From positions 496,001-560,000 of the forward strand of contig JAVTLE010000017.1 of the NCBI GenBank assembly GCA_033439295.1: a stretch of DNA of 64,000 bases. Reading direction: 5' to 3'. Within the stretch, counting starts at the first letter, position 1. Every line of letters starts with the position of its first letter. Shown one piece after another: positions 1-64,000 of this stretch. The DNA is from Deuterostichococcus epilithicus. Its lineage: Eukaryota > Chlorophyta > Trebouxiophyceae > Prasiolales > Stichococcaceae. Under the pieces are notes generated by a model that worked only from the letters and a program-made list of their open reading frames with translations, ran no database searches and had not been told where the DNA came from. Position numbers and translations under genes: made by a program.

Positions 1-1421
1 CTATCAGTCGTCCGGCTTCCTTCAGTTCATGAAGGGCCCGAGCGCCGACTTCGAAGTCGGAGCCCCGTACCTGACAGAAACGCAAGCTGCCATGCAGCAC
101 TTTCTGCAGGTGCCCCATCCCTGCTATCTCGATCGGTCACCCACGCCCCTCCCTCGGCCTGTGGACTGTGACACCTTGTTGGGGCCCTGAGGACGGCGTA
201 CCCATTCATTCATTCATTACCGCAGTCCTTGTTAGCTGTAACATGGCGACATGACTTCGTGACGCAGCCGCGTTTCACTTGTAGGGCTCCGGTTGCAGGG
301 TCCTGACCTTGCTGATGACAGTTGCTGGCGATGGCGGCCAGCGCCAGATTTTGCATCCAATATTGCTGGTGAGCCGACTCGAGCGCAGAATTATGTTGTA
401 GGTCGCCCCTCAAGATGTCACTTTTCTGCAGGTGCTGCTGATCAACCTGGTGCCAGAGGGCATGCTGGAGACGGCGGACCAGCTGCTGTCATACCGGGAC
501 AACGACGAGCGGGAGCTGCAGAAGCGTGCAGCCATCAAAGTGTCGCGGTACGTACCCGTCTGCCTGCTTACTGGCGCTGTCATGCTCACACCGGGTTTGA
601 CACTGACAAGCAATGGCGCTTGGTGACAGAACTATGGGTGCATCCGCGCACTTGCACGCCCAGATGTTGAGATGTGTGGCCTTCGTACAGCCTCACAGAT
701 GCGCTGGCCGCGGAGGAGCGCGAGAAGGCCTTGGTGGAGCGCGCGCTGGCAGCGGAGGAGCGCGCGCAGGCAGCGAAGGAGGACGCGCAGGCAGCGAAGG
801 AGGACGCGCAGGCAGCGAAGGAGGACGCGCTGGCCATGGCGAAGAGCGCCCTGGCCGCGGCGGAGCGTGCCCTGGCCGCGGAGAAGGAGCTCGAATTGCT
901 GAGAGCGAAGGTATACTGGCCAGCCACTGTGGGCCGCGTGCTTCTGCACTGCCTGAGGGAACCGATTGCAGTGCACTGAGCATTGCTTGGCATCAAGTGA
1001 AGGGCGCCAAGGCAATCGAATATTGGACCGTAGCCATGCGTCGTCATCTTTGCCAACCTCTAAGATGCTGCGTCTCAGGGGTCGAAGGGCGGAACTGACA
1101 GCAATGCTGCGGGCGCTGCCGAGGCCAAGCCGCTGTCGCCGGCGAGGTCGCCCAACAAAGGTGATCAATATTTCGAGTGTGTGCATGATCTGCCTGAGGC
1201 GGCTCCCAGACCGCCATGCCGCCCTGAGCGCGCCCGTGGCGGAGCGCTTGCCCGGGGGAGGGCAGGGGAAGACCTCTGCTTCACATCGGGCTTCTTGTCT
1301 GCATCTTGTTGAAAGTGACATCGTTCAGCAGGCTGTCCAGACTGTTCACGATGTCCTTGCATGTCCTGTAGTGTGGAGGGCGGGGGCACCAGGGGGATGG
1401 CGTGTACGCAGCAAGAAGTGA
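1..1421 (+). CDS. Coiled-coil protein, C-terminal part (5' truncated by window)
   Basis: Five exons fit in phase: <2-109, 432-547, 691-910, 1079-1160, 1372-1421 (TGA stop), giving 191 residues of a longer protein. All four introns are GT-AG. The visible N-terminal part (FLQFMKGPSADFEVGAPYL...) is globular-looking but not recognised. Exon 3 encodes a long Ala/Glu/Lys helix with heptad-like AAEE and AAKEDAQ units, almost certainly a coiled coil. The tail is Ser/Pro/Arg-rich and ends WRVRSKK, a basic C-terminus. A TGTAA motif, the usual green-algal poly(A) signal, lies at 1894-1898. The function is unknown. The exon structure is well supported because every junction keeps frame. The start is outside the window. 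Confidence 0.72.
770..832 (+). repeat. 21-bp in-frame tandem repeat, three units
   Basis: Three consecutive 21-bp units (770-790, 791-811, 812-832) are nearly identical and encode AAKEDAQ, AAKEDAQ and AAKEDAL in the coiled-coil exon. The repeat keeps the heptad length, so unit gain or loss would lengthen or shorten the helix without breaking frame. Confidence 0.85.
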
Positions 1422-2417
1422 GTATTGCTGCCCTCGTCACCTTCAGACAGAAAGGAAAGCAGCTGGAGCGAATTTGCAGGAGGATGTCGCCTGAAACACA
1501 GTTGGCTAGGTCCTGGGCGGCGAGGCCCTACTGCTGGGTCGGGCACCTTATGTGCGCCACTGCTCACGGTGCATACAGACCAACATGTTGCCCTGCCTAT
1601 CTAGGCAGGGAGCCTCGACAGGCACATACATGCCTCCACAGCGAATGACGTGTCTCCGTATTCTCATTGCAGGCCCGGCACTTGTGCACGCTAGGTTGCA
1701 TCAGTGGCATTTCAAGGGGCGGCAGAAACTGATCCGAACGTGCAACGCTGTCCAAACGTCATGGCGTAGACCTGTCATATCTTGTATTTCTTGGCCTCGT
1801 TCGACATCTGGGAATTGGCATGCAAGCCGGTCCTGCCTGTGACACTCAGGGACTTTAGCAGTTGGAACGTCATGACTGAGATTGCGACACCCCTGTAACC
1901 CAGCTAGAAGAGTTGCTACCTACAGCACACACTTTTTAGCGGCAACCTTCTTTGCGAACTCCTGATCAAGGCAGGCTGCTCAATTGTTTGAGTGGCCGAC
2001 ACTCTTTTGGCTGTGGGCTTTTATAATAAAGTGGAGGCTGTGGGCTTTAAGTTTGATCACCTTCGGTGATTCAAACTTATGCTGTCGTATCCAAGAAAAT
2101 ATGTGTTGACCTCATTCCATTCCATTTACCTACTTTGCAGCGTGAAGTTTATCAATGCTGCTTGACAAAAGGAAGGTACGAAGCCGTCAAGCGAGACAGC
2201 CTTGACACCAGCAGGTCAATTTGCATATCAATGCCAAGGTGTTGCGCCCCAGCATGTGCGGCTGAGCTGTCTGAGTTTTCCCCAGCAATGATGGCACATC
2301 CGTGCCGACAGTGCCAGCTGTGGCACTCGTCCCGCGAGCGCCCAGGCGCCGTGCCAGCCTTGAGCGACTGACGACCAGCAGTGGCGCCGTTCCACCTGCA
2401 ACCCGGCTGCCCGCTCT
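1422..2417. other. Convergent 3' flanks of genes 1 and 2
   Basis: No coding exon is supported here. The segment lies between the stop codons of two convergent genes. It holds the TGTAA motif at 1894-1898 for the upstream gene, an AT-richer patch around 2015-2050 with a repeated 'ggctgtgggctt', and a hairpin at 2049-2078. Confidence 0.55.
2049..2078. other. Hairpin between convergent genes
   Basis: An inverted repeat with arms at 2049-2061 and 2065-2078, a one-base bulge and a 3-base loop. It sits between two convergent 3' ends and would form in either transcript, so it may contribute to 3'-end formation on both strands. That role is inference. Confidence 0.5.
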
Positions 2418-5400
2418 CTACGCCAGCTTCCGTCGCGGCAGCGGCTTGCTGCGGCGTACAGCCTCCGCCTCTGACGCCGTCAGCGGTCGTGCCTTCCCGG
2501 ATGGCTTGGCCGCGTACGCGCTGCCGCCGCCCTGTGGCAATACATTGACAACCATACAAGTGTGTCCAAGCAAAGCCACACCTGCGCGGTCGTCATTGTG
2601 GCTGTGATTCTCCGACAGGCACACTGTTGGCCATACCCCTTGAGGCAGTCGTGGCCTTCGGTGTGCACCGGCGAATGGGGAAAGGCATGCCGCATGTCTC
2701 ACACAGGACGCAAGGGGCTCTTCAAAACAGAAGTCCAGAGGTTTCAGCCCGTGACCCGACCTTGCCCTTCTGGCGCGACAGCGGGTGAACCACCAGCGTC
2801 CAGCCGTCTTTGGGGCGCCGCGGCGGCTTGGTCATGCGGCTGTCGCGCCGCACGTCAGGCGCCAGCTGCAGGGCAAAGCAGAAGCAGAATTAACATTGAT
2901 GATCGGGTTGTCCAGTTTCCGTCCAGAATTTCGCCTACGATTGAGGGCGGGGTGAGAGGAGGAGCACATCGCATTCAACTCGAGGCTGGCGACCGCTGGC
3001 ACATCTGCCAGCCTTGAAGGACGCCAGCTGCCGGCCTGCCGGTTCTGCGGCGTTGCGTTGGACTGCATGATTGCAGGTGTATGAGCATCAACGTGCACGA
3101 GCTTCGAGATGCAGATCAGGCAGCCTTTAGGGATCAGGCAGCACAGTGGATGTTGCTGGCCGCAGCCTCGCAAGCTGCGCCCTGATGCCAACGATGTCAT
3201 CGCCTTCCGCTGTGCGCCAACAGAGGCGCCGCCGGCAATGCCGCGACACAGCAGCGCCAAACAGCAAGAGCAGCGGCCACGCAGCAGCGGCCAGCAGCTG
3301 CTGCGCAGCAGCAAACCGGTGGGCCCCAGGGTAGCCACTCCCCCCAGAACGCCCAGAGAGGCATCCACCACCGAGCCGGTATCGAGAGCGCGAGGTCGCG
3401 GCACATTCCCGAACCGCATGCTCCGCTGAGCATGCTCCATAGCCATTTCAGTCTTAAGATGACACTCAAATGGTCTCCTCCCAGTGTCTCCCTACCTGGC
3501 CCATGTTGAAGGCGAGGCGCGCGGCAAACTCCTTGACAGCATGCTCCTCTTCCTCCTCCGCCTGAGACTCCGCCAGCACCTCCAGCTGCTCTGCCGTCAG
3601 CCCGTCGAAAACCAGCCGCCCATCATCGCCCTCCTGTCAGCGTCAGGGAAGCGATGCGAGTGTTCGGCCAAGCGTCAGAGCAGAGGAAGGACCCAAGAGT
3701 TGCGCAAGTTGCCGCCTGAAACCCCGCCAGCTGCTCGGCTGTGGGCACGTTATACACCAGCCGCCCGTCCCTGCCCTCCTGTTGTTCTAGAACTAGGTGC
3801 GAGTGTTATAAAATGTCTGCAGCCGGCACGCACGGCTGCCCGTCTTTGACCTCATCTTTGGCAGCCCGAGGGTGCCGATGAGGGCTCAAGGCCCGCAATT
3901 TCAAAATGGGCGGCGAGCGCACGCTGTCGCCAGCACCTCCAGCTGGTCCGACTGCAGCCCGTTCAAGACCAGGCATCCGTCCTCTCGCGCTTCCTATCAG
4001 CGCAGCGTTCTGGAAGAGCGTCCAAGCGCCTGCCCTCACCTTGAACTTGGGGATGGAGGGCAGCAGCTTGACGTGCCGCTCGTCGGTGCCCTCTGCATAG
4101 ATGGCCTCGTGGATGTCGTGCTCCATGATGTCGTGCACCTGCGGATGCACACGATCGCATGACCAACAGCTGTCCGGTTTCGCGAGAGTGAAAGTACCTG
4201 TCCCCCCATGTCGTGCAGCTGCACAGGCGGCACCGGCACCACACTCCCCAAGAGCGCTGTGTCACCATAGTGATGAAGGCCCCATCACCCAAAAAAAACT
4301 AAACCCTAAACCTAGGTGGTTGCATCCGTCATGAGGCTGGCCATGCGGTGCCTAGGTAGACCAAAGCCCGGGCCTCTGCAGTTGCAGCCGCACCTCCGCA
4401 AGGACGTCCAGGGCATGCATGTCCTTGATGAACTCGTCGAGCGCCTCCGGCGTGCCGAGCTCATCCAGGGACGCCTCTCGGCCCCGCTTCTGCGGCGTCT
4501 GCTCCTCCGCGGCGCCGCCGGCCTCGCCAGCCGCGGCTGCATTTGCCGCTTCCGCTGCTTCACCTGAACTCCCCACGTCCGCCACCCCCGCAGCGGCAGT
4601 GTCGCCATCCGCCGCAGGGTGAGCCGCTGCGTCGCCGGAAGCGCCGCCATCGCGGGCCGCATCGCCATCGCCGACCTCTGCCGCTGACGCCTCCGCGTCT
4701 GCCGATGCCTCGGCTGCATCGCCGCCGCCTGCCTCCCCGTCTGCCTGCCCTGCTTCCTCCCTTCCGGTCGCCGCACCGCCTGCAGCCGCCGCCGCTTCTG
4801 CTGCCGCCCACTCCTCCACCTCTCGCTCTGCCTCTGCTTCTGCTTCCAGCTGCTTCAGCGCCAGGATGGCCATCACTCGCTGTTGTCGGATGCGGAACAG
4901 CTTGGCCAGAAACTCCGGCGTGCACCTGCAGTCAGTGGTGGGAGCGAGGCTAGCACACTGCCGCTGCACCATGCCGGCGAAATGCTCGTAGGTAGACTGA
5001 AAAACCCAAATCGGAGCCGCGCACTTCTGTGGCCTGGTGCGCCACGGAGTGTTGTGCCTCGTGCGACAGCAGCGCATTCTGCACGGTGTTGGGCCCGACA
5101 CAGAGCATACAGCATACACAAGTTCTATAACGAAGCAAATTCCTTGGGGAATTTTTTCGAATGAGGTGCCCCAGGAAATACTTGGCCTCCTCCGACAGCC
5201 GCCGACCAAGAGTCTTTGAGCCAGCTTTCCGCCTTTCGTCCACGCCACACTCACTATATGGGAAAGGTTGGTTGCACGCTCACTCTTTGGGGAAGGTGGC
5301 GGCAAGGTGCGCCATGAACTCCTTGGCCTCCTCCGACAGCAGCGCGTTCTGCTCGTTGTTGGGCACCCGGCCCCCCGTGAGGTCCAGCCCCAGGATCGGC

Positions 5401-6921
5401 ATGCACTGCTCCTCGTCCACGCCCATGATGTCCCAGCCGCTGCGCCCCTGGCCCGCAAGGTTGGGGATCGGCGGCGCCCGCTCCGGGCCTGCGAGCGGAA
5501 GGAGGCAGAAGCGTTTGCAGGAGCTTCAGAACCTCATGGGAGGTGTGACCAAAGGCGACAGGTGCCCTGATGCTCGTTGACGCCTGTCACGTCCCAACCA
5601 CTGCATCCCACGCAGACGAGGTGCGGGGTTGGCGGCGTCTGCTCTGGGCCTGCAAGCACGACTCAAGTTTTGAAACTGAAAATTGATTTTGAATTGTAGG
5701 TTCGATGCATGAAATCCATTCATGCATCGTTTCTGGTCGATGCACATGATGTCGCAGCCCCAGCGGCTGATGTGCGCAAGATTCACAAGTGGTGGCGCCC
5801 ATTCTGGGCCTGCCCTCTGCAAGTTGCAGGGAATGTGAAAGCATGCAGATAGCACAAGCATGCACGAGGAAGCAACTGCTCCATGGTAGAGTGAGCGACT
5901 CCTCGAGCCGAGCCTCCGCTTCTCCGCTTCGTCAACCTGCGTGCGGTGCTGCGCCTCAGCCCAGCCCCCTACCCCCTAGACTGTGGAGAACAGGAGACTC
6001 ACGAGGGCCGAGCCACCACTTCTGCGCCTCGTCAAATTCCTCGCGCAGCTCCGCTTCGGCGCTGAGCCCCGACGGGTTTTCCGCCTCCTCCGCAGCCTCC
6101 GCATACAGCGCCTCTGCAGCCTGGGCGTACACGTTGTAGTGCTCGATGCCGTGGTCCAGGGCCTCCAGGAGATCCTCCTCCGAAGCGTCCTTCAACTGCA
6201 GTTTGGAGTCGGAAAACAATGATTGAGAGCGTGAACAGCACAGAATGTACACGTTGTAGTGCTCGATGCCGTGGTCCTCCATGTGTCCCGGAAACGCTGG
6301 AAAATGCCCGGCACGGCTGGGCTTGCCTTTTCAGGGGCCTGAGGTGGAGGATGCGGCGGCATCGGCGGATCATTGCCTCTGTCGACCATGGAAAACAAAT
6401 GCAACACCACATGAAAAGTCATGTCGCACAACAACCATCGCGCATGCATGTGTCAGCTGCTGCCTGGCGCCCCCGGGCGTGTGGAGTTGGCGCCAGTCTG
6501 GCAGTTGGCGGTCTCATCGTTGCAGTTACATGCGTTTGTCACAAAGAAACAGCAACACGCCCACCGCTTCCTGTTCCTCCTCGGAAGCGATGAGCTCGAC
6601 GGCGCCGTCAGTCGCTCGGCCGCCATGCTGCTCCCTGCCGTCACGCTGGCGGCCTGTCGCGAAACGCCTGCTGCCGGATGCACCACCCGCTTGGAAGGTG
6701 CCTCCAAACTCAGCCTGCACGCCTCCCTGAGGCTGCCCAGCTCTAGAGCTGCATGAGGGTGAGCCGGCTGCAAGATGGCCGGCGTCCTGCAACGCGCAGC
6801 TACTCGCGGCGAGCCGCAGCGCATCCGAGACGAAGCTCGCCGATTGTTGGGAGCTTTCGATCGCGTTGGCCACGCCCTGGAGGCGTGCGAGCAGCCGGGC
6901 GGAGGTTGCAGCCCGGAACAT
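2418..6921 (-). CDS. Putative mitochondrial ribosome protein, Bot1p/plant GAMYB-binding type
   Basis: Ten exons on the minus strand: 6921-6565, 6195-6003, 5488-5284, 4925-4394, 4218-4198 (21-nt microexon), 4138-4040, 3633-3496, 3425-3372, 2865-2761, 2531-2418. Every junction is in phase and the total is 1818 nt, 605 aa. The N-terminus (MFRAATSARLLARLQ..., then RRFATG) is a typical mitochondrial presequence. The core CTPEFLAKLFRIRQQRV is an HTH-like segment, followed by an acidic Ala/Glu/Asp linker, then VHDIMEHDIHEAIY...LPSIPKFK, EEEEHAVKEFAARLAFN, RRPKDGWTLVVHPLS and a C-terminal SKPLPRRKLA. This order matches my recollection of plant proteins annotated as GAMYB-binding, related to the Bot1p/mS45 mitochondrial ribosomal family. 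The family call is from memory of motifs, not a search. Several introns carry decayed copies of adjacent exon edges. Confidence 0.72.
3708..3990 (-). repeat. Two decayed copies of the following exon (3496-3633)
   Basis: The intron upstream of exon 3633-3496 holds two degenerate copies of its start. On the minus strand the real exon reads GDDGRLVFDGLTAEQLEVLA; the copy near 3710-3785 reads GRDGRLVYNVPTAEQLAGFQ and the one near 3895-3985 reads REDGCLVLNGLQSDQLEVLA. Only the copy nearest the next exon continues into a full in-phase exon. Confidence 0.75.
5034..5213 (-). repeat. Two decayed copies of the donor-side edge of exon 5284-5488
   Basis: Segments 5159-5213 and 5034-5099 repeat the 3' end of exon 5488-5284. 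The exon encodes NEQNALLSEEAKEFMAHL; the echoes read RLSEEAKYFLGHLIRKN and NALLSHEAQHSVAHQATE. They lie downstream, within the intron, and are no longer bounded by in-phase splice sites. Confidence 0.75.
5585..5817 (-). repeat. Two decayed copies of the acceptor-side edge of exon 5284-5488
   Basis: Segments 5585-5659 and about 5749-5817 repeat exon region 5423-5498 together with its acceptor ('gggcctgc' on plus), at a spacing near 160 bp. They lie upstream of the working acceptor in the intron. Confidence 0.7.
6247..6277 (-). repeat. Exact 31-bp copy of exon segment 6127-6157
   Basis: Bases 6247-6277 are identical over 31 bp to 6127-6157 within the exon encoding HGIEHYNVY. They are 120 bp apart, with the copy in the intron. 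The perfect match suggests a recent duplication. Confidence 0.85.
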
Positions 6922-7936
6922 GGTGTGACAAAGTTGCGTGCGCCTGCTGGCCGGAGACCGCCAGTTCACAGTCTCAAACGAGTACAACTTCAGGTTTCTG
7001 CATATCGCAAGCTCGCTGATAATTTCACAGCGTGAAAATTTGTTACTGTGCAGGACTGCAGGGCTGTAGGATGTAGCAAAGCTGCCGCAGGTGCTTCTGG
7101 AGGGTTGATAGCGAATTACAGGGAATTGGTTTGATTGTTTGGTGTAGCAACGAGACTCCAAGCACGATGAGCCTCGTACACGAGAATGAGCGCTGTTTCT
7201 CTCAGGTGGATGACCGACGTTCCGTGGTCAACCGTGCGTCTCATGGGCCGCAGTCAACCATGCATGGAGCATCACGCATGCCGCATTTGTACAGCAGGCA
7301 ATATACAGCAGGCAGGACATAGGTAGGGCGAAGGTGTGACATGTCCAGGTACCATGGGCATGCTGCACACTACAATGTAACGGTAGCCTGCTTGCCTATC
7401 TAGATCAAGCCATCGATCAAGACATCGCGCACAGAGTACGCTCCCATCTAATAGAGGGAGAAACACAAATGAAACGACTGACGGGCGTAGCTGCCGGTGT
7501 CTAGAATGATGATGGCAAAACCGTCACAGCCGGGTTCACTGCCTGCGGCCCGACGGCAAACCTCAGCTTCACCTGACCGAGTCTGCCGCACGTGACGGAG
7601 GGCTCGCAACAGCTGTCAGCGGCGCTCAACAGCTCCTTCTGACCAGCCCACCTGATACCCTACCCAGTTCAACAGCACAGACCCGAATCAAGTCATGTGG
7701 TGCAGGCGCACTAGTTCAGCCTGCGACTGGTAGCCTGAAGCGGCACATGCCAGGTGTGGATGCAACTGGCGCCAACCGCCCAATGATGAGGCCTAATCCC
7801 TCAGACTAAGGGGCTGAGACTCCCCATCTCTAACATCACAAGTAACCGCACCCAGACCGTGCGGTGTGCAACCCGCAACCCCCAAACCCAGACCGTGAAG
7901 TGTGCAACCCGCAACCCCCAGCAGCGGCCCTCACGG
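6922..7936. other. Intergenic: promoter of gene 2 and 3' flank of gene 3
   Basis: There is no supported exon. Upstream sequence of the minus-strand gene starting at 6921 is followed by the 3' flank of the minus-strand gene ending at 7937. It contains a 36-bp direct duplication close to that stop (7851-7922). Confidence 0.5.
7851..7922. repeat. 36-bp tandem duplication
   Basis: Units 7851-7886 and 7887-7922 differ at only a few positions. They lie just beyond the stop codon of the minus-strand gene at 7937, inside its presumed 3' UTR. Confidence 0.85.
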
Positions 7937-10900
7937 TCACAATGATCGCTGGCTCGCGCTGGGCCGGCGGTTTCCACCGAGCGCGACCACCGCCGCGCCC
8001 AAGCTGCCGTCGCCGCCGACGCTGCTCGTGCCGCTTGGGAGCCGGCTGCCGCCCAGATCGCCGAAGGAACTGCTGCCGCCGGCTGCACATGTCATTATGG
8101 CCACAGGCCTAAGCAGGACCTCACAGGAGCTGCAGACAACCCCATGCATTGCCGACCACCTCGGTCAAAGCTGACGCCATTTTGGCAAATGGAACCATGT
8201 TCAACAGGCAGAGATAGCATGTGGAGAGCATGCAACAGCCAGCGAGTGCCGCTGCCAATGCTTCCTCGCAATGCATGCAACAGCACAGACCAGCCCGCAG
8301 TAGCATGTCTGCCAGGCGCCGTCAGTGGCTGCATGTTCAAGCCGACGATGGCAGGGCGCCGGAGACGATGGCAGGGCGCCGGAGGCGTGCAGACCCAAAC
8401 CCTAGATCACCAAAGCACCCACCGGTAGTGCTGCTTCCGCTGCTGTGCGGCGTGCGTGGCGTGCGCGGCGTTATGAAGCCGCCGCTGGCCGCCCGGGCTG
8501 GCGCAGGCTTGGCGGCGACGTCGGACTTGCCCTTGCCCAGGTAGCCCATCGCCCAGGCCATTGCGCCTTCGAAAGCCATTGCAAGACCCTTGTTTCCAGC
8601 AGCAAGAGCAACGCAGTCCCAAGAGGCAGAAGAGGGGCTGCTGCAGCACGGAGAGACAGGCTGCACTTGCTTGGTCGGCAGTCAGCACGGCATTCAGCGT
8701 TGAAGCCCTGTAGCAAGCATTCAGCAACCTAGGCGATGCAAGCATCCACCTCTGGCGGCGCCAGCCAAGGGTTCTGCGACTTCCGCCTTGCCGCCGCCGC
8801 CACTGACCGCCAGCAGCCCACCAGAGGTAGTCCGCTGCGCAGGGACCGCAGTGCGCACTGACGGCGGCCGCCGGGGCCCCTGCATCGAAGAGAAATCGTG
8901 CAGAGTTGTGTGAGGGCTCTGTAAGGGTTGATCGGAGACGGCGGGTGTCTCCAGGAAGCATGTGACATTACAAGTAGCAGCACCGCACTGACGAGAGGCG
9001 GTGAGCCTGCTGGCACGGCAGACCAGGGCTGATGGTGAGGGCGATGCACTGAGCAGGTTTGTCCTACAGAAGCATGCAGCTCAGCATGGAGATGTGAGAG
9101 GCGTAGTGAGGCATGGGTGTGCTCACCGTTGAGCTCGCAGATGAGCCGCCGCTGCGCTGCGTTTGAAGCCCGATGCCTCCAGAATCTGCAGATCAACAGC
9201 TCACGACACTCACACAAGGGGCGCCAACTACATGCCAGGGCAATATTCGATTCGACACATGAAGGCAGCACGGTGTTCAACACTACTCTGTGCACGAGTT
9301 TCCCTTCACAAGCCTTCACCAAGACGCCTTGTGACACAGCCTCTTGGTTCTTTCGAACCCGGCAATGCATAGTGAGATGTCGAAACAGCAGCGGGCTGCC
9401 GGAGCCGGGAGGCATGCCCGGCGCCATTGGCAGGGGAATTGTTGTATAGGATTGCCGCTGGTGCCTGGCCACAGTTCACAGTTCCCGACGAATCCCCGAT
9501 GCGAGATCACAGAAACCAGCAGACCAACACCTGCAACCCCCCCTGCAGAGACCATCGCTGCTTGGAATCAGGTGGCATTGTCACCTCCCACGTTGGCGGT
9601 GGCGGTGGCGCCGCGGATCGCCGCCACGCGCGACGCCGCCAGCACCTGGCTCAGCGGCACGGCGGCCGAGGGGCGGGCGCCGCCGCTGCCACTTCCGCCG
9701 GCGCGCTCAGAGTCCGAATCATCCGCACTCCAGATGGCGGCGCTGCAGGTGGTCTGGCGGCTATGAGTCCGGAGTTCATCAATTGCAGGTGTTTGCGCAG
9801 GGCGGGCCGGGCAGCAGAGGGTGCGAGACGGTACGTCCATGGCGCCAGGGAGCGTGAAACCCAGAGCGCCCACAGCTTCCCGCCCGGCTGACCAGACATG
9901 CCAGAACTTGACCTGCTAGCATCCAGAAAAACTCATTACGATGCGGCGCGGGGAAGGGGCAGGGGGTGCACACCTGCCATCGCGGGGGGCGGCAGGCGGC
10001 GCCGCCGCCGCGCGCGCCGCCACCCGCAGCTGGTGCACCCGCCGCCGCCGCTCGCCCAGGGTGCGCTCGCGCGCCGCCAGGTCGGCGTCTGCGGCCGCCA
10101 CCGCCTCCGCCGCTCGCCTACAGAGGTTTTAGGGTTTACTAGCCGAGTTTTCCCTGAAACCCCGCATACCCCTGCTCGATACTTCCTGATGAGGCGTGCT
10201 GTCTCGAGACCGGCCCGTGAACGGAGGTGTGCTGTTTGAAAACCAGCATATAGCGGAGGAAATACCTGGGGGGGGTGGGTGGGAAGGGGCAAAGCTCACT
10301 GCACGGCGGCTTGCTTGTCGGAGCGGCGCAGCAGCGCGGCGTCGAGCGAGCCCTGCAGCCGGCCGGCCTCCGCCATCAGGAACTGCCTGTCGGCGGTCGC
10401 CTCCCGCAGCCCGCCGACCAGCTTTTCCGCCTCCGAGCGAGCCGCCTTCGTTTTCCTGCAGGTCCAGGCAAGCCGAGGCGGTCAGAATCAGTGCACACCG
10501 CCCTCATGCTGCAGCCTGCCTGCGCCTCACCCCAGCCTGCTGTCAGCCAAAAGGCGAAAGCCCGGTTCCGATCCGGAACAGGGCGCACCGCTCGGCGGCA
10601 AGGCGCGCGGCGTCCGCCCGAAACAACTCCTGCTGCAGCCGCTCCACGACTGCCATCAGCTTGTTCATCATGTGGTCCTCGCCTGCGGGTGGCACACGAG
10701 CGCGACTGAGCAATCCCCTGCTGCCGCAACGCAAGCTGGATAAAAGTAATGTACGGAAGCAGGCAGGCCTGCCGCAGGCAGACACACCAGGCGACGCGCA
10801 GCAGGCATGCTTGGGCCTCGGACTCTCAAACATCCCCGGATGTCGGGAAACCCGAGCTCAAATGAGCTGCAGCCACCCCCCTTTGCTGCAGTCGTTCCTT

Positions 10901-13900
10901 TCAGCTGCTGATGCCAGCGCACTCTGGACTATTCGGCTGTTCGCCCGGAAGGACCTCAGAGAGAACAACCAATTTCCATGGAGGTTCAGGTTCGGGTGAG
11001 TTTGTACACACTTTTCGATGACTCGCGGACGTTGACAGTGACGCCGTCGTTCTGGGCGACGGCGGCCGCTGCATGCAAGTGGCCCGACTCAGTCGCTTTG
11101 CTGTTGCCCGCGCGGGAGTCCACCTGCACCGCGGTGCCTGCGGCCGCCTCGCCGGCTGCGGCGCCGGCTGTGGGCACGCCAGCGCTGTCGGCGGGGGCTT
11201 CCGCCGCCGACTCCGCGGCGGCGGCAGCGCCGCCGCCGTCAGCCGGCCAAGCGCCTGGGAGCTCGCCACTTCCTGCGTCCTCCGCTGCCCGCCCCTCGCC
11301 TGGCGTCCCCGTGCGACTGCCGCCGTGAGCGACATCCAGAACAGCGGCTGCGGCAACAGCGGGCAGCACCGGCGCGTCCAGAGCAGGGTTTACTGAGGGC
11401 GCTGTCGCCGCCGCCGCCGCAGCCTGCNNNNCCGCCNCCNCCNGGTGCGCCGCCGCAGGCNGGGCAGCGGCTGCCGCCACAGGGAGGCCGGAAGCCAGCT
11501 CGGCTGCCTCGCCGTCGGCGCCGTCGCCGCGAATCCTCCCGAGACGCTCTCGCGCCTGCAGAGGCACTTGCTGACAAGGTGAACGAGGCACCTCGCCGTG
11601 CGACGAGAAGAGGTCTGGAGAGCAGTTGCTGGAGGGCTGGCATGCGTGGGTCAGACTTCCAGTTGCCTGTCCACACGGTGACTTGCGCAACATCGGTGCA
11701 GCAGGCCGGTGGGCACCTGCGCTCGGCAGGTCTGCTAGTCCGGGCACACCGGCCTGACCCGGCCCAGAGGTGCAGAAGCGCACAAGATGTTGAAACGTGT
11801 TCGAGGTCCCCGCTGGCACGCTCTGCAATGTCGAAGCAGGAGCCGTCTTCCGTGTGCGCACACCTGCACGATGAGGGCTCGGGCGTCGGCGCCGGCGCCG
11901 CCGCCCNGCTCGCNCGNCNTNCTGCTCCGCNGCAGCNGCAGGTCCGCGCCGTCGGCGTCCGCCGCCGCGCCCGCCGCCGCCGCCCCGCCGCCGGGTTCGC
12001 CGGTCCCGTCCCCCGCCGCATCGGCGCGAGCCGCAGCTGCGTCGGCGACGCGGGCTGCGACGGCGGGCGCCGCTGCGCCGCGCTTGCCGGCTGCCGCAGC
12101 GACTTGGCATCTCGATCCGCGGGCGGCACGTGGCTCAGCGCCTCCGCCAGGCCGCCGCTGCTGCTGCCGCTGGCCAGGCGCGGCGAGGTGGCGCCGCCGC
12201 TCGTGATGGTTCGCTGCAGCTGCTCCTGGGCAGACGCGAAGAAGGCGTGCGCGCCTGCGGGGGCGGGGCCAGGGGTTTCAACAAGAGCTCAAGACGCTGC
12301 CGTCGAAATGGCGGCAACAGCACACCCCTGAGGGCGCAGCGGATGCGCGGACAGTCTCGCGGCCACCCGCCGAAGACGGCGCCCGGCGTGTCACACATCA
12401 GAAAGGAGGGAGGAAAGAGGAAGGAGGAAGGAGGAAGTATTGTGCACCGGGGCTGCGTGGGGAGGGCGNGAGAGGCGTGCGGGAGCCAGCGGCGCCGCCG
12501 CCGCCAGCGCTGGCGCCCAGCCCAGAGCGGCCGTGCAGCCCCAGGCCACGCCCTCCCGGAATCCTCATGGCCTCCGCCTGTAGAACACGCAAACAGAGGC
12601 AACATGTTATCGGGCACCGTCTAGCGCCAATTATTGGCAGTGTGCCGCTTCGGCGGGGGTGCAGTCGCCGCCGCTGCTCCGTGGCAGCCAGCAGGACTAG
12701 AGGGGAACAGTCGTGTCCGGTCCGACAATGCAGCGTGGGGTTCAGGGCTCTCACGCAGACCAGCTGCAGCTGCGTCCACCTCTGAAGGCACAGATGGAGT
12801 AGGAGAAGCGGGGCACTTTTTGGTCAGTTTATAACAGGGAGCTCACCATGGCGCTGGTGCGGTCGCCCGACCAGGTTCGCGGTATGCTCCCTGGCCGGTC
12901 AGCTTCGAGCGCCGCCGCAGAAAGCATTGCGCTGTGGCCGCTCGGCGGGCCCGCCGCCGACTCTGAGCGCGTGCTGAAACTGAACGCGGCCTGTGCGGCC
13001 AGGAGTGTGCCACCGATAAGCGTCGCCTGGGACTGGTCGAGGGGGTAGTACTCCTGCCAGGGCTCGAGGTCTGGGCGATGGCCGGCAGGCTGGCGGGCGG
13101 CCACGGCACAGCGGACTGCCGCTCTCAGATCAGATGTGCCTGGTCCACATGAACGCGGTGGCCAGACAGCATAAGTGTGCTCTGTGTGCAGCTGCAAGCG
13201 TGCAAGACCTGCACCAGACCCATCTGCAAGGGCAAGGACAAAGTGCAGATCCACTGCCATCCTGCCGCTGACGATGTCACCCGCACATGAGGCTCGAAGG
13301 GCGGCGCGGAGCTTTGGCGCGGCCCCAGCAGCGACAAGGCCAGTGGCACACGGGACGCCATGTCATTGCCGCCGCTGATGCTGCGGCGCACCCCCGCTGG
13401 GCGCAGCGGGCCAGCGGCCGCACCCGCCTGAGACGCCTCCGCAGAGCTCCGCCGGCCGTGTGCCGCGCCTCCCGCCCGCGGCGCGGGCCGTCTCTGCCGC
13501 CGCCGCGGCCTGCGCCGCCGCCGCCGCCGCCGCCACGGCGCCCGTCTCGGCCGGCGGCAGCGGCCACGACCCAGAGGACAGATTCCGCGCGAGTGGCGCC
13601 TCTGCAGCGTCGCGGGCCTGGTCTCGCGACACTGTTTCGGAGGCGGATTTGAGGGCGCGGGACGGCGCGACGCTCCGCTGCCGGCCCCTGTACTGCGGCG
13701 GCGGCGCCNGCAGCGTGCCGACCGTGACCGAGGCCGGCAGCGACGCCGTGTGGCGGAGCTCTGCCGNGACTGCGGCCAGCGCAGCCGGGTCGTCAGACGG
13801 CGCCGGCGGCGCAGTCGGAGGCGTCTGCGGCTGCCGGCGTAGAGCCCAGGCGGAAGGAGGGCCCGGCCCGCTGCAGCGAGCGCGTGCGACCGCGGAATGC

Positions 13901-14517
13901 AGCGGTGTCACCGGAGGGCGGCGGCCGGTACCCGCTGGCAGGCGCTGCAGGCGCCTGCTGCTGCACGGCGCCGCCGGCTGCGCTGGCTGCGGCGGCGCGG
14001 GCGACGGCGCCGGCGCCGGCGGGGGGGGGTCGTGGCTGGTGCCCCTGGGGCTGGGAGGCCCGCTTCCACCGACAAGGGCCTGCAGTTCTGCCGCGGCGAG
14101 GGTGGCGGCGCCGCGCAGGGGCCGTGCCGCCCGTTGCGCCCGCGCGGCTGCGTCGCGGGCGAGCAACGTCCTTGGCCGCAGCTCCGCCGCGGGGCCTGCC
14201 GCCGCCACATCGCTGGGCTGCAGCAGTTCTGGCGGCAGCGCCTCGGCCGCAGCGGCCGCGGCCGCGGCCGCCGCAGCAACGGCGTCCGGCGAGGCTGGCG
14301 ACGAGGGGGACTGTTGCTGCGCGAGCGGCGACGCCGGCGCGGCAGCGCTCAGTGGCGGCTCTGGCGTCGTCGGCGCCTGCGGCTGATCGAAGGAGCGCCT
14401 CCCGCTGCGGGCCGCGCTGCCGCGAGGTGACGGAGCCGGTGCGGGCTTTGGAGGGCTGCTGATGCCGCCAGTGGCACCTGCATTGAGCGCGCGGATGCGG
14501 TCGCGGACGCTGCTCAT
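7937..14517 (-). CDS. Long disordered / coiled-coil protein, orphan
   Basis: Twelve exons on the minus strand: 14517-13392, 13115-12847, 12577-12448, 12254-11864, 11555-11012, 10682-10589, 10455-10300, 10117-9974, 9742-9592, 8879-8750, 8566-8423, 8082-7937, about 1140 aa. Starts MSSVRDRIRALNAGATGG. Residues 1 to about 800 are low-complexity Ala/Pro/Ser/Gly-rich and presumably disordered. The middle (EDHMMNKLMAVVERLQQELF, then ARSEAEKLVGGLREATADRQ and RTLGERRRRVHQLRVAARA) is a clear coiled coil. The C-terminus is Gly/Ser-rich and ends RPSASQRSL. Phases fit at all junctions except that exon 12254-11864 is one base out. It contains runs of N (11887-11937), so the shift is most likely a sequence gap. 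The end of exon 1 is the least certain boundary. No family is recognised; a scaffold or cytoskeletal role is only a guess. Confidence 0.62.
8345..8384. repeat. 20-bp exact tandem duplication
   Basis: Bases 8345-8364 are repeated exactly at 8365-8384, inside an intron of the gene at 7937-14517. Confidence 0.9.
11427..11937. other. Ambiguous bases (N) in GC-rich exons
   Basis: Runs and single Ns occur at about 11427-11461 and 11887-11937, with isolated ones near 12469, 13710, 13767 and 44855-44857. All fall in extreme-GC coding sequence. They limit the reading frame of two exons in the gene at 7937-14517. Confidence 0.95.
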
Positions 14518-16547
14518 GGCGGCGCGTTGTGCCGCGGCAGCGCTTCTGCGTGGTCACATCCAGCCAGCGGCCCTGTGGTGCCGGCAGCGGCTGCCACGCT
14601 GGCCTGCCTGCTGCCCGTCCCGCGGCAAGTTTATACTTTTCTAAACGGCCCGTTCTTGAGCCTCAAGCGCCTGCAGAGTACATACGCGAGTAAAGCGCTG
14701 CCGGCGGACAGTACACCTGTAAGGACGATCAGGCCGGCTTCACGCGTACTGGTGCACGGACCGCACCGAAGACTCGAAGATCGCGTGCTAGCGCCGGGCG
14801 AGGTCTGCCGGCTGGCAGCTCGACGCTCGTGCAGTTGCAGCGATCACCACTCGAAAGAGATTGCGGCCATGTTGGCTCGCAGATTCGGAAGCTCTGCAAA
14901 GCAACGGCAGAGCTTGGATTGTCACAGCGATCCGGCAGAAGCCGTGATCGAATTGTGGGGTGAGCCGCGGTTTGGGACAGGGGCGCTTGCTGCACCGCGA
15001 TTTTGCTCGTCGGAGGGCCAGGCCGGACTGCGGCTGGGCCGCGCGACCTGGCGAACCGGGGATACAGGTCCGCAGGAGGAGTCCAGCAGACACGCAAAAG
15101 TTGTCGGCTTCGCTTCATGCCCTTCGTGCATCTGCACGGCCATCCGGCAGAGGTACGACGGCCTCGACGTCGGCGTCCCTTCTCGCAAGCATGCGATGTA
15201 CCTCGTCAGGCTTCTGGCGCCTACCTTGTGATCGCCAGTTGCGTCTGCGTCGACAATACAGCTACCAGGACGGGCGGGCGTACCGGAAAAACAAGCCGGT
15301 GTGTTACCAGGGCTAATTTCTGTTTTCCGCTTTCAATCGCTCGCCGCGCAGCGGAGTAGGAGGTCTCTTATTATTGTCCGTTCACTCAGCCGGCAACTCT
15401 CTGGCGCTGGCGGCAATCTCGATTGCGATCACCTTAGGCGCTTGTGATGAACCGCCATTGTTGGGCCGGCGGCCGAGTGATCCCCCGCTGGCCGCTGCCC
15501 TGCCTGCAATCAGCTTTGCACCCGCGCCTGCAGCATCGACAGTCGGCAGGACATATGCTGCAGCGGCAGAGGGTGCAAACTTTGGGTGAGAGGCGGCCGC
15601 TCGACGCGGATTCCAAGTGCCAGCGAGGCAGCAGCTCGTCTTCCGAGGCCAACGAGTGCGCCACAAACTCCGCTGTTTCGAATCTTGTTTGAGACTTTGC
15701 GCGCGGTCAAGGGTGAGATTGGGCGCTGGATGCCGCGCGGCGCGCCTTCAGTGTGCTTAGTTGGCCTGCCTTGCATTCTTCCGGTACACCAGACACGAGA
15801 GCATTGTGGTGCTGCCTCACTTTTGCAGAGCTGCGACTGTCGTGGCCATCCTGGATGACTTCACAGCCCTCGAGCGTCGAGCTGCTGTGGGTCGCTCAGG
15901 CGCTGCCGCAAATCTGCTGGCAATCAGGCTGCCTCGGCGGTAAAAGCATGTTTGCGCTCCGCCTCTGCAGACCAGTATCACTAATTGCGTACACTGCCGC
16001 GACAAATGAAGCGGTCCTAGCTGTAAAGCTCTGCAGCCTGCTGTCGACTGCTGTTGTTTGCCGACGGTGCACTGATGCGCTCACCTGGCCCAACAATGCC
16101 TTCGCCAGAGCTCATGCCACTCGCAGCACCTGACCAGCAAACTCGCTTCTTCGCAGACGCCAGCGCCTGAACACGGCCAGCCGCAGATCGTGCGCTCCAT
16201 GCCCTGTAGCGGGCAGCGGTACCTGTGGCACAGTGCGGCAAGACCACAGTGGCAGCTGAGCCGCTTCAAATCAATACCGCACGCTCCGAGGCATGGCGTT
16301 CAGCGGCACCAGGGCGCGGCTCCTTCGCACACCGAGTGAGCCGTGAGGCGGCGCCCGCCAGCGGACGGCCTGTGCAGCGGCGGTGGCAGTCACCTGGGGC
16401 GGAGCGAACGGCGGCAGCCTCACGGCGCGGCACCCCAGCGAACTGGCCCCGGTCAGCTCGAGCAGCTGCGGCAGCGGCCGGAGCTGACAGGCAGCCCCGC
16501 AGCGCGGCGTTTGAAAGCAGCAAACCAATCGCGAGCATCCACCTGCC
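14518..16547. other. Divergent intergenic region, 2 kb
   Basis: It lies between the start codons of the minus-strand gene at 14517 and the plus-strand gene at 16548, so it should contain both promoters and 5' UTRs. GC is lower than in the exons. A stretch at about 15374-15589 is open and protein-like on both strands, but no splice partners in phase were found, so no gene is called. Confidence 0.45.
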
Positions 16548-19201
16548 ATGGACGTGCCGGCCGGTCGTCGTTGGGCGCACCTGCCGGGCCTGCTGGCGGC
16601 CCTGGAGGCGCTCGTTGCGCACCTGGAGAGGGACCCGCGGGTGCGGACACCCGAGACTCCCCTGTCCCGCCCAGCTGCAACAGTTTGGGCATGCACTGCC
16701 AGCTGCCACCCCAGTGCCTCCAGGCGGCCCATCGACCTCGCCGCTGGTGCAGCGGCAGGTGCTCAGACGAGCTGCGCCTGCTGCCAGCAAGTCTCCGAAG
16801 CCTGCTGAGGTCCCAACGGCACATCGTGCGGCGGGTTTGATGTGCAGCCACCGCCAGCGGCGGGGTTTTGCTGAGGGCTAGCAGCCCCAGGTGCTGTTTT
16901 GCGGTGCGCGGCACGACATTGACCAGCAGTCGGACAGGCTCAGATGCCAGCTGGATTTTGAAGAGGTGGAGCCAGCTTCCAAGATCAAAATTACATGTAA
17001 ACTTGCTTTTGGCTCCGCCTCTGCAGGGCGCCGGTGCTGTGGACGCCTTCCGGGCGCTGAGTCAGCAGGCGGCGCCGCAGGTGGAGCTGTGCCGGCCCGG
17101 GGTGCTGCGCCCATTGGTTTTCCTGGTGAATTATTTTATCTGTTGTAATGCATCTCCATGTCATATGCACTGATGAAGGCATGCTTTTGCCTCTGTTCAT
17201 CGAATAAACAACAGAGACAAAGCAGTCTCACTTCTCGTGTGCTTGGGCGAATTCAGGTGGCCACGAGCGGCCACCCTGACACGTCGCGCCTTGCGGCGCG
17301 GCTGCTGTGCGGCATTGCCGAGGCAGGCGGCCCCGCATGCGCCGCCGTCAGGTGAGTGACTGCACATGCAAATGGTGTCGATGGCAATGTGAACATGGGG
17401 GGCATTGCAAGGTGCCGTGGTGTGCAAGCGGAGGCAGGCCAGACGCTGCCTCGACCTTCAGGCAAGCGTGCAGCAACACGAGAGGTGGGTGCTCCCTTTA
17501 AAATTTGAGAACCCTGAACCCTTAACCTGCAGGGGCGCCGGCGGCATTGAGGCGCTCGTGCGGCTCGCCGGCCGCGCCGGCGGCGGCGCCGAGGGCTTGA
17601 GCCGCGCCGACGCGCTTGCCGCGGAGGCGGCCGTCGAGGCGCTGCGCGAGCTGCTATCCTGCGGCGCGCCGGCACTGAGCCCCGCCGAGGATGACGCGGA
17701 CGGCGAGCCCGGCTGGCTGGATGCCGCTTCTGCCTTCCGCGCCGCTGGCGGCATCCCGATGGCGGTGCAGCTGGTGGCTTTTGGCCCCGACCGCCGCATC
17801 GTGCGTGACGATCTTGCGGTTCTCGCGGCGCTGCTGTGCGGCGAAGGTGAGCAAAGCACTGGAAACTATGGGATGATCAATGCCTGGAACAATGTTGGGC
17901 GGGCTGGCTGCATATCCAGCACAGCGCACTTGAGGTACCAATGGCGCCATTGCAGATTGCATGAAAGGCCACAGGTGGCGGCTGTGCCGAGTCGCCACTG
18001 CATGGCCTGGCACAGCACCTGCCCTGCTGCCCAGTCGGCCCGCCGCTTCCAAACCAGCGCTCACCCTGCCGCTGCAGAGGCGGCGGTGAGCGATGCGGCG
18101 ATCGACTTGCGCGCCGCCTCCGCTGCGGAATTCCAGGCGGCAGGCGGGCTGGCCGCCCTCGCTGGCGTCGTTGCCGCCGGCTGCCGCTCGCCGGCCGCAG
18201 CGTCAGCCGTTGGCAAGGTGCATCAGCCATACTGTGCGCCGGCGTCATCCTCAGTGACATGCAGCTCGCCCTTCTCGAGTCAGGTCCAAGGGGCAAGCGC
18301 ATCCCTGCACACAGTCGCAAGATTGCTGTGTGCCGTCTGGTGCCGTGTCCTGCACGACTCGAGATCAGGCGCTGCACCATGCTGGAGGAGTGGTAGCGGC
18401 CTGCGGCGCCCTGAGGTCCGGTCCCTGCTGGGCATCAGAGCAGCCTGCATGCGCACCAGTGTCTGTCACAACATGTGGTCGCAGGCGCTGCGCATTCGCA
18501 TGGGGCCGGGGCAGCCGTTCGCCCCAGGGTGCAGGAGGATCCGAGGCAGCAGGCTCCAAGACAGCGGAACAAGGACACAGCCACCGCAAAACCCACACTC
18601 GCAGGCGCTGCGCATCCTGCGGGAGCTGGTGGCGGCCAACGGCGCCGCGCTGCCGGCGGTGGAGGAGGCCGGCGGCGTCGCCGCTGCCATCGGCGCCCTG
18701 GATGGCGGCGGAAGCAGCGGCGGCGGCAGCAGCGGCGGCGGCTTCGGTGGTGCTGACGCCGCCTGTGCGGCGCAGGAGGTACGTCTCAGTGTCAGCAGGT
18801 CTCGGGTTGAAGAAGGGACGGCCTCATGAGCAGCGGGCGTGAGCTCTCACGAGTGCAGACAGGGAGGCTGTTGATGCCTTGCACGTCCGCTGCACATGCG
18901 ATGGCAGGGCTGCTCCTGGGAGTGTATTCCCGGCTGATCTCGGCATCTCGTGACGGGTTTTCGCATCTAGCTTATGCGAATGGGCGTCCTTGCACACAAG
19001 CCTGCGGTTGTCCCCTGCACAGCAGCGCGCAGCATGATGGTCAGTAGAGGGACTCGCAAAACCGGAAGTGCGAGTCTGCTCTGCTGCCTGCAGACCCTGG
19101 CGGTGTTTGGGAGGCACTACCGGCCGCCGCTGGCATCGCGCCGCAGCAACACAGCCCTCGCTGATTCGTTCACCAGCACAGCAGGTGCATGCTGGGTCTG
19201 A
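16548..19201 (+). CDS. Armadillo-repeat protein
   Basis: Eight exons: 16548-16640, 16891-16965, 17027-17116, 17257-17351, 17533-17846, 18078-18217, 18605-18778, 19094-19201. All are in phase, 1089 nt, 362 aa. Start MDVPAGRRWAHLPGLLAALE. The body is helical with armadillo-style units: GAGAVDAFRALSQQ, SRLAARLLCGIAEAGG, GAGGIEALVRLAG, FRAAGGIPMAVQLVA, FQAAGGLAALAGVV, ALRILRELVAANG and VEEAGGVAAAIGAL, each with the 'aGgi..Lv.ll' signature. Armadillo repeats are protein-binding superhelices; the partner is unknown. The terminal exon is open to TGA at 19199. However, a good donor at 19185 would instead splice in phase into the ankyrin gene that begins 293 bp later, so the two could be one ARM-ankyrin protein. 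Confidence 0.75.
17506..17532 (+). repeat. Telomere-like tract at an intron acceptor
   Basis: The sequence immediately before the acceptor of exon 17533-17846 is a degenerate CCCTGAA/CCCTTAA tract occupying the polypyrimidine-tract position. It resembles the CCCTAAA algal/plant telomere unit. Confidence 0.6.
18478..18515 (+). repeat. Decayed copy of exon 18605 acceptor edge
   Basis: The segment around 18478-18515 repeats 'gcaggcgctgcgcat' from the acceptor and start of exon 18605-18778, about 120 bp upstream, within the intron. Confidence 0.6.
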
Positions 19202-19493
19202 CTGTCAGCCACATTGCAAGATGCACCTCGTGCAGTCGCCGCATCGCATGCATCGTGTGCGGAGGTCATCAATAGCTGCGCTCCACGTGCGGGCTGCTGC
19301 TGCTGCTGCGACTGCTGCGGCGACTTCGCCTGCATCCGATTCGCGATTTTACCTCCGACACCACCAGAGCGGCGCCTTGCGTTGGTTTTCGCTTGCTGGT
19401 GCCGCGTCAGGTTTGCGGCGGCCACGACATGCACTACAAAGCAAAGCACAGCGAAGCAAACCTGCTCATGCTCTGATCGCAGCCCGACCCTCA

Positions 19494-22400
19494 ATGGCGA
19501 CGACGGCCGGGCGCACATCCAACCAGGAGATCGAGGCAGCCAGCAACGGCGGCAGCGACGGCGACGGCAGCGACAGCGGCGACCGCGACAGCGGCAGCCG
19601 CGAGCCGGCGGTTGCGGGGGCGGGCGGCACCGTCCCCCCAAGCCCCAGCCTGGCATACATGCGTGCAAAGGCGGCCCGCGCTGCCAACGCTGCATCCGTG
19701 CGCACAACCCCCGGCTGTGCAGTCTCTCTTTGCCCAGCCCCGCCCTGGACCCCAAGCCCTGGGTGCACTCAGGCTGGGGCTACGTGCGGCTGCAAAGCCG
19801 GGTCTCAGTCATCCATCTGTCCAGGCTGCCAGCTGTCCTGGTGATGCGCGCATGCAGGGGGCGCTGGAGGGGGCGTGACCTTGCACAACCTGCCACCCCT
19901 GCAGCCTAGTCGTTCCGTGATTGCCTGTGTCCCCAACCCAGAAAACCACCCATCAAAGCACCGCCTGCACTCCCACTTCACCCCCTGTGCACAGGAGGGA
20001 AAGGGGCCGCTGCACTGGGCGGCACAGTTTGGCGATGCGGCGGCGCTGCGGCGGCTGTTGCGCGCGACCCTTGACGTGTGCGCCCCGGACGCTGCCGGCA
20101 ACTCGCCGCTGCATCTCGCCGCCCTCAACGGCCACCTGTGAGCTTGGGACGCCCCTCGGCAACCTCACCCCCATCCCCTCTCCCAGGCACATGTGCTGAG
20201 GACGTTCAGAACCGCGAAAATTTTGAAGTGCGTTGGTGCGCCCCGCAAGCCGCCAGCAGCTCGCCGCTGTGTCTCCCGCTGCGCTTCACGGCCACCTGTA
20301 AGCCCGGAAACTCACTCGCTGTGCCTGCTGCCTTTGGCGTATGCAGGTCACTTTGTAACTCCGCCATCAATGCACCACTGTTGCATGGGTTTCGGGCAGG
20401 CAGTGCGTGCGGGCGCTGCTGTGGGGCGGTGGCGGCAACGCACCGGAACCCGTCAATTTGATGCGACCTGCTGAGCCAGTACCTTGGAAAGTGTGAAACA
20501 TCGCTGAACGTAGTAGTCCATGCGCAGGGAGTGCGTGCGGGTGCTGCTGTGGGGCGGTGGCGACGCGATGGCGTTCAACGCCTCAGAGGCGCTGCCCCTC
20601 GACCTGGCCGACACCGCGTCGCCGTCATGGGCGCTGCTTGAGGAGGAGCTGCAGTGGCGCACCTGTCTCAGGGTGAGGCAGTGCACAGTTTGTCTTGGGG
20701 TCACTGTTCATGATTCGGGGTTCATATGTACGTCTTGCAAGCGAAGCTGCAGTGGCGCACCTGCCTCGGGGTGAGGCAGCGAACGAAGCTTCGGTGACAC
20801 CCTCCCGGACGCGCCTGCCGCCTTGTCCCGAGCCTTTGGTGAGGAGTGGTGCAGACGGCTGGCGCGGCTTCTGGGGCGCTAAAATGCCAGTTTGCCTGCA
20901 GGCCAGGACAGTCTTAAGGTCCTGCAGGGCGAATTGTTCTGCTGCCCCTGCGTGATTGGAAGGCTGGAGCCTGATGCGCCCTCTGGGGCCCCTGAGCCCT
21001 AATTTTTCCCGGGGGGCTCGTGGCTCGCACTATTCCTCGACGTCGTGCAAAGCACGTTGCAGCCAGCACGCAGGCGCACGAGCGGCAGCCAGCGGAGCCG
21101 GCCAGCGAGCCAGGCGCAGGCGGCGGCTGCTGTACCACCTGCAGCAAAGACGAAAATGCCTTTCGTGTTTGTGCTGGACTATCAAGCATTTGAGCTTTCA
21201 CATGCAGGCATCACGCCTGTGCGAGCTGGTATGGGAAGGCGCAGACTGGCCACAGCCGCTGAAAATTGTCAACCCTTGCGCGCGTCAACATGCAGGCGTC
21301 GCACCCCTGCGACCTGGTGTGGGAGGGAGCCGACAGGCCGCAGCCGCTGCTGTCAGGCAGCCGCCGCGGCTCCCCTGACGGCGACCGCAGCGATTCCGGC
21401 AGCGACGGCGGCGGCAATGCCCTTGAGACCCCAGCCAGCCTGGGCTCGCTCGCCGCCTCCGACCGCTCGCACACAGGTGGCTTGTCGGTTGTTCCTCAGT
21501 GGTTTCCAGCGGGCGCGGCGTTTTCGTGCTGTTCCAGCTGCTCCGTGGTGTTCGCGTGGCGGTGCCAGGCCGTGTTGAGGCCCCGCCGAGGGCTGCTGCG
21601 CAGGGCGGCAGGCGCGGCGCCTGCCTGCCGCCGCCACTGAGTGGTGCCTGCGCTCCGGCCCGGGCGCCCAGCACGACCTTGCAATTCAGCCATCGGCGCC
21701 TGGATGCAAAAGCGCGCGGGGAATGCGCCGCGCCCGGCCCATTTCACGGAACGAAACCAGACGTAACGAAACATAACGTTCGTAACGCTCCTTGTGCGTT
21801 CACTGCAGGCATGCAGTGCCACTTTGACGCGCTCACCGGAGAGGTGGTCGTGTGCGAAAGCGAGCGGCGCCCGCAGCCGGCGCCGCCGGCGGCCAGCCTG
21901 GTTGGCTTGGGCGCAAAAGGCAGGCGCAAGAAGGAGAAGGGTGCGCCGCGTGACTGGAATGTCAGCATGCCGATGGCGGGAGCGCTCTGCACATCTGCGG
22001 CGATCACAAACCCCGCACACGTCGCTGCCCGCGTAGTCTGCGTGCAGCAGTCCATGATCTGCCGATGTCCGCCATGCGCGGCGAGCAAGCCCAGTGCATG
22101 GGCCTTATCCCTGGATGGCAGCACCAGTGCGAGGTACGTCTCAGACCCATGCATGTGACCCGCAGCCCCGCCGAAGCTGCGGAGCCGGCTGATGGCCTGC
22201 GCCTGCGGTGGTTCCTCCGGCGACCTGCGCAGTGGCGCAGGGCGCGGCCGCGGCAAAGAAACGGTGCTGCTGTCCTACCGGCTCGCGGCGGAGCCGCTCG
22301 ACAAGCTGTCGGTCTATGTGTCGCTCGACACTCCCGATCCAGTCCTGGGTGCGTGGGTTCTCGATCCATTGTTGCCCCTCGGACCACTCTATCTGCTGCC

Positions 22401-25400
22401 CTACCGGCCCGGCAGCACAGCAGCGCGACAAGCTGTTCCGTCTGCGTCGCGCTGAACACACCAGATCCGGTGCTTGGTGCGCGTCCGCATATCTGGAGCC
22501 TGCTTCGAGCAATGAGCAAGAGTCTTGCATTCCACGGTTCCATCGCCAAACGAGGCTGGACAGCCGGCACCAGGGCTTCAGAAGCAACGAAGCTGGTCGC
22601 GAGTCGCCCAACCGAAGGGCTCTCGCTTCCAGTGTGGCAGGCCCACCGCCGCGGGGAGTCGACTCGGGTTGCAGATTGCGTCTCAGGGCTCGGGTTTCGA
22701 ACATGCGCACGCGGAGGTGGCGCCGCTGCCGCCGAGCGTGCCGGCGGGCTGACAGTGCAGCCAAGTCCAAGCTTGGACTTGACATCCCCTGGTAGACCTT
22801 TGGCCCGCCTGCCGCGTGGACCGGACCTGAGTTTCGTATATCTCCCATTGTCAGGTGGCGGGGTGCCCCCGCTACCGGCGGGCGCGCCGGCGGGGCTGAC
22901 GGTGCAGCTGTGCTCCGCCCGCCACGTGGACTGTAGTCGAGAGAAAGTTGAGGAGTGTCCGTATTTCTTCCGCTCAGGTGGCGAGGTGGCGCCGCTGCCG
23001 GCGGGCGCGCCGGCGGGGCTGACGGTGCAGATGTGTTCGGCGACAGAGCTGGCAGCCGCTGTACAGCTGATGCAGTCGCGCCTGCACCCCGACCTCGCCG
23101 AGGTGACGCTTGATGCACACACGGCTGACAATGTAGGGTTCATCTTCACCAGGTGCCATCTCAACCAGGTTCCAGCTCCAGCCCCCGCCCGCGCGCTTGT
23201 GCCTCGGCACTGCCCTCGCGCTTACAGCGGCGCTGAGCGCATGCGGGGCACAGCGCGACCGGTGGCGGCGGCGGCGGTCTTGGCGGCATGCTCTGCGACC
23301 ACACCGAACTGACTCCCTCCGCGAGCCCATTTACGAGCACTTCAATGGCACAAGTCATGTCGAAACGGCGCCTCGGATGCAGCATTCGCTGACAGGGTAT
23401 GACGCCCGCTGCGACGGTCGCCACACGCGCGCAGGCGCAAACGGCGGTTGCGGCGCTGCGGGGAGCGGCAGTCCGAGCATTCGACCAGCGGCACTGCTGC
23501 TCCGAGACTGTGGCAGAGACATCTCCCCAGCGCCCGGCCGGCCGTATGATGGAGACACCTCCCCATGTGCGCAGGCGCAAGCGGCGGTGGCGGCGCTGCG
23601 GCAGCGGCAGTCCGAGCATGCGGCTGGCAACGGGCGGCGTGGCCGAGAGGCGGACGCGGCGCTCGCGCGCTACACCGCCGAGACGCGCTCCTCGCTCGAA
23701 GCCCTCCTGCATGAGGTACGCACAACTTTTGCACACAACTTCCGATTTGCCAGCTGTTGTTGTGCTGATGCGGTGTGTAAAAATCTCGGCATCAAGCTCA
23801 GGGCTGCGAGGCGGCCGATGCTGGCACTCTGCGCCGCAAGGGGCACGCTGCGCCGCCGCCCCGCCTCTGAGTCGCCTCTTGAGATGTCCTTTGAGATGCC
23901 TTCGCCAGCCTCGGTCAGACAGCAGCGGAGTCTGACGGCCGCGTGCCGCCGCCACGCCAGGCGCGGCGGCTGGAGACGCAGTTCTCGGGGCACTCGCTGC
24001 GGCGGGAGGGGCCCCTGCCGCGGCCGGTGGCGCGCCGCCGCGACCGCGCCTCACTGCACGTGCGGCTGCTGGGCAGCTACCTCGCGGCGCTGGACGCGCC
24101 GCCGCCGCCGGGCGCCGCTGCAACGGTGCGCTTCCCGGCTGTGCCTCTCGGTCCGGTTCTGAACCGTGCCGGGCTCGGCTCGATCGTCGTGAGTGTCCGT
24201 AGCTGCCTGTGCGGCTGCCAGGGAGCTCCAGTGCATCGTCGCCGCCGGGCGCGGCCCTGGACGACGCGCACCCTGTTCTCGACACCCTGCCAGTCACGTG
24301 ACCCGAGTCGCGTGCCATCTGGCCCGCCCATAAATATTTTCTGCCGCTTTTCTCGCATCCCTATCGGGCATTGTATCTGTGCACATTTTTCGAGCTTGCC
24401 GTGCAGTATCCTTGTAGCTGCTGGTGTCGAGAACCCCCCCGCGGGTGGCGGGAGTTTGAGTCGCGAGGCTGGCTCCGCCCTGGAGCTTCTGATTCTGCAC
24501 TGGGAGACAGGGCCATCTAGAAACTGCACATGACCGGTGCGGAACCGGAGAGTCGTGGGCGGGACTGGCACGGCCCTAGCGGTCAAACTCAAGCTGGGTG
24601 AAGGGGTTGTTATGACGGTTGAATACAAGTGCGATTTGAAAATACATTATGATTGCTAAAGGTGGCGGAGCTGGAGGCACGTGCGGGGCTGCTGTCGCCC
24701 TGGCAGGAGCTCGGGCCGGCCGTCGGCGCTGCGACGCCGCTGGCACGCCAGCTCAGCGCACCGCGCAGCCCCTTCGGCTCGCCCAATGGCCTGGAGGTGG
24801 GCCTCTCCACCTGCCTGCCGGATGCGATGACCCGATCCCTGTGTTCCCTGTGATTGCCGCCTTGCCCTGTCACCTGGGCCGGCTTCCAATCATGTTGCTG
24901 CTGCAGAGCCCACGTCAGGGTCGCCCCGGCTCAGCAGCAGGACACCGCCGCGCCTGCAGCAAATGAAGCAGCTAGTGTCTTACATCCAGCAGCTGCCGCC
25001 TGCCGCAGTTCTGTCTTGCCGACTTCACCTCTGTCAATTGCAAAGTCCTGCAAACCCACTGCGCGACGCATAACGAGCATCCAGTTTCTCACCTCCATTG
25101 CGCAGCCTCTGTCGCTGGGCGAGCGGTTTACGGCGGCGGGCGATGACGCGGCGTCTGGGAGCCCCTTTGCAGCAACCGGCGGCGGCTGGCCGCCGTCCAT
25201 TGCGCGCCTGTCGACCGGCAGCAGCGTCGGCGGCCGGCCGAAGTCGACCGGCAGCCCTGCAGGTGCGTGCGCCGCGATGGCTGCAGCCGCCAGCGCTGGA
25301 ACACTCGTGGTGTGTGTGTCAGCATCAGGAACAAGGTCATGGTGCAGAGGGGCATGACGGGCTCGCTCTGGGCATGCTTTGGCGTGCCATACATGCTGGG

Positions 25401-27127
25401 GCGGTATGTGGTTAGAAAGCCCCAGCGCAGGAGGTGTCAGGAACCACATACTCAGCACAGCAGGGTGAGAGTGCTCGCGTCCCGAGCTCGTGCATCCGCT
25501 GGCAGATGCAGGGTGTGACCCCACTGGTGTCTGCACCAGTGGTCACACCCTGCGTCGGGTAGCTGTGCGCTCGCTCTCGACGCGGCCTGGGGTGTTGCTC
25601 TAACCGTACTCCAGCAGCCCGCGTTGGACGTTCTCTTGGGCTCTTGCGCCAATTCTTGAAATCCCGGAGCCGCACCGCGCCTTGTGCCCACCACCTCCCT
25701 GTGTTGCACCTCGCTCATCTCGACCTCATCGTGCATACACTTGACAGGCATCCGGCGGCGCTCCAAAGCTGGAGGACCAGTGCAGCGGCCGTCAGAGGCC
25801 GACTACCGAGCCACCATCACCGCCCTCAGGTGTGCTCCTTGTCCCTGCTGCGCAAGCCTCGAGAGTGTGGCTGGTTTGTGCTGCGTGCTGTGGCATGACC
25901 CCGAGGATTTGCCGTGGGTGGTGCTGCGCACTTGCACTCAAGCAGGGCAGCAAAGAGGCGGTGCCTTCTGTGGCAAGACGCTCAGGCGTAACGAATGGTG
26001 TCACAAACAATTCAGCAACGACGACATTCGATGTTCCTGCAGCGACGAGCTCCGCAACATCGCCAACCGGGTATCCTGGACGAGACCGCAGCAGCTACAG
26101 CCGAACCCACATCAGCCGGAGCCTGCAGCCTCCCCGGCGTCGTCCTCGGCTGCAGTGTTGCCGACGGCTCGGCAGCAGCAGTCCTCCCCGACAGTGCCGG
26201 CCAGCTCCCGTGGCGTGACGGCCGCTGCAAGCCTCGACGGCGCGGTGCGGAACGGCGGCGGCGGCGCAGCAGCCAAGAGCCCCGCTGCCGCCGCTGGGCT
26301 GCCTCAAGCACGCCCGGTGCAGGCGGAGAGCATCGGCGCACAGAAGCAAGATGCCGCAGGGAAGCAGAAGGCGAATGGTCCGTCGCTACCACTGCCCACC
26401 CCAGGGAAAGTTGTGCGAGCTGCGAAGGCGGTCAGCGTGAACGTCAGCCTGGGGCCAGCAACCCCGCCCCAACTGCCGCTGCCAGCGTCCGCCACACGGG
26501 CCACGCCGGAGGCTGCAGCAGGAAATGCGGCCGGCCGTGCTGGCGGCGGCGGCGCCACTGACGATGCCGGGACCGCCGCAAACCTTGGCAATGGCAGCAG
26601 CTCGGACCTGGCTCAGGCTGCACAGGGCAGGATTGCAGGCGGATCAAGCGCTCCGGCAAAGGCGTCTCCCGCAAAGCCGTCGCTGTATGGCGGCATCGGC
26701 AGCGGCCGGCAGCCAGCGGGTGGGGCGGATGCAGTTGCAGGTCGCGGGCGCCGGCTGCGCTCCGGCAGTGGCATGAGCAGCTCCTCAGGTCTGCACACCA
26801 GCTTCTGCCAGGCTCTCTGGCATGTAGTGTTCCAGTTGAGCGGACTGCTGGTCAAGAACGCTTCAGACACGCCTCAGCCTTGCAGGAAAGCGTGCTCTCT
26901 GCCGCACGCTTGCCCCGCCAGCTGCATGGCTGGTTTGCGAGCTCAGTGAGTCAGCAGGCGCCGACACAGCCGTCTACGCATCTCCAGACATCCGCTGCAC
27001 AACCTGTACCCCTTTCGCGAGTGGAGTCCACACTCAAAAACCCTCAACCCTCCACATTTGCGCAGGCACCAGCAGGTCGTCTGACAAGCGGCAGGCCGCT
27101 GCCGGGGAACCGCCGCGATGGAAGTGA
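19494..27127 (+). CDS. Ankyrin-repeat, coiled-coil protein
   Basis: Fifteen exons: 19494-19697, 19995-20137, 20528-20672, 21296-21476, 21809-21940, 22241-22348, 22978-23102, 23575-23715, 23931-24125, 24662-24796, 24960-25007, 25106-25262, 25796-25829, 26085-26788, 27066-27127. The sum is 2514 nt, 837 aa. After an acidic Ser/Gly leader comes an ankyrin pair: GKGPLHWAAQFGDAAALRRL, then NSPLHLAALNGHLECVRVLL. The middle has ETVLLSYRLAAEPLDKLSVY and GLTVQMCSATELAAAVQLMQ, which I do not recognise, followed by coiled-coil AQAAVAALRQRQ... and VAELEARAG. The last 250 residues are Ala/Pro/Ser-rich and disordered, ending GEPPRWK. A TGTAA lies at 27488-27492. Exons 13-14 could be joined without an intron because the frame stays open. 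Many introns hold echoes of the next or previous exon. Ankyrin repeats imply protein binding; the role is unknown. Confidence 0.72.
20248..20780 (+). repeat. Echoes of ankyrin exons 2 and 3 within introns
   Basis: 20248-20300 repeats the donor edge of exon 19995-20137 (tcgccgctg...ggccacctgt). 20392-20450 repeats the acceptor edge of exon 20528-20672 (gtgcgtgcgggnGctgctgt). 20745-20780 repeats that exon's donor edge (ctgcagtggcgcacctg). All are intronic. Confidence 0.7.
21205..21275 (+). repeat. Echo of exon 21296-21476 acceptor edge
   Basis: The real exon begins ASHPCDLVWEGADRPQPL. The intronic copy about 90 bp upstream reads ASRLCELVWEGADWPQPL, and its acceptor-like 'catgcag' is also copied. 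Confidence 0.8.
22395..22925 (+). repeat. Echoes of exons 22241-22348 and 22978-23102
   Basis: 22395-22480 repeats exon 22241-22348 through its donor (cctaccgg...gacaagctgt...ccggt). Segments near 22715-22760 and 22857-22925 repeat the start of exon 22978-23102: the exon reads PLPAGAPAGLTVQMCSA and the copies read PLPPSVPAGLTVQ and PLPAGAPAGLTVQLCSA. Confidence 0.75.
23425..23500 (+). repeat. Echo of exon 23575-23715 acceptor edge
   Basis: The intronic segment repeats 'gcgcaggcgcaa.cggcggt.gcggcgctgcgg' from the start of exon 23575, about 150 bp upstream. Confidence 0.7.
25508..25553. other. Long intronic hairpin
   Basis: Arms 25508-25529 and 25534-25553 are complementary over 20 bp with a 2-base bulge and a 4-base loop. 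It lies inside the intron between exons ending 25262 and starting 25796. Confidence 0.75.
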
Positions 27128-27938
27128 AGCTGCCGTCTGGCGGCCGGTGGCCGGTGGGCCTGCTGGCTGGCAGGCTGGATGCGGCCTTGAGCGGGCTGTC
27201 ACCAGTAATGGCCGCAGCACAATGTCAAGAGCCGGACCCGCTGCTGGACTGTGTAGCAGCGCTGTGGTGCGGCGCGGCCCCCAGCTGGAGTGGCCCCAGT
27301 GCGACAGACAGAGCAGAAGTTTGTGCTTTGTTAGCATACCATGGTCAACTGCATCAGCCCGGGCGGGCCGCAGTCGTGGGCCAGGTAAATGTAGGTCGGA
27401 CCTGAGTAGGCGGGCATATTGAAACATTTTCTGGTCAGCAGTCATTCGTTTCAAAGGGTGTGTTCCATTGTGATATATACACAGGAATGTAAGGGTGCCG
27501 CTGCGCAACTGTGGGCATGCAGAGCTGGGTCAACTGCAGGCAAGGGATCTCCTCGTCTAATGTTTGTGCGTACATTTTCAGAGCCATTTGGTTGAGGGCT
27601 ATCTGTGAGAGCTCGCGATATCGCGATAAAGGGACGTGATGGTTGCAAACGGTGGGCGCGCATGCGGCAGCGCGTGAAGGCTGATGCTCAGAAAGCATGC
27701 ATAGTGCGCTGCTGTAAGCCAGTCGATTACCGCTGCTGCTTTCCACTCCCCGTCACCTGGTTGGTCATAGATGTTGCTCGCCAACAATTTGCATATTCAC
27801 ATGTACAGCAGGGTTTCGACCGCCCTGCCAGAATGCGAGGCTCTTTGATGCGGTGCTCGAGTTGTTCGATCTGCGCGACCCTTGCGCCCTTTCCGCCTCA
27901 CAAGGATCCTCTGCATCAATTGACGCCCAGTTGGATCC
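27128..27938. other. 3' flank of gene 5 and promoter of gene 6
   Basis: No supported exon. TGTAA at 27488-27492 fits the poly(A) site of the ankyrin gene. A perfect 14-bp palindrome at 27613-27626 (tcgcgatatcgcga) lies about 310 bp upstream of the next start codon. Confidence 0.5.
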
Positions 27939-28810
27939 ATGTCCGCGGCAGAGGCATCATCCGCCGTGGGTTCCACCGGCGGCAGGGTTGCGAGCCTGAA
28001 GCGCCACTTTGAGGCTGCCACCCTGGAACCGCAGAGGGACACAGTGCAGGAGGCGCTGCGTTTTGACCGGAAGACTACCGCAAGCCCCTTCTTCGAGGTG
28101 CCTTGCCTTTTGACATGAGCTCTGATCGGCCCTTGCTGTGCCCCGTCAAGGATGGGGTATTGGAGTGACCCCATGTCTTTGGGAAACCTCAAGTGCATGT
28201 GTTGCATGGCTTCGCTGCTGTCCTGAGTCAGCGATAGGAACGAGGTATTTGACATTGGTGTCTGCACCGGGGCAGCATATAAAGTCGGCGATGGTACAAG
28301 CAAAGGTGGTCCCCGGCATGTGAACCAAACTGGGGCATTCTGCCTGCTGCTGCAAGCGGTTGACCGGTCGACGTCGCCCATCCAGCAGAGGTTCTTGGTC
28401 GAAATCCATTGAACAGAGGCACAAACACCTGCCATACACACACAAACCCACGTGGCTGAATGCAGCGCAACGACAGCAAGGACTTGGAGCCGGCGAGCGC
28501 CGAAACCAAAGAAGCCAGCGAGAGGGCCACTGGCGGCGACAACAGCAGCGACAGCGGCAGCGGCAATGGTGGAGGAGCTCAGCAGGGCGTACTGGGCCCT
28601 GGCAAGTCTGCCAACGATTCGGCGGGAATTGTGCCCAAGTCTGCCGCCGGGCGCGCTGCCAACGCGGCTCCGGCGGGTCACGATACGTCGGAATTGATCC
28701 CGGCCAGCAGCAACCTGCTGGCCGACGCTGGCGCTGCTGCAGCAGATGACGGTGAGTCGGGTGCCGCCGAGTCCGCCAGCGAGCTCGGCTTCGGGGGTGC
28801 CAGGTTCTGA
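27939..28810 (+). CDS. Small acidic Ser/Gly-rich protein, orphan
   Basis: Two exons, 27939-28097 and 28466-28810, joined in phase 0, give 167 aa. The first exon encodes MSAAEASSAVGSTGGRVASL then KRHFEAATLEPQRDTVQEAL, ending SPFFE: a short helix-forming module. The second exon is low-complexity and acidic (NSSDSGSGNGGG, SANDSAGIVPKSAAGRAANA) and ends ASELGFGGARF. The ATG is the first in the open exon, and the donor 'gag|gtgcct' and acceptor 'tgcag|cgc' are ordinary. No known domain. It is probably a largely disordered protein. Confidence 0.62.
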
Positions 28811-29625
28811 GCGATTTGCGCCAGCCGTGTTGCATCAGCAGGCTTGGGTTTCTGGAAGGGCAAGCAAATGTGCAGTGCATGAAATTGGTTCTTTTGGCAA
28901 GATATTCAGTGGTAACATGCGCGCACAGTCACACACTCGATGCATGCGTGACAGTGCACCGGGAAAGGTTTCTCCCACGCATGCACATTGTCAACACTCG
29001 TCAGCCAACAGATTATTGGACATCCGAAGCTTTGCACACTTGAGGATGTTTGCTGCATGTCTCTGTTGTGCCTGCTAGTGTCATGAACACCCCGATGTGT
29101 GCAGTAACTGGCATCGCCGCCGGCAGGTTTCGCAGCAAGGTTCTGCTGCCGGTGGCGTTCAACACTTCGACAGCATGCATTCAAGTGCATTACGAATATT
29201 CGGGACCTTTGGTTGATAGGATCTGCAACACGGCTGCCGCACAGCGCTGCACTGTCCTGTCCTCAGTTAGCTCACGAGTTGGGCTGTCATCAGATCCGGT
29301 CCCCATCAAGTGCTTGCCAATCAAGCCTTTCCGAGTTCTGCCCGTAATGAAAGGCACGACATCAGGACAACCCTGCCCCGAAGTTTGACCCGCGTAAGCA
29401 TCTTTGCAGTTTGCAGCAACCCGAAACGGCGCTTCCATGCACCTTGGCTGAGCATATTGCTGGCTCGAAGCTGCTGCGCTAGACTTAAAGTCCAGATTCT
29501 TGCTGACCCCGACACTCACGAGAGCACCAGATCAACCCATAGTCAGAGCAGTCTGTGGTCTGGTCCTGCCCCAGTCTGGCTGTGGTGACTGCTGATCATC
29601 TGTCGAGGACTGTGGACGCTCAGCC
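28811..29625. other. Intergenic between gene 6 and alpha-SNAP
   Basis: No supported exon. Both flanking genes are on the plus strand, so this holds the 3' UTR of one and the promoter of the next. Codon composition is not coding-like. Confidence 0.5.
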
Positions 29626-32600
29626 ATGGGCGATTATGCGGCAAAGGGGCGGGAGTATGTAGACAAGGCAGACAAAAAGCTGAAAGGCTTCAGCCTGTTC
29701 ACCAGCAGCAGCTCCAAGAACGAGGATGCGGTGGAGCTGCTGGAGCGGGCTGCCACGCAATTCAAGCTCGCCCAGTCATGTGAGGGTTTTTTATAGCAAT
29801 CGCCTCGCCGGTGGCAACAGCCCAGCTCGGCACCTGAGGGTCTCGTCGTAGGCGAGGAAGCAGAGGCGGTCATGCTGTCGTCTCGGATCCCAGCTACTTG
29901 CTACTGACGGGCTGGACTTGTGCAAAGTTGTGCGACTGAGCGGCAGAACAGCGGCGGAGTGCTGCAATTCTCCCGGCGCCTGGCTCGGTTCGACTACTAA
30001 TCTGTACTTGCACAGGAAGTTCAGAGGATACAGCAAGTCTGCGGTCGGCGAGCCACGGAGCCCTGCCAGCAGCCGGAATCTTTGCGGACGCTGGTCTTCT
30101 GCCATGTGCCATCGCCACCGTCAATCAAGCAAGGGTCACATTTACATGTGCACAGGGGAGGAGGGCGCGCAGGTGTACCGGCGGCTGACGGACCTGCACC
30201 TGAAGCTGGACAGCCGAACGGACGCGGCGGCGGCGTGGGTGGAGGCCTCTCGGGCATACACTAAGGCCGGCAACTCAACAGGCCAGAGCTTACCCTCGCT
30301 GCAGCTGCTGACCATCCGAGGCTGCACCTGGCAAGGGTCCCCTGGCTTTGCCAAATGCAGCATCGGATGCCAGGGGCATGCTGGGGCGGCAGTTGTGTAG
30401 GGGTTGCGTGGCGATGGCGTCTCTCGTACACGGTTGTGCTCTTGAAGGCATTGGACGGCAGGTGCCTGAATATGGCACACTTGCGTGGATCTGGATGGCT
30501 GCCCTTCTTGCCACGCTACCGCCTTGGGCAGTCAGTTGACATGCGTCAGGGTCGCTTCTGTTTTCATGCGCGCGTCGCACCAGCCGATTGTGATGGGGTG
30601 CGCAGAGCGTGTGCACTGACCTCCTGTGGTTGTACATGTGCTGCAGAGTCGACAGTGTGCTTGCGAAAGGCCATTGAGTTGTACACCGAGATGGGGCGGC
30701 TGGGCATGGCCGCGCGGCACATCAAGGTGGGTGGTGACACTTCAAGATTTTCAGGTGGCCGCGCTCCCGTGGCGCCGCCGCTTGCTGGCACGACTGTCAC
30801 AGGTGCCGACGGCGCTGATCAAAAAGGGTGGCAAGCAACGGGCCTGGCGGTGCCGCTACTTAATCAGGCTGCCGGTAATGAGCAATTTGGCGCACATTGC
30901 AGGCGCTGGCAAAGGAGCTGCAGCAGGGCGGCAACAGTTGCCATGCTCAGAACATTGCTCTCGTAACATTGCCCTCGTCATCAGTTCTGTTCCTCACACC
31001 CCAGGCGCTGGCTGAGGAGATCGAAAAGGGCGGCAACAAGGGCCAGGCGGTGGAGTACTATGCCCAGGCAGCGCAGCTGTTTGAGGCGGAGAACAGCACC
31101 TCCGAGGCCAGCAAGTGCCGCCAGAAGGTGTTGCTTCTTGATTTGAGCTATCTTTTGACCTCCGCACACCTCCTTTTGCGTCCTTTGTCATTTGAGGACT
31201 GTTTCCTTGCCGGAGTATGTCACCTCCGAGGCCAGCAAGTGCCGTCAACAGGTGGCCTAGTTGCCTGACTTTCGTGGAAGTTTGGTCCGAGAGAAGGCTG
31301 TTCATGACCTGAGAGATATGTGTCGAGAGACGGAGATCCGCAACAGCAGTTGCCGCTAATAAGCGGCCACCCAGCGTGCACGGGGACATGCGCAGTCCCT
31401 TGTCATGGGGGCTGTCCTGGAGGGACGGCTCACTCGTATCGCACGCGACGGCCTTTCACTGTGTTCAAGGACCACATGCGTCAAGAGCACCACTATCGCC
31501 GCACGCCTGGCGTCGGGACGTGATAGAAGCTGCAGTCGTAGCGCACTGCTTGCAGGCCGGTGGAATCAATTTGGTGGGCATCACCTGGTTTCGGCGGGCA
31601 GCAGAAAGCCACAAGCTTGACCTCAGGAGACCCTCTTTCACACGGTGGGTCCTGAACCAGGTGGCATTCTTCTCGGCGGAGGCGGGCGACTATGCGACGG
31701 CGATCGGGATCTTCGAGGAGGTGGCGGCTGCGGCGGCGGATAACAACCTGCTCAAATTTTCTGCCCGCGGCCACCTACTCAACGCCGGCATCTGCCACCT
31801 CGCCGGTGTGTGCGCATTGTGCCAGTGCACCAGCGTGCACGACTGCAGTCGTTCGAGCGGCCTGCTCCAGCTCTCGGCGCACGACCGCCTGCTCGACCGG
31901 CACCTGCACACCCCGCCGGCGAGTCTGGGGCATGCCGTTGTTCGTGATACCAGGCTCTGGAGCACCTCTGGCGCTTGCTCAGCAGCAGCGCCTCGACGGC
32001 AGGGCTTTGTGACTCGGCGTGGCAGTTGCTTCACCACTGTGCACGGTAGCTGCTGCTGCTGCTGCTGCTGCTGCTCACTCGGACTTGGCGTCTGCTACCT
32101 CGGCCGGAGAGCGGTGCCTCATGCACTGCAACAGACTTTTCCACAGAGCACGGAAACAGTTCAGCATGCAGCCCCCTGCTGGATGCCGGGCGGCTGACTC
32201 GGTCCTTCTGAAGTATTACGTGTGCATCGCCAAATGCGGATGTTGCCCCCCAAGTCTGCAAACCTCCACGCTCTGTGACTGCGGCGTCGGGCGCAGGCTG
32301 ATGCGCTGCTTTTGACCAAATCGCCTTCCAACCGAACCGCAAGCTGGGACCGAACCGGCATCCAGCGGGGCGGCCAAGCCCGGGCCCTGCGCTTGCAATG
32401 GCATTGCGCGCAGGCCGTGACATGCTCGATATGACATGCACACCGTGACATGCTTGCTGAACTCTGAACCCTGAACCCTGAACCCGCAGGCTCAGACCAG
32501 ATCGGCATCCAGCGGGCGGTGGAGAAGTACGAAGACATCGACCTCCAGTTCGCCGGCAGCCGCGAGGGCAACCTCTTCCGGGTGAGCGCTCGTGTCGCTC

Positions 32601-33385
32601 GTGGCTCTTTTGTTCAAGGTCGCAATTCGCCGGGGGACAGGGCTGCCCCGCGGCCACGGGCACTCGAAGGAAATTCTTCTATTATGCAGTATCCGCCCCT
32701 GGCGCTGCGGGGTGCGCTCGAGGGCAGGCGACCCTGAGCGCCTCGCGTGTCACGCAAAGGCCTGGAATGGGGACTCCTGACTTCGCCCTTGCTTCAGAAT
32801 GGCTCAGCTGACAGGCAGTGCAATGGGCAATGTCCCATGCGCCCACCGGGGGCTGGCCGGCGCGCCGGAGACGGGCGATGTGCAGCGCCTGGGCTTGGTA
32901 CCCCCCTGGGCCGGCTTGATAGGCAGCACTGGAAGGGGCAAACTCAACACGGATTCTCATCCGTGTTTCAGGAGCTAGCGGGCGCCCTCGAGGCGGGCGA
33001 CGCGCAGCGGTTTGCCGACGCGCTGGCGGAGTTCGACAGCATGACGCGGCTGGACGCCTGGAAGACCGGCATCCTGCTCAAGGTGCCGCCTTGAAACAAA
33101 ATATGATATGTGGCCCCTTTTGCCCTGTTCAACTTCCCATGTCTCCGCGCCCTTCCCTCCTAGCAGCAATACTCTGCAGGCATATGTGGTCGAAGATGTG
33201 CAAATTGCAAGTGGTCGTCAGGACTTGGGGCAGCGCATTCCTGGCAGCACCGCGCGCCGGGATGGGGTTGGCGGAATGCAGCAGGTGACGTACACCCTCA
33301 CAATGCTGGCTGCTGTGCGTGCCCCGGACAGGTCAAGAAACGCATCGAGGAGGGCGAAGCCGACGACGACCTGGACCTCTCCTGA
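29626..33385 (+). CDS. Alpha-SNAP (soluble NSF attachment protein)
   Basis: Eight exons: 29626-29779, 30156-30281, 30647-30726, 31005-31127, 31661-31805, 32490-32581, 32972-33082, 33332-33385. They total 885 nt, 294 aa, the normal family length. Starts MGDYAAKGREYVDKADKKLK with the conserved FSLF and ELLERAATQFKLAQSW. TPR-like helices follow: AYTKAGN, CLRKAIELYTEMGRLGMAAR, ALAEEIEKGG, AVEYYAQAAQLFEAE and IGIFEEVAAAAADNNLLKFS. The conserved end has AEFDSMTRLDAWKTGILLKV and EADDDLDLS. It binds SNARE complexes and recruits the NSF ATPase to disassemble them after vesicle fusion, in the cytosol. The second intron begins GC rather than GT. Introns contain echoes of exons 4 and 6. Two syntaxin genes, whose products are its likely substrates, lie about 24 kb downstream. 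Confidence 0.93.
30800..31258 (+). repeat. Echo train around alpha-SNAP exon 4
   Basis: The acceptor edge of exon 31005-31127 (caggcgctgg...agggcggcaac) is repeated in decayed form from about 30900 and about 30800, a spacing of 100-102 bp. The exon's donor edge (acctccgaggccagcaagtg) is repeated at about 31217-31258. None of the echoes is needed for the in-phase model. Confidence 0.8.
32048..32075 (+). repeat. Short CTG/GCT microsatellite in intron
   Basis: About nine uninterrupted trinucleotide units within the intron between alpha-SNAP exons 5 and 6. Confidence 0.85.
32346..32390 (+). repeat. Echo of alpha-SNAP exon 6 start
   Basis: The segment repeats 'cggcatccagcggg.cgg' from the start of exon 32490-32581 about 145 bp upstream, within the intron. 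Confidence 0.65.
32463..32489 (+). repeat. Telomere-like tract at an intron acceptor
   Basis: Three CCCTGAA-type units run directly into the acceptor of alpha-SNAP exon 6 (starts 32490). They replace a normal polypyrimidine tract. Confidence 0.8.
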
Positions 33386-35090
33386 AAAGCATGGGCGGCA
33401 GCGCCCGGGCAGGATCGTCCCGTCGGCGGCCGAAGAAAAGAAGAGCAGCCGAGCAGCCTTGGAGGAAGCGGCAGCGGCGGAAGCGGCAGCGGGGGAAGCA
33501 GCAGCGGCACACTGAGTTCTGGCCCGGCGGCGTCGCTCAGAGGTTTGGATCTGCATGGTGGCAGCCGCGACGGCAGTAGCAGCAGCGGCAGCAGCAGCAG
33601 CAGCATACATGGCGGCAGCGGAGCCCTGGTTCGCCAGCGCTCGAGATGTTCTGTCAAGAGCCATTGCGGCCCTCTGCCGCCAATGTCCCGATGCAGCAGC
33701 GGCGGGAGCAGCGGTTTATGCGCCGGCTGCAGCATGCTGAATAAGGGCTGCCGGCGCTGCGAGCACCACTGAAGGTGTTGTGTCGCCCGGCCAGAGCTGC
33801 AGCTGTCAGTCTGCTGCAGCAGAGATGTCAACTCTGGCTGTGCAATGATGAGGATCTGGGTGTGTGTGCAGTTTGGTGGCCCCAATGCAATTGTGATGTT
33901 CTAACCCCGCCCGTGGTCTTAGGAGGCATAGTCAGCGACATAGTCATATCGACTGCTGATGTCGACTTCGCCGCTGCATGCTGCTTGTACAATTTGCCGC
34001 AGCACATCACTAAGAACGTAAGAAAGTCAGTGAGCAGGCTCTTGACTAGGTCACGAATCCTCGTATTATTGACGCTCGCGTTTGAAGCTTGGTCATCTAC
34101 ACAGCGACTGCAAATACCTCAGCTTCCGGGCATGCGTGCATGCAGCCGCCCGTGCAGGTCCAGAACATCCTCTTGGCGGTGAATGGATGTGCAGACTTGC
34201 ACCAGGAGTCTCACGTGTTGACATGAGGCAAGAGCCTCTCAAAAGTTGCGATCATGAAGGACCGGCTGTGTCAACCGATGGCTGGTGTTGTCGCCATGTC
34301 GTCGCCGCCCCAACAAATCGTCCACCAGCACTTCTGCACCTGCTAATAGCCTGCATGCCTACCTAAGGAGCCGGACGAGCGCAGCCTCCTAGACGCACGA
34401 GACTGCCGATGTGTGACGCTCTAGTGCTACCCACTCACCCTCTGCATCCCTTCCCCTCCCCCACCTCCACGTCACGCGTGCGCGCACGGGTGTTTCCTCC
34501 CCCATCCGAATCGGCATGGATACAAAGAGCACGCGGCCGTGTTCGCATTTCAGCCCCGCAGGCGGCTACGCAGGGCTAGGGCGGTGAATTGGCCGCGGCC
34601 GGAGGAGCCGCGGTGTAGATAGTTTGCCCTACTTGTAGCGACTGTCGCCGCCGCGCTGCGGCTCCGGCTCCCTAGACCCTAAACCCTCTTGCTCCGGCTC
34701 GTCCATGGAGTCCGGCAGCGGGCAACTGTATGGAGAAGAAGCCACATGAAGCTGCCTGAGGGAATTCGCCCTTGTCATGATTCCCATACACAACACGGTT
34801 TTCCATACACAAAAACCGTGTGTTTTTTATGTTTGTCAGTGTGAACTGGAATGACAGGGTGCGTTGGTGGCTGCACTCGAGCCTCGTGGTCTCCTCGGCC
34901 GTATGTCCGCCGAACAAGGGTTTTGGGGTGACCGGGGCTATTGCAAATTCAAGTAGGGGTTGCCTCTGTCACCTGTCAAAGGGGTCCAGGTCTGGTGGCA
35001 GTTCCTCCAGCGGCACCTGCAACATGACATGCATGAGCACCTCGGACATGCAAGTGTGGCGCAAGTCCCCTACACGCATCCCTACAGCAG
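33386..35090. other. Convergent 3' flanks of alpha-SNAP and NAD kinase
   Basis: No supported exon. It contains a GCA-rich microsatellite at about 33571-33606 with an Ala/Ser-rich open stretch around it, a telomere-like tract at about 34669-34687 and a hairpin at 34789-34824 near the NAD kinase side. Confidence 0.5.
34789..34824. other. Hairpin between convergent genes
   Basis: Arms at about 34789-34802 and 34811-34824 (acaacacggtttt against aaaaaccgtgtgtt) flank an 8-9 base loop. It sits in the convergent intergenic region, like the hairpin at 2049-2078. Confidence 0.6.
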
Positions 35091-38000
35091 TCAACAAAAG
35101 GCGGCCGCAGGGCGGCATGGCAACAGACATGGCAACCAGCAGTGACTCGCCTGCGGGCCGGTCGGGCGGATGGCCAGGTTCCATTTCAGCTTCTGTGTGA
35201 TGCCCTCGTACCTGCAAGCACACGAAGCAGGCTTGGAGTCTGGTTGATAGCATCTGTGGTTTTCTGAGCGACACCATGGGCGGCGCGCACTGGGACATCG
35301 TGCAGCAGGTGGCATGCCGCACCCAACATCTTATAGATGAGGTAAACTGGAGATGGAATAAAGGCGAAGTTTCCACAGCGCACCAGTCTCGGTCCAAATA
35401 GCCGAGGGACACCATGGGCAGCGCGCATTTCGAGGTTGTGCAGCGGATCGCGCTGCCGCGCTGCAGCCGCATCGTGTGCCGCCCATCGAAGCTCGCCCTG
35501 CGGTGACAAATGGAGGTCCCAAGCGCTCAGAGCAGCAGCCGGAACGGGCCATGGAGCTCGACGGCAGCTGCGGCACCTGGCCTCGATGACGTCGGCGGGC
35601 ACGGCCCGCCGGCGGCACCGTGTATGAGGGGTTCGCCCGTCAAGTGGAGCGAGTCCCAATTCGCAATGGTACTGAAATGGCAATTCACACTGGCTGCGCG
35701 GCACACCTCGGCATCTAAACAGCCCAATGCCGGCTCGCATTGTCGGAGGTGCAGCATCCTGTAAGGCACCTGGGGCTTTGGGGTGAACCCTAAACTCTGT
35801 GGGAGCAGGGAGTGCGCGCACCGGGCATGCGACCGCGCGTGCGGCGGGATCTGCACCACAATCTCACTGGACTCAGGGAGCACCAGGGGGCGGAACGACA
35901 GCGAGTGCGGCGCAATGGGCGTGATGAGCGTCCCCGCCACCGACGGCGCCACCATCGGCCCGCCCGCCGACATGGAGTACGCCGTCGAGCCGCTCGGCGT
36001 GGAGATGATCAGCCCGTCAGCCTGCGGACAAGGTTGATGCTCTCGGTTGTATCTGAGGTTGTGCTTGGACCAGAATCCCGCCCTTCAACATGGTATGGGC
36101 GTCAACCCAGTAATGTCAGTCGGCAAACGCCTGCTTTACGACCACGGCGGCAAGGCGCTCCTCTCAAATATTGTGTGCCGATTCCGTTGAAAAGAATTGA
36201 GATGAGAGTCACAGAAGACGGTCACCTGCACGGTGGTGATGTGGTGGCGGTCGGCCGACACCTGCAGCGTGACCATCGCAGGCGACGCGCCGCGATCCAC
36301 TAGGCACTCGTTCAGCACATGATGCACCGCCTGCCGCTCCCCGTTCCTGCAGCAGAGGTAGAGTGGCGACTCAGATGGTGTCGTGGCAGAGGGTGTTCCC
36401 GGCTGCAGTGGTGTCATCCACACGAGGGACAGCGCAGAGTAGGGCAGAGCTGCAAAATCCTGCAAAGCATGCATACTACTGCATACTGCTGCTGCGAGAA
36501 AAGCCCTTTCAGCGTTTGAGAATGTGCAAGGTGCAGTACGCGGGGTGCCACATCTGAGGGTTGAAGAAGCGACTCACAAGAACACCTCACAGCACTTGCG
36601 GGTGCGCAGCGTGCAGAAGACGGGGTGGTCGTTTGCGCCCAGCACCCGCGCCAGCGCGTTTTGGAAGTCTTCAACGTCGTACGGCGTCAAGAAGCCTGCG
36701 GCGGAGCACGGGTCCGGCAACATCAGCTAGGGTCCCAGTCGCGGTGGCACGGCAGGGCTTCCTGACGTCGCCATCCTGCTGCTGTTCCGTCCAGCAGCGC
36801 TGCTGTGGCTGTGCTCTGCCGGCGTAGCAGGCAGAGCTCGTCTCAGCAGCGTGCTGTGTGCGCTCGCGGCACCAACTTGGCCACAACAGCTGTCACGGGA
36901 GGAGGATCAGACACAGGATTGAACACAGGCCGCATGGGGTGGCAGCTCTCGGTAGCCACCGCCGCCGCCGCCGGCCGGCACGGCGCGACTCGCCTGCCGT
37001 CGTGCAAATATGACACGCAGCTTCGATGATGTGTGCAGCAGAGACGAGCGCCCCCAACGATGTGGGCTTGCGAAATCTGCCCCAGCTTACTGATGTCTGC
37101 CTGTGCTGAATGAAACACCACTCGCAGGCAGGCGACTGCCATTTACGGCAAGGTGTACGACATCCCAGAGCCTTTCAAGCGTAGCCCCTATCTATGCCGT
37201 TCAAGCGCAACCCCTATCAATTCTCACCCAGGGTGCCCATGGCGAAGGCGACGACCGGCGGCAGCGGCTCGTCCGCCACAAACAGGCTGGTGAGGTGCAG
37301 CACGGTGCCGTCGCCACCCAGCGTGATGCAGAAGTCTGCGTCTGCGCGGTATGAGGGAGAACGAGTGCTGTGACACGCATTGGACCGCGAACTCTCGAAC
37401 TGCAAGGGCACTCTCAAATGTACAGGCTGGTAAGTTGCAGCACCGATCCGTTGCCGCCCAGTGTGATGGAAGACATCCGCGTCTGTATGTGGAGACAACG
37501 GTTTGCAGAGCGCGTGTATCTTGGTAATGCCCATCACAGTCCGGCTTGCCAGGTGCAGCATGGTGCCATCGCTGCTGAGCGCGATGACACACAAGCGACT
37601 TGGGGACAGGCATGCAGAGTGCGGCCGCCGGTGCCTCGGGCCAGCGAGCAATAGGGGAAGGGAGCACAAAGCGAATGCGGAAAGGTGCATGCGACATTTC
37701 TGTGTGTTCTGTCGTTTCTGCAGGATCGGATACGCAGCCATTTGCATCGACGAAGGGAGCAGGGGCCCAAACTCCAGAATGGTGGGTGTCCGAGCACCGT
37801 TTCTGCAGGGGTCGAAGACGCGGTATTGGGGAAACTCCTTCTGCACCCGCCGCTCCACCATCACCTCTATGCCCTGGCCCTCCAGCCTGACGCACAACAG
37901 AATAGAAATGCTGTGGGATGGGAAGTAACTCAAACGGCGCCGGGGAGTTGCGCTCCTGGATGCGCCAGTCCACCAGCATCCCGATGCCCCGGCCCCCCAG

Positions 38001-39359
38001 CCTGACAAGATGAAGACAGCACCAGTGGATGCCTGGTTGTTGCGCTCTTGGACACCGCCAATCCACCAGCATCCCAATGCCCCCGGCCCTCCAGCCTGAT
38101 GCACACAGCAAACTCAAGGTGTAAAGGTTATCATCGGATGCCTGGGATTTGCCTCTTGGACGCGCCGATCCACCTGAACCACGGTGCCCTGGCCCCTCCG
38201 CAGCCTGACACGGCAATATCAACCCAGGATGGAATCGAAATCAGAGGGTGCCCCAATGCTGTCATGTGGGAGGCTCACCAGGCGGCGATGTCTTTCAGCG
38301 CTGCCGATGTGCGGGCGCTGCCCGACTTCTTCACGATGAAGGCAGTCTTTGGGCCGCCTTCGTCCCACACCAGGTGCGCACGCCGCTGCAGCTGCAGGTT
38401 GCTGCTGGCGTCCTCCCACTCCAGGGTGGCCCCCTTGACCGGCCCTGTGTCAAAGGACGTCCATATTCTGACTCAGACTGTGCAGCGGCGGTGTGCAGTG
38501 CCCGCCGCTGCACCTGCAGGTCGTTGCCCGCAACCTCCCACTCCAGGGTCGCCCCTGCGTCGGCTGTGCAAGCTGGGCGGAGGAAGTGGAGCGAAGCTGG
38601 TATAGCGCGGGGCTGTCATCGTGTAGAGGCGACCGCGTCGGTGTGCACGCACATTGTATGCCAGCTGCGGGCCCCATCCCAAACTTTTCGTTATCTTTCA
38701 CCTCCGGCACCTGGCAGGTGCACTGCGGCATCCTCACAGGATACGGCAAGTTTCCGATGCGAGCCGCAGATTGGTCCTGCCTTGCTTGCATGCAAAGCCA
38801 ACCACAAGCCCACCACATGGCTGGTCAACTGTAGGTGACCAGCCAGCTGCTACTCTCACAGAGGCACAAGAGCAGCCCGACGGTCGGAGAAGACACACAA
38901 TCACATCAACGGAAATTGAGGGTTTTAAACCGGAAAAGGAAAATAATAAACACCTGGGCTGTTGTGCGGGTGGGTATCCGAGTGCGAGGCCGAGGCCGAG
39001 CAGGCGCCGCATATCTTGACGTTTTTCCGCAGCGTCGGGTGCGCAAACAGCGTGTTGACGTCCAGCTTCCGCCCGCTGCCGTCGCCGTGGTCGCCGCCGC
39101 CACCGCCGCTGCCGAAGCTCCGCCGGTGCAGTGTCGTTTGCAGCGCCGGCACGGGCGGTGGCGGCCCTGCCGTCAGCGCCGCGGCAGCGCACGCAAGGGC
39201 ATTGCTGCGCGAGGCTGCGCCCAGCCTCGCGGGCAAGCTGCTTGCTGCCGGCTGCAGGGCCAGCGCCGCCGTTGATGCAGGACGGGCCAGCGCAGACTGT
39301 GCAGCAGGCAGGCCGGCCATATCCAGCATTCGCATGCCGGCGAGGCCGCGAGCACACAT
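35091..39359 (-). CDS. NADK: NAD kinase, probably organelle-targeted
   Basis: Nine exons on minus: 39359-38954, 38444-38279, 37886-37798, 37341-37228, 36695-36578, 36346-36226, 36021-35822, 35497-35384, 35211-35091. All in phase, 1449 nt, 482 aa. It phosphorylates NAD to NADP with ATP. Diagnostic motifs: [11 protein letters not shown] (GGDG at about residue 229), [45 protein letters not shown] (GSTAYS at about 349), [29 protein letters not shown] and [13 protein letters not shown]. The first about 110 residues are Ala/Ser/Arg-rich with LHRRSFG, consistent with a mitochondrial or plastid transit peptide. The C-terminal 28 residues after KLKWN are Cys/Pro-rich and unusual. Introns 1-3 carry trains of decayed exon copies. 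An upstream in-frame ATG cannot be excluded. Confidence 0.93.
35265..35345 (-). repeat. Echo of NAD kinase exon 35384-35497
   Basis: The segment beginning with 'acaccatgggcggcgcgcac' repeats the exon's 'acaccatgggcagcgcgcat' about 130 bp away, inside the last intron. Confidence 0.7.
37415..38215 (-). repeat. Echo trains of NAD kinase exons 3 and 4
   Basis: Two decayed copies (about 37415-37490, 37535-37600) of the GGDG exon's acceptor side precede exon 37341-37228. Three decayed copies (about 37945-38005, 38045-38100, 38155-38210) of the start of exon 37886-37798, each with the 'ccagcctga' acceptor, precede that exon at spacings of about 115, 94 and 109 bp. Confidence 0.85.
38485..38575 (-). 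repeat. Echo of NAD kinase exon 2 start
   Basis: On minus the segment reads [20 protein letters not shown], against the real exon's [20 protein letters not shown], about 120 bp upstream of it. Confidence 0.85.
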
Positions 39360-40819
39360 AGGCGGGCTGGAGGAACCTAGGCTCTGCCAGCTGCGCAGCG
39401 ACACAAGCTGACTGCAAATGTGCCTCCTCGCAGCACCAAAGGCAGCCTCCGAGCCTGACGTTTCACTCGCCAGAGGCGAAGCCAGGGGGAGCACCCTGGC
39501 AGCACCGAACACTGCGCTGCTGCAGTTATACGCTAGTCGCAGGGCGGGTCCGACCGACTGCAAATGTCTCAATGACATGCCGAGATGGCTGCATGCATGG
39601 CTCCGAGGCCAACTCTGGCAGGTAGAATTGATGCTGCACCAGGACCTAGGGATGCACAACCTCTGGCAATGCTGCCTCACGGAATGTTTAAGCGATGACA
39701 GCGAGCAGCTGTGCTTAGAGCCAATCAAAAACTTGCAGAGCGCTGAGGTCGCACACTGTTGCTCAAAAGTCAGCAAGAGTATCGAAGGATCGCATCGCAC
39801 GGTCAGCGGATCAGCTGTAGCTGCGAACTTGGCGGGCTTTGCGAGCTGCAAAACGGGATCTGGCACAGTCTCCTTAAGCGCTGCAGGCTCTGCACCACTT
39901 GCACTTGGCAGGACATGAGCATTTTGTAGGCAGGACATGCATTTTGCCATTTTCCATTCGCCAATTTGCCCGTACAGCAGAGGTGCAAGTACAGACCCGC
40001 CGAATCTCCAGGTCTGCATCCACCACCGAGCTTGCACTGCATCTACAGCCTCCCTGGCCGTCCTGCCATCATGCTCGCGAGCGGCAGCATGACCTGGGGA
40101 TGTGCCTACGCAGCGCAATCTGCCAATGTCAACGAGCAACCGCGCCTTCGCGCTTGTCAGCACCGTGCTTGTCTCTCGCAATGCCTTGCGGCCTGCCAAG
40201 CGGCATCGGGACAGCGCTGCCGATACTCGTACCCCTTTGGCCGTCTTGCAGCGCAGCCTCATGCAGCAGCGGCGCAAAGAACCAGCCGGCCTTCCATGCG
40301 GCACGCTGCAGCCGCCTCATGCGCAGAAGCAGATCGGGCGGCATAAGACAACGCGCAGGTCTAGCCCGTGACATCCGGAGAGGTACGCTTAGGTGCAGGC
40401 AGGCTGCAGAGTCTGCCAGGGCAGAATGCTTGTATGAGTGTTTGACGCGCCTTGCCACGCAGCACGCAGGCCGCCGAGCGATGCGGCAACTGCGGGCTGC
40501 ATTCTTCCCTCCTCTGCTTCCCACAGCTCGGAGCCAGCCTGACGGGCGGCACTACCTGTGCCAGGGCTGCTGCTCTTGTCAAAACGCGGAGCGTTTTGCC
40601 GAAGGTCGCATTGGGTGGGTGTCTTGTGCTTCAACTGCTGACGTCGTGGTGTTCAGCATTCAGCAATCCAGAAAAATCAGTGCACTCGGATGAAACCCTG
40701 CTGTTCTCAGTATTATGCCTGTCTCTTGCGAAGCAAGGTATGCAATCTTCAGGTATCCCCTGGTGTCAGGAAGAGCAGCCACAAGCGGCAAAGGCTACCT
40801 GCCAACGAAGCTACCGCAG
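39360..40819. other. Divergent region: NAD kinase promoter and unresolved 5' part of gene 9
   Basis: No confident exon. It should hold the NAD kinase promoter. At about 40470-40570 there is one more zinc-ribbon-like unit (ERCGNCG ... PDGRHYLCQGC), but its halves are in different frames, so it is either a decayed unit or split by an unrecognised intron. The start codon of the zinc-ribbon gene probably lies in this stretch. Confidence 0.45.
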
Positions 40820-41447
40820 GAGTGCAAGCTTTGTGGCCTGGTCCTGGCAGCAGAGCACTTTGCGCTGTACCCCACGAGTAAAATTGGGCGCCACCGCCTC
40901 TGCAGGTGCGTCTTTCCTCCGCATCCCTCCTGGTGCTGCCCACGTATACACGCTGCGTGGTGAGCCCTCGATGCAACCGCAACTGGCCCCACACCTGTTT
41001 CATTCCGAGCACAGGCAGCAGCAAACAAAAGTGCATCCGTAGGAGCCTGCCTCGTCTTCGTTGGCATATACATGCACGCGCAGGGCCTGCAAAGCAGAGA
41101 AGGACGCTCGTCGATCCCGCGCCAGGGCCAGCCCCCCCACCCCCCCGCCCCGCGAGCCGCCGCCGACCAAGTGCTGCGCACGGTGCTCACGCACCCAGGA
41201 CTCTGACTCATTCACCAAAAACCCGCGTTCCCCGGACGGCCTGCACTATATCTGCAAGCAGTGCTGGATGCACCAGCGGCGCTTGAATGATGCCGCGCGA
41301 GCAGCGCCGCGGGTGCCCCCGCAGCAGCAGATCTGCAGCAGGTGTGGGGAGGTCAAGTCCGCTGCTATGTTCTCAAAGCACAAGAGTTCGTCCGTGGGCC
41401 TGAATCTGATTTGCAAAGAACGCTGGGCAGAGCGTTGGGCGCGCTAG
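40820..41447 (+). CDS. Zinc-ribbon repeat protein (5' end unresolved)
   Basis: Two exons, 40820-40905 and 41084-41447, join in phase 2 and end at TAG. They give three zinc-ribbon-like units of the form C-x2-C ... F ... G ... C-x2-C. Unit 1 is ECKLCG...RHRLCRACK, with the second Cys pair created across the splice junction. Unit 2 is KCCARCSRTQ...LHYICKQCW. Unit 3 is QICSRCGEVK...LNLICKERW, where the last Cys is replaced by Arg. Such ribbons bind structural zinc; nucleic-acid or protein binding is possible but not shown. A further unit upstream at about 40470-40570 is out of frame. No start codon could be assigned, so the feature is partial. Confidence 0.6.
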
Positions 41448-42319
41448 CTTGGCATGCCGCAGGCGGGTGCTACAGCAGCGCAGGGCTGCCAGCTGCCAGC
41501 TGCCAGAGGGAGGCTTTATACGGCAGGGGACTGTCATGCAGACAGGCTTCCTGGGCGGCCTGCGCTAGGGTGGAGCAGGATGGACATCTGGTGGCCGTCG
41601 CTGCCAGCATATTGCTCAGACAAGTTTTAATCGACGGATGGTTTTGGGCAGTTTTTGCCTTTTTGGTTACCTTCTGATGCTATTTTCTTTCAAAATCGAA
41701 AGGCAATACCAGCCTACACCCGGTGCAGCTAAGAGGACCCTCGTGGGCTGCAGCATGGTAACCTCACCGAAGCTGTCAGTTGATAAAACCTCGACACCTA
41801 TGTAGCTCTCACGGAGCCGTCTCATCAGGTAGTCTTCGAAATGACAGCGGCAGCGGTGACCGCGATCTTGGCGCGGAGCTACTTAGGTAGAGAGCAAACG
41901 AAACTTCAAGATGAAGCAGGCGGCCGCATCCAATGAAGTCAAATTCACACAGACATTGTATCCAAGAAATTGTGCCAGCCCTGAGCACCCTGCCTTTGTT
42001 CATCACAGGAAGAGGCATCCGAGACCTCTATACACGAAATTAGCAAGCTGCCGTCTGATCCACTGCCACCAGCGTCTGCGAACCCGCGGACCCGCGTGCA
42101 TAACATAGTTGCTAGGGATCGTTGGGCTGTCGTACCTCGTCCGCCAGCTGAAAAGCCGAGCCCCTATGCGCCGCAGGCCAGGGGCGCAGCGTCAAAACTG
42201 CCGGAGGCAGCAGGAAGCTGCGACAGCGGCAGGTCGCCAGGGTCGATTGAGACCGACAGCCGCGACCGCCGTGAGTCCCCTGACAGCCGGGTGTCAACAG
42301 AAGCAGCCGATTCAGACTA
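41448..42319. other. Convergent 3' flanks of gene 9 and the kinase
   Basis: Mostly non-coding in composition. On plus, 42096-42335 is open and coding-like (PPAEKPSPYAPQ ... DSDYYRAS, stop) and overlaps the kinase stop region by 16 bp. No in-phase upstream exon was found, so it is recorded but not called as a gene. Confidence 0.4.
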
Positions 42320-43918
42320 CTATCGCGCATCCTGAGATGACTGCCTCTGCGCGAGCACGCTGGCTGCATGACGACCCTCCGCCTGCTGCTGCTGCTGCTG
42401 TGGCGGCGGCGGCGGCGGTAGCGGCGCCCCTGCCGCCATTGGCAGGCTCCTCTGCCCACCAGTCATCGGCAGGCCGTGCTGCGTGGCTGTGGTGGCGGGG
42501 CCGGGCGGCAACCGGCCGCTCTGCTCGCCATGGCGCTGCAGCGACGTGTTCCTGCTCTCCCCCAGACGGGCTGCCTGCGATCCCAATTCGCAAAGGGTCA
42601 GAGTATGGTGCAAGGTATGAGTACATGTGCCGGCGTCCCAGCTTATTCTCACATTTTCACCTCAAGCACGCCAGTCTCACTTGACAAGATGCGCACATGC
42701 CCCTGTCTGCCAGCGTCTCGTGTCATGCCTCTGTGCTGTGCAAGACGTTTCTTGAACAGAGCTTCTAGCCGCATGATCCCGCTTGCAAACATGACGGAAC
42801 CGACACGAGCACCATGCACCTCCTGACCTGTCTGCTGTGTCCGGCCGCCACCGACACGCCATGCAAGCCGCCGCCGCCGCCGCCGCCGACGGCAATGTAG
42901 TGGTGCGACTGCCGGCCTTGGTGCCCAGGCACGGCCTGCGGTGCCGAACAACGGCCGCCGCTGCCGCCGCCGCCGCCGAAAGCCGAGCTCTGCGACTGCT
43001 GCGGCAGCAGGCGGTGGCTCCGCACGCTGGCGGCGGCTGCCTGCTGCTGCCTGCTGGGGTGAAGCGCGGATGCTGCAGGGTGGGCGCCAGCCCCGCCGCC
43101 AAGGAACCCGCCTGCAGATGGCACAGAGCGTGCATTGCACACTGCACGGCAGAGTCCGGTCGCTGCTCGCATCCATGTCAAGCAGCAGGACAGCAGGCTA
43201 GAAGGAGGCAGGGTCGGTGCATGTGCAGGTTTGCACTCGCTGCCGGCAAACTGGGGCTTGTGGGCCAGGCTGGCACGTTAGGTACCGGCCACCCTTCGCC
43301 TGATTGGCACACGCTAGCGCAGCCATTCTGCACGATGATCGCTCAAGGCTGGTGATCAGGGACGCACGAGTGGAGCGGCGGTCGGCGCGGGGTGAGGCAT
43401 CGTGCGGGTGCAGTGCCTGCTTCGTGGCGCGCCCGTGGAAGCTGAAGCCAGGGAGCCACACCCGCTTCAGCGCCGCCATCCTGCGAGACGCGGCCCTCTG
43501 TTCATAAGAAACAAGGCAGATGCTGCAGCACTGGCGCACAGCAGCCAGCGACCTGTGGAACAAAGTGATGCAACTGCCGGTGAGGTGGTGAGGGGCAATC
43601 CAGCAGGTCGGCTGCATGGAAGGATGTGTTCAGCGGCTTGCATGCTCAGGTGCCGCACTGTTTTTGGGTCGGCACGCGGGCTGCAGCATCGCACGAACAT
43701 CATCTGCTCCCCACGTCACATGATGTACAGCCTTGCATAGGTATCACTGCACATCGCCGCACCCACCTGGGGAAGGTGTGGCCCAGCCCTGTGGCCTTTG
43801 GCGCCAGCTGCGCGGCGTCGTGTGGCAGCAGTCCCATGCCGCGTGTAAACGCCGCTGCCGCGAGCGAATCCTGCGGATGCCCCAGCGGCGGGTGCAGCGG
43901 CGGCGCCGCCCTGCGGCC

Positions 43919-43998
<80 letters not shown>

Positions 43999-46900
43999 GC
44001 CGGCCGTGCAGCTGCATATGCCGCGGCGTGTGCACCTGCAGCAGCGACATCAGATTGAGGCCGCATAACATACACATTGAAATCATCGCATACGACCTCA
44101 TGATCCTTTCAGCGCTTCACCTCTGGACACCTGCTGCAACTGCATCGGTCAGTTGGTGCAAAGTCAGGTGCAGACACTCTTCACAGTGATGCCTTCAAAA
44201 GGATCGGCTCATTGCCAAAGTGCACCTGGGGTTGATGCGGCGGCGTCAGATGACTGCTGATGCTCTGGTGCGCAGTCGGCGTTGCAAATGCATGCGGCTG
44301 CCAGTCCGCCGGCTGATGCTGCGGCAGTGTATGGGCTGCGGCCTTCCAATTGCAGAAACATGATTAGGAAGCAACGGTCATGCTGCTGATGCATTTCCAC
44401 GTAGTCTGCTTGTTTGATGGCCGGAGCACTCGAGCTCAATGCCGCCAGCGCCACACACTGGAATCAGGGTGTCAGCAGTGTGTGTATGCATGAACCCATC
44501 AGAAGCCGTCCCGTAGTCCTCCTGGCCTGCAGCGCTTAGAGCCTGATTCTATGAGACCATGCATGCGCGTGCTAGCCAAGCCATCCCGGTCACCATTGCA
44601 TCCGCACCTGGTGCGGCAGCTGCGATGTGGAGCCGCGCAGCGGAGCCCTCCTGCCGGGTGCACCGGCAAAGCCGGCGCGCGAAACGCCATTGACAAACAG
44701 GTGCAGCGGTGCGACCACAAGCGGCGTGAGGCCCGGGCCGCCACCGCGGGCTGCGCGAGCGCCGCCCAGGCCTGCCGCCAGGTGCGATGGCGGATGCTGC
44801 TGATGCGGCTGCGGGTGCTGCCGCCGGGGCGCAGCGCCGGCGGGCGTCGCCTCAGNGNGGCCGCCGCCGCGGCTGGCGCGGACGTCTGGCGCGGCGAGCG
44901 CCGGTTGAGGGCCGCCCTGCACCGTGTGGACAGGTCGCTGAGCTGCAGAAGGGCAACATGCAGCGACCAGCGTCCTGCTGAGCTCGCTGCCCTGCAGCTG
45001 CTGTGCACATGCTGGGGGACGATGCTGCTGCTGCGGTGCTTTATGGCCGTTAAGCCCATGTTCGGCAAAGCATTCCGCAGCTGCATGCATTGCACTGAGT
45101 GTGATGAGGAGTGACACCTCAACTGAGTAAGCAGACACGAATGTCAACCTGGAGATCCAAGCAACATTGGAGATCCAAGTTTCAACGTTCAGCAGTACCT
45201 GGAAGAAAGGATGCTGCAGCGCCTGCGCAGCGGTGGGCCGCTTTGCCGGGTCCCACGAGCAAAGCGCCGTCATGAGCTCGCACGCCGCGGCGCCTGCGCC
45301 GCTGACCAGGCTGCCGATGGGCTGCGCGCAAACCAAGTCACATTATCACGGGATTGCTCGTCATTGGAAGACTGGCAGGAGAGCCCTTTAGGGCATTGCA
45401 GCCGGTTTATTCGCTGGTGTGGCTCCGTGTACAATTCAGACGCTCTTGAAACGAAGCGCCTGCACAACAGTGCCGCTCTCGGTGCTGTGTAACGCTGCGG
45501 AGTGCAGACTAGCCGACGTGTCTGGTGTGGGGGAGTCGCACAGCAGCCGGCATAGTCTCTCCGCAACACCGGCCAGATGTCAATGAGCAATGGACATGCA
45601 CCGAATCAAGCAAGAAGCCAGGGCGGTGCCTCTGGACTTCTGGGGAAGGCGAAGCACAGGGTGGCGGGCGGCAAAACATTTGCAGCGGGAAATCTCAACA
45701 ACGCCAGTAGAACGTTGGCGAGATGCATCCATAAGGTGCCACCTCGGACCTGGGGTTGTGCCTCCGGGAAGGCGAAGCCCAGGCTGGCGGCAAGGCCCAG
45801 GCCCTCCGGCCAGGTCTCCGCAGTCGGGCTGCCCATGACGCCACAGATCTTGGCCAGTTCGTCAGGCTGCGCACCAACAACAACAGGCCTCAGTAGTACG
45901 TACCGTCTCCGTCGTGATTAGTTTGCCACGGTATGCCAGGGGAGCTGGTGGCATGAAAGATCAGTGGAATTGCACACGGCGAGGGCATGCGGCTTGCCCG
46001 AATTGCCGCTGTCAAGGTGCTACTTGACAGCAAGCGCGCAGGCTTGGCGGACATCAGGAAGGGGCAGACCAAGCGCATGAGAGCCGCAGCACAGCACTCG
46101 CAGTCTGCTGTTCCGCTGCTGCAATTTTGTTTACGGCATGCGGTTCTTGCTGCTGCTGCGACCTACCTCGGAGGCGCCAGGGAAGAGCGGCTGCAGGGTG
46201 AACAGCTCTGCCATGATGGCGCCCAGCGCAAACATGTCCACCTGTGCTCCGTACGCCTTTGCTCGCAGCAGCACCTGCGGTTGCGAAATCTCTTTGTGAG
46301 CCCAGACCCTGCCCCGTGCTGCCAGGCGCACATGCGACAACCAGTGCATTCTTGAATGTGTGTACAGCTAGAGTGGCGTCTCCAGGCTCGCGGCCCTTGC
46401 GACTGGCATGAATATAGAGACCGCTGCATGGCGCTGATGTCCTGCTCCTTCCTCGACGGAGGTATATTTACGTCTTGTAATGTCAATGCAGGCAGTGCCT
46501 GGTTCCGCAGCCTACCAAGCCCTGAGGAGCACCTCGGGTGCCATACCAGCGTGTGGACGAACAACTTGTGAAGCTCCCGCCGCTGCCGCCGGGCATCTCG
46601 CATCTCAACATCGACAGGAATTTGAGCAGAGCCATCGTCAAGAGTGTAACGTATACACATTGAGACAAAATTATACCTCGGGAGCGCGGTACCAGCGGGT
46701 TGACACGTATTCGGTGAAGCCGCCGCCACCGCTGCGAGTCTCGCGCGCCAGTCCAACATCCGCCAGTTTGACGATGCCTCGCGTCACAAGGATGTTCTCT
46801 GCATGCATGGCGGAGAATGCATACGCAGTTGCTGGTGAATTGAGGTGCTTCGAAACTGCCTCAACTGCAGGGCCACCAGCCACAGCAAGCTGTGCACATC

Positions 46901-49091
46901 CGCACTGCAGATATGCAATGCCTCCGAATAGCGACTGCTGCCCTCTGACAGCTGCCGACAAGCTGTCACATCTGCGGGTGTTCGCTGGCAGGCTATGCAA
47001 TTTTTGTGACGCAAGGCTGCTGAGAAACTGCCGAGCTGGCACCAGCGCGCATCACTAGGTCCCTGTGCTTTGCGCAGCCGGTTTGAAGACAGTGAGGTTG
47101 TTCCGCTGCACTGCTGCCGCACATGCTCATCTCTGCATGCACTAGCGGTGCGCACCGGGCTTCATATCGCGGTGGAAGTAGCCGTGCTTGTGCATGTAGG
47201 CCAGCCCCGACAGGATCTGGAAGGTCATATCGCGCACCCACGCCTCGCCCAGCGGCCGCCGACGCGCCTTCATCAGCTGGTACAGGTTGCACTCCTGCAG
47301 ACAAATGATGATGACACTGGTTTTTGCAAGGCAACACTGAATCTGTCAATCTGACGATAGGTGGTGCAGGTGTGTGAAGCATATATATTGCTTCAATGGC
47401 GCTGGGCAGCTGGACTCCTGCCTACTGAGCAGTCGTGTGGGGTTGCAGAGCAGCAAGATCTGGCACATCTGCAGCACTGCAGGTGCACCCGCTGCCTTTG
47501 ATGGGCCTATACACAGCGTGCACAGCTTGATAATGATTGTTCCATGCAGCGGGTGGCAGTGTGCACGTCTCGCGCACTCTCAGCGAGGCACATGCAGCTC
47601 CAATTAGAATACCAGGCGCTGCACATGCATTCTTTTGGCAACTTGAGTGCTGACCAGCTGCAGCCCTTCTACTCTAGTCCACGAAGTACTGCCGGCCACG
47701 CTGCGCCTCCTGCGCTGCGCCCTTTGCCCACAGCCCCGCATCAGGTCAGCCGCACTCATCGACATGAATGAGCAGCACTCTCACCATGTACTCGAAGACG
47801 AAGAAGAGCTCATCGTTCTCGCGGATGACCTCCCGCAGCTTGATGATGGACGGGTGGCTTAGCCGCCGTAGCGTCACCACCTGTAGCTCATCCGAATTTA
47901 GCAAATAAAAAGGGGGACCGGAATGAGAATGACGAAGTGACACCTTCCCTGCCATCTTTCGCAAACCTGCTCCACTTTTTGGAGCGCGGCTACTTTGCAT
48001 GCAGCCCCTCCACATGTGCACGGCCGTCTGGTAAGCCATGAGCTGACTGGCGGGTGTGCCGCCCGGCGGCCGCATGTCACAGTTCGCGTGCAGGTCTGCA
48101 GGGCATGTCTGAAGCACGCATGCCAGCCTTGCCACTTCAGCTTTCCGGCAGCAGACACTGGCATGAGGCCATTGATGTGCAGGTCTGGCATCCGGACGCT
48201 GCAACTGCGTGTTGCCGCCGCTGCCGCCGCCGCGGAGGCTCCGTCTGCCGTCTCACACACCCCGGCACAGCTTGAGATCTGAGGCGAGTGCCAGAGGGGT
48301 TCATCGGTCAGGCGCACGATGGCTGCGCATAAGTGCTCACCTCCCGCAAGCTGACGCACTCCTCCCAAGTGGCAAAGCGCCGCTTCATCATCTTGATAGC
48401 CACCGTTTCGCCGCTCGTCCGATTGATCGCCTTCCACACGGTGCCATAAGTGCCATCCCCGAGCTGCCGCTGCAGTTTGTACCTGGTGCAGGTTGAATGA
48501 AAGCAAGCCTCAAGCTTGCAGGAGCGAGACCATGTCGTCTCGCAGCTCGGCCGACGGGTTGACCTTGCCTTCCACACCGTGCCGTAAATCCCGTCCTTGA
48601 AACGCCACTGCGGCTTGTATCTGCATGCGAGGCGCAACATGTGAGCAGCGCGTCAGAATTGCGGGGTTAATTACTGTCGTTCGGTCGCTCCATCGTCCAA
48701 CCACCTGCCATACCGTGCCGCAAGCCCTAGCTCCCAGCTGCAGCTTGTAGCTGCGTGCGGGGCACACCCCGCGATGTATTTAGGCCTACCGAGGAAGATA
48801 TGTCCAGGGGCATCGATTCGGTGGAGAGACCATATGACTGGGACAAAGGCCGGCATGTCCGCCCCTGGCCCCCTGCTGGCGTCTTGTGACTGGCGCGTCA
48901 GCGGCAGCACGGCATGGCCTTATTCATAGGGATGGGATGGAGGTGGTTCAACGATTGACTGGTTCATCTTCGCTGCAATCTGAATGCTGTCGAGGCAGTG
49001 AGCCTCGCTGCCATGGAGGAGCGACACGCGGCATGATGAGCTACATCTCGTGCAGTGCTTGCTCGCAGCATGTGGGTAGTCACCTCTGCAT
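42320..49091 (-). CDS. MAK/MHK-type (RCK family) protein kinase with poly-Q tail
   Basis: Thirteen exons on minus: 49091-49084 (8 nt), 48482-48341, 47880-47785, 47294-47156, 46798-46677, 46274-46167, 45866-45750, 45321-45199, 44937-44608, 44035-43767, 43480-43368, 43111-42828, 42574-42320. All in phase, 2106 nt, 701 aa. The kinase domain (about residues 4-285) has [13 protein letters not shown] (Lys33), [52 protein letters not shown] (DVG in place of DFG), activation loop [24 protein letters not shown] and [10 protein letters not shown]. This is the MAK/ICK/MHK group, which in other algae includes cilium-length kinases; that role here is inference. The tail is disordered, with about 25 Gln in a row, a Gly-rich stretch and a Pro6-Gln6 segment. 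The 8-nt first exon (ATGCAGAG) is chosen because it restores the family-like start MQRYKLQ. Confidence 0.88.
43923..43997 (-). repeat. CAG microsatellite encoding poly-glutamine
   Basis: About 25 uninterrupted CTG units on plus (CAG on minus) inside a coding exon of the kinase, read as about 25 consecutive Gln at roughly residues 409-433. Confidence 0.95.
45605..46600 (-). repeat. Echoes of two kinase exons
   Basis: 45605-45670 repeats the donor edge of exon 45866-45750 (FAFPEA region; echo reads [12 protein letters not shown]). 46485-46600 repeats the donor edge of exon 46798-46677 (exon [18 protein letters not shown]; echo [19 protein letters not shown]). Confidence 0.7.
48540..48760 (-). 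repeat. Two echoes of the kinase P-loop exon
   Basis: Upstream of exon 48482-48341 ([19 protein letters not shown]), decayed copies read [19 protein letters not shown] (about 48545-48620) and [16 protein letters not shown] (about 48690-48760), at spacings of about 139 and 129 bp. Confidence 0.85.
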
Positions 49092-50507
49092 AGCTCCTGA
49101 GGCTTGATAGCGTGGAATCACTCGCCAGCAGGCATGCTGCACTGCAGCAGGGCTGCCGGAAGTCGCCTTGGGCGTGGTGCTGCCAGTGGGTCGTGGTGCT
49201 GCAGCGGCCAAATTGCCTCCTGACCACGCCTGTCTACCAAAAGCTGTAAAATACTCCAATGTAGCACTCGAAATTGTACATGACGCCACCTCATACCATC
49301 CTGTGCTTGACTCGACCGCCCTCCCAGGGAAATTAAGCGTTGACTGCTGCGATCCGGCGGCAGAGGCTCAAAGATGACGCGGTTTTGAATTCACTACCGT
49401 TTTAACAGAACCGAATGGTTTGCGTTGCTGCGAGCGTTTCGCATTCGCTCACTTCAATTTGGCAGCTTGGTTGGTCCAAGCATCGCTCGAGTTTTGTAAA
49501 ATACAGCAGATCGCCGTTCAGGGCTACACACGTGTGGAATATCATGTGACATCTCAGATACTCTTCCTGGATCGCAGAACCGCATGGGCAGCCGAGCACC
49601 TCGGTGCTGCACAATGCCTGAGCTCGTTAGTCAGCGTTGCGTACAGGAAGTGGACAAGGGACGAACATGAAATGCTGCAGGAAGTACTTCCTGGGTCTCA
49701 GCTGTTGCGCACTGGGGCGATGTGCACTGTGCCACATCGCGCGGGCATCTGTTGCGGCTAGGGCGAGTGTCAGAGGGTCCAATACGCCGCGCTGCTGCAA
49801 GACCGGCTGACACACGCGAGGCGGGCCCGTCCAGCGCTTCCGCAGGTGCGTATGACGCACCGGCCGTTCGACGGATGCGGAGCAAATCGGTGTTTAGGGC
49901 CCTGCGGTGGCTGGTCTGCCTTGTCAGCGGATCCAAGCACGGATACTACGAGGGCAGAGCGGTGGCCTAGATGGTCTGGGCAGCGACAGTTGCTGCGAGC
50001 CTGAGGATAGACGGGGCTGCGGCTCGGGCAACGGCCGTTTTGGTCGCACCAGTGGCGCAGCAGCCGTTGCCCGGCCCTTGCCTGCTCTGTACGGTCGACA
50101 TGCAGCTGTTCGTGCGGGAGGCGATGTGCCTGCGCGTCTCCCGGGCAGCTTGACTCACTGCCCGAGGGCGATGCTCTGACCAGATCCTACACTGCTCTCG
50201 CTATGCAATGGCGAGACAGCCCACGATCAGCTGTTTTCTGATGACTGGAAGCCATACCGGGGGTTGCTGAACAGTCACGGATGTCTGCCAGCAGTCGGCA
50301 GGCGCTGCAGCTGAAGAGCATATAGGGCGACCTTCGCGACAGTGCCCAGCGTGCATGCAAGCTGCAAGTCCAAATCGCATTGCTGTGCACGTCCTCGGAA
50401 CGTTGCACCTAGAACTTCTGGCTCGTCTTGCCTGCAGGTGAGACACCACACGCAGCGGCAAGCTTCCCTGCCGGCAGGCTTTGCGCGTTCAGAGGAGTCA
50501 GTGCAAC
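49092..50507. other. Divergent intergenic region between kinase and beta-helix gene
   Basis: 1.4 kb between two divergent start codons. No exon supported on either strand; open stretches lack coding-like composition. Presumed to hold both promoters. Confidence 0.5.
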
Positions 50508-53500
50508 ATGCGGGGCGGACACCGGTTGGCGGGCCTGCTGGCCCTGGCGCTGGTGGCGTCACAGCTACCGGCTGACACGATCGCACAAGGCGCCAGCGCC
50601 GGTGGCCTCGCAACGGCGCCGGCAACAGCAACAGCGGCAGCGGGCGGCGCCACAGCCGCCGCACCGGCTGCCTCGCCGCTGTCGGCCCAGAGCATCGCCT
50701 CGTCCATCAATGGCGGATCACTCGGCACAGTTTCCACAGGTGATGCCAGCCAGTGGCTTTGTCAAGCACTTCGCCAAGGATTCTGACACACCTTGGTGCA
50801 TGCGCATGGCCTAGGGCTCGCGCACAGTGCTCGCCTGCTGTGCATCATGGCGGCCCACCTAGCTTTAAGGTTTGCTGCATAGGTCGCCTGTCACCAGGCT
50901 CGGTGACACGTAGGCGAGCTGCTCACGGCAGTTTCACCGCAAGGCGTGTGCCGATGGGCTTCGTCTCAACAGAATCTGCAGCGAATTTTTTGACTTGATC
51001 CACAGGCATCACGACGGCGCCAGTGGACCAAATGATCACCAAGCCGCCGCTGAAGGCGGTGCCGGTGACGGTCACGCCGCTGGCTGCGGCGCCGGTTGCG
51101 CCCCGCACCCGCGGCGGCCTGGCCACCTGCACATTCACCGTGCGCGGCACAGGTGTGGATGAACATTGTCAGATCCAAGGTTATTAAATATCAGGCCCAC
51201 ATGGTTGGCCTGCTGCATGTAAACGGATGTTGGCCAGCGCGCCTCGCGGAAAACCTGGGAAAACCCAGGACATTGCCGTACGTTTGCAGGTCGTGCGACC
51301 GGCCCACAGGAGGCCATCAGACGCCGCGAGGCGCACTTGACCCGCCTGTCGCGGGCCTCATGCCCCCACATCATCCCCTGCGCTGACGTCCCGTTGTAAC
51401 ATACCTCAGTGAAGTGTGGCTGCGCCTCCGCTGCAGCCTCCGCCTCCAGCGCCACGGGCACGTCGACGCCCGCGCAGGCGTCCGGCTCGGCGACCATCTC
51501 GTGCAGTGGCCCTGGCGCGCCGCTGACGGTCTATGGCGCCGGCGCCTCGTCGACCAGCTTCAGCTCCCGGCTGACAGGTGTGACGCACCATATGCAGACT
51601 GACGGATGCGCTCGATCTCTGGCTGCACTGGACCCGCCTCTGAGGCCGGCAGCCAAAAGCGGCTGTGGGCGTCAGCCGCGCGTCCTGGGTTGGCGGGACA
51701 GGCCGCCACTCCTGCTGCCGGCCGGCCCGGAAGCTCAGCCCTGCTTGTTGGCCCGGAGCCGCCTCACGCACCAACGCATGCCCAGGCTGCAGGCTCGCTG
51801 CCGTCGCGCGTGCACACAGTGGCAGGCGCCAGGGCTTCTGACACCCGCACCAAGCAGCGTGCCTTGCGCCACGCAGGCGTGAACTTCGAGCCCAACACGC
51901 TGCCGGGCCCGCGCGGCGTGCTGCAGTTCGTCAACGCCAACGTGCGCATCGTCAACTCGGAGTTCTCCAATCTGGCCGGCACGCCCTACACGCTCGTGTT
52001 CAACTCCTCCAATGTGGAGTTTGTCAACACCAGCTTCACCGGCAACACCGGTGCGTTGCCAGCCCCCCAGGCCTCCCTCAACCTTCGGTTCTTCCTTCGC
52101 CTACTCGGAGCCTTGAGATCCTCCGTACCGTGTGAAGGCGTCTGCATGCTGCGCGGCAGCTGTTCGCCGCTTGCGTCGCCATGGCTGGCATGCAGCATGT
52201 GGGACGCTTCCAGGGTGCGCTTTGTGTCCGGCTGATGCAGGTATGGTGATGCAGGTATGGATGCAGGGCAAAGGGGATGCCGTATGCACCGCAGCCTGGA
52301 CTTTGTAATACTTCATGCAATCGGTGCAGATGGTGCCTGACATTTACACCTGTCTCGAGAGCTGGGAGTCTAAAAGGCTTAGTTGATGCGCAGGCATGTT
52401 TGTGGGGCGTTCATGGCTCTGGCTCCACAGCCCAATCGACCCCGACTCCACGGCCAGCAACAGCTGGTTTTCAGGTTGCAACCAAACGAAACCCTCGCAA
52501 AACCCTCGCATGCTTGCATCTGCAGGCACGCCGGAGGGTGTGATCCACGGATTCGGCTCCGCCTTCACTTTCACCGGCTCCAACTTCACGACCAACAGCG
52601 GGCGGCAGACGGGCGTCATGACCATCGAGGACGGCTCCGCCGACTTCACCGGCTGCATCTTCAACAGCAACCAGGGCGCACAGGTGGGCTGGCATGCGAC
52701 TCTTTAGACGGCGGGCACGGGCACGACAGGAGTGGGCACGACCCCTTCCTGCCTGTGCTTTGGCTATCAGATCTCCATCACGTACCCAAGGCTCAAACTG
52801 CGGATCCCGGCGCCGCACGCACCTCGTGCTTTCAACCTCACACCCGACTCCCAGCATGCAGCCCTTCGTGTTGACTGGCGTGATGGTGTGTCTGGCCTGC
52901 AAACGCAGTCGAACGCCGGCGCCCTCGTGGTGGGGGCGGGCTCCTCCGCCAGCTTCACCACCACCCAGTTTGTCGGCAACCAGGGCTCTGCCGGCGGCGC
53001 CATCCTGGCCTACCAGGGCAGCCGCCTGAGCATCGACCGGTGCACCTTCGCGCAGAACACGGTGCGCCGCCGCCCTCGTCTCCTCCGCTGCCGTCCTCGC
53101 TGCTCTCTGAAGTCTCGCCCCCTGAAGCCGGCTGGCCAGGCGCAGCAGGTTGCAATCGTCAGCAGGGCGTGCTGCTTGCTGGGACTGCCGGCCCTTCCTG
53201 GGAGGGCTGCAGGGTGTTGACAGCACTCTCCCATTCATTTGCTGCGGCGGCTGGCCGGCGCTTGCACTACAAAAAGCAGGACTGAGCGCGGCTGCGGCGC
53301 TGCAAAGGGCCGCCAGCAACGGCTGTGCGATCCGGCAGCTCGGCTGCCAGTCGCATGCAAGCCACAAGGCTGCCCTGACGCCGGCCTGCGCATGCGCAGG
53401 TCGCCAAGACCAGCGGGGCGATGCAGCAGCTGGGCGGCAGCTGGGGCATGGCTGGGGCATCTCGCTCGTTGCATGCACCCGCAGAGCAGTCCCAAAACGC

Positions 53501-56500
53501 TTCTGCCACCTGCGCAGGCCACCAACAATGGCGGCGCGATCCAGCACCTGGGCGGCAACATCACCATTGCCCGGTCGTCCTTCAGCATGAACTCGGCTGG
53601 CGCCATCGGCGGCGGCTACTTTGGATCTGACGTGGTGCGTTTCTCACTCAGTTCTCTGCCAGCAGCTGGCTGCTGACAGTGCTTCAGTGCCCTTCAATGC
53701 AAGCGATTCTTCTCGCAGCGCCTGCGTGGCGAAAATCAACTAACAGCACCCTGCACAATGGTGCAGCTGCAATGGCCCTGGCACCTCAAATGTTTGTCAA
53801 CCCTGCTGTTGCATTCTACATGTCCGCAATTCGGCGGCAATTCCAGCAGCAACGTCCTTCACTGCTGGCACTGAACCATGATTCAAAACCTCTGGACACC
53901 TCTGGACATGGACTGGCCGCAGCCCCAACGGCGACCTCCTGAACGACAGTTGCCGGCAGTTATGCAGCTGCGGCGGCCTCAAAAACCCTGAGCCTGCATC
54001 TCCCTGTGGCTGCAGACCGGCAGCATCTCCAGCAGCGACTTCCTGAACAACACGGCGACCGCCGGCCAGGGTGGCGGCGTGTACCTGGAGTCTGTCATTG
54101 TCGATGTCATCAACACCCGGTGCGCCCTCATATGGATGCATTGAATACCGGCTGCAGCGCTGGCGTAGCTGCCGAGAGCTGAGCCACACTGCAGCGTTTG
54201 CATGCCATGGTCGTCATGTAGCAGGAAACTCCTACCCACGACCCTACCAACACTGCCAGTGTTGAACATCAGCGTTGCCCACCATGTCGAAGAATGTTGT
54301 CTGATGCTGCTCCCTGCTCTGCTCCCCATACCGCCCAGAGCCCTGCACAGCATGCAGCCAGTGTTGCAGCCGGCGCCGGTGCCGCCAGCCGTCCCGACCC
54401 CACTGGCCCGGCCCCGTCTCGACATGGTTCCTCTCTGTGTCGGCGCAGGTTTGCGGGCAACAACGCACAGGCCGGCGGCGGCCTGTTCGAGCTGGACGTC
54501 GAGGGAACCGTCGACCAGTGCTCCTTCGAGAGCAACATCGGCTCCTCCTCCGACCAGAGCTTCGGCTCCGGCGGCGGCCTCAGCCAGAGCGGCGGGAGCG
54601 GCAACGTGTCCAACTCCATCTTCGTCGGCAACATGGTGCGTGGCAGCTCAGCAGAAACCGGATCGTCGAGTCGTGGCGCCGCTCTGCTAACCTAGCAGGG
54701 GCCAGAAGGCTGGCATACTTTTGCAGTCTGGCCACTCTTTTTGCAACACGGCAGCCCGTTTTTGCACTGCTCTGGCACTGCCCCGAGTCCTGCCGCGCCT
54801 CGGTTTGCTGGCGTGGCGGCCCTCCCCCTGCGCCGTCAGCTTGCATGGGGGAGACTCAGCACGCTTTGGCAAAACTGCTGCGGACAGCGTCCAGCGTCAG
54901 CCAAGCCAGGGGGGTTCATTAATTTCTCATCGAATGTGGGCTGCGGCCCGTTGAATGTGGTAGACACTGTGGCTCGCCATATCCCTACGCGTGTGTTGCC
55001 TGATCACCGTTATCATCTCCCTTCGCAGGCCCCCAACCTGGGCGGTGGACTGTACCAGAACAACCGCACCGGCGGCGTCTCCTCCTGCATCTTTGCCGAC
55101 AACACTGTCACCCTGGACTTCTCCGGCCAGGTGCGGCGTCCAGAACCCTGGCGATTCCGGCCTTAATGAAGGACAGTGCAACTCCCAAGGCAGCCCTCCG
55201 CGTGGACTGTGCGGCCTTCAAGATGCCGCCAGCGGGATGCCGCCTGTGCTGGGCGGTGGAGTTGCCTGCGTGAGGCTGAGCATGCACTTGCGAAGCTGCT
55301 GGCCCAACACCTGGTGCCACCGCATGGCAATACCCTGGTCAAGTGTCGTCTTGTAGCTGCCGCAAGCAGGTTACGGTATCGGCTGACTGGCCCTCGAACG
55401 CTGTGATGATGCGCAGGGAGGCGGCATGTTCCGCAGCGGTCTCAACGGCGACGTGAGCAACATCTTCTTCGAGAACAACAATGCCGCGCTCAGCGGCGGC
55501 GGCCTCTTCGAGGTCAGCCATCGCCCTGCCTCCGGCCGTCCTGCACATAGTGGTGCCACGCTCATGCAAGGCCTGCGCCTGCCAACATCAGCAACTGTGC
55601 ATCGTCCTGCCCGACAGGATGTAAAGCCCAGGCCCTGAAGCTACAACAAAGGTCGCCACCGTCGGCGGTGCCAGCGCGCACCGTCCGTGGTGATGTTGCC
55701 GGCACCGGCTCTTCCTTGAGTACTCGGCTCGGACCATTGACTGAGGCTCCGCGCATTCCGCCGTAGGTTGCCACCATCGGCGATGTCAGCGACTGCACCT
55801 TCCTGTCCAATGCTGCCGGCACCGACGGCCCTGCGGTGTATGCCTTCAACTGCGCCGGCCGCATCTTCAACAACGCCTTCGCCAACGAGCCCGTCAACGC
55901 GGTGCGCTTCCGCACTGGCATCACGGCTGCTCCGTCTGCACCATGGATCGGCGATGCACCTGCGCCGTGAGCTGTGCCCATGACCCATGAACGCATGAGC
56001 CGTGTGGCCGCAGCGGCCAATGGGCGACCCCGCAGGCGGTGCCGCGCGTCAGACGACGAGCTTCTGTGCCTGTGTGCCTCGATTCATGCCCTGTGTGCAT
56101 CACATGAGGCAGGCTCAATCACCACAGAGGCTCCACCTGTGCGTGTCGCAGGCTGGAGTGCTCGCTGCGCTCGCTGCCGCAGCCGCTTTATTGCAACATC
56201 AGCTGCTGTCGCCGGATCCTGTGCTTGAATCTGGGGTATTCAAGTTACCCTAAATAGTTGCTTAAACACCCCTACCTGAATTCCGTAGGTGGCCATCGAC
56301 CACTCCATCGGCTTCACGGAGCGGTCGCTGATCACCGGCACCATCTCCGTGGCGGCGCTGGGCGGTTCGCCGTCAGCGGCGCCCGCCGATGCCACCGGCG
56401 GCCTGCCCGGCGCGACGGCGGCCGCCCCGCGGCTGCCACCGTCGGCGCATCCGCCACCGGCCTGTGAGCGGCCGTGGGGGCAGCTGCAGAGGCGACTCGT

Positions 56501-56930
56501 GGCTGGCGGCCGCTTCATGTCGCCGCCGTCTGCCAGGTCTTGGGCAGACCCGGCCGGGGGCATGCCCGGCTTCCTGCCTTTGCCTTTGGCAGCGGGCCTG
56601 CCCAGTAATGGTTGCACCATACACAGGGCGCCTGGTGGCGCAGCACAGACTCATGGGGAGATCTACTGCCGGGGGCTCGCCTACGCAGCCAGACGGAACG
56701 ACGCGACCTTGCGGTACTTGGAACTGAAATCTGAGGGAAGGAACCCCCGCGGCACGCCGCCGGTTAGCGCTCGGAACTGCAGAATATGCTCCTTCTGGGC
56801 GCTGGAACTGTGGCGCCGCATGAGGTTGGTATTTTTGGAACCGTTTGTGGGCACTGCAACTCAGGCAGTCACACGTGTAACACGCATCAAGTTGGCTGCG
56901 TCTTCGTCCGCCGTTCGGCCACTGGTGTGA
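50508..56930 (+). CDS. Secreted right-handed beta-helix protein, Pmp-like repeats
   Basis: Exons: 50508-50739, 51006-51152, 51410-51577, 51877-52050, 52526-52683, 52909-53061, 53518-53634, 54016-54119, 54449-54635, 55029-55130, 55417-55512, 55767-55901, and a last exon from 56289. The first twelve are in phase and encode 591 residues. The start MRGGHRLAGLLALALVASQL is a signal peptide, followed by an Ala/Thr/Pro/Ser-rich linker. From exon 4 the protein is built of about 20-40 residue units with FxxN and GG(A/G)(I/L/Y) motifs (SEFSNLAG, TSFTGNTG, CTFAQNT, SSFSMNSAGAIGGG, SDFLNNTA, SIFVGNM, CIFADN), the signature of pectin-lyase-like beta-helices and chlamydial Pmp repeats. It is probably a cell-wall or extracellular protein. 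The 3' end is uncertain: the last exon stays open to TGA at 56928 but a TGTAA lies at 56876, so a short intron with an earlier stop (for example TAA near 56606) is possible. Confidence 0.78.
53309..53460 (+). repeat. Two echoes of beta-helix exon 53518-53634
   Basis: Segments beginning about 53309 and 53400 repeat the exon start (gccaccaacaatggcggcgc...cagcacctgggcggc) in decayed form, at spacings of about 91 and 118 bp, together with a copied acceptor. Confidence 0.8.
55645..55712 (+). repeat. Echo of beta-helix exon 55767-55901
   Basis: The intronic segment repeats the 'gttgccaccatcggcg.tg' start of the exon and its 'gctgccggcaccg' about 120 bp upstream. Confidence 0.7.
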
Positions 56931-57347
56931 CCAGCGTGCTTCGCCCATCATGTGCATGTGCGATTACATCACCTCTCGTAATCCCATGAAACTCGTTCAG
57001 ATGATGATTTGAAGACTGGTGGCGCAGTGTAGCGGCCTCCGCCAAACGCAGTTTGCAGCCTACGGAACCCCAAACCCGTACGCGAGTCTGCTCTATAACG
57101 CGAACGACTGCTCTGCACGGCCCTCGCAACATTGCACCTCAGCTGTCGCCGGCCGAACCGCGGTGGCTGGGCACATTGGCAGGAGCCGCATCCGCTCAAA
57201 GGCTGCCAGCCTAATGGAACACTGCTAGCTACTCTGCGGTGGCGACAGCCGTTCGCAAGTTCCTCTTCAGCAGCTTTGCGACCAGACTGCGGTAGCCTTC
57301 GAACGGCTGTGGCACCGCTGCAAATCGGGGACAGGTAGCCGCTCAGC
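56931..57347. other. Intergenic between beta-helix gene and syntaxin
   Basis: No supported exon. TGTAA at 56876-56880 marks a likely poly(A) site just upstream. The rest should be the syntaxin promoter and 5' UTR. Confidence 0.5.
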
Positions 57348-60300
57348 ATGAACGATCTTTTGGGAGCCGTCAAGGTGCGCGGACGCATGGAGGCGTGGCT
57401 GTGTAGGACGGCGGGCGCTGTGCCTGTACGCTGAACTCACCTGTCTGCTGCAGACAGCCAATCGCAGCAGGGTCTGACTTCCACCTGCTCGTTGTGCTCC
57501 CGTCATCAGTGCCGCATGCGATGGGCGACCCCAATTGGCGCTTCGGCAATCCATAAGGACCTTCAGATGTGCGATGCAAGTGGTGGCTGGACGAAGCGGC
57601 GGGACTGACGCCCATGGCTTGCACAAACCCGTCTGCGCATCAGAAGCTTCATCGCAGCGGTCGTGTGGCCCGCTACATGGCGCACTGCACCATGCCACAG
57701 CACTTGCTCGGCGCTCTTCGGATAGCTGATGCGCACGTTCGTGCAGGGCCGTGCAGGAGCCCAGCGCGCAGCACGTTTCTCCGGCTACCGGCTGCACACT
57801 CTGTGGAGTGCCGCGCCCAAACTGGTGTGTGCATGATCACAGGGCGGCAGGGCGCCGCCACCGCCGCCGGGATATGGCGATGGAGGCGTGCCGGGGGCGC
57901 CGCCGCAGGAGAGCCCGGACAAGAACCTGGACGACTTCTTCGGGCAGGTCGCTAACATCAAGGTGGGGTCCCTGCCGGAACCTCGGCAGGCACAGATGTG
58001 CTCTCGTAAGCGGATGTGCTATGGATATGGGCCATGCTCAGGAAACGAGAGCTTGGGCGGTGGAAGCGCTGCGCTGCACTGTGAGAGACCTCCGCTGCTG
58101 TCAGAGCGACATAACGGGGACCTGAACCATGGACCTCAGTCTGCTACAGCAGCAGCCGCCGCATGAAGCCGTGCCGTTGTGGGAAGCGCAACGATCTGTC
58201 GCATCTGACCCGCTCTGCTGCTGCGGTCCCTGCAGAAGTTCTGCACATTCGTAAGAGCCACGGCACGCTGCTGCGGCAGATGCTGGTGCCTGCTCTTATG
58301 CCTGATCTAACGATTGATGCGCTATTCTAAATTTTCTAATCTTTGGTTCAATCTCCGCAGAACCTGCTGGCGTCCATCCGCAAGAGCCAGGGCAAGCTGC
58401 AGGAGTCGCACGAGCGGTCCAAGGTCGTCACCCGCGGCGCCGACATGCGCACGCTGCGCGACGCCATGCAGGTAGGGCTTGCTTGTATATTCCAGAGTTT
58501 TATCTCCACAAGGCAGGTTCAAGGCAATGCCATGCGAGCGGGTTACAGGAACCGGCAGGCGGATTGGTGTGGTGCAGCCGTGACCTCCTGCTCCGGTCGC
58601 AGCGGTCTGCCATCCACACTTGCGTCGGCCTCCAGATTCGACAGCTGCACCACGCTTCAGGGGCGGAGCCGCAAGGGCCGGCCAGCTGTGGGTGTGTTCC
58701 TGGGGCGGGGCTGCCTGGCCGGTTCGTCGTCCTGATTCTGCGAGCCATGGCCGTGCATAATTTGCACGCCGGCAACATCCTCGGGGTTGAAAAGGACGGC
58801 GCATGTCTGCGGGGGTCGAGCCGCCGCAACCTCACAGAATCCGCGCTGTGCGGCCGCAGCAAGGAGTGTAAACACCTATAACCCCTGGGCCGCAGGGCGA
58901 CATCAACGAGGTAAACAAGACGGCGCACGTCATCAAGGCGCGGCTCGAGAAGCTGGACGGCGACAATGCCAAGGCGCTCAGGCAGCCGGTGCGCCCCTGT
59001 CTGGGAGGCAGCCACCTGCTGCTTGCATGAAGTGCCTTCATGCCTTAATGCTCAGGCGACAAAGCCAAGGCGCTCCGGCAGCCGGTGCGCCCTCAAGAGT
59101 CCAGGAGTGTGGGAGGGGGGGGGTGCTTCTTTTGAGAGATGGCTTCATGCCTTGGCGCTCAGGTGGCACGGCGTGCGTCACGCTGCATGACATGCATCTG
59201 CTTGCATGTCCGCGGCTTGCTTGTTGCTTGCGCTTGCCCTGCTCGTAGGCGACGCGCTGACCCGCAGTCGTCACAATCACCCAGCAACAGCGATGCTCTG
59301 AGCGCGAGCTAGCAGCGCCACTTGTCAGCAGGCCCTGGCGAGATACATGGTGCCTTTGTGCATGCATGAGGGGCTGCCATGAAGTCGAGAAAGATTGGTG
59401 CGGCTTTCATGCCGCGCTGCCAAAGGGGGACGGGCTGGGCACCGCCTGATACTGCTCCTGAAGCACAGGCGTAAATACAATTTTCCAACACCAGCATCAG
59501 CATGACAGGGGCAAATTTTGGTACAACTCCTGAGGCACAGCCATGATTACACTTTCCCAACGCTAACATCAGCACGAATGTCATGCTGTCGCAGGGCTGC
59601 GGGCCGGGCACCAGCAGCGAGCGCACGCGGACGGCCATCACGGCGGCGCTGCGCAAGAAGCTGCGCGACCTGATGGGCGAGTTCCAGCAGCTGCGGCAGC
59701 GCCTGCAGGACGAGTACAGGTGCGAAACAAGGGGGAGATAGTACATCTACAAGGAGTGGGTTTGAACGAAAGTGTCAGTGCACCCCGTTGGCGAGCTCCA
59801 GCAGCTGCGGCAGTGCCTGCAGGACGAGTGCAGGTGCGAATTATGGGGGTGAAACGCATGCGCAAGGGAAGGGATTCGACGAAAGCGCTGATGCAACCCG
59901 ATGGGCGAGCTCCGGCAGCTGCGCAGCGCCTGCAGGGTGCATGGATGTGTATGGGGGCTGCAGGCCTTGCACACGGGCATCGCTGGGGGTCTCATGCGGA
60001 ACGCATGCCAAAGCAACAGGAAAGTGGCTCTGAGCAAGTGGTCAGATGCATAAAGGTAGCGGGACGCCAGGTGACACTGCAGCGCCAAGTCATGCTGTAA
60101 AGCTCGGCAGGCCTCTAACTCACCGCGTGACGAGGTCGCGACGGCTGCACCCTGCACAGGGAGGTAGTGGAGCGGCGGGTGTACACCGTCACTGGGCAGC
60201 GCCCGGGCGAGGAGGAGGTCGAGCAGCTCATCGAGACGGGGGAGAGCGAGACCATCTTCCAGAAGGCCATCCTGGAGCAGGGGCGCGGCCAGGTGCGTGA

Positions 60301-61865
60301 AAGAAAGTCTGCAAACACTCGCAATGAAACAGTCCGCAGCTGTGGTCGGGGAGCCGCAGCAGCAACAGCCCGCACAGCATTCGACACGACGGGCGTCCTG
60401 AGGCAGGGCCGCTGCCGGGCGCGCCCGGAGCCGGACGTGCGGCCTGCCTTGCATCAGGCAGGGCCCGCGAGCGCCGGGGGGCTGTTACCATCGTGGCAGC
60501 AGACGTGGACATGAGCTGGGTGGCCGGATGGGCGGCACCCTGCAAGCCTCCAGCCGCGCCCAGGCAGCTGCCCGGGCTTGGCGGCAGCGTCCGTCCAAAA
60601 CTCTGTGCTCGACTCTGTCTCCGAACGCCGACTGCTACACCCTGCAATGCTACTGCCGCCCAGGTGGCGGACACGCTGGCGGAGATCCACGAGCGGCACG
60701 AGGCCGTGAAGGAGCTGGAGAAGAGCCTGCTGGACCTGCACCAGATCTTCCTGGTGCGTGCCCCGCCCGCCAGGGGTTTCAGGGTTCGTGTGGATATGGT
60801 TCTGAGGGTCAGCCAACCTTCGTGTGTGTCTCCGTTGGAGCTGTCCGCCTGCACCGGACCTTCCTGGCGCGCCGCCAGGGTTTCGGGCCCCTGCTGGGGC
60901 TTTGCCGCCGCAAGACCGCACCCGGATGTCTTCCTGCTTCTGCACCAGATTGTGCTCCGAGTTGCCCGATCGCGAGCTTCCTCGTGGAGGTGCTCTGGGA
61001 TTCAGCTGGGTGTTCGCCCTTCTGTTTTTCCCACTCATGGCCCATGAAACGGCTGCGCCGGTCTGCGCCCTGTGCTTCGCCGGCAAGCAGGGCGCACACG
61101 TGGGCCTGAGTGCGGCTCGCGACAGGGCTTGACAGCGCTTCAAGGCCTCTCAATTTTGACAACAGGGCTGCAGTGGACTCCTTCAGCTTTGTGCCCGAAC
61201 TTTCCTTGCGCATGCATCGCACAGGACATGGCGGTGCTGGTGGAGGCGCAGGGCGAGATGCTCGACAACATCGAGGCCCAGGTGCGAAGCCTCACCACGG
61301 CCTGCGTGCGTTTCCTTGCAGCCCCTAGTGGGAGTGGGTGGAACCCTAAAACCTCTGAAGCTCAGGCCCGCTTCCTGGTGCTGTGCCATGTCATGCCACA
61401 TTTTGGGCAGCTGCATGCACAGCGCCGCCTGCTGCCGCCAGCCTGGCCTCGGCTGCGCAGCGGCTCTGGTGACGTCGCCACGAGCAGTGCCTCAAACCTT
61501 CAAGCCTTGACCTGCCAGTCCGCACCACATACCCTGCAATTTCTCGGGCCTATGGTGTGCAGGTGGCGCGGTCAGTCGAGTATGTGCAGGCCGGCACAAC
61601 CGCCCTGGTGGACGCAAAAGTGAGTGTCTCACATTCCCGTCTCTCAGCATGCCAACTGCCGACAAGTCTACTGTCAACTGCCTTTAGGAAAGTGTTTACA
61701 TCATACATGGCACCGATGCCTCTTTCTCACGGATGTGCCCCCATCGTGCAGGTGCTCCAAAAGAAGACGCGGAAGCTGATGTGCTGCTTGCTCATCACCG
61801 CACTTATTATAGTAGCCATCGTAGCCGGCATCGTTGCGTGGCAGGTGCGCGCTGAGGATCTCTAA
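57348..61865 (+). CDS. Qa-SNARE, syntaxin of the plant SYP1 type
   Basis: Ten exons: 57348-57374, 57843-57962, 58361-58471, 58896-58988, 59595-59719, 60160-60292, 60664-60753, 61225-61281, 61563-61619, 61752-61865. All in phase, 927 nt, 308 aa. Start MNDLLGAVK, as in plant SYP1 syntaxins. [13 protein letters not shown] and [20 protein letters not shown] begin the Habc bundle. [20 protein letters not shown] leads to the SNARE motif: [61 protein letters not shown] basic stretch (KKTRK) precedes one C-terminal membrane anchor, [17 protein letters not shown]. It is a t-SNARE for vesicle fusion, probably at the plasma membrane or cell plate. Introns contain echoes at exons 4, 5 and 7. A paralogue follows in tandem. 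Confidence 0.92.
59050..59105 (+). repeat. Echo of syntaxin exon 4 donor edge
   Basis: The segment repeats 'gccaaggcgctc.ggcagccggtgcgccc' from the end of exon 58896-58988 about 85 bp downstream. Confidence 0.75.
59675..59948 (+). repeat. 114-bp tandem triplication across the exon 5 donor
   Basis: The motif 'gcgag(t/c)tcc.gcagctgcg' starts at 59677, 59791 and 59905, exact 114-bp steps. The first copy is the working end of exon 5 and its GT donor; the second and third are decayed and intronic. The copied block includes about 70 bp of intron. Confidence 0.88.
60840..60965 (+). repeat. Two echoes of syntaxin exon 7 donor edge
   Basis: Copies of 'cctgcaccagatcttcctggtgcg' occur in decayed form at about 60847-60875 and 60930-60963, 110 and 195 bp downstream of the real exon end at 60753. 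Confidence 0.7.
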
Positions 61866-62856
61866 ATTCGCTTATTTGGCTTGAGGGTCGTCTTGAGTTC
61901 CACTCTGCACTTTGCAGTTTACATCTGCCATGTGCATTTCATCAATCCTCTCCTCACATTCTCAAGGTGTGTTCCTGGCAGGTCACAAAGTGAGACAGGC
62001 GCCGAGCCACCGAGGCCTCACGGCGCACCTTGCTGTCGGCTCAGGTCACGAAGAAGTGACGGCGGCAGCACAGCTGGCCACGAGGGCAACCCTGCCCGCG
62101 CCACGGCTGGTGTCCAGCAGGCGTCGCGTTACCATGCGATGAAATTCGGCACTTGCCGCCTCGGCGCGCCGCCGCCTGTCGGGGTTGCGGCACCAGGCGG
62201 CCACAACATGTCGGTATCAGGTGCAGCGAGACGCACGCGAGCGGTGCTGCATTGGCAGTCCGGGCGACACAGGCGGCGGCGGGCGCCTGCGCACACGCGG
62301 CGCCGACTAAGCTGCCAGCACGATGGGGCTGGAATCTCTGCAAGCGTGGCCGCAGCCGTGGGGTGAAGAACGTCCATTCCTGTGGGGACTGCAATACGGT
62401 GTGGCTGGACATTAGTCGAAACCGCAAATTGTGGGTGCAGTCTATATATCTGTCACAGCAGTGCTGTCTGGGGGAGACCAGTCACAGGTGGAGCTGTTCA
62501 CAAACATAGCTAGGGGCACCGTGGGACACCATGTCGGTTCACATCTGTGCCTTGTTTTGGTGTTGCTTTGATCCGTAGGGAGTGGTCGATAGCAACAAAC
62601 ATTCGCGGACGGGCTGTGTGAGCGCTTGCCATTTCACAAGCCCACTTCTGGGGACCGCCGACTGAATTTCTGGTGGCAGCTCCGATCCGGAATGCCATCA
62701 TGAGCCAGATGTCGATTCTGGAGTTTGAAAGCTTGAGGAGTCGTTCTTCTCCAAGGCCCCAAAGCCGAGCCTGTTAGGCCTGCATCCACACTGGTGCTCA
62801 GACAATACGCGTGACCCTTATTCAGCTCGCAATGTGCAGAGGCCTTGAACAACAGG
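61866..62856. other. Intergenic between tandem syntaxin genes
   Basis: No supported exon. Holds the 3' flank of the first syntaxin gene and the promoter of the second. Composition is non-coding. Confidence 0.5.
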
Positions 62857-63910
62857 ATGAACGACCTTCTCAGCATCGTGCAGGTGATTGCAGTCGCATG
62901 CATGCGACGCCTGGCACGCAGGTGCTGCTGAGTGTGCATCTGCAATTGTAGTCATGTCCTGGCGTCGAAAGTCTGGCAGGACCTTCACACTCAACGTACT
63001 GATGTATTGTGCAGCCTCTCTACTGAAAGCAATGCCTCCTCACCATGCGCATGGAGAGCCACCCACGTCTCCAATGCTGTCCATCACACACCCGCGTCAC
63101 ATGGGCTACCAGTGGTCATGGCATCAGGAAAGATCAAGTTTGACTGCCACTACCACCACAGCAATGGGCTTAGTGCAACGCTGAGGTTGATGCGCGGCAG
63201 GGAAACAGACTCGACTCTATGCTGCCGGCGTCTGATGGGAGCGGCGGCACGCCCGTTGGCGGCGGCACCGCCGCCGGCGCCAATGCGACTCCAGGCGCAG
63301 CAGTAGGTGCCGGCGCCCCCCCTGGCGACCTTGACGGCTTCTTTGCGCAGGTCGCTGACATCAAGGTGGGCAGGAGCATTGCCTCTATTGAGGGCAATGT
63401 GGAACCTATCCGCATCAGACAATGCGCGGGCAGCTGGACGACTGAACGAGTGCCGCACTGATGCGAAGCCTGCCCGCAACCCATGCATTGCCTGGCACAG
63501 CTGTTCTAAGTGCGCCGCCGCCAGGCGCATGGGCTGCCGCAATGCACCCTGTGATGGCCAGGCGGCTGGGTAGGCAGCTTCGGGACACACACAATCGGCG
63601 CGTAAACACGACAGCAGAGATGTCAAATCGGATGCAGATTTCTGCTCCCCACCGGACCGCAAGATCTGTTGCTGGATAATTGGCAGGATCCAGGCGGCGG
63701 TAACAAACTCAGGACAGGAGCAGGGCATGCATGATCTCAGCCGCTTCTTGGCACATGCTGATTGACGGGGCAGTACTGGATGCTGGATGCTGGCTGCAGG
63801 AGGTGCTGCTGGACATCCGGCGGGGGCAGGCGGCGCTGCAGGCGGCGCACGAGCGGTCGCAGGTGGTGACGCGGGATGCCGACATGCGCGCCATCCGGCA
63901 GGACATGCAG
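62857..63910 (+). CDS. Second Qa-SNARE (syntaxin), 5' part, cut by window end
   Basis: Three exons: 62857-62883, 63201-63365, 63800-63910, in phase, 101 codons. Starts MNDLLSIVQ, parallel to MNDLLGAVK in the upstream gene. Exon 1 (27 nt) and exon 3 (111 nt) have the same lengths as the paralogue. Exon 2 has a Gly/Ala/Pro-rich insert and then DLDGFFAQVADIK, matching [13 protein letters not shown]. Exon 3 reads EVLLDIRRGQAALQAAHERS and TRDADMRAIRQDMQ. The SNARE motif and anchor lie beyond the window. After exon 3 the intron would start GC (cag|gcgact), where the paralogue has GT. Either this is a GC-AG intron or the exon runs on. Confidence 0.82.
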
Positions 63911-64000
63911 GCGACTGCACTAATATCGCCTATGAAACGTCAAACGCTGAAACAAATCTGGTTGAATACGGCAGCAGCAGGCTGTCTCTTCTGCTCTAGC

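Follow-up and report, generated by a model that had tools for sequence, protein, structure and literature searches.

The window analysed here is a 64,000-nucleotide stretch of contig JAVTLE010000017.1 of the green alga Deuterostichococcus epilithicus. Gene models built for it, five of which were checked by homology, gave 109 predicted introns. Numerous introns hold decayed copies of the exon edge that they adjoin, here called echoes. Thirty-one pairs of exon edge and echo are distributed over a predicted chain at 2.4-14.5 kb (5), an ankyrin gene (8), the genes of alpha-SNAP (5), NAD kinase (3) and a protein kinase (2), and a chain comprising a putative 'beta-helix' gene and a syntaxin gene (8). 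Of the genes named in the initial annotation, the ankyrin, alpha-SNAP, NAD kinase, kinase and syntaxin genes and the 'beta-helix' chain carry echoes; the names 'mitochondrial-type', ARM and beta-helix are putative. A Pfam scan of the three plus-strand frames of 44001-54002 gave no hits. A tRNA scan of the window with the bacterial setting found none, and viral contigs searched with an alpha-SNAP fragment held no relative. The gene finder mistook an echo for an exon at no fewer than two places (22855 and 48578) and probably also at 38514, and N are scattered in the window. The features are as follows, with spacings in nt.

5897-5968, minus strand: donor-side echo of 5996-6070, spacing 102
5563-5657, minus strand: acceptor-side echo of 5402-5496, spacing 161; another at 5721-5765
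5164-5202, minus strand: donor-side echo of 5305-5343, spacing 141; another at 5031-5094, spacing 270
6247-6277, minus strand: copy of exon interior 6127-6157 (31/31) without splice site, spacing 120
20078-20158, plus strand: ankyrin gene exon edge with donor 20138, real copy
20236-20318, plus strand: donor-side echo of the 20138 edge, spacing 158
20396-20434, plus strand: acceptor-side echo of 20524-20562 (37/39) in the same intron as the 20236-20318 echo, spacing 128; rest of unit without significant similarity
20734-20784, plus strand: donor-side echo of 20637-20686, spacing 97
21200-21261, plus strand: acceptor-side echo of 21288-21349, spacing 88
22393-22481, plus strand: donor-side echo of 22267-22353, spacing 126
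22851-22918, plus strand: copy of 22974-23041 (61/68), spacing 123; predicted exon, probably an echo of the exon start near 22978
22714-22760, plus strand: second echo of the 22974-23041 stretch, spacing 269
23421-23483, plus strand: acceptor-side echo of 23561-23622, spacing 140
30893-30946, plus strand: alpha-SNAP, acceptor-side echo of 30995-31048, spacing 102
31087-31130, plus strand: alpha-SNAP exon edge with donor, real copy (PDB phmmer)
31211-31254, plus strand: echo of 31087-31130 at 124 nt; no significant similarity past the core
32337-32369, plus strand: alpha-SNAP, acceptor-side echo of 32484-32516, spacing 147
37282-37344, minus strand: NAD kinase exon edge with acceptor 37341, real copy, bearing the GGDGT stretch
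37422-37485, minus strand: first echo of acceptor 37341, spacing 141; GGDGT changed to GGNGS, 1-nt insertion (frameshift)
37535-37586, minus strand: second echo of acceptor 37341, spacing 258
37847-37896, minus strand: NAD kinase exon 5' edge with acceptor 37886, real copy (NAD_kinase Pfam)
37963-38006, minus strand: first echo of acceptor 37886
38055-38105, minus strand: second echo of acceptor 37886; has letters in common with the first that are absent from the exon; intron half repeats
48429-48485, minus strand: protein kinase exon 5' edge with glycine-loop, real copy
48567-48623, minus strand: first kinase echo, spacing 138; called an exon by the gene finder
48738-48766, minus strand: second kinase echo, another 130 on
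53393-53439, plus strand: putative 'beta-helix' gene, acceptor-side echo of 53511-53557, spacing 118; another at 53308-53347
53911-53948, plus strand: putative 'beta-helix' gene, acceptor-side echo of 54015-54052, spacing 104
55650-55707, plus strand: putative 'beta-helix' gene, acceptor-side echo of 55765-55824, spacing 115
58959-58996, plus strand: syntaxin exon edge with donor, real copy
59055-59092, plus strand: echo of 58959-58996, spacing 96 (36/38 identical); intron half less similar but recognisable, with indels; p 0.069 in a second test
59676-59738, plus strand: syntaxin exon 3' edge with donor, boundary 59719/59720, real copy (Syntaxin and SNARE Pfam hits)
59790-59852, plus strand: first echo of the 59720 donor edge, 114 nt downstream; repeat runs into the intron half (TRF 114 bp x 2.4)
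59893-59936, plus strand: second, partial echo of the 59720 donor edge, another 114 nt downstream

We compared each exon edge with its own intron at a local score of at least 32. Strong similarity was present at 12 of 109 donors and 17 of 109 acceptors, i.e. at 29 of 218 edges in 24 introns, one of them (68) mis-modelled. The controls gave 0/1090 donors and 1/1090 acceptors with non-adjacent introns, 0/109 and 0/109 with reverse complements, 1/545 and 0/545 with dinucleotide shuffles, and 0/732 and 3/732 (3/1464 together) with introns one to four places off in the same gene; one of these last three matches lies four introns downstream and scores up to 40. The excess in adjacent over non-adjacent introns that the initial annotation had expected is thus present in this window (29/218 edges against 1/2180 non-adjacent comparisons). 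Independently of annotation, direct 11- to 14-mer repeats at 80-170 bp far exceed the inverted-repeat background. Ungapped diagonals with a score of at least 16 and a corrected complexity filter gave 31 direct pairs within 40-400 bp and no inverted one, and no inverted copy appeared in this search at a score of at least 14 either. Ranges of the same width starting at 1000, 2000, 3000 and 4000 bp held a mean of 0.25 direct pairs. In a separate far-diagonal scan and in some of the pair scans, the complexity filter was too strict, and pairs that were long or of lower complexity escaped it.

Chance resemblance, repeats in the proteins or errors of assembly have next to no claim on these copies. 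GC-rich exons do resemble one another slightly, as seen on far diagonals, the ankyrin gene encodes repeats, and N occur in the window. Nevertheless, the controls stand at 0-0.2%, and most copies differ by 10-30% with indels, unlike assembly errors. Chance combined with GC bias is rejected by the adjacency controls and the far diagonals. Alpha-SNAP, NAD kinase, protein kinase and syntaxin genes do not usually encode repeats.

A looser search, scored without a control run, yielded 34 pairs in 29 introns, or 31 pairs in 26 introns without introns 7, 42 and 77, whose pairs were poor in complexity or identity and which are left out of the pair statistics together with the mis-modelled intron 68. 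Fifteen pairs are donor-side and 16 acceptor-side. Exon-edge copies in adjacent introns are real and affect about a quarter of the predicted introns, fewer than the 'introns throughout' of the initial annotation. At the other edges, 13 of 170 had a rank p below 0.05 where 8.5 were expected, with a paired p of 0.21; given the absence of a significant residual signal there, we do not claim that all intron sequence consists of echoes.

First-order spacing has a median of 123 nt (IQR 113-134), with more distant copies at 209-270. The range of 90-165 proposed earlier was about right, as 27 of 31 pairs lie within 80-165 and the rest at 209-270. A repeat of the whole unit, exon half plus intron half, is clear at syntaxin 59720 (114 bp, 2.4 copies) and at NAD kinase 37886; by one alignment, the intron half also repeats in part at 58989. 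Similarity continues significantly into the intron in 4 of 34 pairs by one test and in 9 of 34 by another. Extensions on the exon side are significant in 1 of 34, a sharp stop, and the intron side trails more often (4/34). The splice site is reached by 24 alignments, and 22 of them stop no more than 14 nt past it, as measured with a query that contained at most 22 nt of intron.

Alignments that end so near the splice site would suit a process in which repair or replication re-copies 25-80 nt of exon edge to a place about 123 nt away in the adjoining intron, by templated insertion or template switching, without duplication of the stretch between. We regard such copying as doubtful but take it seriously, since several high-identity copies lack significant similarity over the remainder of the unit that one would expect: 20396 (37/39), 6247 (31/31), 23421 and 45643 (23/25). 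The near absence of intron-intron and intergenic pairs also speaks for it. On the other side, it does not readily explain why the spacing is so narrow or why further copies lie at 209-270, the intron half forms part of some units, and introns gain about one spacing rather than one copy length, a measure that is confounded. Template switching can also yield inverted copies, and none was seen at a score of at least 14.

The copies have decayed largely as non-coding DNA. Mismatches by codon position amount to 85/475, 72/474 and 119/476, a third-position ratio of 1.51, where a constrained exon paired with a freely decaying copy is expected to give 1-2. Gaps occur in 14 of 31 pairs. The donor GT is intact in 7 of 11 echoes and the acceptor AG in 10 of 13, and neutral decay predicts about 65%. 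From this mismatch pattern, the common gaps and the survival of splice dinucleotides we conclude that the echoes are mostly non-coding fossils with neutral-looking decay. Selection on echoes as decoy or alternative splice sites, or as mutually exclusive exons, would be highly improbable judging from the same sequences. The 17 of 24 intact dinucleotides could be read in its favour but are near the neutral value, and 21200-21261 and 37422-37485 differ from their exons mostly at third codon positions (9/12 and 8/12), although the ratio for the set is only 1.51 and the latter echo carries GGNGS for GGDGT and a frameshift. Real acceptors outscore echoes (p 0.008), whereas donors do not differ significantly (p 0.13). 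For the set as a whole, coding or functional echoes are rejected; single pairs such as 21200-21261 could differ. Mutually exclusive or duplicate exons would keep frame and change mainly synonymously, at odds with the third-position ratio and the gaps taken together.

By class, the pairs on ungapped diagonals (score of at least 16) comprise 24 exon-intron, three intron-intron, three exon-exon, one exon-intergenic and no intergenic pairs. A uniform neutral process would leave far more intron-intron and intergenic duplicates than these, a shortfall that implies either faster decay of intron DNA, which would have to be at least twofold, or copying biased to exon edges. Constant-rate simulations gave an exon-intron share of 45-48% at equal decay and up to 76% with fivefold faster intron decay. 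They were set against a 29:1:0 tally made by hand from the ungapped-diagonal pairs at a spacing of 80-165, in which duplicates were merged, mis-modelled exon-exon and exon-intergenic pairs entered as exon-intron, echo-echo pairs were set aside and a lone intron-intron pair at 72 nt was kept. Constant-rate neutral tandem duplication was rejected at all decay ratios tried, most weakly at fivefold (P 0.0024). About half of the detectable exon-intron events should score above 35, compared with 2 of about 29 in the hand tally, and the simulations fit only if the events are older than about 0.15-0.25 substitutions per site. TRF and ungapped diagonals showed no duplicate in the window that is young along its whole unit. 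The 'continuing' duplication of the initial annotation is supported by neither result. Assembly collapse of identical repeats could hide young copies.

Gene conversion could likewise produce the contrast between well-preserved exon halves and eroded flanks, if working exons had kept old tandem duplicates similar at that half. High-identity cores in otherwise eroded copies with unrecognisable flanks, such as that of 31097-31130, are what it would leave. We judge it quite improbable: conversion should refresh intron-intron pairs too, yet these are nearly absent, the identity between real edge and echo is modest, and echoes in triples share letters by eye with each other that the exon lacks. In five triples, echo-echo identity in the exon-derived part is 67% and exon-echo identity 75% and 74%; in the intron-derived part echo-echo identity is 0.44 to 0.74, from an alignment without a background to compare.

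Our preferred reading is that the echoes are probably fossils of local head-to-tail duplications of about 90-160 bp that span one splice site and belong to a past epoch rather than to ongoing activity. Local tandem duplication is supported by the adjacency controls, the direct orientation, the narrow spacing with further copies, the letters shared among echoes and the repeated intron halves in some units; its proposal over chance similarity in the initial annotation holds on these grounds. The copies are direct, adjacent and limited in spacing, and their decay is non-coding. The further steps are inferred. A duplication over a splice site would create two exon edges and two splice sites, and selection on the reading frame would retain the copy contiguous with the exon, which for donors is the one upstream and for acceptors the one downstream. 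The unused copy would become intron and decay without constraint, and, as the shared letters suggest, a decaying unit may now and then be duplicated again. The exon half would remain recognisable for longer as the working exon hardly changes, while the intron half would decay in both copies. That the working copy is the nearest acceptor or the most upstream donor, as the initial annotation stated, held in the cases examined; the rule follows from preserving the reading frame and is therefore not separate evidence. One difficulty for tandem duplication lies in the high-identity echoes without similar flanks, where a whole-unit duplication of the same age should show them; the small share of pairs with significant intronward similarity and the rarity of intron-intron and intergenic duplicates also count against it. 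As to origin, the spacing lets us guess at slippage or flap ligation on an Okazaki or nucleosome length scale. It is conceivable, but we would not expect it, that this lineage has a duplication process preferring exon edges, in which the intron next to a junction receives a new copy of it at a constant distance of about 123 nt, which the length of nucleosomes or Okazaki fragments may determine.

Introns with zero, one and two echoes have median lengths of 276, 398 and 514 nt, about 120 nt more per echo. This effect on medians beats the nulls 'any intron of at least 150 nt' (p 0.0005) and 'at least 200 nt' (p 0.0014) but not the length-proportional nulls (p 0.07 and 0.16; on means, p 0.53 for the last null). 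The gain per echo is confounded by length and no more than suggestive of the view in the initial annotation that duplication 'drives intron growth'. Small tandem duplications across splice sites would be one concrete route to longer introns; to our knowledge, intron lengthening without transposons is poorly documented. If an exon-edge-preferring process were at work, a large share of intron length would descend from neighbouring exons and not from transposons. Echoes may also be datable, with the exon as anchored reference and the echo as a nearly neutral clock, so that each records one duplication together with its size and age. Should the pattern hold across the genome, one assembly would allow a direct measurement of intron growth and duplication rate, and species could then be compared.

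Among the matches listed in a literature search, titles and the beginnings of abstracts mention no copying of exon edges into adjoining introns in green algae. The genome paper of Chlorella variabilis NC64A may mention something similar, and novelty is thus not established. Minisatellite-type tandem arrays grow by slippage or unequal exchange. The echoes resemble them in their head-to-tail copies, some apparently derived from earlier echoes, but are few and diverged and nearly confined to cases in which an exon edge is one of the copies. Introner elements, known from algae, form dispersed families common to many introns and share with the echoes a large-scale change of introns. Unlike introners, the exon edges compared here match almost only their own intron (1/2180 non-adjacent; few far-diagonal pairs). 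Intron gain by tandem duplication has in common with the echoes an intragenic tandem duplication, a duplicated splice site and a preserved ORF, but the echoes need no new intron position, and their repeat occupies an edge of a longer intron instead of making up the whole of it. That each intron arose in this way from an exonic AGGT segment is scarcely credible: although the raw event, tandem duplication within a gene, is the same and is documented (PMC3443670), the model predicts that intron length equals the repeat unit, as opposed to a spacing of about 123 nt and a median of 415 nt for echo introns, and the echoes of an edge adjoin that very edge. We reject it on this geometry. In the potato RdRp gene, a tandem duplication over an intron-exon boundary made a new intron, and relatives and RNA-seq placed the event (PMC4974935). 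That case is a single event that produced a new intron, whereas we find, from sequence alone, many old events at existing splice sites, with copies inside longer introns at a typical spacing of 123 nt.

The initial annotation proposed that introns in at least seven genes carry decayed copies of the adjoining exon edge. Such copies, here called echoes, are borne out by own-intron matches set against controls. With a local score of at least 32, the exon edges at 12/109 donors and 17/109 acceptors matched their own intron (24 introns in total, five with both edges matched), whereas exon edges matched non-adjacent introns in 1/2180 comparisons, shuffled introns in 1/1090 and reverse complements in 0/218. 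For introns of the same gene one to four places off, matches numbered 0/732 at donors and 3/732 at acceptors. A pair of these matches sit one intron upstream and are tentatively attributed to echoes modelled as exons; the third, four introns downstream (score up to 40), falls outside this attribution. Edges without a detected echo gave no significant residual signal. Independently of annotation, counts of repeated 11- to 14-mers rise to a peak at 80–170 bp in direct orientation and show none there in inverted orientation. Ungapped diagonals (score ≥16, corrected complexity filter) yielded 31 direct pairs within 40–400 bp; four control ranges of equal width, starting at 1000, 2000, 3000 and 4000 bp, averaged 0.25, and no inverted pairs reached this score.

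The whole analysis covers the 64 kb of this window, where introns are abundant and GC content is 57–72% in 2-kb steps. Its genes and base composition suggest a green-algal lineage; one search of viral_contigs with an alpha-SNAP fragment turned up no relative. A self-trained gene finder predicted 7 chains, some of them several genes merged, with 116 exons and 109 introns (median length 315 nt); the predicted introns mostly have the donor consensus G/GTG(C/A)G (slash, splice site) and end in GCAG. Homologues were found for five predicted proteins in PDB phmmer and Pfam searches: alpha-SNAP by phmmer (E 9.2e-45), and NAD kinase, protein kinase, syntaxin with SNARE and ankyrin by Pfam. The Pfam search gave no family for a sixth (2.4–14.5 kb chain). 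The 'beta-helix' gene keeps its name from the initial annotation; the protein-level searches covered the six proteins above. A perfect (CTG)25 run at 43922–43997 reads as poly-glutamine in the predicted C-terminal part of the kinase. Of 20 N window-wide, single N and short runs are scattered within GC-rich sequence at 11428–11936, which suggests a low-quality assembly consensus there. TTTAGGGTTTA, which we take to be the plant-type telomere motif, occurs four times with 0–1 mismatch (0.08 expected):

4300–4310, minus strand, TTTAGGGTTTA copy
10128–10138, plus strand, TTTAGGGTTTA copy
34673–34683, minus strand, TTTAGGGTTTA copy
35784–35794, minus strand, TTTAGGGTTTA copy

These copies may be telomeric seeds remaining from break repair.

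The own-intron controls above apply to the score of at least 32. A looser search gave 34 pairs in 29 introns; excluding three introns of low complexity or low identity left 31 pairs in 26 introns, 15 donor-side and 16 acceptor-side. First-order spacing between exon edge and echo, seen in 27/31 pairs, was 88–161 nt (median 123, IQR 113–134); the other four pairs lie at 209–270 nt. The exon part of the copy measures 19–87 nt, except for one of 176 nt from a mis-modelled exon. The splice site is reached in 24/31 pairs, 22 of which stop at most 14 nt past it, and seven pairs are confined to the exon interior. Towards the exon, similarity stops abruptly (significant in 1/34 extensions); towards the intron it trails off more often (4/34). 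In a syntaxin intron, a 114-bp unit is present 2.4 times with both its exon half and its intron half repeated. Two further repeats were observed. The direct pair at 59447–59577 (45/59 identical, 72-nt spacing) is wholly intronic and the sole intron-internal pair with score ≥16 that could not be linked to an exon edge. In the NAD kinase N-terminal region (38378–38555), a 47/56 repeat at 122 nt is predicted to be exonic in both copies, encoding GATLEWE.. twice; one copy is probably an echo.

Mismatches at the first, second and third codon positions were 85/475, 72/474 and 119/476; the ratio for the third position is 1.51. A free copy compared with a constrained exon should give 1 to 2, and coding constraint a much larger value. 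Gaps occur in 14/31 pairs, and the splice dinucleotide is intact in 7/11 donor (GT) and 10/13 acceptor (AG) echoes, neutral decay predicting about 65%. The ratio, the gaps and this near-neutral survival rule out living coding copies for the set as a whole; two pairs are rich in third-position mismatches (21200–21261, 37422–37485). Real acceptors score higher than their echoes (p 0.008), whereas donor scores did not differ significantly (p 0.13).

By eye, in the triples (exon edge plus two echoes) of NAD kinase, kinase and syntaxin, the echoes have common letters absent from the exon, so either an echo unit was re-duplicated or the exon was altered later. Across five triples, exon-derived identity was 75% and 74% between real copy and echo versus 67% between echoes; intron-derived identity was 57% and 46% versus 56%, with far more gap columns. 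Echo–echo identity differed between exon- and intron-derived parts (nominal p 0.012, on raw alignment identities). The difference suggests one of two things: similarity fades more quickly in intron DNA, even between two unconstrained copies, or some events left the intron half uncopied.

We compared detectable pairs with simulated neutral duplications at constant rate. The simulated exon–intron share was 45–48% at equal decay and up to 76% with intron DNA decaying five times as fast; the observed ratio of exon–intron to intron–intron pairs was about 29:1 by hand tally, the raw pairs being 24 exon–intron, 3 intron–intron, 3 exon–exon and 1 exon–intergenic. About half of simulated exon–intron pairs, but 2 of about 29 observed, scored above 35. 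The data fit under either of two conditions: a minimum event age of about 0.25 substitutions per site, or one of 0.15 if intron-derived DNA also decays at least two times faster. This absence of young events could likewise be produced by identical units collapsing in the assembly. A process copying exon edges alone is also possible, since several high-identity echoes have no recognisable flanks (20396–20434, 6247–6277, 23421–23483).

The initial annotation also suggested that the duplications drive intron growth. Median intron length was 276 (n=79), 398 (n=21) and 514 nt (n=5) for 0, 1 and 2 echoes, about one spacing of extra intron per echo, as expected under duplication. Null models requiring only room gave p 0.0005 and 0.0014 on medians, whereas length-proportional nulls gave 0.07 and 0.16, the latter becoming 0.53 on means. 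Because the p values differ by null, a lengthening of introns with echo number is only suggestive.

Introns are known to arise by tandem duplication of segments within genes (review, PMC3443670). The closest case found is a potato gene in which the duplicate spans an intron–exon boundary (PMC4974935). In this window, like events appear to have recurred at many existing splice sites, lengthening rather than creating introns.
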